From an uncultured Eubacteriales bacterium (GTDB lineage: Bacteria; Bacillota; Clostridia; Lachnospirales; Bianqueaceae): 37,798 bases of DNA. The notes under the pieces were generated by a model. That model was not told the DNA's origin. It did not search any database and was given only the letters and a program-made list of their open reading frames with translations. Below, one piece after another: positions 1 to 37,798 of the stretch. The stretch covers positions 1 through 37,798 of the forward strand of contig CACZRP010000095.1 of assembly GCA_902783575.1 (NCBI GenBank), given 5' to 3'. How positions within the stretch are numbered: position 1 is the first letter of the stretch; each line of letters begins with the position of its first letter. The translations under genes were made by a program, and so were the position numbers.

Positions 1-173
1 TCCGGGAAGTGACGGATCCTGTTTTTCTGGAAAAAAAGCTCCGCGAGCTGGGAAAGAAATATATTCCCACACAGGCGGAGCTGGATGAAGAAATTGCGAA
101 ATCCATGAGCCGGGTATGCTTCCTGGAAATGACCATCGAGCATATGACCGGTAAACTGGTGAAGGAATCCTGA
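1..173 (+). CDS. 3' end of an unidentified protein (partial)
   Basis: The reading frame is open from the window edge (first full codon at base 3) to a TGA at 171-173 and gives 56 residues. The fragment is charged and probably helical, ending in GKLVKES. No start codon or domain is visible and I do not recognise the family. It runs towards the convergent lactate dehydrogenase gene, whose stop lies only 16 bases further on. A terminator-like hairpin for this strand sits at 232-259, inside the convergent gene. That the frame is real is supported by its uninterrupted codons and the tight convergent junction. Function cannot be assigned. Confidence 0.55.
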   Translation, partial: REVTDPVFLEKKLRELGKKYIPTQAELDEEIAKSMSRVCFLEMTIEHMTGKLVKES

Positions 174-189
174 TCTTTAGGAGACCTTG

Positions 190-1599
190 TCAATCCTCGT
201 CAGAGAGGGTGAATATTTTATCCGGATTCAGGAGGCCTTTGGGATCAAAGGCCTCTTTTATTCTGCGCATCAGGCCGATCTGAACCTCGCCCAGACGCTC
301 CCGCAGATAGGGTCTCTTGGCAAAACCGATGCCGTGCTCACCGGAAACCTGACCGCCGAGCTCGCCGGCCTTCTTGTACATTTTTTCAAAGGCGGCCGCG
401 AGCTTTTCTTCCCAAAGGGACTGCTCCAGACCGTCCCGGCAGATATACACATGGAGATTGCCGTCGCCGGCATGGCCGAAGCTGGGGATCCGAAGGGAAA
501 GCTCCCTGGCCACCTGATGGGTATATTTGATAAAGTCAGCAATTTTGCGGCGGGGGACCACCACGTCGCATTCGTCCATTTCATCGGTGGAGGCTTTAAT
601 GGCTTCCAGGAAAGCGCCTCTGGCGGACCAGACGGGTTTCTTGCGCTCATCGGTGTCCACAAAGTAGGCATCCGCGGCTCCGTGCTCGATGGCCAGCCGG
701 CAGGCTTCGGAATAGTTCTTTTCCGCTTCCTCCTGGCTCTGGCCGTCATAGGTCAGCAGCAGATAGGCGTCGTGGGAGGTATCGGGGAACTTCTTGGAAA
801 GATAGTCCTGAGCGTACAGGATTACATCGGTGGACATGTATTCGATGGCGGTGGGGTTGGTGCCGGAGCGGACCAGGAAGGGTACCGTGTCCAGGGCCTC
901 GTCCATGGTCCGGAAGGGAATCAGCAGAGAGATGGATACCGCCGGCAGGGGCAGCAGCTTCAGGGTGGCCTGAGTGATAATGCCCAGGGTTCCCTCGGAG
1001 CCAATCATCAGATTCAGCAGACTGTAGCCGGAGCTGTTTTTGACAATTTTGCCTCCCAGCTCCACCACCTCGCCATTGGCGAGGACCACCGTCAGGCCCC
1101 GGACATAATCCCGGGTAACCCCATAGCGCACAGCCCGCATGCCGCCGGCATTGGTGGAAATGTTTCCGCCTATGGTGGCGGTTTTTTCGCCCGGATCCGG
1201 CGGATAAAGATAACCGTGCTCTTCGGTGAAGGCGGCCAGCTCCATCAGCAGGACGCCCGGCTCCACGGTGACGGTCAGGTTATCCTCATCCAGCTCGAGG
1301 ATATGATTCATCCGGGAGGTACACAGCAGGATGCCTCCGTGGACAGCCACGGCGGCGCCCACCAGGCCGGTGCCGGCGCCCCGGGTGGTGACGGGAATGT
1401 TCCGTTCATAGGCAAATTTCATTACCCTGCTGGTTTCTTCGGTGGAAAGTACAAATACCAGGGCCTCTGGCTCGGAATGGGTCCCGGAAAGCTCGTCGTG
1501 AAAATAATCGGAAAGGATCTCATCGCCCGTCAGAACCCTGTCGGCAGGGATTATTTCCCTAAGAAGGGCAATGTCCTCAGAAGTCATGGAATGATACAT
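190..1599 (-). CDS. lctD: FAD-linked lactate dehydrogenase, GlcD/LctD type (469 aa)
   Basis: Flavoprotein of the FAD_binding_4 / FAD-oxidase C-terminal family. The N-terminal half holds the PCMH-type FAD fold: residues in [13 protein letters not shown] and [19 protein letters not shown] contact the flavin. The C-terminal half has the family signatures [11 protein letters not shown] and [14 protein letters not shown] and ends with [13 protein letters not shown]. Length is typical of GlcD. The gene follows etfA with a one-base stop/start overlap (TGATG), and its ribosome site AAAGGAG lies inside etfA. In acetogens the LctB-LctC-LctD complex couples lactate oxidation by NAD+ to oxidation of reduced ferredoxin; the same EtfB-EtfA-dehydrogenase order here supports that role. 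Glycolate or another 2-hydroxyacid is an alternative substrate that the sequence alone does not exclude. Confidence 0.88.
232..259 (+). terminator. Terminator-like hairpin inside the convergent lctD gene
   Basis: A perfect 9-bp stem (GAGGCCTTT, loop GGGATC, AAAGGCCTC) is followed at once by TTTT on the plus strand. It would stop transcription of the gene ending at 173. On the minus strand these bases encode the conserved [11 protein letters not shown] segment of the dehydrogenase and there is no U-tract after the stem. The palindrome could therefore be a coincidence of codon choice. Confidence 0.4.
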
Positions 1600-2822
1600 C
1601 AGAAATCTCCTTTCATCAGTTCATCAATCACCTCGTAGAGGTCTCCCACCAGACAGTAGTGGGCGATATCAAAAATCGGAGCGGCAGGATCCTGGTTGAC
1701 TGCCACGATGCAGTCGGAACCCTTCATGCCGGCGGCAAACTGCACCGCCCCGGAGATGCCCAGGGTAATGATCAGCTTCGGCTTCACGGTTTTTCCGGAA
1801 AGGCCGATCTGATGGGAAGCATCCAGCCATCCCGCTTCCACCAGGGGACGGGTGCAGGCCAGATGGGCTCCCAGCTTTTCCGCCAGCTTCCTGGCCAGCT
1901 CCAGGTCGTCCGGAGATTTGAGTCCCCGGCCCACGGCTACGATTTTTTCGGCTTCGGATATATCCTTGACGGGGGGCAGGGCAGTGACATTTTTAATGCG
2001 GATCCGCTGATCTTCCCAGGAGGGATCGGTTTCCATCCGAATGATCCTGGTCCTGATGGCGGGATCCTGCATGTCCACCGGCCGCTTTTCCGGGGTCTGG
2101 AACACCTTATAGCGCACTGTGGCGAACTGGGGCCGGGTGCGGGTGGTGATGATCTGAGCCATGATATTGCCCCCGAAGGCAGGCCGGATCTGCACCAGAT
2201 CCGTGTTTTCCTTCATCTCCAGACTGGTGCAGTCAGCGGTGAGACCGGTTCTTAAGTGAGCCGCCACCCGGGGCGCCAGAGAGCGGCCGGTGTTGGTGGC
2301 GCCCACCAGCACGGAGGAGGGCTTCACTTTTTCAATGAAATCCTCGAAGGCCCGGGCAAAGGTGGTATTGGAAAAATAGGTATAGATGGGAGATTCGTAG
2401 AGATAAACCTCGTCCGCTCCGTAGGAGAGCAGCTCCGCGGCGGCCTCGCTGCCGTCGCCGGGAAAAAGGAGCAGGGCGTAGACCTTCTGGGAGGTGACGC
2501 CGGCCAGTTCCCTGGCCTTGCCCAGCAGCTCGAAGGTCACCGGATGAATCCTCAGATTTCCGTCGTCGCCCCTCATGGTGTCGGCATAAACAGCGATGCC
2601 CTGCCAGAGAGATTTATCGATCTCATCGGAAGCGGCTTTGTTTTCCGCATATTCAATGACCCCGGCCGGCCCCTTGCGCACACACATGCGGCAAAGCTTG
2701 CAGGCAGAGGAAATATCGAGCTTTCCATTTTCGTAAGAGATGGCGGCGAAGGGGCACAGCCGGATCAGTTCCTCGGCCGCTTCTCTGGTGACTTTTTCCT
2801 GATGAATCAATAATTCAGCCAT
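1599..2822 (-). CDS. etfA: Electron transfer flavoprotein alpha subunit with ferredoxin-like head (407 aa)
   Basis: EtfA subunit that, with EtfB, carries FAD and passes electrons to the adjacent dehydrogenase. The first ~65 residues form a ferredoxin-like extension with Cys23 (in LCPFAA) and Cys41, Cys44 and Cys47 (CKLCRMC). These are the ligands of one [4Fe-4S] cluster. The cysteine that would complete a second CxxCxxCxxxCP motif is Gly51, so only one cluster is predicted. The EtfA body follows, with the FAD-binding C-terminal region ([29 protein letters not shown], then [21 protein letters not shown] and [17 protein letters not shown] contacts known from the family). The extension is typical of EtfA proteins in confurcating lactate dehydrogenase complexes. 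It lies 13 bases after etfB and overlaps lctD. Confidence 0.93.
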
Positions 2823-2835
2823 TTTCTCGCCTCCC

Positions 2836-3651
2836 TTACAGAATCTTTCTGGCCTTCAGCAAATCCAGCAGCTTTTGGGCGCTTTCCCGCGGATCTCCCT
2901 GCAGAAAGACATGCTCGTCATTTTTATCGGGAGGGAAAATCCGTTCCACGGCGGTGGCGGAGCCATTCAGACCATAATGGGCAGGGTCGCTGTCCTTGAA
3001 GTCCGCCAGAGTCAGGACCCGGATCAGCTCATTCATCCGGGGATCCGAGGCCTGTTTGCGCAGATAGGAGGGAAGTCTCGGAGTATTGATTTCCTGATCA
3101 GTGCAGAGAACGCAGGGCAGATCGATGCTGGCGCTTAATATGTCGGAGCCCAGGGTGGAGACGACGCTGAGAGCCTTCGGATTCTCTTCGGAAAGGGTCA
3201 GGGAGCTGATATTGCTGTACTGGGGAAGGTCCAGATACTCTGCCATTTCGGCGCCCACCTGGGCAGTATCGCCGTCGGTGGTCTGCTTGCCGCAGAGAAT
3301 CAGATCCACCGGCTCCTCGGGAGTCTCCAGGGACCGGATGGCAGAGGAGAGGGTATAGGCGGTGGCCAGCACATCCGCTCCGCCGAATTTTCGGTCGGAA
3401 ATGAGAATGCCGTCATCGGCCCCCATATAGATGGCCTCCATCAGCACCTGGCGGGCGGGAAGAGGCCCCATGGTAATGACATGCACCTTTCCACCCGCTT
3501 TTTCACGGAGAGAAAGGGCTGCCTCCAGAGCAAACAGATCGTAGGGATTCATTTTGCTGGCAATTCCGTCCCGGATCAGAACACCGGTGACAGGATCTAC
3601 CTTGACATTGGAACTGGCCGGCACCTGCTTGATGCATACGACAATATTCAT
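2836..3651 (-). CDS. etfB: Electron transfer flavoprotein beta subunit (271 aa)
   Basis: EtfB family protein. The N-terminus MNIVVCIKQVP, the segment KMNPYDLFALEAAL and the nucleotide-binding region LILCGKQTTDGDTAQVGAEMAEYL are diagnostic. In bifurcating and confurcating Etfs this subunit binds the FAD that meets NAD(H) and ferredoxin electrons; with the adjacent etfA and lctD this predicts an LctBCD-type complex in the cytoplasm. Length is normal for bifurcating EtfB. A strong ribosome site (AAAGGAGG) precedes the ATG. It lies 27 bases downstream of the acetyltransferase gene with no terminator between them, so the four minus-strand genes are probably one transcript. Confidence 0.94.
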   Translation of the reverse strand: MNIVVCIKQVPASSNVKVDPVTGVLIRDGIASKMNPYDLFALEAALSLREKAGGKVHVITMGPLPARQVLMEAIYMGADDGILISDRKFGGADVLATAYTLSSAIRSLETPEEPVDLILCGKQTTDGDTAQVGAEMAEYLDLPQYSNISSLTLSEENPKALSVVSTLGSDILSASIDLPCVLCTDQEINTPRLPSYLRKQASDPRMNELIRVLTLADFKDSDPAHYGLNGSATAVERIFPPDKNDEHVFLQGDPRESAQKLLDLLKARKIL

Positions 3652-3678
3652 CGCTGCCCTCCTTTGTTTTATAGGGAA

Positions 3679-4317
3679 TCAGTCCTCCAGAAAGTCCAGA
3701 TGGGGCATTTCTTCTCTTTCAGGCTGATCATCGAAACGATAATCTCTGAAGTAGTATTCTTCATCGTGCTCGTTGATTTCGCGGTAGACCTTGCAGGGGG
3801 TACCGAAGGCCACCACGTTGTCGGGAATATCCTTGGTAACCACCGAGCCGGCGCCGATGACGGAGTTCTCGCCTATGGTAACGCCGGGCATAATCACCAC
3901 GTTGGCTCCGATCCATGCGCCATTCTTGATGGTGATGGGGAAGGAGTACATGCCGTCGCCGCGGTGCTTGGGGGAAATGGGATGGCCGGTGGTGCAAACG
4001 GTCACATTGGGCCCGAAAAGAACTCTTTCGCCGATGGTAATGGGCGCATCATCAATCAGGGTGGTGCCCAGGTTCATGTAGGTACCCTCTCCGATGGAGG
4101 TATAGGTACCGGTCATCACCTTCAGGGGCGGTATGATCCATACATGGTCTCCGCATTTTCCGAAGATTTCCTTGGTCAGAGCCATGCGTTCCGCGTTGGC
4201 GTCCGGCGGCAGAGAGTTGTATTTTTCGATCAGGCCGCGGCACCGGGCCTGCATGGCCATATTTTCTTCATCGTCCAGCCAGATATAGCCGGCTTTCATT
4301 CTTTCCTGTTCAGTCAT
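3679..4317 (-). CDS. Sugar O-acetyltransferase, LacA/Maa type (212 aa)
   Basis: Left-handed beta-helix (hexapeptide repeat) acetyltransferase that uses acetyl-CoA to acetylate a sugar hydroxyl. The N-terminal MTEQERMKAGYIWLDDEE segment is the Mac domain found in maltose and galactoside acetyltransferases. Hexapeptide coils follow from about residue 60 to 190, including ITIGERVLFGPNV and WIGANVVIMPGVTIGENSVIGAGSVV. His112 in TTGHP matches the catalytic histidine of the LacA family. The C-terminal tail of about 20 residues is acidic. It is the first gene behind the minus-strand promoter and shares a transcript with etfB-etfA-lctD, although no metabolic link is evident. The exact sugar acceptor cannot be told from sequence. 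Confidence 0.88.
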   Translation of the reverse strand: MTEQERMKAGYIWLDDEENMAMQARCRGLIEKYNSLPPDANAERMALTKEIFGKCGDHVWIIPPLKVMTGTYTSIGEGTYMNLGTTLIDDAPITIGERVLFGPNVTVCTTGHPISPKHRGDGMYSFPITIKNGAWIGANVVIMPGVTIGENSVIGAGSVVTKDIPDNVVAFGTPCKVYREINEHDEEYYFRDYRFDDQPEREEMPHLDFLED

Positions 4318-4355
4318 GGGTTTACTCCTGGTAATTGATATAAGAACTACCTCCC

Positions 4356-4361
4356 ATTATA
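4356..4361 (-). promoter_or_regulatory. -10 box for the acetyltransferase-lct operon
   Basis: The minus strand reads TATAAT here, 39 bases before the acetyltransferase ATG. At 17-bp spacing the -35 position reads only TTTATA, so the promoter is weak or activator-dependent by sequence. It overlaps the divergent Nudix promoter, so the two polymerases would compete. Confidence 0.5.
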
Positions 4362-4366
4362 ACTGA

Positions 4367-4395
4367 TTGACAGGAAAATATAAAGGGATTATACT
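4367..4395 (+). promoter_or_regulatory. Sigma-A promoter of the Nudix gene
   Basis: TTGACA at 4367-4372, a 17-bp spacer and TATACT at 4390-4395 give a near-consensus housekeeping promoter. The predicted start of transcription is near 4402, about 40 bases before the Nudix ATG. It may also serve the ECF sigma and anti-sigma genes, since no terminator is seen between them. Confidence 0.75.
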
Positions 4396-4441
4396 GGAGT
4401 ATTATCAGTCAAATTGAAGGTTCTTTGCTTTGGAGGATATT

Positions 4442-5161
4442 ATGAAAAAACCAGTCATTCATCAGGAACAGGTGAAGCCGCTTCTGGATACCAGATTTGT
4501 GAAAGTATTTGATCTGCAGTACGAGGAAGGAAAGCATTATTATGACGCCAGCCGCCGTGAAAAGGAGGATCTGATCGCGGTCAAATCCGATGAGGAATTC
4601 CGCCGGCTGATGCCGGACGCGGCCACCTGCTTTGTTATTATAGAGACCCCCGGGGAGGAGCCCCGGCTGCTGCTGACCTATGAATACCGTTATCCCACGG
4701 GACAGTTTCTGCTGTCTCCCCCTGCGGGACTGATGGACCCCTCCGACAGGGAAGAGGCCCTGCAGAAGAGCAACGATCCGGAAGAGCAGACCCGGGCCGC
4801 CCTGGTGACTACGGCCATCCGGGAAATTCACGAGGAAACGGGACTGACAGTGCAGCTTTCCGGCCGGACTGACGGCCTGCCCTGCGACCGGGTGATCATA
4901 GTCGATCCGCTGGTCTTTTCCACCCCTGGCATGACGGACGAGTGCAACGGCCTGGTCTGCGCCGTGGTTCAGCTGCAGGATCTTTCGCCTCTTTCTCAGA
5001 CCGGCGCGGTGGGCACGGAGGTCTTTGACGGATTTGAACTGCTGACGGAGGCGGAGGCGAAAGAAGTGCTGACAAAGGGCAGAGACCGCCATGGGAATTT
5101 CTACTCCGCCTATACCTGGATGGCGCTGATCTATTTTGTTTCCGGACTGTGGAGAAGCTGA
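4442..5161 (+). CDS. Nudix hydrolase, ADP-ribose pyrophosphatase-like (239 aa)
   Basis: Nudix fold hydrolase expected to cleave a nucleoside diphosphate linked to another group, with ADP-ribose the likeliest substrate class. The core of the Nudix box is REIHEETGL, and PAGLMD just upstream is the usual ADP-ribose pyrophosphatase lead-in. About 20 extra residues lie between that lead-in and the box, and the first conserved Glu of the GX5EX7REUXEEXGU pattern is Ala, so the box is atypical. I chose ATG 4442 over an in-frame TTG 12 bases upstream because GGAGG at 4432-4436 is correctly placed only for the ATG. It is followed 45 bases later by the ECF sigma gene. Confidence 0.82.
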   Translation: MKKPVIHQEQVKPLLDTRFVKVFDLQYEEGKHYYDASRREKEDLIAVKSDEEFRRLMPDAATCFVIIETPGEEPRLLLTYEYRYPTGQFLLSPPAGLMDPSDREEALQKSNDPEEQTRAALVTTAIREIHEETGLTVQLSGRTDGLPCDRVIIVDPLVFSTPGMTDECNGLVCAVVQLQDLSPLSQTGAVGTEVFDGFELLTEAEAKEVLTKGRDRHGNFYSAYTWMALIYFVSGLWRS

Positions 5162-5206
5162 AACGAAGAAAAGGCTTTTGCGTCTTTACTCATGGAGGAA
5201 TAGTAT

Positions 5207-5854
5207 ATGCAGCTTTTAGAGGATGAGGCGATTGTTGAGCTTTATTTTGCGAGAAAACAGGAAGCCATCACCCATACACAAAACAAATTCGGGCGTTATC
5301 TGCTGAAGATTGCCATGAATGTTCTTTCCAGCATGCCGGACAGTGAAGAGTGTGTGAACGATACCTATCTGAGGGCCTGGAATGCCATTCCGCCCCAGAG
5401 GCCGAATATGCTTTCTACCTTTCTGGGACGAATTACCAGGAATCTGTCCATCGACCGGCTCCGCAGGCAGCGGGCCGCCAAACGCAGCTCCCGTTACGAG
5501 ACCTCTGAGACCGATCAGGAAGGCAATGTCGTCACTATGATGGGGGCGGGATATGATCTTTCCCTCAACGAACTGGAAGAGTGCCTGCCCGGGGAATCCG
5601 CCCCGGAGGGAGGTTTTTCCGACGAGGTGGGAGAGGCGCTGGACGCGAAGGAACTGGGAAAAACCATCAGCGAATACCTGAGAACCATCTCGGAAGAAGC
5701 CCGGAGGCTGTTCATTTACCGGTATTACGATATGGAATCATTAAAGGAAAGTGCCGCTCTCGCAGGCGTCAGCGAGGCGAAGGCAAAAACGCTGCTCTTC
5801 AGAACCAGGCAGGGACTGAAGGCATATTTGGAGAAGGAGGGCTGGAATCTGTGA
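5207..5854 (+). CDS. ECF-type RNA polymerase sigma factor (215 aa)
   Basis: Sigma-70 family factor of the extracytoplasmic-function class. Region 2 spans roughly residues 20-90 with the -10 recognition stretch SEECVNDTYLRAWNAIPP and the helix FLGRITRNLSIDRLRRQRA. Region 4 lies at about 150-205 (ISEEARRLFIYRYYDMES, then a helix-turn-helix ending AKAKTLLFRTRQGLKAYL). The linker is longer and more acidic than usual. GGAGG at 5194-5198 supports the ATG. Its stop overlaps the next start (GTGA), which gives translational coupling to the putative anti-sigma factor. Target promoters are unknown. The promoters of the nearby secretion operons look sigma-A-like and not ECF-like. Confidence 0.88.
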   Translation: MQLLEDEAIVELYFARKQEAITHTQNKFGRYLLKIAMNVLSSMPDSEECVNDTYLRAWNAIPPQRPNMLSTFLGRITRNLSIDRLRRQRAAKRSSRYETSETDQEGNVVTMMGAGYDLSLNELEECLPGESAPEGGFSDEVGEALDAKELGKTISEYLRTISEEARRLFIYRYYDMESLKESAALAGVSEAKAKTLLFRTRQGLKAYLEKEGWNL

Positions 5855-6567
5855 AAAAGTCGGAATACATGGTAGACGCCATCGGCTTTCTGGATGAGGA
5901 CCTGCTTCAGGAAGCGGAAGAGGCGAGGTTCTCCGGCGCGCCAAAGGAAAACCGGAGGGTATACTCTAGACCCATGCGGATCGCTGCCCTGACCGCCAGC
6001 GCCGCCGTTCTGATTTTTGGCGCCTTTCTGTTCCCGCGGTTCTTCCTGCGCATGGGTAATCAGGCGGGCACTCAGTCTCAGGAAGCGGTTCTGACTCAGG
6101 CGCCGGCAGCTGCCGAACAGAAGTCGGAAACGGAAAACGGCGGAGCGCTTCTGACGCAGGGGGCCAGGACTCAGGAAACCGCCGGGGAAGCGGCAGAAGA
6201 TATTGATGGCTATTCGGCGGAGGAAGCCGGGCCGGAGGAAGCTGCGGCGGAGGAAGCTGTGCCCGCGGATGCGGCAGCTGCCGGCGAAGTTCAGGAGAAC
6301 TCTGTCAGTGCCAGCGCGCCGGCGCTCGATTTCTGGCCGGGAGAGGAAACCGTTTCCTTTGAGGGAAAGGTTTACCGTCCTGCCCTGCCGGAGGAGGCGG
6401 AGGCTGCATGGAAGGCTTGGGAGACATTCCCCGATGAGCCTTCCGGAACGGTGTCCGGCACTGGCTCTGAACTGGATGGAGCCGATGTTTTCGCTTCAGA
6501 GGATAATCCCGACGCCATCCTGATCAATCTGGAAGGTAAACTCTACATTTTTTTCCTAAAACAATAA
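5851..6567 (+). CDS. Putative membrane anti-sigma factor (238 aa)
   Basis: The likely start is GTG 5851, overlapping the sigma stop and preceded by GAAGGAGG at 5833-5840; a longer frame starting inside the sigma gene is not credible. The product has a short cytoplasmic N-terminus (residues 1-41, LDEDLLQEAEEARF), one membrane helix at about 43-62 and a long extracytoplasmic part. The latter contains an Ala/Glu-rich low-complexity stretch (about 75-150) and a small folded C-terminus with VSFEGKVYRPALPEE and ILINLEGKLYIFFL. Topology and coupling to the ECF gene are those of an anti-sigma factor that senses envelope conditions. No zinc-binding ZAS motif is seen, so the assignment rests on context. 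Confidence 0.68.
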   Translation: MKKSEYMVDAIGFLDEDLLQEAEEARFSGAPKENRRVYSRPMRIAALTASAAVLIFGAFLFPRFFLRMGNQAGTQSQEAVLTQAPAAAEQKSETENGGALLTQGARTQETAGEAAEDIDGYSAEEAGPEEAAAEEAVPADAAAAGEVQENSVSASAPALDFWPGEETVSFEGKVYRPALPEEAEAAWKAWETFPDEPSGTVSGTGSELDGADVFASEDNPDAILINLEGKLYIFFLKQ

Positions 6568-6595
6568 AAAAATGGAGGGCGAATTCGTTGATCTG

Positions 6596-6604
6596 TGGTA
6601 TAAT
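6596..6604 (+). promoter_or_regulatory. Extended -10 promoter of the HTH-receiver gene
   Basis: TGgTATAAT is a perfect extended -10 element, 75 bases before the regulator ATG. No good -35 lies 17 bases upstream, which is normal for extended -10 promoters. The predicted start of transcription is near 6611. Confidence 0.65.
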
Positions 6605-6621
6605 ACCTATATTATGGGTGT

Positions 6622-6637
6622 GTGTGTCCTGACACAC
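6622..6637 (+). promoter_or_regulatory. Palindromic operator candidate
   Basis: GTGTGTC-CT-GACACAC is a perfect 7-bp inverted repeat placed just after the predicted transcription start. Its size and position suit an XRE-type repressor, so autoregulation by the HTH-receiver protein encoded next is the simplest reading. It could instead form a small hairpin in the leader RNA. Confidence 0.5.
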
Positions 6638-6678
6638 TTAAATCGCAGATTTCAACCAGATATTGGGAGGGAAATTGA

Positions 6679-7257
6679 ATGCAGCTTTCCGGTAGTTTAG
6701 GAGACCGGATTGCCAGTCTCCGGGCCAAAAACCGTATCTCTCAGAAGGAACTGGCTGACTATCTATATGTCAACCAGGGAACGGTTTCGCGCTGGGAGAA
6801 AGGAATCCGATTTCCGGATAAGGAATCGATGCTGAGAATGGCCGGCCTCTTCAAGGTGGATCCGGATATTCTGCTGTCGGCGCCTCTGGACGGGGCTCCC
6901 GCGGTAATGGTTCTTGATGATGAGCCAGAGATTCTTGAAAGCAGTACCGAGCTTATCAGGCAGGCGCTTCCGGATGCGGAAGTATTCAGCTTTTCCGGCA
7001 GCGAGAAGGCGCTGCTTCTCCTCAGAAAACGCCGGGTTCAGGTGGCTTTTGTGGATATCCGCATGGCCGACGAAAACGGACTTTCGGTGGCGGAAAAGCT
7101 TCTGCAGGTCCAGCCGCAGATGAATATCATTTTTCTGACCAATCATCCGGAGCATATGAAGTCGGCTTTCCGGATGCATGTCTCCGGCTATATTCTCAAG
7201 CCAGCGGATCTCTCGGATTTTGAAGACGAGATCAGCCATTTGCGGTATCCCTTATAG
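6679..7257 (+). CDS. XRE helix-turn-helix protein with C-terminal receiver domain (192 aa)
   Basis: Residues 7-66 are an XRE/HTH_3 DNA-binding domain (KELADYLYVNQGTVSRWEKG is the recognition unit). Residues 75-190 are a response-regulator receiver: acidic pair Asp80/Asp81, phosphoacceptor Asp126 in FVDIRM, Thr154 in FLTNH and Lys174 in LKPAD, so phosphorylation should be possible. The receiver resembles those of LytTR regulators. The order, DNA-binding domain first and receiver last, is the reverse of most response regulators. GGGAGG at 6665-6670 supports the ATG. It lies directly before the secretion operon and is the only sequence-specific regulator besides the ECF factor in the window. No histidine kinase is encoded nearby. 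Confidence 0.85.
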   Translation: MQLSGSLGDRIASLRAKNRISQKELADYLYVNQGTVSRWEKGIRFPDKESMLRMAGLFKVDPDILLSAPLDGAPAVMVLDDEPEILESSTELIRQALPDAEVFSFSGSEKALLLLRKRRVQVAFVDIRMADENGLSVAEKLLQVQPQMNIIFLTNHPEHMKSAFRMHVSGYILKPADLSDFEDEISHLRYPL

Positions 7258-7268
7258 AAAAAAGCGGA

Positions 7269-7331
7269 TTATGCCGTATTTATGCCGATGCGGGCCGGAA
7301 TATTGAAAAATGCCGGAAAATCATATATGAT
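7269..7331 (+). promoter_or_regulatory. Secretion-operon promoter with 11-bp-period direct repeat
   Basis: TTATGCCG occurs at 7269-7276 and again at 7280-7287 (period 11 bp), followed by ATGCG. The -35 box TTGAAA is at 7303-7308, then a 17-bp spacer and TATGAT at 7326-7331. The second repeat ends 15 bases before the -35 box, which suits an activator. The same arrangement occurs at 30001-30062. The leader to the pilin ATG is about 87 bases. Confidence 0.7.
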
Positions 7332-7424
7332 ACCCATAGTCAGAGAAGAGAGAAAACTTCTTTACTCAAGCAATTCATGGGGCTTTGGCCCTAAACACAT
7401 TTTATCCAAGGAGGATATATAACC

Positions 7425-7706
7425 ATGTTCGAACAGATTTCAAGCCCCATTGTTCAGCTGATCTACAATCTGCTTACTCCCGCGCTGGCCATTGTCGGCG
7501 CCGCCGGAACCATCTACTGTGTTGTTCTCGGTGTCAAGTACGCGAGAGCCGAAGAGCCTCAGGACAGAGAAAAGGCTAAAGGCGCTCTTAAAAACGCCAT
7601 CATCGGTTTTGTACTGATATTTGTACTGATTTTCGCGCTGCAGCGGCTGATGCCTATCATGGTTCAGTGGGCGAACCAGAACGCCGGCAGCTCCATTATC
7701 AAATAA
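7425..7706 (+). CDS. Small two-helix membrane protein, T4SS pilin-like (93 aa)
   Basis: A short protein with two membrane segments (about residues 9-36 and 55-76) separated by a charged loop, EEPQDREKAKGALKNAIIG. This layout, including the charged loop followed by an amphipathic start of the second helix, is that of the VirB2/TrbC-like type IV secretion pilins of Gram-positive bacteria. No cleavable signal peptide is obvious: the first helix starts near the N-terminus. AAGGAGG at 7408-7414 precedes the ATG. It is the first gene of the operon and is followed by an attenuator-like hairpin, as expected for a subunit needed in excess. It could instead be a small membrane component without pilin function. 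Confidence 0.72.
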   Translation: MFEQISSPIVQLIYNLLTPALAIVGAAGTIYCVVLGVKYARAEEPQDREKAKGALKNAIIGFVLIFVLIFALQRLMPIMVQWANQNAGSSIIK

Positions 7707-7728
7707 AAATCTCTGCAAAGCAGTAAAG

Positions 7729-7773
7729 AACGGCCGGACTGTATTTCTCATTTGATGAATACCGGCCGTTTTT
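7729..7773 (+). terminator. Hairpin attenuator after the pilin gene
   Basis: AACGGCCGG (7729-7737) pairs perfectly with CCGGCCGTT (7762-7770) over a 24-base loop, and the run TTTTT ends at 7773. It lies between pilin and the rest of the operon with no new promoter visible after it. It is best read as a partial terminator that raises pilin output over the downstream genes. Confidence 0.65.
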
Positions 7774-7814
7774 GGTTAGTTATGAGAAAAAGAATTGAAG
7801 GAAAGGAGCACGGG

Positions 7815-9614
7815 ATGAATCTGAAAAAACCTTCCGGAGCGGCCGGAAGCCCGGTGAGCGGAAAACGGCCGTTTTATCTTCGGGGACTGACGCTGGCTGT
7901 CTGTGCGGTTCTGCTTCTTTCGCTGTGCTCCCTGAAAGCGTCCGCCTTCGAGATTGATACCAGCAAATTCCAGGATATTCAGGACGGCATTGACGGAACC
8001 ACGATTTATTACTGGTACAAGGGCGCTCCCCCCCAGGGGCAGTCAAGGTACGGATATCCGGTTCTGGTGGTCTGGGATGATAAGTATTACTGGAATCTCG
8101 GACAGGGCTTCCTTGATCATGTAGACGATACCTCCATCAGAATACGTGGTACCAAACAGCTGGCGGATGATGTGCCCGGCAACTTCTGGGGGCCACCCAA
8201 AGGCGATATCGACTGGAAGGACGGCTACTATGCGGGTGTCATTTCGCATTCAGTGATTTGGGGGGATAGCTATTATGATTACAAGGATGGATATCCGCCT
8301 GCCTATTATCGCTATACCAATTATGTCAGCAGCTCCGGCTCTCTGCTGAGCCAGCTGACAAACCTGGATGTGGAGACGCTGAAATCCAAAGGCACGGCTG
8401 TTTCTCTGGAGTGCCCTGAGGTACCGGAGATGATTCCTGCCGGATATACTCAGGACAGTAACAAGCGGCCTCTCTATGCTTTTAGGGGTTATGACAAACC
8501 CGCCTCCAGAGATTTTTATGTCATCGGCTATGCGGAAATGAAATCCTACGTTGATGAGGACCTTTTTGGCGTGGACTACGATCAGATCAGCTATCTGAAC
8601 TGGCAGCTGATGGTTCTGGAGGAAGGTTCTACCTTTTTGGTCAATGGCGTGCCCACGCTGGAAAAGGAAGTCAGCAAGAAAGTCTGGCAGGTTTACCCGG
8701 CGGATGAATACGACAACGTATATATCTATGGTGCCCAGGGATTTGTCTGGAATGATATATCCCGTATCAGTCACCGGTGGAGCTTCTGGAAAGACGTGGA
8801 GAAAATGCGTGACCGCACCACGAACCATCATTATATGGTTCACAGCGGCGACAAAATCGGCGACAGAGGTTATCAGTCGAAGGCGCCTGGCAATGGTACC
8901 TTTAAGATCTATTACGCGGATCCCAAGCTTCTGGCTTACCTGAACGGCAACTTCACTGTTGAGAGCGGCCAGGTGACCAGTCTGGACGGCCCCGTGCTGC
9001 TGCCGAGAAACTGCACCATCACCGTCAGGGACGGCGGTGTTCTGTCCGTAACGGGATGGATCATCAACAACGGCACCATCAAGGTGGAAGCGGGCGGCAC
9101 CCTTCTGGTTCAGGAAGATGCGGCCATCACCACCTGGGAATCCGCCTCCGGCCTCCATGCGGGACGCATCGGCTGCGACGGAATCATGATTGTCTCTTCC
9201 AACGGCAAGGTGCACTGCGGCGGCATTGACGGACTGCAGTTCGGCCAGGGAGCGGCGTGCATCAATTACGGTACCCTGATTGCGGAAAACTTCAGTGTCA
9301 GCTCGGATTATACCATTGAAAACCGCGGCAGCCAGAGCCGTGTGTTTGCCGGCTGGGGTTCCTCGGAGTCGGGCTATGGCCTTCTGACCACTTCCATTAC
9401 CGGAGATAGTTACCCCGGAAAAGGAACGCAGGAGAAGCAGTTCAATGTGAACCTTCCCACCGGTGCGGTATATGGCGCGGGAGCGGGAAGAGTCTATGTC
9501 AACGGCCGGGCGACCGTTTCCGGCAACTCCCTCAGCGGAAGCGCCTGCGCCAGAATGAACGGTACCGATCCGAAGCAGGATATTCAGCCTGCGCCTGAAG
9601 AAAGAACCGAGTAA
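7815..9614 (+). CDS. Secreted surface protein with beta-helix-like region (599 aa)
   Basis: I chose ATG 7815 because AAAGGAG lies at 7802-7808; an in-frame TTG at 7752 would start inside the attenuator hairpin. Residues 1-44 are a signal peptide (hydrophobic core TLAVCAVLLLSLCSL, likely cleavage after ASA). The mature protein is rich in Tyr, Trp and Gly. Around residues 385-500 short repeats such as GGVLSVTGWIINNGTIKVE and GGTLLVQED suggest a right-handed beta-helix. No C-terminal anchor, LPxTG motif or catalytic signature is visible. Position between the pilin and the membrane channel suggests an exported component or surface adhesin of the same machine. I do not recognise the family. Confidence 0.78.
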   Translation: MNLKKPSGAAGSPVSGKRPFYLRGLTLAVCAVLLLSLCSLKASAFEIDTSKFQDIQDGIDGTTIYYWYKGAPPQGQSRYGYPVLVVWDDKYYWNLGQGFLDHVDDTSIRIRGTKQLADDVPGNFWGPPKGDIDWKDGYYAGVISHSVIWGDSYYDYKDGYPPAYYRYTNYVSSSGSLLSQLTNLDVETLKSKGTAVSLECPEVPEMIPAGYTQDSNKRPLYAFRGYDKPASRDFYVIGYAEMKSYVDEDLFGVDYDQISYLNWQLMVLEEGSTFLVNGVPTLEKEVSKKVWQVYPADEYDNVYIYGAQGFVWNDISRISHRWSFWKDVEKMRDRTTNHHYMVHSGDKIGDRGYQSKAPGNGTFKIYYADPKLLAYLNGNFTVESGQVTSLDGPVLLPRNCTITVRDGGVLSVTGWIINNGTIKVEAGGTLLVQEDAAITTWESASGLHAGRIGCDGIMIVSSNGKVHCGGIDGLQFGQGAACINYGTLIAENFSVSSDYTIENRGSQSRVFAGWGSSESGYGLLTTSITGDSYPGKGTQEKQFNVNLPTGAVYGAGAGRVYVNGRATVSGNSLSGSACARMNGTDPKQDIQPAPEERTE

Positions 9615-9658
9615 CGGAATCTCTGTAAGACTGAAATCTTAGGATAAGCGGGAATAAC

Positions 9659-10627
9659 ATGAAGCGAATTCGAAATAAAACCAAGGCCTGGCTGCTGATC
9701 TGCGCTCTTGTGTGCTGTTTGTTCAGCACAGCGGTGCTGGCGGATACGGGATATTCTGGATATCTGGATCCCGAGACGGGGGAGCCCGCTGAGGATGACA
9801 CCTCCGATTCCGGCCGGGTTGAGCTTTCCGATACCATGTACTATGACTGGGATTCTCATGATTATGTCTATCCCATCAACTCGAATCTGGGAGATCTCCA
9901 CTGCAGCGTGGCCGATGGGATGATTGTCACCAGTCCGGTTTCCGTCAGTACGGGCGTCAGTACGGTGATTACCGTATATAAAGACGGCGAAGTATATAAC
10001 GGAAGCTACAGCGGCATCAGCGACCCCGGCGAATATGTGGTCCAGGCGGACGTGGACGGACAGAAAAAGCAGATCCTTTCCTTTACCATTCTGGGTGAAC
10101 TGGTGAGCTCCCTTTCCAGCTTTATTGTTCCTGACGGATTCTATGTAACCGAAGCCACCCGGAACGGGGAACCCATTTATACGGACCGGTATTCGGTCTC
10201 CCTGGCGGAAGAAGGAACCTACCGCATCACCTACGAAAGCTACGCGACGGATCTTTCCTATACCCTGACCACTACCATAGACAGAACGGGTCCGGAACTG
10301 ATATTCGAGGGCCGAACCGACAAGCAGGGCAGGTATCACAGCGCTGTGACCTATTCCAAAATTCTGGAAGGGGACTATGTGGTCCTTTTCAGGGACGGCG
10401 TGGAGGTGACGCCCTCCATTGCCCCCGATGGTACGGGAACGATTCTGGATAGCGGCAACTATGTCCTGGACGCTTATGACGCCGCAGGAAACATGACGGA
10501 ATATACCTTTACCATCATGGTATATTTCAACGTAAACAGTGTGATTTTCATTATTCTGGTGCTGCTTGTGATCGCAGGTGTGCTGGCATATATTTTCTTC
10601 AAACGGGAACGTCTGAAGATTGGATAA
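9659..10627 (+). CDS. Single-pass surface membrane protein with Ig-like ectodomain (322 aa)
   Basis: A signal peptide spans residues 1-28 (WLLICALVCCLFSTAVLA, then Asp). The ectodomain of about 260 residues is predicted to be beta-rich, with motifs common in bacterial Ig-like domains (GVSTVITVYKDGEVYNGSY, EEGTYRITYESYA, DSGNYVLDAYDAAGNMTEYT). The last 31 residues hold a membrane helix (VIFIILVLLVIAGVLAYIFF) and a basic tail KRERLKIG, giving a type I topology with the C-terminus inside. The ribosome site is weak. It lies 44 bases after the beta-helix protein and 54 before the VirB6-like gene. Possible roles are an envelope scaffold or a docking partner for the secreted proteins; the sequence does not say which. 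Confidence 0.75.
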   Translation: MKRIRNKTKAWLLICALVCCLFSTAVLADTGYSGYLDPETGEPAEDDTSDSGRVELSDTMYYDWDSHDYVYPINSNLGDLHCSVADGMIVTSPVSVSTGVSTVITVYKDGEVYNGSYSGISDPGEYVVQADVDGQKKQILSFTILGELVSSLSSFIVPDGFYVTEATRNGEPIYTDRYSVSLAEEGTYRITYESYATDLSYTLTTTIDRTGPELIFEGRTDKQGRYHSAVTYSKILEGDYVVLFRDGVEVTPSIAPDGTGTILDSGNYVLDAYDAAGNMTEYTFTIMVYFNVNSVIFIILVLLVIAGVLAYIFFKRERLKIG

Positions 10628-10681
10628 AACTCCATGACAAAGTATTGCATTATTATCAAAGAAAGGCGGAGGTGAGATCTG

Positions 10682-12763
10682 ATGAGTGGTTTGATCAGGC
10701 TGGATATCCTTGATTCACTGGAAGGTATCCTTAATGCCACCATATTCAAACTGGTCTATTACATCGAGTACGGTCTGTGCTGGATCATCAGTATTCTGTC
10801 TCAGCTTTTCGGTGTTTTTGCTGGCACGGCCAGGATCGAATACAACGAAAGATATGATTATCTGATCAATATCTTTTTCTCCAACCGTGTGATCAGCAAT
10901 ATCTACTGGGCGATGGCTCTGATCGGCATTGCCCTGACCATAGGATTTACCATCTGGTCCGTCATCCGGAAGATGTTTGACGCCTCGGGCAAGGTTCAAC
11001 AGTCGCTTGGACAGATCATCACGGCGGCGATCCGCAGCATCATCCTGATCCTGGGACTGAATCTGATTATGGCAGCCGTCATCAACGGCACCAACAAGCT
11101 GATGGAGCAGGTGGACATCATCTTCAAAAACGCCTACTATCTGGACCTGCCGGAAACCAGATATTTCACGGAAGATGAATATGCCGCCATGGGACGGTGT
11201 CTGATGACCATCGGCACCTATTCGCTGAATGATTCCAGCAACAACCGCTATAACATCAATCAGTGCTACAACAGTATCCGGCAGGATCTTCTGATACTGG
11301 AGGAGAACGGCGTTTTCCGTTACTCCTACTACGAGACGGATCCCAAAACAGGAGCCGTCAAGCAGACCTGGCAGTCGGTGCTGGCGAAAATCGCCAATTC
11401 GGCTGATCTTACCCAGGATATGAAGGTGGACAAGTACGACGAAGGTCTTTCCCAGAGCATCCAGGATGCCATGACCTATCTCAGACAGACCGGAAGACCG
11501 GAGGCCAAAGAATTTGTGGTCCGTTCCTTCAAGAGTGACGGCGATGCCCATCTGGACCGGCTGGTATTTCTGATGGGAACGCTCCGGGCGGCCAAGAAGC
11601 CTTCGTTTAACGAATCTCCCGCACTGGATGACCCCTTAAGAGGTCCCTACTACTATACGCCGAAAGAAAAGGACATCTACAATCTGGATCAGGTGAACGC
11701 GGACTTTAACATAGGATTCCAGATGGACCATATCGTCATTATTCTGGCAGCCATTGCCATTATCTTCGACCTGGTGGTCATCATTCTGAACTGTGTGGCC
11801 AGAGTTTTCAACCTGATGTTCCTGTACATTATCGCTCCTCCGGTCATAGCGGCCTCACCGCTGGACCAGGGAGGAAAGTTCAAGCAGTGGACCACCGCTT
11901 TTCTGGTGCAGGCCCTGTCCGTGTTCGGTACGGTCATCGCCATGCGGCTTCTGCTGATTTATCTGCCCATTGTGGTGGATCCCAAGCTGGTATTCTTCAA
12001 GGATAACCCGCTGCTCAACATGCTGGCCAAGTTTGTGCTGGTATACGGCGGTTTTGAGGCGGCGAAAAAGTCCACCGCTCTGCTGACCGGTATCCTGGCG
12101 GACAGCGCCGGATGGCAGTCACTGCAGGCTGGCGACATGTCCATGTCTGCGGCGAAGGCCATCGGTACCGTTACCGGCGTGGGAAAACGGATCGGCGGCA
12201 TGGCTGCGGGAGCTGCGGGAGCAGTGGTGGGCTTTGCCTTCCGTCCCGTTACCAACGCCATCAAGCGGCCCTTTAAGGCCATTGGAGATTACTGGAACAA
12301 TGCCGGCTCCGGCAATGACAAGGATCCCTGGAAGAAAAAGGGCGGCGGAGGAGGCGGCGGAGGCGCTCCGGAAGGAAAGAATCTTCTTCAGAATCCCGGC
12401 AACGGCGATGATGATAACAACAATAATAATAACAATAACAATCCTCTGGACAATCAGAATCTGAACCAGAACCCCATCAACCGGCGCAATTCCCTGAGGG
12501 ACAACAATAACCATCAGGATATCTACAACCGGCTGCTGAACGGGAACGGCAACGGAAACAACCAGCCACCTCAGAACCAGCATAATGCGAACAACAACCA
12601 GCCTCAGGTGAACAACAATCCGGTGGCTAACAACCAGCCTCATGTGAATAACAATGTGAACAATAATCAGCCCCGGAGAAGGGCGGGCTCTCAGGTGCTT
12701 CAGGCTCCGCCTCCGCTGAATATTAACCGGAACCAGAATCGCAATAACAATAATAACAACTGA
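10682..12763 (+). CDS. VirB6/TrbL-like polytopic channel protein with Asn-rich tail (693 aa)
   Basis: Polytopic membrane protein that fits the VirB6/TrbL channel component of type IV secretion. Membrane segments lie near residues 16-45, 75-98 and 108-135, then after a soluble loop of about 220 residues at roughly 350-385, 390-400, 410-440 and 445-475. The segment FNLMFLYIIAPPVIAASPLDQG followed by a conserved-looking GGFEAAKKSTALL is typical of these proteins in Firmicutes. Residues 545-565 are a Gly-rich linker, and from about 573 to the end the protein is an Asn/Gln/Pro low-complexity tail ending in six Asn. GGAGGTGA at 10668-10675 supports the start. It directly precedes the VirB4 gene, the usual order in Gram-positive systems. 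Confidence 0.8.
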   Translation: MSGLIRLDILDSLEGILNATIFKLVYYIEYGLCWIISILSQLFGVFAGTARIEYNERYDYLINIFFSNRVISNIYWAMALIGIALTIGFTIWSVIRKMFDASGKVQQSLGQIITAAIRSIILILGLNLIMAAVINGTNKLMEQVDIIFKNAYYLDLPETRYFTEDEYAAMGRCLMTIGTYSLNDSSNNRYNINQCYNSIRQDLLILEENGVFRYSYYETDPKTGAVKQTWQSVLAKIANSADLTQDMKVDKYDEGLSQSIQDAMTYLRQTGRPEAKEFVVRSFKSDGDAHLDRLVFLMGTLRAAKKPSFNESPALDDPLRGPYYYTPKEKDIYNLDQVNADFNIGFQMDHIVIILAAIAIIFDLVVIILNCVARVFNLMFLYIIAPPVIAASPLDQGGKFKQWTTAFLVQALSVFGTVIAMRLLLIYLPIVVDPKLVFFKDNPLLNMLAKFVLVYGGFEAAKKSTALLTGILADSAGWQSLQAGDMSMSAAKAIGTVTGVGKRIGGMAAGAAGAVVGFAFRPVTNAIKRPFKAIGDYWNNAGSGNDKDPWKKKGGGGGGGGAPEGKNLLQNPGNGDDDNNNNNNNNNPLDNQNLNQNPINRRNSLRDNNNHQDIYNRLLNGNGNGNNQPPQNQHNANNNQPQVNNNPVANNQPHVNNNVNNNQPRRRAGSQVLQAPPPLNINRNQNRNNNNNN

Positions 12764-12796
12764 TCTTGACCGTGTGTTTCTAAAAGGAGTGTCGAC

Positions 12797-15700
12797 ATGC
12801 AGCGATTAATACCCAACAAGACGAAAGTCCGTATCGAGCTGTTCCGCGGCGTCACCGTCGGGGATCTCATCGTATGCGCGATTGCGCTTGTGCTGCTGGT
12901 TTTCGTGGTCAGTTCAAATCTGGCCTGGAAATGGGGCATTGGTATTGTTATCATCGGCATCGCGGCATTCCTTTTAGTCAGACTGGATGATCAGCCCAAT
13001 TATCTGTATCTTCTTCATATCCTCAGCTTCCTGGGTTACCGGCGCAAATTTGCCAGGACCGTCACGGATCAGACCCTGCTGGGCATGGAAGAAAAGGGCG
13101 AGACCAATGCCCTGATGGACGAAATGTTCGAGGGCGATGCCTCCGCTGTGAGAACCGAAGTTTCGGGGAAAAAGAACAAGAGCAAAAACAGAAAACAGGA
13201 AAAAACCAGACAGTCCGGGAAAAAGGTCAAGGAGCAGGAGCTCTCGGAAGAGGAGCTTCAGAAGCGGGCCTGGGAGAAGGACGCTCAGATTCACAGAGCC
13301 GATATGAACGAGATTATGCCTTTCACAGGCATAGCCGACGGATATATTGAATACCTGAACGGTGCCTATTACGGCGCGGTTCTGGAAATTGACCCTGTGG
13401 AATTCCGCTTCTTCAGTGAACACCGCCGGCTGAACTCCATTGAAAACTGTCTGGGACGCATCATGCGGTCTCTGAATCCCAGCTTCAGTGCCAACATAGT
13501 GAAGCTGGAAAGACCCATCATGTATGATCATTCTCTGACGCTGGAGTATGATAAGCTGGACGGCCTGAGAACCAGCTACGAAAACGGCGCTTTATCCGAG
13601 GAAGAGCTGAAGGCCCGCGTGGAAATCGAATATGACCGCATCAACGAGCTGATCAGCTACACCGAGAACAATCACGTCGTCACCTCCTTCTTCTATCTGG
13701 TGCTTTTTGAAAGCGATAAGCGCCAGCTGGAAAACCAGATCCGGGATGCCCAGCAGCTGCTGACCAACGGCGAAATGAAGACCAAACGGCTGGGAGACCG
13801 GGAGCTGGCTGTATTCCTGAAGTATTCCAATCAGATCGATTTTGACGAGCGCGATGTGGAAAAGGTCCGTCCCGAGGAGCTGCATATCTGGGCACAGCCC
13901 GATACGGTGGATATTCATCCCAGACGGATTGAAGTCAATCATATTATCACCCACAATTTCCGGGTCGTTAATTATCCCACCATCGTTGATGATGCCTGGC
14001 TGGCATCCCTGATGAGTTATCCCGGAACCAAGGTGATGGTCAAGTTCAAGCCCATGGAGCGGGGCAAGGCCATCCGCAACATTGACCATTCTCTTACCGA
14101 GCTGCGGGGCCAGTGGAGTGCCACCGGCATCGACTCCAGAAGAATGGAGATCGAAAACCATATCAATACGCTCCAGACCCTGCTGGTCACCCTCCAGAAC
14201 GACGCGGAAGTGCTTCTGGAGACCAATATCTATATCACGGCCTACGATATTATGGCCACCCGTTCCAACCGTCATCTGCCTCAGCCTCCCATTTCTGACC
14301 TGCCGAACATGTCAGAAATGAAGAAGAGCATCCGCCGCAGCTGGCAGGAAAGCGGTTTCAGACTGAACAACATGGAATTCGAGCAGGTACAGGCGTTTAT
14401 CGCAACTCAGGTAAGCGCGCTGGATCCGCTCTCCAAAGAAGGCCGAGGGATTGCGAGCAATACGATTGCTGCCTGTTATCCCTGGGTTTTTGCGCACATT
14501 TCCGACGAAGGCGGCATCAAGCTGGGTGAAACGGATGGCGTTCCGGTATTCATCGACTTCTTCCGCCGTGACTCTGAACGTGTCAACAGCAATATGGTGA
14601 TCGTCGGTAAATCCGGTTCCGGTAAATCCTACGCCACCAAATCCCTGCTGGCCAACATGGCCGCCGAGGATGCGAAGATTTTCATTCTTGACCCGGAAAA
14701 TGAATACACCGAGCTGGCCGGAAATCTTCACGGACAGATTATCAACGTGGGCAATGCGCTCTATGGAAGACTGAATCCCTTCCATATTATCACGGCCCTC
14801 GATGATGACGAAGCCGGCGATGGAAACCCCAGCGGCTCCTACGCCACCCATCTGCAGTTCCTGGAGGAGTTCTTCAAGCAGATTATGCCTGACTGCGAAA
14901 AGGATGCCATGGAGTATCTGAATACGCTGGTGGATCATATGTATATGAACCACAACATCACTCCGGACACGGATCTTTCCACTCTTTCTCCTGAGGATTA
15001 TCCCATTTTCGACGATCTCTACGATGAGGTTCTTCAGGAGTTCCAGAACAGTGACAATGTCTTCACCAGAGATCTTCTCCGTTCTCTGATGAATTATATA
15101 TCCAAATTCTCCACCGGCGGGCGCAACGCCAATATCTGGAACGGTCCCAGCACCATTACAACGGATGAAAACTTTACGGTTTTCAACTTCCAGTCCATGC
15201 TGGCCAACCGCAATACCACCATTGCCAACGCGCAGATGCTGCTGGTGCTGAAATATATTGACAACGAAATCATTAAAAACCGTGATTTCAACCTCAGATA
15301 CCACGCCAACCGGAAGATTGTGGTGGTGATTGATGAGGCTCATGTCTTTATCGATTCCAAATTCCCCATCGCCCTGGACTTCATGTTCCAGCTGGCCAAG
15401 CGTATTCGAAAGTATAACGGTATGCAAATCGTTATTACCCAGAATATCAAGGACTTTGTCGGTTCCGAGGAACTGGCAAGAAAATCCACTGCCATCATCA
15501 ATGCCTGCCAGTACAGCTTTATCTTTGCCCTGGCACCTAATGACATGCAGGATCTGATCAAGCTCTACGAAAATGCCGGCGGCATCAATGAGTCTGAGCA
15601 GGAGCAGATCGTGCAGGCCCCCAGAGGACAGGCCTTTACCATCATGTCTCCCAGCAGCCGTTCCACCTTCCAGGTTGAGACGGCCCCGGGCATCTCTGAG

Positions 15701-16759
15701 CTTTTTGAAGAGGGCCAGTATGTCAGCCACTACTTCACAGGCGAAGCGGATGATCCCGTATGGGAGGACTTTGTAGGCCCCAGCCGTCCTGCCCATGACA
15801 GGGTCATGGAGGAGAAGCTCCTCAGAGCGCCCAAACAGCATGAAGACAGCTATTCCGATGGAGGAGTCCGCTTCAACGTCTTTGAAGAGGATGAATATGA
15901 AGATCTGATGAATGCCGGAAAAGAGCAGGAAGAGGATTCCTCCTCCATCAGCTTTTCCGTCACAGAAGATATCGATGAGCCTCAGCAGGAGGAAGAGCCC
16001 GCTGCGGAATCCAGGCCGAGACTGGACCAGATTACGCTGGATCGGCCGGCCCAGCTGAATACATCCGATGAATCCATGGCTGTATTCGGCATGATTGCCT
16101 CTGCCCTGGGACGTATGGCTGATGCTGCCGAAAGAGGCGGCCAGGATCTGGCTGCCGGCATTGCCGCGCCTGCAGTCTCCGCGCCTGGTGCGCCGATTAC
16201 CTCTTCGGAAGAGCAGAGCGATATCCGCGAAATGCTGGAGCAGCGGGATGCGGAGATGGCAAGAGTCCGCCAGCAGATGGAGGAAGAAATCCGCAAGCTG
16301 CGTGAAGAAAATGAACAGCTCCGCGAGGCTGCCGAAGAAGAGAAGGAAGAGAATGAAGATTATCTTCCCGAGGATGATTTCGGCGATGAGGAAGACGGAG
16401 ATCTGTCTCTTCTTCTGGACGACGACAGCGATCTGGATGATGATCTTGAGCTCGATGAGGATGAGTCGCTGCTGGATGAGGATGAAGATGAATTCGGTGA
16501 CGATGAAGATGAATTCGACCTCGATGACGATGATCTCGATGATGAGGACTTCGACGAAGACGAAGACGATGAAGATGAGGACGAGGATGAAGATGACGAT
16601 GATGACTTCATGTCATCCTTCTGCAACTTTGCCGCAAGTCTGATGAATATGACAGCCTTTGAAAGAATGAGAGCCGACGGTAAGGAAACCATGACCATCA
16701 GTCTGGATGACCTGACCAAGGAGGCGGATGCCCAGCTGGAGCGCCGCCGCAAGCACTGA
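12797..16759 (+). CDS. PrgI/VirB3-like head fused to VirB4 ATPase with acidic tail (1320 aa)
   Basis: VirB4 ATPase that powers assembly and transport in type IV secretion. Residues 1-85 hold two membrane helices and resemble PrgI/VirB3 (RIELFRGVTVGDLIVCAIAL). Residues about 115-150 are a basic linker. The VirB4 body follows with Walker A GKSGSGKS at 604-611 and Walker B VVVIDEA at 842-848 (Asp846, Glu847), then the RecA-like core with TQNIKDF. After residue ~1050 come extra regions: a Gln/Glu-rich coiled coil (about 1140-1185), a tract of about 85 residues (1185-1271) that is almost only Asp and Glu, and a conserved-looking end. Typical VirB4 proteins are 650-850 residues, so both ends are extended. 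AAAAGGAG precedes the ATG by 7 bases. Confidence 0.92.
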   Translation: MQRLIPNKTKVRIELFRGVTVGDLIVCAIALVLLVFVVSSNLAWKWGIGIVIIGIAAFLLVRLDDQPNYLYLLHILSFLGYRRKFARTVTDQTLLGMEEKGETNALMDEMFEGDASAVRTEVSGKKNKSKNRKQEKTRQSGKKVKEQELSEEELQKRAWEKDAQIHRADMNEIMPFTGIADGYIEYLNGAYYGAVLEIDPVEFRFFSEHRRLNSIENCLGRIMRSLNPSFSANIVKLERPIMYDHSLTLEYDKLDGLRTSYENGALSEEELKARVEIEYDRINELISYTENNHVVTSFFYLVLFESDKRQLENQIRDAQQLLTNGEMKTKRLGDRELAVFLKYSNQIDFDERDVEKVRPEELHIWAQPDTVDIHPRRIEVNHIITHNFRVVNYPTIVDDAWLASLMSYPGTKVMVKFKPMERGKAIRNIDHSLTELRGQWSATGIDSRRMEIENHINTLQTLLVTLQNDAEVLLETNIYITAYDIMATRSNRHLPQPPISDLPNMSEMKKSIRRSWQESGFRLNNMEFEQVQAFIATQVSALDPLSKEGRGIASNTIAACYPWVFAHISDEGGIKLGETDGVPVFIDFFRRDSERVNSNMVIVGKSGSGKSYATKSLLANMAAEDAKIFILDPENEYTELAGNLHGQIINVGNALYGRLNPFHIITALDDDEAGDGNPSGSYATHLQFLEEFFKQIMPDCEKDAMEYLNTLVDHMYMNHNITPDTDLSTLSPEDYPIFDDLYDEVLQEFQNSDNVFTRDLLRSLMNYISKFSTGGRNANIWNGPSTITTDENFTVFNFQSMLANRNTTIANAQMLLVLKYIDNEIIKNRDFNLRYHANRKIVVVIDEAHVFIDSKFPIALDFMFQLAKRIRKYNGMQIVITQNIKDFVGSEELARKSTAIINACQYSFIFALAPNDMQDLIKLYENAGGINESEQEQIVQAPRGQAFTIMSPSSRSTFQVETAPGISELFEEGQYVSHYFTGEADDPVWEDFVGPSRPAHDRVMEEKLLRAPKQHEDSYSDGGVRFNVFEEDEYEDLMNAGKEQEEDSSSISFSVTEDIDEPQQEEEPAAESRPRLDQITLDRPAQLNTSDESMAVFGMIASALGRMADAAERGGQDLAAGIAAPAVSAPGAPITSSEEQSDIREMLEQRDAEMARVRQQMEEEIRKLREENEQLREAAEEEKEENEDYLPEDDFGDEEDGDLSLLLDDDSDLDDDLELDEDESLLDEDEDEFGDDEDEFDLDDDDLDDEDFDEDEDDEDEDEDEDDDDDFMSSFCNFAASLMNMTAFERMRADGKETMTISLDDLTKEADAQLERRRKH

Positions 16760-16799
16760 TTGTTATTATTGAATTGACCTTTTGGAGGAACGAACGCTG

Positions 16800-19700
16800 A
16801 TGAAATTTTACGCAAAGGAACATGTGGCCTTGAAGCATGGGTATGGCCGTCGGATACTTGCTGCCGTACTCTGCCTTGTTATGTGCCTGGGACTCCTTCC
16901 GCTGAAGAAAGCGGAAGCCGCCCCTCAAACGGATGCCCTGGCGAACCCTGTGGCAGCCTTTACAGGCACGAAGGTATCCGGCGGCTCCAATCCCTCCAAT
17001 ACATACATCCTTGAGGTCAGCACAGGTACGGTCGGCGGTGGCGGCACCGCTGATAATATTCTCTATTTTGCCGTTCACTATACTACCGGAAAGACCAAGC
17101 GCACGCAGATCATCCTGCCTGGAGAGGATGATCTCCAGAGCGGCTTCGAATTGGCGAAGAAGGCTGGTTACCGCCAGAACCGGATGAACATAATCACCAA
17201 TACCTTCGGCTATGAGGAGCCGGATCTCGGCGGCCGCAAGGCGCTCCGCTCCGTGACTACGGATCAGTTTGTTTTCCAGACGCCGGAGCCCATTATCAGC
17301 ATCGATAAAATACAGGTTTTCGGAAGAAGCACGGCCCAGGCTTCCGACTGGGCATGCCAGGGACTGCGCGTATTCAGCGTCAGCTCCCTTTACGGCCTCG
17401 ATATGTATGGCTGGGCTTCCGGTGACGGATATGTGGATTTCGACGGTACTCTGATCGCTGAGGCCGGCATGACTTCCGGCGGCGGCATTTTCCGCTGGTC
17501 CACCAGCGGCGGCGTATTCAATATCGCTCCCCAGGGGTCCGATTATTATACCAGAGGATGCGAGCTCATCAATATGTCCAACTACGGCTCTTATCCCAGC
17601 GGCATTGCCGGCGGTATTTCCACCGATGGCAGGCCTCTGACCTTTGTGGGCATGGAGCATAAGTCTCAGGCGGAAAAACTGATAACCTTCCGGCTGGATC
17701 TGGCGGACATCGGCGGCGCGGGTTTCGAGTCCATGGCGGCTCTTTATGCCTCCGGCGCGCAGAAGAAGCTTTCTGAAATGAATCTCTGCGAAGCGGCTGT
17801 ACTGAATATCCGTTACCTGGATATCTATGGCAATACCCGCGACACCAATATTCCTCTGATGATCTCCGCTCTGGGATATATTCAGGAGAACGTGGGAGAT
17901 ATCGCCATTGCCGGTTTCGCTCAGCAGGGCGAGAGTGTGGGTATACCGCTGATGCTTCCCGATTATCTCTCGACAGTTAACGTAGGTCTCAGTATCGGTC
18001 ATGACATGGTTACCGAAATGACGGGTCTGGTCTCTACGGAAAAGGCGGAAGGAAGCAACATCCGGAATACCCGTATGGCTGCGACGGAAAAAGACAATAT
18101 CAACTATACATGTTTTGCCGTATATGATGATGTCAACGCTTCTGTGACGCAGAATCAGGCGGTTCTCCGCTATACCTTTGAACCCGGAGCCCGCCAGCCT
18201 GTGAAATATGATTCCACGACCTCTGTCAACGGCGCCTCCATGGGCGCGGGGGCAACCTCTTACTTTGCGCTGCAGGGCTACAACGAGAATATGTCTCTGG
18301 TTCCCTCAAACATCGGTGAAAAGTATCTGATTACCCTGACCACGGACGCTGTGGAAAATGCAGGAACCACGGGGGATATTGCTCTTCAGTTTGAATATGA
18401 CAATATCAAAGGAAAGCAGATTACCAGCTCCGCTTTCTATATCCGGCAATATATCGAGCAGTTTTATGGCGAATGGCCCGGAAACGTCAATAATTTCGCT
18501 TATTCCTATGGACTGAGCGCCGGAGGAACCGTTCAGTTTATCATTCCTCTGGATGGTGTTCAGAAGTTTACTAATGTCTCCTTCCGGGTAGAAGGAAATG
18601 ATGAATGGCAGATCCAGGGCATGACCATTGCCATGGTGAAAAACTATGATTCCCGTATCGCTTCCTGGGAAGAGGTAGCCAGCTGGGAGACCGAACCCAC
18701 CGACGCCAATACCCCGAGATACATGTCTCATCTGAGGTACAGCCGTCCGGTCAGCACCTATGATCCCTGCTTTACCCTTGGTACGGTGGATCCATCCGGA
18801 GCAGGACCCGCCCCGGGTCAGGCCGAAGGAACCCTGATCCAGGATGACGGTACCTGGAAAACCATCGGCGGAGAAGGTTCCATTGTCAGTGAAAAGGACG
18901 ATTTTGACTGGGAGGAGCTTTCGGAGTCCATGTCCTACGAGGATACCAAGCTGAATCTCGGTTTCGGCCGTGAGCGCTGCCGATATAAGGTATCCGTCGA
19001 GGTAGACGGCACCAAGGTCAACCGCGATGATGATGACTGCGGCTCCGCCAACCTGTTCTACTTCCAGCTTGTCTTCGAAAACGGCACCAGCGGCGTTGTT
19101 CTGGCGAACCAGCAGATCAAGGGTGATGCCTTCCAGACCGGAACCATCTCTGAATTTGAAATCGCCACCAACATGAACTACGGCAACGTAACCGCTGTGA
19201 TGATTATTCCCGATGATACGGATACCAACAGCAATATCTACGACAAGATGAAGGTTAAATCCATCTCCGTAGAGCTGGAGACCAACGCCGAGCTGGCGCC
19301 TGTCTGGTCCTGCAGAGGCGAGGGCGAGGAAGGTCTCGGATGGGTAGGCATCGAATACAGGGAGCCCGGAGAGGTTACCAATACCGGAGAGCGCCCCGGC
19401 CGTTCCATGACTGAGATTGCGAAGACCTATCGGGTCACCACCTTCTCTTACAGCGCCAAGCTGATGTTCAGTATTTCCACCGGTCCCTATCCGCAGAAGG
19501 GCAGCAGCCTTTCCGGCAACACCAAGTCGTCTCCGCTGGTCTGCGGCATGACCATGGAATACAGCTATCTGAACAACGACGGTCAGGTGAAAACCGTTAA
19601 AAATATTGATGTCATCAAGCTGATGGATGAGTATTCCGGAAGAACCAGCAGCAATAAGTTCTCTTATATGCTGGATACCGGACTTCAGACGGAAGAGGTG

Positions 19701-22493
19701 GATTTTGCCGTCAGCGATCCGAACTATCAGTTCCGCGCCGGCAAGACAGATAACTTTATTGTCAGCGTCGACAATATCAAGCAGCTGGTGGATATGAAGC
19801 TGCAGATCCGCAGCGCCGTCATTACGAACTGGAATATCACCGGCATCAGCGTCTATCTGATCAAAGGCAACGGAATCCGTATTCTGAATTCCAACGGTGA
19901 ATATGACTACCGTTACAAGACGGGCGAGGAGCCGAGACTGATTTCCACCTGGACAAGACAGACCAGTCTGATTAAGGATATCCCCCAGATTTACCGGGTG
20001 CGTACGGACTATATTGATGGTCAGAACAGCTCGGTCTGCGAGGTTACCAACATCAACTTCCAGCCCATTGATATTTCTATTGAAAATGATGAATATACCT
20101 GGTCTGCTTCTGTTATCAGCCGTGAACCGGTTTCCCGCAATGATGTGGTGAATCTGTATATTTATCCTTCCATCGCCAACACGGCGGCCAGCCCCTACAA
20201 TTATGACCTTTACGCCGGAGTTTCCTATATCGACGCTTCCAATAAGAAGCTGAGACAGGCCTCCGCGGGCAAGCTGACACTGGGAACTGACACCGATGGT
20301 CAGCTGATGTTCTACTCGCTGGGACTGACAGCCACCAACCTGGAGAGCCTTCAGGGCGTAACGGTGGAAACCAACGCTCCTGCCGCCATCAACGCACCAA
20401 TGATTTCTGGTATTCTGCAGAGGATCCGAAACGGTGTTCTGATTGAGACCTATCGTCTCGGCCCTGTGGCCAACGCGGATGCCGGCGGCACCATGACCAT
20501 CATGGATGATGCCGGAGACCGTTCCATGCAGCGGGTTCTGCTGCAGGTGCATCCCAACACCACGGCTCAGCAGCTGATTCAGGATGAGAGTGATCTGGCC
20601 ATCGCGCTTTATTTCACCACTCTGTCCGGACAGGAGCTGAGAAGCCGCTACATCTACCTGACAGATATGGGATACAGAGAGATTTATCCCGGTGAGGTAA
20701 TGGAAGTGGATTTCGACCTGGGTGAAATTGCCCAGATCACAGGCGTGGAGCTGGTCACCATGGGACGGCTGAACGCTTCCTTTGAAAACATGCTGATTGC
20801 CAACCAGCAGACCGATGGGAAGATCTCCCGGAAATGGTCTGTGGAAGGCATTATGAATCCCAGCGTCAACCCCATCCGCTACCGGCTGGAGGGTGACGTG
20901 GAATATGTGGATCTGGTCTTCGAAACCGCCGCTGATGAGGATACGCTGACCAGCGGAACGACCTATCCGATCCGCATGAAACTGGGATATCTGGATACCT
21001 CCAACAATATGCAGGTAAGAACCTATGAACTGAGAAGCTACGCCAACGGCAGCGGATTTACCGCTGAGGGCGTCGACGAAGTTCAGCTGCTCGTTCCCAG
21101 ACTGGCTTCGGTGAGATATATCGAGCTGGAGCCCCACCATAATGCGACCAGCAGTACCAGCACTTCCGGCACAGGCACATCGCCGGTGGTGGATCTGGCC
21201 TCCTGGAAGATTCACAAGGTGGTGGAGACCACGGGTGTGAATGGTACTCCCGTAACCCGTATCCTGGATAAGCGGGTTTATGAGCAGGCGCCTGAAAAGA
21301 TCTTCATGGCGGATATCATAGCGGAAGGCGTGGTGAATGTGATTCTTCCCGGCCAGAGCTCCGCAAGACCTGCCAGCGCCATTACGCTGCACAACACAGA
21401 CCGGAAGACCATTACGGTGGACTCCGGCTCCAGCGTCACCATTGACCTGAAGATTTCCGGTTCGACCGATGGATTTGAGCTCAGATACCGTTACGTAGAT
21501 CCCGCCAGCGGCGAGGAAGTGGAGACCAGCCTGGCCAAAACCTACACCGAGGACAGCACCTACATCAGTGATCTGGTGGATCTGGCTACGGTTTCCGCCA
21601 ATGACGCCCTTTCCTCCGCCCAGGAGAAGACAGCAGCCCAGCAGGTGCTGAGCATCGCTACCCAGATGTACAACGGCGCAGGACGCTTTACCTTCGACGG
21701 AAAGATGATCACCTTCACGCCGCCCAGAAACTACACGGGCTCCGCCAGCAAATATGTGGTGCACGTGCAGTCCAGAGAGAATACCAGCGTGGCCTTCGAT
21801 CTGGAAGTGGTGGTAAGGAACGAAGAGAACAAGCTTGCGGATGCCGTGAACGCCTGGAACGCGGTCCGCACCGCGGGTAAGGTTACCGTCGTCGACACTT
21901 CCCAGGCCCAGACCGTGGCCTCCGGAGGAGATGTTACCCTGATTGCTTCCAGCGGTCAGACCATTCAGATCATTCCGAGAATCCTCGGTTCCCAGACCTT
22001 TACCGCTACCCTGGGCACTTATGATCCTACCATCGGAGCTGTCAATCCCATCATCATGGAAGACGGCAGCAGCAGCTTCCTCGGCCCCATCGGAGGCTAT
22101 ACGACATCGGATCTCGCCAGCATGAGAACCAGGGCCACCGAGAGCCTTGCAAGTTCCGACGCGGCGGTTCAGCAGGCGGCACAGAATCTGATTGCCGCGC
22201 TGGATTCCGTGGCGGTGGGCTCCTATCAGGTGGGCACCACCGGTGCAGAGCTGAAGATTCCGGCCAACTATTCCGGAAACACCGTCTATTATCAGGTGAA
22301 TGTTACTTCCAATGGCTCCAAGCTGTTCTCAGTCATTATCTCCGTGGGATCCTCTTCGGGCAATCCGATTACCGAGGCGGCCAGAGCTCTTGAAACTGCC
22401 ATTACTAACGCTAATGCCAATGCTAATAACAGCGCCAGCCAGGAGAGCAGTACCGGAGACAACAGCAGCAATGAAAGCAGTACGAATCCTTGA
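16800..22493 (+). CDS. Giant secreted repeat protein (1897 aa)
   Basis: The start is ATG 16800 with GGAGG at 16784-16788. Residues 1-40 are a signal peptide (ILAAVLCLVMCLGLLPL, cleavage near AEA). The mature protein seems to be a chain of degenerate beta-sandwich modules. Similar segments begin near residues 81, 333, 526, 751, 915, 1138, 1267 and 1390, each with a hydrophobic strand, a short 'D..G' turn and a later 'W.I.GI.V'-like strand (for example NWNITGISVYL, EWQIQGMTIAMV). From about 1520 a different domain is present twice in tandem (FDLEVVVRNEENK and KLFSVIISVGSSSG mark the ends). The C-terminus is Asn/Ser-rich with no LPxTG, membrane helix or other anchor. Module folds resembling PLAT/LH2 are possible, not shown. 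It lies between virB4 and virD4 genes and is the likeliest external component. Confidence 0.8.
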   Translation: MKFYAKEHVALKHGYGRRILAAVLCLVMCLGLLPLKKAEAAPQTDALANPVAAFTGTKVSGGSNPSNTYILEVSTGTVGGGGTADNILYFAVHYTTGKTKRTQIILPGEDDLQSGFELAKKAGYRQNRMNIITNTFGYEEPDLGGRKALRSVTTDQFVFQTPEPIISIDKIQVFGRSTAQASDWACQGLRVFSVSSLYGLDMYGWASGDGYVDFDGTLIAEAGMTSGGGIFRWSTSGGVFNIAPQGSDYYTRGCELINMSNYGSYPSGIAGGISTDGRPLTFVGMEHKSQAEKLITFRLDLADIGGAGFESMAALYASGAQKKLSEMNLCEAAVLNIRYLDIYGNTRDTNIPLMISALGYIQENVGDIAIAGFAQQGESVGIPLMLPDYLSTVNVGLSIGHDMVTEMTGLVSTEKAEGSNIRNTRMAATEKDNINYTCFAVYDDVNASVTQNQAVLRYTFEPGARQPVKYDSTTSVNGASMGAGATSYFALQGYNENMSLVPSNIGEKYLITLTTDAVENAGTTGDIALQFEYDNIKGKQITSSAFYIRQYIEQFYGEWPGNVNNFAYSYGLSAGGTVQFIIPLDGVQKFTNVSFRVEGNDEWQIQGMTIAMVKNYDSRIASWEEVASWETEPTDANTPRYMSHLRYSRPVSTYDPCFTLGTVDPSGAGPAPGQAEGTLIQDDGTWKTIGGEGSIVSEKDDFDWEELSESMSYEDTKLNLGFGRERCRYKVSVEVDGTKVNRDDDDCGSANLFYFQLVFENGTSGVVLANQQIKGDAFQTGTISEFEIATNMNYGNVTAVMIIPDDTDTNSNIYDKMKVKSISVELETNAELAPVWSCRGEGEEGLGWVGIEYREPGEVTNTGERPGRSMTEIAKTYRVTTFSYSAKLMFSISTGPYPQKGSSLSGNTKSSPLVCGMTMEYSYLNNDGQVKTVKNIDVIKLMDEYSGRTSSNKFSYMLDTGLQTEEVDFAVSDPNYQFRAGKTDNFIVSVDNIKQLVDMKLQIRSAVITNWNITGISVYLIKGNGIRILNSNGEYDYRYKTGEEPRLISTWTRQTSLIKDIPQIYRVRTDYIDGQNSSVCEVTNINFQPIDISIENDEYTWSASVISREPVSRNDVVNLYIYPSIANTAASPYNYDLYAGVSYIDASNKKLRQASAGKLTLGTDTDGQLMFYSLGLTATNLESLQGVTVETNAPAAINAPMISGILQRIRNGVLIETYRLGPVANADAGGTMTIMDDAGDRSMQRVLLQVHPNTTAQQLIQDESDLAIALYFTTLSGQELRSRYIYLTDMGYREIYPGEVMEVDFDLGEIAQITGVELVTMGRLNASFENMLIANQQTDGKISRKWSVEGIMNPSVNPIRYRLEGDVEYVDLVFETAADEDTLTSGTTYPIRMKLGYLDTSNNMQVRTYELRSYANGSGFTAEGVDEVQLLVPRLASVRYIELEPHHNATSSTSTSGTGTSPVVDLASWKIHKVVETTGVNGTPVTRILDKRVYEQAPEKIFMADIIAEGVVNVILPGQSSARPASAITLHNTDRKTITVDSGSSVTIDLKISGSTDGFELRYRYVDPASGEEVETSLAKTYTEDSTYISDLVDLATVSANDALSSAQEKTAAQQVLSIATQMYNGAGRFTFDGKMITFTPPRNYTGSASKYVVHVQSRENTSVAFDLEVVVRNEENKLADAVNAWNAVRTAGKVTVVDTSQAQTVASGGDVTLIASSGQTIQIIPRILGSQTFTATLGTYDPTIGAVNPIIMEDGSSSFLGPIGGYTTSDLASMRTRATESLASSDAAVQQAAQNLIAALDSVAVGSYQVGTTGAELKIPANYSGNTVYYQVNVTSNGSKLFSVIISVGSSSGNPITEAARALETAITNANANANNSASQESSTGDNSSNESSTNP

Positions 22494-22511
22494 TTCCGGG
22501 GAGTTTAGATT

Positions 22512-23486
22512 ATGAGCAAAGATGTAACATTTGAAAGTGAGAAGCTTGCCAAAAGGGAAGGGCGGAGGAAATGGATCATTCCCGCCGCCATTACCCTTGG
22601 CATTGTGCTCATTGTTCTGGCTGTGATTCTGATTCTCAGTACAGGAAAGAAAAAATACACTTCTCCGGAGGGACTGACCTTCCCCTATACCTGGACAGAA
22701 AACAAAGATACCATCACGCTGGAGATTGATCATACGGCCCTTCCGGAGTATGTTTGGAATTCCGTGCAGACCGATCAGGCGGACGAAAACGCGATTCTTA
22801 CCGTTGCCAAAGACGCCAGACAGTCGGAAAACAGCACTTCCTTCACCCTGAAGGCTATGAATCCCGGACGCATGAGCCTGGATTTCGTTCTCCAGGACGC
22901 GGAGCAAGCGGTGACTGCCAGTGAACTGAACCTTCTGGTGGAGGTTGTTCAGGAAGAAGAGAAGCTGACAGCCGTGGTGCTGGGAACCGTTCCGGAGGAA
23001 AAAACCGAACCCATCAGTGTGGGAGAGGACACCATGTTTCCCTACCGGATCTATATGGAAAACCGGTCTCTGGTCATTGAAGTGACGGACGTCCGGGTGG
23101 GTCAATACCTGGATTATCTTGAATCCCTTCCCCTTGATGATGAGAATGACTCCCATATTGTGGAGGTCGATGAGAGCGGAAATGCCATTCGTGATGAAGA
23201 AAGCAATCCCTATGAAGATCTTCAGAGAAACATGCTGAACGACTGGGAATGCGTCTGTTCCGATGAAACCCTGATGACCTCGGAAGGAATTCTCTACAAT
23301 GATGAAGTCATCCGTGCCTATGTCAGTCCTCTGGCGCCCGGCAGTTGTGAAATTCTTTTCCGCAGTGCCTATGCGGCTCAGGAGGTTTATGTTTCCTGTA
23401 CGGTGGAAGAGGATGGAAGCGTAACCATCCTGTCCCATCAGATCCGCGCGCTGCAGGCGGAACCCTCGGAGAGCAGCGCACAGTAA
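22512..23486 (+). CDS. Bitopic membrane protein with duplicated ectodomain (324 aa)
   Basis: A short basic cytoplasmic N-terminus (EKLAKREGRRKW) is followed by one membrane helix (about residues 23-46) and an ectodomain of about 275 residues, so the C-terminus is outside. The ectodomain appears to hold two copies of one beta-rich unit: TFPYTWTENKDTITLEI (near 56) matches MFPYRIYMENRSLVIEV (near 177), and the ends MNPGRMSLDFVLQDAEQAV and LAPGSCEILFRSAYAAQEV also align. No known family is recognised. This topology is shared with VirB8/TcpC scaffold proteins, which the locus otherwise lacks, but no sequence signature supports that. The start ATG 22512 follows a weak GGGGAG site 18 bases after the giant gene. 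Confidence 0.75.
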   Translation: MSKDVTFESEKLAKREGRRKWIIPAAITLGIVLIVLAVILILSTGKKKYTSPEGLTFPYTWTENKDTITLEIDHTALPEYVWNSVQTDQADENAILTVAKDARQSENSTSFTLKAMNPGRMSLDFVLQDAEQAVTASELNLLVEVVQEEEKLTAVVLGTVPEEKTEPISVGEDTMFPYRIYMENRSLVIEVTDVRVGQYLDYLESLPLDDENDSHIVEVDESGNAIRDEESNPYEDLQRNMLNDWECVCSDETLMTSEGILYNDEVIRAYVSPLAPGSCEILFRSAYAAQEVYVSCTVEEDGSVTILSHQIRALQAEPSESSAQ

Positions 23487-23507
23487 AAACGTAGAAAGGA
23501 GGCCCCT

Positions 23508-25520
23508 ATGGCAGGTCTTGGTGAAAAATTCAAGGAGCTGGATAAGAAAACCATCGTCCTCTATGTGCTGCTGTTTATTGTGGCAGCCTTTGTGCTGGGT
23601 TCTCTGATCCGGTTCGTCTTTGACAATTTCGGCGCCTTTGTAGGCATGGCGAAATGGAAGTTCGATCCCCATATGTTCATCGAACCGCTGACCTGGGGCA
23701 TCGGGCTTCTGATCTGCGGCGTATTTGTGATGGTTTATACCATCAACGGCGGATTTCTCCGCGCCGGCAAGAAGGGCGCCGGACTTCTGGGCGGCAAGGC
23801 CGATAAGAATGTGGTCGACAGCCCCCTGGAGAACAGCCGCTTCCTGACGGATCAGGAAAGAGATAAATATTTCCCGCCCTTTACCTATGATACCCTGTCG
23901 GAGTGCAAGAATGACGGCGTTCCGGTGCGGGCGATTCTGGATAAAAGAGGAAAGCTGGTGGGCAATTTCAAGCCCGGCGTTCACGCACTGGTTATCGGTG
24001 CCACCGGTTCCGGTAAAACCACCACCTTTATCAACCCCATGATTCAGCTGATCGGAGCCACCAACTGCGGCAGCAGCATGATCATGACAGACCCCAAGGG
24101 CGAGCTTTTCGATCTGCATTCCGGCTTTCTGAAGAGCCGGGGCTACAATGTTCATGTACTGGATCTTCGTGATACCTACTCCTCCAGCCGGTGGAACCCG
24201 CTGGAGCCCATCTGGGACGCCTATCAGGAATTCCTGACAGCAGGATCGGGCATCGTGGCCCATCTGGATTCCATGGCTAAATATCCGGACCTTCGACGGA
24301 TGAACGGCGAAGCGGATGAAGGCCAGGAATGGGTGGAGTGGAACGGAAGAGCCTACACGGACCTGAGTCACTGCAAGGACGATATCTCTGTGGCCCAGCA
24401 GAAAATCTACGATGAAATGTATGAGGATCTGTCCGACCTGATCGGCGGACTGATTCCTGTTCAGAACGAGAAGGATCCCCTCTGGGAGAAGGGTGCCCGA
24501 AGCATCGTCATGGCCACCGTGCTGGCCATGCTGGAGGACTCTGCCAATCCGGAGCTGGGGATGACCAAGGAAAAGTTCAACCTGTTCAACGTCAACAAAG
24601 CGCTGGGCAGCTCTGAAGACAACTATAAGGTTCTGAAAAACTATTTCGAAGGCCGCAGCAAGCTTTCCCAGGCCTATCAGCTGTCCCGTCAGGTTATGAC
24701 GGCCCCCGATACCACCCTGGGCAGCTACATGTCCATTACCTTCGATAAGATGAACCTCTTTAACGACCGTGGTCTCTGCGGACTGACCAGCGCCACTGAC
24801 ATCAAGATGGACAGCTTCGCCAATGAGCCCACCGCCCTGTTCCTGAAGATTCCGGATGAAAAAGATACCCGCCATGCCCTGGCTTCCCTTTTCATCCTGA
24901 GCACCTACAAAGCGCTCATTAAAATCGCCACCAATCTTCCCGGCCAGACCCTTCCCAGAAATGTCTATTTCATCATGGATGAGTTTGGTAACATGCCGAA
25001 GATTGACAAGTTCGGACAGATGATCACCGTCGGCCGTTCCCGTAAAATCTGGTTCAGCATGGTGGTTCAGTCCTTTGTTCAGCTTTCCAACGTGTACGGC
25101 AAGGAGGTGGCCGATATCGTCATCGGCAACTGCGGCGTCAAGATGTTCATCGGTTCCAACGATACGGATACCTGTAAGATGTTCTCTGAAATGTGCGGCA
25201 ATATGACGGTGCGCACCACCAGCACATCTTCCTCCCTGGGCTCCAAGGCGGGAGACATCAGCGTTTCCACCAACACCCAGGTCCGTCCGCTGATTTACCC
25301 CAGTGAGCTCCAGCGTCTGAACAACCAGGAGAGCACAGGAAACAGCATCATCGTTTCCTTCAACTCCTTCCCGCTGAAGACAAAATACACGCCCTCCTAC
25401 AAGTGTCCCTACTATAAGTTCGGTCCCATGGATCTGACAGAGATCCGCAGCAACATGTTCCGTGCGGATGAAGTTTTCTATGACCTGAGGGAACGCAATG
25501 AGAAGGTTCTCGGTGCGTAA
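23508..25520 (+). CDS. VirD4/TraG-type coupling ATPase (670 aa)
   Basis: Type IV coupling protein that recruits substrates and feeds them to the channel. Two membrane helices lie near residues 14-40 and 60-80, followed by the P-loop ATPase domain: Walker A GATGSGKT at 164-171, the family segment MIMTDPKGELFDLHSGFLKSRGY, and Walker B YFIMDEFGNMP with Asp491 and Glu492. VGRSRKIWFSMVVQSFVQL is the usual arginine-finger region, and the C-terminal part contains CPYYKFGPMD. All catalytic residues are present. The all-alpha insertion (about 250-370) is where coupling proteins bind their cargo. GAAAGGAGG supports the ATG. In conjugation this protein would partner a relaxase, but none is encoded here, so protein cargo is more likely. 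Confidence 0.93.
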   Translation: MAGLGEKFKELDKKTIVLYVLLFIVAAFVLGSLIRFVFDNFGAFVGMAKWKFDPHMFIEPLTWGIGLLICGVFVMVYTINGGFLRAGKKGAGLLGGKADKNVVDSPLENSRFLTDQERDKYFPPFTYDTLSECKNDGVPVRAILDKRGKLVGNFKPGVHALVIGATGSGKTTTFINPMIQLIGATNCGSSMIMTDPKGELFDLHSGFLKSRGYNVHVLDLRDTYSSSRWNPLEPIWDAYQEFLTAGSGIVAHLDSMAKYPDLRRMNGEADEGQEWVEWNGRAYTDLSHCKDDISVAQQKIYDEMYEDLSDLIGGLIPVQNEKDPLWEKGARSIVMATVLAMLEDSANPELGMTKEKFNLFNVNKALGSSEDNYKVLKNYFEGRSKLSQAYQLSRQVMTAPDTTLGSYMSITFDKMNLFNDRGLCGLTSATDIKMDSFANEPTALFLKIPDEKDTRHALASLFILSTYKALIKIATNLPGQTLPRNVYFIMDEFGNMPKIDKFGQMITVGRSRKIWFSMVVQSFVQLSNVYGKEVADIVIGNCGVKMFIGSNDTDTCKMFSEMCGNMTVRTTSTSSSLGSKAGDISVSTNTQVRPLIYPSELQRLNNQESTGNSIIVSFNSFPLKTKYTPSYKCPYYKFGPMDLTEIRSNMFRADEVFYDLRERNEKVLGA

Positions 25521-25534
25521 GGAAAGGAGCTTTC

Positions 25535-26077
25535 ATGACCGAATTAGAATGGGAAGTTAAGCAGGTTCTGGTGGGAAGAACCATTCTTCTGGATGACGGA
25601 AGACTGGCCACCATGGGACCTGAAGATTACCGCATGCCTACGGGCGTGATGGATGGCGCCACCGAGGTCCGGCTTTTCGGCCTGGCCAAAAAGCAGGTGG
25701 TGCTGGAATGCGATATGGATCAGGAAAGCGCCCTGCAGGCCGTGGGAGACGTTCTGAAGAACCTGGGCCGGGGACTGGTGCTGATTTATCACCCGGAGAT
25801 GGCAGCCTGCCTGTTCCGGTATATCCTTACCAGGCCGGCAGTGCTGACGGTGGGCTATGAGGAGGACAAGCTGATTCTCACAGCCTGGACCGGAAGAAGC
25901 CTGAACGCCTGGGCAGCCCTTCGCCGGGCCATCACCAGCTTTGAAAGGCATCTGCCTGAGGGCATCCGCTTTACCATGGAAGCGCCCCCGGTGGCGGCCG
26001 AAGAAGAAAAACCGGCGAAAAAAGCCTCTAAAAAGAAAAAAACAGTAAAGAAAACAGCGGAGGAAATCGACCAATGA
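25535..26077 (+). CDS. Unknown soluble protein with Lys-rich tail (180 aa)
   Basis: No family recognised. Residues 1-150 look like a compact alpha/beta protein without signal peptide or membrane helix (VKQVLVGRTILLDDGRLATM; LGRGLVLIYHPEMAACLF; DKLILTAWTGRSLNAWAALR). The last 25 residues are a basic tail with KKASKKKKTVKK. AAGGAG lies 6 bases before the ATG. Its stop overlaps the STAS gene start (ATGA), so it is translationally coupled to the partner-switching module, while it follows the coupling ATPase by only 14 bases. Plausible roles are an adaptor between the secretion ATPases and the regulatory module, or a substrate chaperone. Both are inferred from position only. Confidence 0.72.
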   Translation: MTELEWEVKQVLVGRTILLDDGRLATMGPEDYRMPTGVMDGATEVRLFGLAKKQVVLECDMDQESALQAVGDVLKNLGRGLVLIYHPEMAACLFRYILTRPAVLTVGYEEDKLILTAWTGRSLNAWAALRRAITSFERHLPEGIRFTMEAPPVAAEEEKPAKKASKKKKTVKKTAEEIDQ

Positions 26078-26379
26078 GCATGGATCTGAATCTGATCAAA
26101 AGAGGAACTGAAGGCGAGCTGAAGATGAACGGCTATATCGACGCCAGCAACGCGGCGGAGATTGAGAAAATCATCGTTGATCTGGTGGCTCAGTTTGATA
26201 CCCTGATTCTGGATATGGAAAAACTGGAATATGTTTCCAGCGCCGGTCTCCGGGCCTTCCGTCACGCTTATATGGATATGAGACAGAAGCATGGCCTGCT
26301 GGAGGCAAAGAATGTTTCCAGTTCCGTCATGGAGGTTTTCGAAATTACGGGATTTACAAGGCTGTTTAAGTTTATCTAG
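26074..26379 (+). CDS. STAS-domain anti-sigma factor antagonist, SpoIIAA/RsbV-like (101 aa)
   Basis: Single STAS domain of normal length. The signature LILDMEKLEYVSSAGLRAF matches the phosphorylation loop of RsbV and SpoIIAA. By alignment Ser56 is the residue phosphorylated by the cognate kinase, while the preceding Asp of the family is Ser55 here. In known systems the unphosphorylated antagonist binds the kinase and frees the kinase's other partner. The kinase and phosphatase genes follow directly. An alternative start (ATG 26080) would trim two residues; GGAGG at 26059-26063 fits the first ATG better. Confidence 0.92.
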   Translation: MSMDLNLIKRGTEGELKMNGYIDASNAAEIEKIIVDLVAQFDTLILDMEKLEYVSSAGLRAFRHAYMDMRQKHGLLEAKNVSSSVMEVFEITGFTRLFKFI

Positions 26380-26389
26380 GAGGTTTCCC

Positions 26390-26797
26390 ATGGAACGCTT
26401 GCTTATTCCTGCGAAGATCGACTATCTGGATGAAGTTACCGGTTTTGTGGAACGGTATCTGGATGAGTCCGGCTGTCCGGAAAAGACCAAGCTGCAGATC
26501 CGTCTTGCCATGGAAGAGGTCTTCGTCAATATAGTCAGCTATGCCTACGCGCCGGAAGACGGAGAGGCGGAGGTCCGCTTTGAAACCCTGAACGAGCCCT
26601 TCAGTATCCGCATTCAGTTTATGGACAGCGGAAAGCAGTTCGATCCTCTGGCAAAGGAGGACTCGGACACTTCCGAGGAGGCCATTCTGAGCCGTCCCGG
26701 CGGTATGGGAATTCTGCTGGTAAAAAGTGTGATGGATGATGTACAGTATTCCTACAGCGGCGGAAAGAATATACTGACACTGTACAAGAAACTGTAA
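26390..26797 (+). CDS. RsbW/SpoIIAB-like serine kinase (135 aa)
   Basis: GHKL/HATPase_c kinase of the anti-sigma type. The N-box is QIRLAMEEVFVNIVSYAY, the G1 box DSGKQFDPL and the G2 region RPGGMGILLVKSVMDDVQY, so ATP binding looks intact. Start ATG 26390 has AGGAGG at 26378-26383, overlapping the STAS stop; a longer frame beginning inside the STAS gene lacks a ribosome site. It should phosphorylate Ser56 of the STAS protein and hold a second partner when the antagonist is phosphorylated. No sigma-B or sigma-F-like factor lies in the operon, so the second partner is unknown: it could be the ECF factor upstream or a secretion component. Confidence 0.92.
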   Translation: MERLLIPAKIDYLDEVTGFVERYLDESGCPEKTKLQIRLAMEEVFVNIVSYAYAPEDGEAEVRFETLNEPFSIRIQFMDSGKQFDPLAKEDSDTSEEAILSRPGGMGILLVKSVMDDVQYSYSGGKNILTLYKKL

Positions 26798-26807
26798 CGG
26801 GGGAAAT

Positions 26808-28550
26808 ATGCCTGAGAAAAATGTAAGGGAGATGTCCGCGCTGGAGCGGAGGCATTATTCCCTGGAAGCAAGATCATTTCGGATCACGGTGCTGGGTGCG
26901 GCGCTGCTGGGCCTGGTAGCCCTGGTCATTGGACTGGGGCTTTATACTTATGCGCTGGTGGGGCAGTATGTGGGCGAGTCCTTTGGCCTGGCCCGCTCCA
27001 CAGCCATGGTGGTGAGTTCCGTGATGGACGTGGAATCCATGACCCGCACAGTGATGGATACCTATCACTCCCTTTCGGAAGAAGAGAGAGGCCAGACGGG
27101 AACTGACGGATACAGGGAGCGGTTCGCTGCCGTCCGGGAGAATGAGAATTTTGAAATGCTGAATTCCATTCTCCGGGAGTTTAAGAATTCCAGCGATGTG
27201 TATGATATTTATCTGGGAATGTACGACAGGGAAAAAGATGTGCTGGTTTATATCGTTGATCCCGATACGGAAGATCCCTGTTTCCCGGGCGAATGGGAGA
27301 GCGTTCCTGAGAAGGAGACAGAAAAGTTTTATTCCTGGGATGGCACCTCGAAGCTTTATGACATCAGCAATACCGAGAAATATGGCTGGATGTGCACCGC
27401 GGGCGTTCCCCTCACCAATCAGGCAGGGGAGATTATCGGCTTTGTGCTGGCGGATGTGACCCTGGAGGAAGTGGCTGCCGGCATGAAGAATTTTGTCATC
27501 CAGTATACCCTGGCCCTGTCTCTGAGCGTACTGATCTATGCCTTCTTCCTGAACCGGCATATCAAAAAGAACATGGTACAGCCCATCAATGCCATCGCGG
27601 AAGCCGCGGAAGCCTATATGGCTGCCAAGAATAACGGAGGTCTGGAGAAGAGCGATCTTTTCAGTTCCCTGAATATCCGCACCGGCGATGAGATTGAGAA
27701 CCTGTCTCTGGTGATGGCTGACATGGAACAGGACCTGCATGACTATATCACCAATCTTACCACCGTAACCGCGGAGAAGGAAAGAATCGGCACAGAACTG
27801 ATGCTGGCCACCAAAATCCAGGAGAGCGTTCTCCCCAATTCTTTCCCTGCTTTTCCCGAACTGGAGGAATTTGAAATTTACGCCTCCATGGATCCCGCCA
27901 AGGAAGTGGGCGGCGATTTCTATGATTTCTTTATGGTGGATGACGATCATCTGGCCATGATGACCGCCGATGTTTCCGATAAGGGAATCCCGGCAGCCCT
28001 GTTCATGATGACCTCCCGCACCATGCTGAAGGATGCCCTGCTGGCGGGGCTGGATCCGGCCGGAGCCCTCAGAAGAGTGAACAGCCAGCTCACGGAGAAC
28101 AACAGCTATTACATGTTTGTGACAGTATGGATCGGTATTCTGGAGATTTCCACCGGTAAGCTGATTCACGCGGACGCAGGACATGAGCAGCTGATCGCGT
28201 ACCATAACCATCAGTGGCAGCTGCTGCCCCGGGGCGGCGGTGTGGCTCTGGGTGCCTTCGATTCTGAAATGCTGGCCTCGGAAGAAAAACCTGTGTTTGT
28301 CAACCGGGAGCTGAAGATGGATCCCGGCGATATGATTTTCCAGTATACCGATGGTGTTCCGGAGGCCATGAACTCGGAGAGGCGGCAGTTCGGCATGCCC
28401 CATCTGCTGGATACCATGAATGAAATCGGCGAGCTTTCTCCCACGAATCTGCTGCCTGAAATCAGGAAGCGGATCGACGCGTTTGTACAGGATGCGCCTC
28501 AGTTTGATGATATTACCATGCTGGCGCTTCGATATAAAGGAAGTAAATAA
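26808..28550 (+). CDS. Membrane-anchored SpoIIE/RsbU-type PP2C phosphatase (580 aa)
   Basis: Phosphatase expected to remove phosphate from the STAS antagonist. Residues ~25-55 are a first membrane helix, 56-228 an extracytoplasmic Cache-like sensor, and ~229-250 a second helix followed by a HAMP-like linker and coiled coil. The catalytic domain begins at TKIQESVLPNSFP. Metal-binding motifs are present: GGDFYDFF, ADVSDKGIPAALFM, GHEQLIAY, QYTDGVPEA and QFDDITMLAL. The architecture is that of RsbU/SpoIIE-family sensors that turn an outside signal into dephosphorylation. It lies 10 bases after the kinase gene with a GGGGGA ribosome site. The ligand of the sensor domain cannot be read from sequence. 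Confidence 0.9.
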   Translation: MPEKNVREMSALERRHYSLEARSFRITVLGAALLGLVALVIGLGLYTYALVGQYVGESFGLARSTAMVVSSVMDVESMTRTVMDTYHSLSEEERGQTGTDGYRERFAAVRENENFEMLNSILREFKNSSDVYDIYLGMYDREKDVLVYIVDPDTEDPCFPGEWESVPEKETEKFYSWDGTSKLYDISNTEKYGWMCTAGVPLTNQAGEIIGFVLADVTLEEVAAGMKNFVIQYTLALSLSVLIYAFFLNRHIKKNMVQPINAIAEAAEAYMAAKNNGGLEKSDLFSSLNIRTGDEIENLSLVMADMEQDLHDYITNLTTVTAEKERIGTELMLATKIQESVLPNSFPAFPELEEFEIYASMDPAKEVGGDFYDFFMVDDDHLAMMTADVSDKGIPAALFMMTSRTMLKDALLAGLDPAGALRRVNSQLTENNSYYMFVTVWIGILEISTGKLIHADAGHEQLIAYHNHQWQLLPRGGGVALGAFDSEMLASEEKPVFVNRELKMDPGDMIFQYTDGVPEAMNSERRQFGMPHLLDTMNEIGELSPTNLLPEIRKRIDAFVQDAPQFDDITMLALRYKGSK

Positions 28551-28552
28551 CC

Positions 28553-29935
28553 ATGCCGGATCAAAAGGAGACTTACCGGTCTTATATTCACCGGATGAGC
28601 ACAGGCGAGGGGGATCCGGGATCTCAGATCGCCGGGATGATCGCCGCTCAGATGCTCATGGCCGAGGCGCCTCCCGGAGCGGAGGTGGATGAAGCCAGGA
28701 TCCTGGAGCTTCAGGACAAACTAATCAGACAGACCAGCTTCCTCAAAATGATGCAGGATCCTGAGACGCCGGAGCTGGCAGCCCGGGGCGACGGAACCGG
28801 TCTTGTGCTGAAGCTTGCGGATAAGGAAAATGAGCGCCGTCAGGAGCTGAACATCTATGCCAGGACGCCCGAGCAGGCACCGGCGGATGCCGGATTTCTG
28901 AAGAATGTCCTCTCTTCTCTGGAGGACAGAAGCCATGGGAAAAGTCCGCTGCAGCTGGAGCAAAACAGCCGGCGGTTCTACGATATGGTCAAGGAGCTGG
29001 ATGCGGCCAGGATGGCATGCGAGCAGGGAGCCGCACTGGACGCCCTCCAGGTCAGAAAGCTGATCCATGTCTGCCAGCGCTATATTGATGGAAAGGAAAA
29101 GATTCCGGGAGGAGAACAGGAACGGGCTGCCTATCAACAGGCCATGTGTACCCTGAAGCAGTTCATGCCGGAGGAAGAGTTTTCCAGATACTGCCGCAGC
29201 ATCAACCGGGCCCAGAAAGCCAAATCCCCCGCCCATTCCCGCTATGCGGATCCGGGGGCCTTTGAGGCCGGCCGCTTAAGCGGCGATGTGCGGACAGCCA
29301 AGGAAATTCTGTGGGATGCAAGAAGAGAGCTTTCCCGCGGAATCAAGCTTACGGACTGCGCCACCGTGGCAGCGGTGCAGGAGCTGTCCAAAGGAAACCC
29401 CAATGCCCTCATCGGTAAAGAAGAACTGGAGAAAACAAAACAGAAGCTCATGAGTCCCGGCTCCGCCTTCAGAAAGACCATGAGCGACCGGACGGCCCTG
29501 AGGCATTTTGCCTCCCTGGCTTCCAAAGGAAAGGTCATGGAAATGGGAAGATCCATGGTGACCGCCGCCCGGGAGCACTCCGTCAGAACCGCCCAGTGGC
29601 ATATGAACCGCTCCAGCGAAGCCCTGGTGAAGGGAAATCTTTCCGGCAAGGCGGCCGTCGATCACCTGGCCAATGTGCTCTCAGCCAGAGAAATAGCTGT
29701 CTCGGCCTCGGCCCAGAGCCAGATCACCAATAAAGCCTTCCAGCAGAAGGCGGAAACGCTGAAGAATGACCCGTCCTTTGCGGATCTGGCTTCCCGCTAT
29801 CTGAAGGAGCCTGCCTTCCAGACCAGGATCAATCATTCCCTTCAGGAAAACAACTCCGCCATGGATCTGGAGAAGGCCTATGAGGAGACCAAAAATCCGG
29901 TGAAAACCCCGGAAGAAGCACTGAACAGCCATTGA
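28553..29935 (+). CDS. Unknown cytosolic helical protein with repeat module (460 aa)
   Basis: No recognised family, signal peptide or membrane helix. Composition is charged and Ala/Leu-rich, predicting mostly alpha-helix. Two stretches, about 26-90 and 368-450, resemble the helical module seen in the proteins of the next operon: AVDHLANVLSAREIAV ... AETLKNDPSFADLASRYLKEPAF... parallels VVDYLATVTALSQTPLY ... LRQDKQMKALADKYCADQEF there. It starts 3 bases after the phosphatase stop, with AAAGGAAG as ribosome site inside that gene, and is the last gene before a strong terminator. Candidate roles are a secreted substrate, a chaperone or a cytosolic platform of the machine. Confidence 0.75.
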   Translation: MPDQKETYRSYIHRMSTGEGDPGSQIAGMIAAQMLMAEAPPGAEVDEARILELQDKLIRQTSFLKMMQDPETPELAARGDGTGLVLKLADKENERRQELNIYARTPEQAPADAGFLKNVLSSLEDRSHGKSPLQLEQNSRRFYDMVKELDAARMACEQGAALDALQVRKLIHVCQRYIDGKEKIPGGEQERAAYQQAMCTLKQFMPEEEFSRYCRSINRAQKAKSPAHSRYADPGAFEAGRLSGDVRTAKEILWDARRELSRGIKLTDCATVAAVQELSKGNPNALIGKEELEKTKQKLMSPGSAFRKTMSDRTALRHFASLASKGKVMEMGRSMVTAAREHSVRTAQWHMNRSSEALVKGNLSGKAAVDHLANVLSAREIAVSASAQSQITNKAFQQKAETLKNDPSFADLASRYLKEPAFQTRINHSLQENNSAMDLEKAYEETKNPVKTPEEALNSH

Positions 29936-29958
29936 GAATTTTATGTACAGAATTGCCC

Positions 29959-30002
29959 TGAACCGCGGCAGAATCGGAAACGATCAGCTGCGGTTCATTT
30001 TT
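29959..30002 (+). terminator. Rho-independent terminator of the secretion operon
   Basis: TGAACCGC (29959-29966) pairs with GCGGTTCA (29990-29997). The stem continues inward through a G-U pair, two more pairs, one mismatch and two more pairs, and is followed by TTTTT. This is the strongest terminator in the window and marks the end of the transcript starting at the pilin. Its U-tract overlaps the first repeat of the next promoter. Confidence 0.82.
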
Positions 30003-30062
30003 ATGTCAATTTTATGCCGGATGCGCTTAACCTCTTGAAAAATCCGGTGCCTTTGATAAAAT
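30001..30062 (+). promoter_or_regulatory. Second-operon promoter with the shared direct repeat
   Basis: TTATGTCA (30001-30008) and TTATGCCG (30012-30019) repeat with an 11-bp period and are followed by GATGCG. TTGAAA at 30035-30040, a 16-bp spacer and TAAAAT at 30057-30062 form the core promoter. The second repeat ends 15 bases before the -35 box, exactly as at 7269-7331. The -35 and following bases (TTGAAAAATCCGG here, TTGAAAAATGCCGG there) are also nearly the same. Confidence 0.7.
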
Positions 30063-30121
30063 AGGGATATGAAAAAAACAAGGGAAAACCTTATGGATAG
30101 AACGAGAAGGAGTGAACAGAT

Positions 30122-32488
30122 ATGTCAGAGCCGAGACAAAATCAACCCCACAGGGACCCAACGGTTAACCCCGTAACCTGGGATGAATATATCCGTTCTC
30201 TTATAGCGAGAAAAGACGAAGATAACGCGGCAGATTTTCTTGCGCTGGCGATGGTTTCTCTTCTGCTGAAAAGAGAAGGGAAAGCCTTTGACAGAGCCGC
30301 TGCGAGAACCGCGGCCATTGCCCTGGCCGATGAACCTTTTTTCCGGACTCTGATTCAGGGAGAAGGCACCGCCCTCGGATTTCTGGAATCTCCGGATTCT
30401 GTCCAGGCGGCCCTGGATGAATTCGAACATCCCTACCGGTCGACCCCGGAACAGACCCGGGCAGTGCTGACCGAACTTAAGGCGCTGGGCGCCCTGATTG
30501 ATGATCCGGCCGGCCGTTCTCCGGAATGGCAGAGCCTTGTCCGCTCCTTAAAAAATGTGGACGTGAACGCACAGGGTCAGGATGCGGAAAACATCATCAA
30601 CCGGATCATGACCAACGTGGAGAACTATACCAAGAACAAAAAGTCCGTCAGAACCAACAAGGAAGGCAGATACAGCTTTGAACTGGCCATGGATGCCATG
30701 GGCATCTCAGCGAAGATCAGCAAGTACGCGAGAGTCAGGGCTGACCGTCAGGAAAGAAAAGTCAACTATGTCAGAACCAACCGGAGAAGACCTCAGCCCA
30801 TTATCAGTCTTCTTAACCGTTCCGTGGCCGGTGCCCGCACCCGCCTGGGTGAATGGTATCCGGAACGGCTGACCATAGATAAAGTCCGGGGCTCCGAAGT
30901 CAACGGCCCCGTACCCCAGCCGGTGCAGAACCAGCCCGCCGAGAACCAGCAGGAGCCCCCGGCCCAGGATCCTCCCGTGGAACAACCCGTGGAACAGCCC
31001 CGGGTGATTGTAGCCTCCGATGAAGCGGATATTCAGACACTTCCCGTGAATGAGCATCTGGGAAAAATCGGTTATCTGGATCTGGTGCTGCCGGGAGTCA
31101 AGGGCATGCTGGGAGATACGGAAAACGCCTATATGCCGGATGAAGCCCTGAAGCAGAACCTGGCTACGGTCCTGGCGCTGGCCCAGTCTCCGGTGTACCG
31201 TTACAACGAGGAAGGCGTCGATTATCCGGTGGTGGAAAGAGAACCTTTCCAGCAGCTGATCGCCAGATATATGGAAGATCCGGTGCTGGCCGACATCATG
31301 CAGATGTATGCCGAGCCTGGTGAATACCGGAATTCCATGATCAAGGATACCCAGAATCCCCAGCAGAACAGCAGCCTGAAGGATTTCGCCTCCAAGCTTC
31401 TTGCCTCCTATAACGGCCTGAAGCTGGAGCGGGAGAACCAGCTGGCAGAGCAGGAAAGAAACCGCACCATCATGGCCATCGAAGATGTGCCTGTGGAGCG
31501 GCTTCCGGAAAAAGCACTGCAGACAGCGGGGAAAATTGACCAGGCCATTCTGGCCGCGAATTATCTGGGCCAGATGACAGAGGAGGAGCTCTCCCATCCG
31601 GAGACAGTGGTGGACTATCTTGCCACTGTCACGGCTCTTTCCCAGACCCCCCTCTACAAAAAGAAGATCGGGGAGAACAACTACGAAAAGGTTGTGGAGC
31701 TGCAGGAGTACAATCAGCTGTATGAACAGCTCCGGCAGGATAAGCAGATGAAAGCCCTGGCCGACAAATACTGCGCGGATCAGGAATTTAGAGACAGCCT
31801 GTTAAAGAAGGACGGCCAGAACCTGGATGCTCAGACATTTTTCAAAAACATTTTCAATGAGTATCAGGAAATGAACCGCCGGGCGCTGGAAGAGGAACAG
31901 GCCTTTGCCAAAGCCCAGGAGGAAGCAAGAGCCAAGGCCCCGGCTGATGTTCACAAGACGCTGATTCAGGATTATCCCACAGAAAACCTGCCTCTTTCCA
32001 ATGGCCTTTACACCTATCAGGTTGACGACTTCATGAGAAGCTACAATCAGGAAATCCGCACCTATGTGGGCATGAAGCAGGAAGAGCATCTGCTGCGGCT
32101 CATGGCCAAGGCTGCGGTGATTGGTGAGCTGAAGCCGGAGAGAAACGAACAGAATGAGCTGGTGGTGGATGGCGCTGAATTATCCATCCGGGCCAAGAGG
32201 ATGGAGAAAAATCCCAATTTCAAGCGCTTCGTCAAGGATGTAATCGCACATCCCGAGGACTATTACGGTACTTTCCTTACGGCTCCCGGTGCCCGGAAGG
32301 GACGGACGGCCCTACAGGTCATGAACGGCCTGGAGGAGGAGTATGCCAGCTACCGGAGAGACCACAGACTCGCCGAGCCCGAGCAGCCCGTCAATAACGG
32401 ACCTCAAAATGAGCATGTGAACGAGCATGTGAATGAACGGCAGGTGAATGAGAAGCAGGAAAACCGGGGACCGGTCCTCGGCCAATAA
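30122..32488 (+). CDS. Unknown cytosolic protein with four helical repeat modules (788 aa)
   Basis: No recognised family; no signal peptide or membrane helix. A related module of about 70-95 residues occurs near 38-105, 343-435, 496-590 and 657-750. Its pattern is a helix like NLATVLALAQSPVY, a variable loop, a helix ending in 'F..L...M.D', and a segment like PGEYRNSMIK. The second and third copies are the clearest (LATVLALAQSPVYR / LATVTALSQTPLYK). A Pro/Gln-rich linker lies at about 263-297 (QPVQNQPAENQQEPPAQDPP) and the C-terminus is Asn/Glu-rich with a short NEHVNEHVNE repeat. It is the first gene of the second operon, whose promoter matches that of the secretion operon, which links it functionally to that machine. 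Confidence 0.76.
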   Translation: MSEPRQNQPHRDPTVNPVTWDEYIRSLIARKDEDNAADFLALAMVSLLLKREGKAFDRAAARTAAIALADEPFFRTLIQGEGTALGFLESPDSVQAALDEFEHPYRSTPEQTRAVLTELKALGALIDDPAGRSPEWQSLVRSLKNVDVNAQGQDAENIINRIMTNVENYTKNKKSVRTNKEGRYSFELAMDAMGISAKISKYARVRADRQERKVNYVRTNRRRPQPIISLLNRSVAGARTRLGEWYPERLTIDKVRGSEVNGPVPQPVQNQPAENQQEPPAQDPPVEQPVEQPRVIVASDEADIQTLPVNEHLGKIGYLDLVLPGVKGMLGDTENAYMPDEALKQNLATVLALAQSPVYRYNEEGVDYPVVEREPFQQLIARYMEDPVLADIMQMYAEPGEYRNSMIKDTQNPQQNSSLKDFASKLLASYNGLKLERENQLAEQERNRTIMAIEDVPVERLPEKALQTAGKIDQAILAANYLGQMTEEELSHPETVVDYLATVTALSQTPLYKKKIGENNYEKVVELQEYNQLYEQLRQDKQMKALADKYCADQEFRDSLLKKDGQNLDAQTFFKNIFNEYQEMNRRALEEEQAFAKAQEEARAKAPADVHKTLIQDYPTENLPLSNGLYTYQVDDFMRSYNQEIRTYVGMKQEEHLLRLMAKAAVIGELKPERNEQNELVVDGAELSIRAKRMEKNPNFKRFVKDVIAHPEDYYGTFLTAPGARKGRTALQVMNGLEEEYASYRRDHRLAEPEQPVNNGPQNEHVNEHVNERQVNEKQENRGPVLGQ

Positions 32489-32504
32489 ATGCAGGAGATC
32501 CCCC

Positions 32505-32837
32505 ATGAATGATAACCAGAAGGCAAGAAAATGGAAGTTCATGATCGGCGTTATCGTCGCTCTGGCCATTATCGGAATCCTGGACTTTAAGGGAATTTTC
32601 ATCATACTGGCTTTTATTCTGGTGGTGCTGGTGATATGGTTCGCCGTTCCGCTGATTCATCTCTTCCGGATGGGTCAGCTGGGCAGCCGGCAGCCCGAAC
32701 AGAAGGAAAAGCCCAAGAGCGAACGGTCCGCCTACCAGGGACCGGACGTCTGGATGGAGGAGCAGGCAGGGCCTGTGATTGATCTGGTGGAAGATGAGAA
32801 CGGACGCCTGGTGAAGGCTTCCGAAAAGGATGAATAA
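32505..32837 (+). CDS. Small membrane protein with two helices (110 aa)
   Basis: I chose ATG 32505 because AGGAG lies at 32493-32497; the longer in-frame ATG at 32448 lies inside the preceding gene without a ribosome site. A basic N-terminus (DNQKARKWKF) precedes two closely spaced hydrophobic segments at about 11-29 and 31-52, with a hydrophilic C-terminal half (RQPEQKEKPKSERSAYQ, then an acidic end). Both ends are probably cytoplasmic. The family is unknown. It is the only membrane protein of the second operon and could tether the neighbouring cytosolic proteins to the membrane. Confidence 0.72.
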   Translation: MNDNQKARKWKFMIGVIVALAIIGILDFKGIFIILAFILVVLVIWFAVPLIHLFRMGQLGSRQPEQKEKPKSERSAYQGPDVWMEEQAGPVIDLVEDENGRLVKASEKDE

Positions 32838-32866
32838 CAGTGAAACGATAGAGGAGGTACAGTTCC

Positions 32867-33694
32867 ATGCCTGCAGGAACTTACGATGCCGCATATAATA
32901 CATATGGTGAGTTTATTAATGATTACCGGGCTGAGGATCCCAAGGTTTATCTGAAGGACCTTTCCGCCTATGCCGGAAAAACGGGAGATGACGGGCTGCT
33001 TTTCAGACATGCCTGCGTCATGACCGCAGCCCATCAGCTGTCCGGCGGCGATTACAACGCTCCTTATAATGAGAGAGCCGTGGTCATGGAGTCCAAGAGA
33101 CTGATGAAGGCCCCGGAATACAGGATTGCCTGCAGCGACAGAAATGTGCTGGCTCTTGCGAATTTCGGCCGTCTGAATGATTTTGAAAAGGTGGTTTCTC
33201 AGGTAAAAGGCAGTTTTGCCGCGCCGGAAGGCAAGGCGGAGCTGGAGGATAAAGCAGCGGAGGTCAAGCACTGCCTGAAGCAGCTTTCCGGCGGAAGAAC
33301 CGGTGAAGAGGCGGAGGCTTACATGAAAAACCAGCCCCGGCAGCTTCGCTCCCTGTATGAGGAAGCGGAGGGTTATCTGGATAAATGTGAGAAGCAGATC
33401 AAGGACCCCCGCGGAAAGCATATTTCCGGCGAGGACTCCATGAAGCTTTTCTCCGCTTCGGCAGACTATATGGAGGGCCGGGAGGTCAAGGGCGAATTCG
33501 CCGATGAGCAGATGCAGTTCAAGGCTTCGGTGACGCTTTCCAAGGTTTCCACCGCGGATACCCAGGCGGAGCGTTTTTACCATAACCAGGTGAAGCACAT
33601 CAAAAAGGTCAGGGAAGAAGATGCTCTCCGGCAGGAGGCTCCTGCGCAGGAGAAAAACAAGGAATTGGAAAAATCCAGCGGCATCAGTTTATAG
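32867..33694 (+). CDS. Unknown cytosolic helical protein (275 aa)
   Basis: Soluble, highly charged and probably all-helical; no known domain recognised. Residues about 43-110 (LLFRHACVMTAAHQLSGGDY, then VVMESKRLMKAPEYRIACSD) resemble the module repeated in the 788-residue protein upstream. The C-terminal 30 residues are Lys/Glu-rich (HIKKVREEDALRQEAPAQEK). AGAGGAGG precedes the ATG. It is separated from its neighbours by 29 and 15 bases, so all four genes form one transcript. Confidence 0.74.
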   Translation: MPAGTYDAAYNTYGEFINDYRAEDPKVYLKDLSAYAGKTGDDGLLFRHACVMTAAHQLSGGDYNAPYNERAVVMESKRLMKAPEYRIACSDRNVLALANFGRLNDFEKVVSQVKGSFAAPEGKAELEDKAAEVKHCLKQLSGGRTGEEAEAYMKNQPRQLRSLYEEAEGYLDKCEKQIKDPRGKHISGEDSMKLFSASADYMEGREVKGEFADEQMQFKASVTLSKVSTADTQAERFYHNQVKHIKKVREEDALRQEAPAQEKNKELEKSSGISL

Positions 33695-33709
33695 GGATGG
33701 GAGGATCCT

Positions 33710-35311
33710 ATGGCAAAAGAGGTTTCTTATGAAGAGCTGGTAGCTCATTTGATGGCTGCCTATCAGGATAAGAAGGACGATGACGGAAAACGGAACCTGG
33801 ATTCTTTCATTGATATCGTGAACCGCAGCTCCGAAAAGCTGGCGGAAGAGAGCGCCAATCAGAAGGTGATCTTTTCGCTGAAAAGACTCTGCGCCTACGC
33901 GCTGGAGCTCAGAAGCAAGGCGCAGCAGGCCACCAAGGCCTACGCCATGGGCGATTTTACCACCGCCCGGAAACTGATGCGCCAGGCCAGACGCGCCGCC
34001 ACGGATCTGAAGGTGCAGTGCTCCATATTCAGTCTCGACAAAACCTGGCCCCCGGATGTCCGTTCCCAGTGCCGTTCCATGGTGTATTTCATCGAAACCT
34101 TTGAATTCAGTAAGGGACAGAAATATCTGGAGCTTCAGCTGGATGACAAAGCCAAGTGGAGAAGATACATCAAGGATTCCCTGAATGAGTGGGAAGAGGA
34201 AAAGAAGAAAAAGGGTCCCGGCGTCAGAAAGATGACGGACCAGCAGTTTTTCGCCCTGATGATTGCGGCTACGATGCATGAATATGCCGGCGCCTCCTTT
34301 GATCCTTCGGTGCTGGCCAAGAATCTCGCTTCCATTCAGCGGGATCCCGTGTTCCGGTTTATGGCCAGCGATCCCAAGGTGATGATGGATTATCTGCGCA
34401 GTCCGGCAACGGTGGTGAGGGCATGGCAGAATATGTCCAACCTTTTTGTGGAAGCCGAGGATGACGCCCTTTCTTCGACGGTGGGCACCCTGAAGAAGCT
34501 GGGTAAAGCCGTATCTGACCAGATGATCGAGACCGAAGAGGACGGATGGGTGGTCTTTGAGCATGCCATGGATGAAGTCAATGACAGGGGAAACAAAGCG
34601 GAAAAGCTGGAGCAGATCAAAAATGTCACCAACAGCGCCGCCGCCTACGTTAAGGGAATTAAAGAATATCCCGAAACGCCGGTGGGACGTTACCGGATGG
34701 ATCTGGTCATCGACGCGCTGGCTATCATTGCCCGGACCTCCGATGAAGCCCAGGTCCGGGTGGATGCCGTCATCAGCAAACTCAACCGTACCTTTGAAAA
34801 GAACGGCGGTGATATGAACCTGACCGTGGACCTGGAGAACAGGGGCATCAAGCACGCCCATAAATCCAGGAGAGCGTTCCTGGAGAGCCTGTCACTGATC
34901 TCTGTCAATGAAATGGTGGATGAGATGGAAGAGTTCCTGACGGATAAGGACTCTGTCTACGACAGTGACAGCACCGTCTCTGCCGGTCATGAGCTGGCGG
35001 TTACCATCGCTCTGGCGAAGGCCACCGTAGAGAAAACAGTGATTGGCGGCGTGCAGACGGAAGCGGTATCTCCGGCAGCCATCAAGAAGATGGCGGAAGA
35101 GCTGGAGCAGGATGAGGCTGTGGCGGCCATGGCTGCCGTTTTCGCTCAGCCCGGCGCTTACCGGAAGACCCTGCTGGGAAATTCCGAGGCAGACGCCATC
35201 TTAAACATCGAGAGAGAATATGAGCGGATTAAAAACCAGCTGAAGGCGGAAGCCCAGCAGGATCAGCGTTCCCTTTCCATGGGAGCCCTGGTAGCCAAGA
35301 GGGACAATTAA
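33710..35311 (+). CDS. Unknown cytosolic helical repeat protein (533 aa)
   Basis: No signal peptide, membrane helix or recognised family. Two stretches follow the shared helical module: about 175-235 (QQFFALMIAATMHEYAG ... LASIQRDPVFRFMASDP) and about 428-515 (ELAVTIALAKATVEK ... MAEELEQDEAVAAMAAVF, then QPGAYRKTLLG). The latter is close to the EPGEYRNSMIK segment in the 788-residue protein. The first 170 residues are helical and rich in Lys/Arg (KAQQATKAYAMGDFTTARKL). GGGAGGATCCT precedes the ATG. It is the last gene of the second operon and is followed by a hairpin at 35334-35385. Confidence 0.75.
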   Translation: MAKEVSYEELVAHLMAAYQDKKDDDGKRNLDSFIDIVNRSSEKLAEESANQKVIFSLKRLCAYALELRSKAQQATKAYAMGDFTTARKLMRQARRAATDLKVQCSIFSLDKTWPPDVRSQCRSMVYFIETFEFSKGQKYLELQLDDKAKWRRYIKDSLNEWEEEKKKKGPGVRKMTDQQFFALMIAATMHEYAGASFDPSVLAKNLASIQRDPVFRFMASDPKVMMDYLRSPATVVRAWQNMSNLFVEAEDDALSSTVGTLKKLGKAVSDQMIETEEDGWVVFEHAMDEVNDRGNKAEKLEQIKNVTNSAAAYVKGIKEYPETPVGRYRMDLVIDALAIIARTSDEAQVRVDAVISKLNRTFEKNGGDMNLTVDLENRGIKHAHKSRRAFLESLSLISVNEMVDEMEEFLTDKDSVYDSDSTVSAGHELAVTIALAKATVEKTVIGGVQTEAVSPAAIKKMAEELEQDEAVAAMAAVFAQPGAYRKTLLGNSEADAILNIEREYERIKNQLKAEAQQDQRSLSMGALVAKRDN

Positions 35312-35333
35312 TCAACAACTTTGAATCAATTCC

Positions 35334-35390
35334 GAAAGGAGTATTGCCGGTTGACTTATGGTCCAGCCAGTACATTACTCCTTTCTTTCT
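35334..35390 (+). terminator. Weak terminator-like hairpin between the operons
   Basis: GAAAGGAGTA (35334-35343) pairs perfectly with TACTCCTTTC (35376-35385), followed by the pyrimidine run TTTCTTTATT. The 32-base loop is long, so termination may be partial. The loop contains TTGACT with ATTACT 17 bases later, a poor promoter candidate for the next operon. Confidence 0.45.
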
Positions 35391-35425
35391 TTATTCATCA
35401 GCCTGACGACAGGAGGAAAACCCCT

Positions 35426-36529
35426 ATGACGATACTGGACTGCATTGAAAGCATTCCTTCGGTGCTGGAGGGCATTCTCGATACTTATCCCGAAAACATG
35501 GCTCCGCTGGAGAAGGCGCTGGAAGGAGCACCGGACCGGCTTGATGAGCTGGTGCTGATCGGCTCCGGCACCTCCGATACATCGGCCAGAACATCCCAGA
35601 GCATCACAGCCTTTCTCAGCGGCCTGAGAACCACGGTGCTCTGGCCCGCGGAAATGGAGAGAATTCTTCAGACACAGAAGACAAGGGGGGCCAGGGAAAA
35701 CAACACCAACGGCCTGAATCCCCGGGCTCTTTATGTATTTACATCCCAGACAGGAACCTCCAGGCTGACGGCGGACATGATGGAAAAAGTCCAGAAGGCC
35801 GGGGCCCTGTCGGTGAGCATTACGGAAAGCCCCCAGACGCCGCTGGCGCAGAAATCCCGGATCCATCTGCTGATGGGCTGCGGCAGGGAACCCTTCCTGA
35901 TGCGGACCATCGGTTATGTGTCCTCGGTGCTGACCCATGTGCTGATGGGGCTGCGGTTAGGGGTGCTTCGGGGAAACATCAGCCCGCAGGAGGAGAAAAG
36001 CTGGCTTGCCATGGCCAGAGAGGCCTGTGAAAACCGGCGGATCATTACAGAGCAGGTGAAGGCTTATTTCCCGGAAATCCGCAGGCGTCTGATGGAATCC
36101 CAGGAGGTTATTTTCACCGGCCAGGGAGCCATGTACGGCATCTGTCTGGAGGGGGCGGTCAAGTTCTGGGAAATGCCCCAGAAGCCCTGTATCGGACTGG
36201 AGCTGGAGGAGGGCATGCATGGCCCGAATTACGGTTATTCCCATCGGCAATGCGTGATTTATCTCTGCGACGGTTCCGAGACCGATCCCGGCAAGGGCGT
36301 CTCCCTGATCCGTTATATGCAGGAGATTCATCAGAACGGACTGGCGGTGGGGGCGGTGAGTCCGGAGCTGGGACTGTCTCTTTCGCTGCGGGGCGGCCTG
36401 TTCAGCTTCATCGAGATGAGCGCGGTGTCTCAGGTGCTGGCTTATCTTCTGACGATGGCCATCGGAAGGGATATTTCCAAACCTCTGTCCCACGCGGATA
36501 TGGATGCTTTTTTTAAAACCCATCAGTAA
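35426..36529 (+). CDS. SIS-domain sugar isomerase/deglycase-like protein (367 aa)
   Basis: Tandem SIS (sugar isomerase) domains that bind phosphosugars in the cytoplasm. The first is marked by ELVLIGSGTSDTSARTSQ (about 39-60) and VFTSQTGTSRLTADMMEKV. The second begins at EVIFTGQGAMYGICLEGAVKF and contains ELEEGMHGPNYGYSH, which matches the E..HGP catalytic region of GlmS-type isomerases. The glutaminase domain of GlmS is absent, so it resembles stand-alone deglycases and deaminases such as FrlB. Start ATG 35426 has AGGAGG at 35411-35416; an in-frame start 105 bases upstream lies in the intergenic hairpin region. The GH9 gene follows after 10 bases, which suggests a substrate derived from oligosaccharide breakdown, possibly an amino sugar. 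Confidence 0.84.
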   Translation: MTILDCIESIPSVLEGILDTYPENMAPLEKALEGAPDRLDELVLIGSGTSDTSARTSQSITAFLSGLRTTVLWPAEMERILQTQKTRGARENNTNGLNPRALYVFTSQTGTSRLTADMMEKVQKAGALSVSITESPQTPLAQKSRIHLLMGCGREPFLMRTIGYVSSVLTHVLMGLRLGVLRGNISPQEEKSWLAMAREACENRRIITEQVKAYFPEIRRRLMESQEVIFTGQGAMYGICLEGAVKFWEMPQKPCIGLELEEGMHGPNYGYSHRQCVIYLCDGSETDPGKGVSLIRYMQEIHQNGLAVGAVSPELGLSLSLRGGLFSFIEMSAVSQVLAYLLTMAIGRDISKPLSHADMDAFFKTHQ

Positions 36530-36539
36530 GAGGTGAACC

Positions 36540-37798
36540 ATGAGAGAAGCGTTTCTAAACGAATTAAAGGCATCGGGATTTGTGCACCGGCCGCTGCCCC
36601 TTCACAGGGAAAAGTCCCTGGAGGCCGCCATGGCAGAAAAGAAGGTGCTGAAGGAAAAAACGGTTTATCCGGGAGAAGCGAAATTAACCGTCACCGGCGT
36701 CGGAACCATGGAAGAAGGCAGGGACGAAGAAGGCACGGCGGCTGTTTTTCTTCGGGGTCCGGTGCGGCGGGAGGGCCTGGTTCCCCGGCCGGAGGATGAG
36801 GAAAACGGCCTGGTGAAATTCCAGACCGTACTGAATCTGGAGCTTGAAGGGCTGGATCTTTCGGATTTCAACCGGCTGGTATTTGATGTCTTTCCCAGAA
36901 TCCCGGGAGGAAGAAACGCCCATCTGCGCTGCGGCTATATCAATGAGGGCAGAAGTCCGGTGCCCGATGTCTACGGCCGGGAAGGGCAGTGCCTGTTCAA
37001 TCTGGATAATCACTGCCGCAACAGCGTCATCTGGGAATGCGCTTCGCTGCCCAAGGACCGGGTTACCCGGCTCTGGTTTAAAATCGATACCGACGGACCG
37101 GATACCAGCACCGCGGAAAGCTGGGAATATGTTTTCTCCCGGATCCGGTTTGAAAAGGTTGAGAATCCCGAGCAGGAAGAGGGCTGGATGGTGCAGAGCG
37201 GGCAGATCGCCATGAGCATGGCCGGATATCAGCCCAACAATCCCAAAATCGCCCTCATGAGGATGGAGGATACGCCTCTCTCCAATGTGTTTACGCTGCT
37301 GGATGAAAAGGATCAGGCAGTGTTTTCCGGCATGGTGAGCTTCCGGACGGATCTTTATCACGCCTCCCGGCAGGAAAGGGGTCTTATCTCCGATCAGGGC
37401 TCTTCCCTGTATGCGGTGCTGGATTTTTCCGCCTTCCGGACGCCGGGCTTTTACCGCCTGAGCTGCGGGACGGTCCGGTCTCCCCTTTTTGAAATCGGAG
37501 AGGATGTGCTGAAGGAGCCCCTGTGGAAGCTTCTGAACTTCATTTTCTGCGAACGCTGCGGCTATCCGGTGCCGGGAAAGCATGGCCGGTGCCATGGCGA
37601 TGTCTATGCCCGTTTCAGGGGAAAGATCATTCCCTATGCCGGAGGCTGGCACGACGCGGGAGACCTGTCCCAGCAGTCTCTCCAGACTGCGGAACTCACG
37701 GGGGTGCTCTTTGAGCTGGCCATGAGGCTTTCCTTGGAGGATCCCCTGTATCCGAGGCTCATGGAGGAAGGTCTCTGGGGTCTGGAGCAGGTACTGAA
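36540..37798 (+). CDS. Cytoplasmic GH9 family glycosidase (5' part, cut by window edge)
   Basis: The frame is open from ATG 36540 to the end of the window (419 codons), so the 3' end is missing. Residues ~1-220 are an extra beta-rich N-terminal region. Residues 225-310 match the Ig-like domain that precedes GH9 catalytic domains (MSMAGYQPNNPKIALM). The catalytic domain then starts: RCGYPVPGKHGRCHGDVY followed by GGWHDAGDLSQQ, whose DAGD at 372-375 supplies the base aspartates of GH9. No signal peptide is present, so it should act inside the cell on imported oligosaccharides. GH9 includes cellulases and exo-beta-glucosaminidases; the neighbouring SIS protein favours the latter, as an inference. 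Confidence 0.87.
   Translation, partial: MREAFLNELKASGFVHRPLPLHREKSLEAAMAEKKVLKEKTVYPGEAKLTVTGVGTMEEGRDEEGTAAVFLRGPVRREGLVPRPEDEENGLVKFQTVLNLELEGLDLSDFNRLVFDVFPRIPGGRNAHLRCGYINEGRSPVPDVYGREGQCLFNLDNHCRNSVIWECASLPKDRVTRLWFKIDTDGPDTSTAESWEYVFSRIRFEKVENPEQEEGWMVQSGQIAMSMAGYQPNNPKIALMRMEDTPLSNVFTLLDEKDQAVFSGMVSFRTDLYHASRQERGLISDQGSSLYAVLDFSAFRTPGFYRLSCGTVRSPLFEIGEDVLKEPLWKLLNFIFCERCGYPVPGKHGRCHGDVYARFRGKIIPYAGGWHDAGDLSQQSLQTAELTGVLFELAMRLSLEDPLYPRLMEEGLWGLEQVL

What the first reader, a model, noticed from the sequence alone, without database searches (positions are those of the whole stretch)
7425..29935. Relaxase-free type IV secretion-like operon with giant surface proteins
Seen: VirB4 and VirD4 ATPases with intact Walker motifs, a VirB6-like channel, a pilin-like protein and three exported or surface proteins (one of 1,897 aa) in one 22.5-kb transcription unit. 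No relaxase, integrase, replication or partition gene lies in or beside it, and the flanks are ordinary metabolic genes. Established: conjugative elements of Firmicutes carry these ATPases together with a relaxase. Inference: this is a dedicated protein-secretion or surface-structure system fixed in the chromosome.
Basis: partly seen in the sequence, partly recalled or inferred. Interest (0 to 1): 0.85.

Follow-up and report, generated by a model that had tools for sequence, protein, structure and literature searches.

The report
Relaxase-free protein-injecting type IV system
Many rumen and gut bacteria of the Clostridia carry in the chromosome a relative of the DNA-transfer machine of conjugation that has no DNA-transfer enzyme beside it but is accompanied by a scattered family of large cytosolic proteins sharing one domain, so it most likely exports proteins into other cells, a function almost undocumented for this machine in Gram-positive bacteria.

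Summary
Window 7425-29935 (really to 35311) encodes a T4SS pilin, VirB6, a two-TM/VirB4 fusion, VirD4, three Sec-exported proteins including one of 1,897 aa, and a STAS/RsbW/SpoIIE phospho-switch. No relaxase, integrase or transposase family matches the window genes. The same gene order recurs in rumen and gut Lachnospiraceae and Oscillospiraceae, isolates included (486 places matched, 80 read). In 61 genomes carrying the locus, no PF03432 relaxase lies on its contig except in one single-contig chromosome, 371 kb away; about a third have none at all. Its VirB4 is one clade, nearest to mycoplasma ICEs. It recurs, mostly far from the locus and up to 13 times per genome, typically near the C-terminus before a 15-60-aa tail ending hydrophobic or basic. 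It is in 21 of 39 genomes with the system and 0 of 20 without. 56 of 57 such proteins lack TM or signal segments; few have an adjacent small gene. One carries a kinase-like motif. The giant protein holds PLAT domains. Best reading: a dedicated protein-translocating T4SS with an effector repertoire. Secretion itself is not shown.

The parts
6679..7257 (+). XRE helix-turn-helix + receiver-domain regulator directly upstream
   Evidence: PF01381 + PF00072; kept directly upstream in all 4 genomes of the genus with the system
7303..7331 (+). promoter-like site before the operon (TTGAAA-17-TATGAT)
   Evidence: 10/12 consensus match, best + strand match of the region; consensus only
7425..7706 (+). 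VirB2-like T4SS pilin, 93 aa
   Evidence: PF18895 E 2.5e-15; NCBIfam Mbov_0395 pilin above cut-off
7752..9614 (+). exported protein C8 (620 aa, signal peptide)
   Evidence: no Pfam family; conserved in 49 of 80 (often truncated) loci
9659..10627 (+). exported protein C0 (322 aa): signal peptide, ectodomain, C-terminal TM and basic tail
   Evidence: 61 of 80 loci; alignment A4; only a weak titin/Ig-like sequence match, E 0.028
10682..12763 (+). VirB6-like polytopic channel protein with N-rich tail
   Evidence: NCBIfam MMCAP2_0566 E 1.6e-43 and Mbov_0396 E 2e-23, both above cut-off
12797..16759 (+). VirB4 ATPase with N-terminal two-TM segment (VirB3-like by topology only) and acidic C-terminal extension
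   Evidence: Mbov_0397 family 532 bits, below cut-off 590; clade tree; PDB relative 4ag5 E 3e-59
16782..22493 (+). giant exported protein (1,897 aa from ATG 16800), no sortase motif or C-terminal TM
   Evidence: 71 of 80 loci; conserved for ~1,450 residues, variable hydrophilic tail; all-beta model of residues 660-1480, pLDDT 79.8
18972..19454 (+). PLAT/LH2 (C2-like) domain, the most conserved part of the giant; further PLAT-like matches at about 20139-20510 and 20511-20891
   Evidence: 5-lipoxygenase PLAT Z 13.6, rmsd 1.7 A over 115 residues; sequence PF01477 E 4.7e-4, 21.3 bits vs cut-off 23
22512..23486 (+). membrane-anchored protein C20 (N-terminal TM, rest probably extracellular)
   Evidence: 50 of 80 loci; no family
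23508..25520 (+). VirD4 coupling ATPase
   Evidence: PF02534 E 9e-53; NF045973 307 vs 250 bits
25535..26077 (+). C11, small cytosolic alpha/beta protein
   Evidence: 41 of 80 loci; model pLDDT 88, no significant fold match
26074..26379 (+). STAS anti-anti-sigma-type switch protein
   Evidence: PF01740 E 8.8e-14; motif YVSSAGLR; directly after virB4 in most other genera
26393..26797 (+). RsbW-type serine kinase
   Evidence: PF13581 E 2e-24; the ORF lister's start at 26291 overlaps STAS
26808..28550 (+). membrane SpoIIE-type PP2C phosphatase
   Evidence: PF07228 E 4e-40; catalytic Asp motifs present in the sequence
28553..29935 (+). candidate substrate E460 (domain at residues 25-241)
   Evidence: helical domain found by iterated profile and in the genome search E 4e-48 (this copy was in the query alignment)
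30035..30062 (+). promoter-like site before second block (TTGAAA-16-TAAAAT, extended -10)
   Evidence: 10/12 match, best of the region; consensus only
30122..32488 (+). candidate substrate E788 (domain at residues 37-234, plus several ~65-aa repeats)
32867..33694 (+). candidate substrate E275 (domain at residues 49-257)
   Evidence: E 3.5e-8, not in the query; hhalign probability 94
33710..35311 (+). candidate substrate E533 (domain at residues 178-383, further repeat near C-terminus)

Best explanation
This is a chromosomal type IV secretion system, related to the conjugation machine of mycoplasma ICEs, that no longer serves its own DNA transfer and instead exports proteins in one step. Shown: an inner-membrane engine (VirB4, VirD4, VirB6, pilin, a two-TM VirB3-like segment), conserved exported envelope components, phospho-switch genes, no relaxase nearby, and a co-occurring multi-copy family of cytosolic proteins that share one domain. 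Inferred: VirD4 recruits cytosolic substrates through the ~200-aa helical domain plus a short tail with a hydrophobic or basic end, a bipartite signal like the BID domain plus tail of Bartonella effectors. VirB4/VirB6 drive them through the membrane; C0, C8, C20 and the giant PLAT-domain protein carry them across the wall and hold the target surface. The STAS/RsbW/SpoIIE switch turns assembly or firing on, and the STAS protein, encoded beside virB4 in most genera, may act on the machine directly. The rest of each substrate is the effector part. The target is more likely a eukaryotic microbe than a kin bacterium, since the substrates rarely have an immunity-like neighbour, but this is the weakest step.
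For: Component families at curated cut-offs. Conserved order pilin-C8-(VirD4)-C0-VirB6-VirB4-STAS-giant-C20-C11 in the 80 loci. Relaxase PF03432 not on the locus contig in 61 genomes, except 371 kb away in a single-contig chromosome; MOBT PF02486 in 1 of 37, on another contig; no relative in the viral collection; best plasmid VirB4s at most ~31% identical. VirB4 clade SH-aLRT 100 on a stem of 1.86. Domain family: 4 of 4 vs 0 of 15 genomes in the family; 21 of 39 with vs 0 of 20 without the system, Fisher 2e-5; 13 matches in the isolate E. ruminantium FB3002, the nearest about 200 kb from its VirB4. Domain usually 14-60 aa from the C-terminus; final residue I/L/V/F/M in 31 of 53 vs 56 of 195 background, p 9e-5. 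56 of 57 lack TM/signal segments; only 3 of 49 have a small gene within 60 bp downstream. PLAT domains in the giant. PI3/4-kinase-like motif in one member.
Against: No secretion has been measured. 18 of 39 genomes with the system show no copy of the domain (several carry other large helical ORFans beside it), so it is not universal. The genomes are related, so the Fisher tests overstate independence, and the domain could be that of an accessory rather than a substrate. In the four window ORFs and some others the domain lies N-terminal or internal. The kinase match is below Pfam's cut-off (25.4 vs 27.1). No VirB8 or VirB1 (wall hydrolase) was recognised. The C11 fold gives no chaperone match.
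Confidence: 0.72

Rival explanations
1. A conjugative or integrative element of the mycoplasma-ICE kind whose relaxase or transposase is unrecognised; it transfers its own DNA.
For: Nearest VirB4, pilin and VirB6 families are those of mycoplasma ICEs, which move by a DDE transposase and have mostly unannotated genes (PMC6030558). Distribution is patchy and flanks differ between species.
Against: No transposase, integrase, replication or partition family in the window; among the flanks of two long contigs the 25 most-matched Pfam families show none. Conserved order with large protein divergence across many species; no GC anomaly; scattered chromosomal partner proteins. MOBM and other relaxase classes were not searched genome-wide.
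Confidence: 0.1
2. A protein-translocating system aimed at competing bacteria (antagonism), like the X-T4SS of Xanthomonas.
For: Many candidate substrates per genome, ORFan regions, dense bacterial habitat.
Against: Only 3 of 49 candidate genes have a small same-strand gene within 60 bp, so no systematic immunity partner; no known toxin domain by Pfam in the members scanned or by PADLOC in two window members; PLAT domains and a PI-kinase-like motif point, weakly, to eukaryotic-type targets.
Confidence: 0.2
3. A surface fibre or attachment organelle; the domain proteins are cytosolic accessories or regulators, not cargo.
For: Pilin, giant PLAT-domain protein and several exported proteins are conserved envelope parts; the four domain proteins at the locus sit beside a phospho-switch.
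Against: Does not explain the many unlinked, divergent paralogues per genome with a mostly C-terminal domain and hydrophobic-ended tail, nor retention of VirD4, the substrate receptor.
Confidence: 0.12
4. DNA uptake or DNA release machine without relaxase.
For: T4SSs for DNA release or uptake are known in Gram-negatives (PMC12857230).
Against: Co-occurring protein family; no competence or nuclease family in the operon.
Confidence: 0.04

Closest known systems
Conjugation module of mycoplasma ICEs and Spiroplasma plasmids (Mbov_0395/0396/0397 families; ICEA)
   Same: Pilin, VirB6 and VirB4 families; closest sampled VirB4 branch
   Different: No transposase or partition gene; extra giant PLAT protein, C0, C8, C11 and phospho-switch; VirB4 ~28% identical and below the Mbov_0397 cut-off
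Patescibacteria T4SS (PMC12102498)
   Same: Relaxase-poor chromosomal monoderm T4SS of MPF_FATA descent, with PF18895 pilins
Bartonella VirB/VirD4 with BID-domain effectors
   Same: Family of multidomain cytosolic proteins sharing a C-terminal domain plus short tail as bipartite signal (PMC6509941)
   Different: Domain ~200 aa with no BID match in the Pfam scans; Gram-positive envelope; translocation not shown
Streptococcus suis 89K T4SS
   Same: Gram-positive T4SS proposed to export a protein (SspA-1; PMC12857230)
   Different: 89K is a transferable island (PMC3132442); no comparable effector family or phospho-switch is described for it
Conjugative pCF10/pGO1-type MPF_FATA systems
   Same: VirB4, VirD4 (CD1115 family), VirB6/pilin-type components
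   Different: They carry relaxases, wall hydrolases and plasmid functions; VirB4 clade distinct

Membership tests
Type IV secretion superfamily | VirB4 ATPase with intact Walker motifs | tested here: met
Type IV secretion superfamily | VirD4-type coupling protein, VirB6 channel protein and VirB2 pilin in one locus | tested here: met
Type IV secretion superfamily | VirB8 and VirB1 components | tested here: inconclusive
   no family match among the window proteins; C20 has only VirB8-like topology
Conjugative element (ICE/plasmid) | relaxase in the element | tested here: not met
   no Pfam relaxase in window; PF03432 never on the locus contig in 61 genomes except one chromosome at 371 kb; PF02486 1 of 37, other contig; other MOB classes not searched genome-wide
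Conjugative element (ICE/plasmid) | integrase or transposase in or beside the element | tested here: not met
   none in window nor among the listed families of the flanks of two ~90-kb stretches (25 of 52 families printed)
Conjugative element (ICE/plasmid) | bounding attachment-site repeats | not tested
   the window is a contig and its ends are unknown
Mycoplasma ICE T4SS (MICE) | VirB4 over NCBIfam Mbov_0397 equivalog cut-off | tested here: not met
   532 bits vs 590
Mycoplasma ICE T4SS (MICE) | pilin and VirB6 over Mbov_0395 / Mbov_0396 cut-offs | tested here: met
   52.7 vs 40; 83.3 vs 70
Dedicated effector-translocating T4SS | dispersed candidate substrate family with a shared domain, co-occurring with the machine | tested here: met
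Dedicated effector-translocating T4SS | VirD4-dependent translocation of a substrate into another cell | not testable with these tools
   needs genetics
BID-domain effectors | sequence match to the BID domain family | tested here: not met
   no such Pfam match in the members scanned
Patescibacteria T4SS clade | VirB4 nesting in that clade | not tested
Sigma-factor partner-switch module | STAS, RsbW-type kinase and SpoIIE-type phosphatase together | tested here: met
   whether the partner is a sigma factor or the secretion machine is not tested

The most novel reading that the evidence does not exclude
A widespread Gram-positive interkingdom injection system: rumen and gut Clostridia use a repurposed, phospho-switch-controlled T4SS with a membrane-binding PLAT giant to deliver large repertoires of ORFan and kinase-like effectors into eukaryotic microbes (ciliates, fungi) or host cells, marked by a new secretion-signal domain.
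Probability: 0.33. Interest if true: 0.95.

Novelty: new variant of a known kind. Interest (0 to 1): 0.86.

Why it matters
A December 2025 review calls it a long-standing question whether Gram-positive T4SSs have become dedicated effector translocators, with S. suis 89K as the main case (PMC12857230). Here is a conserved, chromosomal, relaxase-free lineage in cultivable rumen bacteria, together with a candidate substrate family and a candidate signal domain, so the question becomes directly testable by knock-out and secretome analysis. If it targets ciliates or fungi it would also expose an unknown layer of interaction in the rumen.

Tried and rejected
Relatives in viral contigs: none. Plasmid relatives: only distant VirB4s. 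Fold of C11: confident model, but best Foldseek E 1.5e-3 and Z about 7 to many unrelated alpha/beta folds, so the chaperone idea is neither supported nor excluded. PDB sequence searches for the helical domain, the giant and C0 gave nothing useful. Profile comparison of the helical domain with large helical ORFans of other lineages (G126, G299, G125, f11) found no link above 50% probability, though those ORFans share a different ~110-aa module among themselves. PADLOC: only generic ATPase hits. A mobile-element reading was considered and down-weighted. Paper searches for this system in Lachnospiraceae, Ruminococcus, Pseudobutyrivibrio or with STAS/SpoIIE found no description; the library lacks most subscription papers and preprints, so prior description cannot be excluded.
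Full report
What is there. The window is one whole contig of a 2.5-Mb MAG. From 7425 to 35311 every gene of the system lies on the + strand. Pfam and NCBIfam identify a T4SS pilin, a VirB6 channel protein, VirB4, VirD4, STAS, an RsbW-type kinase and a SpoIIE-type phosphatase. Three further proteins carry signal peptides, one of them 1,897 aa, and one more has an N-terminal TM. Gaps from the pilin to E460 are -4 to 54 bp; a 186-bp gap with a promoter-like site precedes E788. Flanks are FAD-linked oxidase and electron-transfer flavoprotein genes, an acetyltransferase, a sigma factor, a SIS protein and a cellulase-type protein. GC content is even throughout.

Distribution. In the family only 4 of 19 genomes carry it, all in the window's genus; in the order 23 of 392. 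A scan of 84,980 species genomes found 486 places; the best 80 were read. By title, 45 come from ruminant-labelled assemblies and 4 from horse, the others being unlabelled or isolates; isolates include R. flavefaciens YRD2003, E. ruminantium FB3002, Lachnospiraceae AC2029, NC2004 and C10, and Pseudobutyrivibrio YE44. The top 80 are chosen by similarity, so the habitat tally is biased. Gene order is strikingly stable: pilin, C8, VirD4, C0, VirB6, VirB4, STAS, giant, C20, C11, then RsbW/SpoIIE; in the window's lineage VirD4 and STAS sit downstream of the giant. No relative is in the viral collection.

Relaxases. PF03432 gave 28 matches in 23 genomes and about 60 in 40 (61 distinct genomes). Comparing their contigs with those of VirB4, none shares the locus contig except the single-contig chromosome of AC2029, where the nearest is 371 kb away. 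Six of 23 and 16 of 40 have no match at all. MOBT (PF02486) occurs in 1 of 37, on another contig. The other VirB4s in the same genomes score about 33-150 bits against the system's profile, the system's own about 1,300-1,700. The long flanks of two relatives hold metabolic and transport genes (only the 25 most frequent families are printed).

Phylogeny. 51 system VirB4s form one clade (SH-aLRT 100, stem 1.86) apart from ten conjugative VirB4s; the nearest are mycoplasma ICE and Spiroplasma plasmid proteins. Outgroup branches are long and the ingroup was gathered by similarity, so this shows distinctness, not the exact root. Patescibacteria could not be sampled.

The substrate family. The large ORFs after SpoIIE share a ~200-aa helical domain. 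A profile of five copies, searched in 19 family genomes, matched only the four with the system, 4-5 times each, mostly on other contigs. A 19-sequence profile (motifs YxKGKKxxR, DRxNxVR, NYG) matched 21 of 39 genomes with the system and 0 of 20 without (Fisher 2e-5, ignoring relatedness), up to 13 times per genome. In E. ruminantium FB3002, an isolate, the copies lie on about nine contigs and the one on the VirB4 contig is about 200 kb away. Of 57 proteins read (88-1,751 aa, some cut by contig ends), the domain usually ends 14-60 aa before the C-terminus. The last residue is I, L, V, F or M in 31 of 53 complete ones against 56 of 195 neighbours (p 9e-5), and in E. ruminantium and NC2004 the tails are often basic. 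56 of 57 have no TM or signal segment, and only 3 of 49 have a small gene just downstream. The rest of these proteins matches no Pfam family above its cut-off; one has a sub-threshold PI3/4-kinase match and its sequence holds DRHTGN and IDNDETF motifs. Most known T4SS substrates carry C-terminal signals of a few basic or hydrophobic residues, and BID adds a domain (PMC6509941); this family looks alike in layout but is not BID.

The giant. Conservation runs over ~1,450 residues and peaks at 721-840. A model of residues 660-1480 is all beta (pLDDT 79.8); its best part matches the PLAT domain of 5-lipoxygenase (Z 13.6, 1.7 A over 115 residues), with two more PLAT-like stretches matching plant lipoxygenases less strongly. 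PLAT domains bind lipids or proteins in other families (general knowledge); a membrane-contact role here is inference.

Mechanism. Shown: engine, conserved exported parts, phospho-switch genes, absence of a nearby relaxase, domain-family co-occurrence. Inferred: substrate recruitment by VirD4 through domain and tail, one-step export, control by the STAS switch, contact through the giant, and the identity of the target.

Verdict. Confirmed observation, interpretation supported and extended; a new variant of a known kind of machine with a likely function that is nearly undocumented in Gram-positives.

Noticed in passing
L264:3630-6965 (G408:C11, E. ruminantium FB3002): 1,111-aa domain-family protein with a sub-threshold PI3/PI4-kinase match (E 1.6e-5) and DRHTGN...IDNDETF motif.
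   Followed up: partly
G214 75604-81411, G193 42064-48210, G175 33586-40788, G226 14309-19657 (L063/L064, L074, L076/L077, L071): In family f11 loci a 1,780-2,400-aa protein ends in a two-TM segment and clusters with the T4SS pilin, as if a giant were fused to a pilin-like anchor.
   Followed up: no
G397 contigs C8, C56, C16; RGIG2672 (L087 and L093): Some genomes carry two or three copies of the system.
   Followed up: no
L138, L095, L150: VirB4 is split into two ORFs, decay or sequencing error.
   Followed up: no
window 32448-32837: Small two-TM protein between E788 and E275, in the second block.
   Followed up: no
G126 15268-21709 and 39634-46491; G299 60001-72173; G125 124776-130650; G175 26620-31971: Other lineages with the system carry different large, TM-less helical ORFans beside it, some sharing a ~110-aa module across families: likely further substrate families.
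   Followed up: partly
window 12797-16759, 10682-12763: VirB4 carries an unusual D/E-rich C-terminal extension of some 300 residues and VirB6 an N-rich tail; most relatives also have extended VirB4s (1,200-1,600 aa) except f5/f11 (~920 aa).
   Followed up: no
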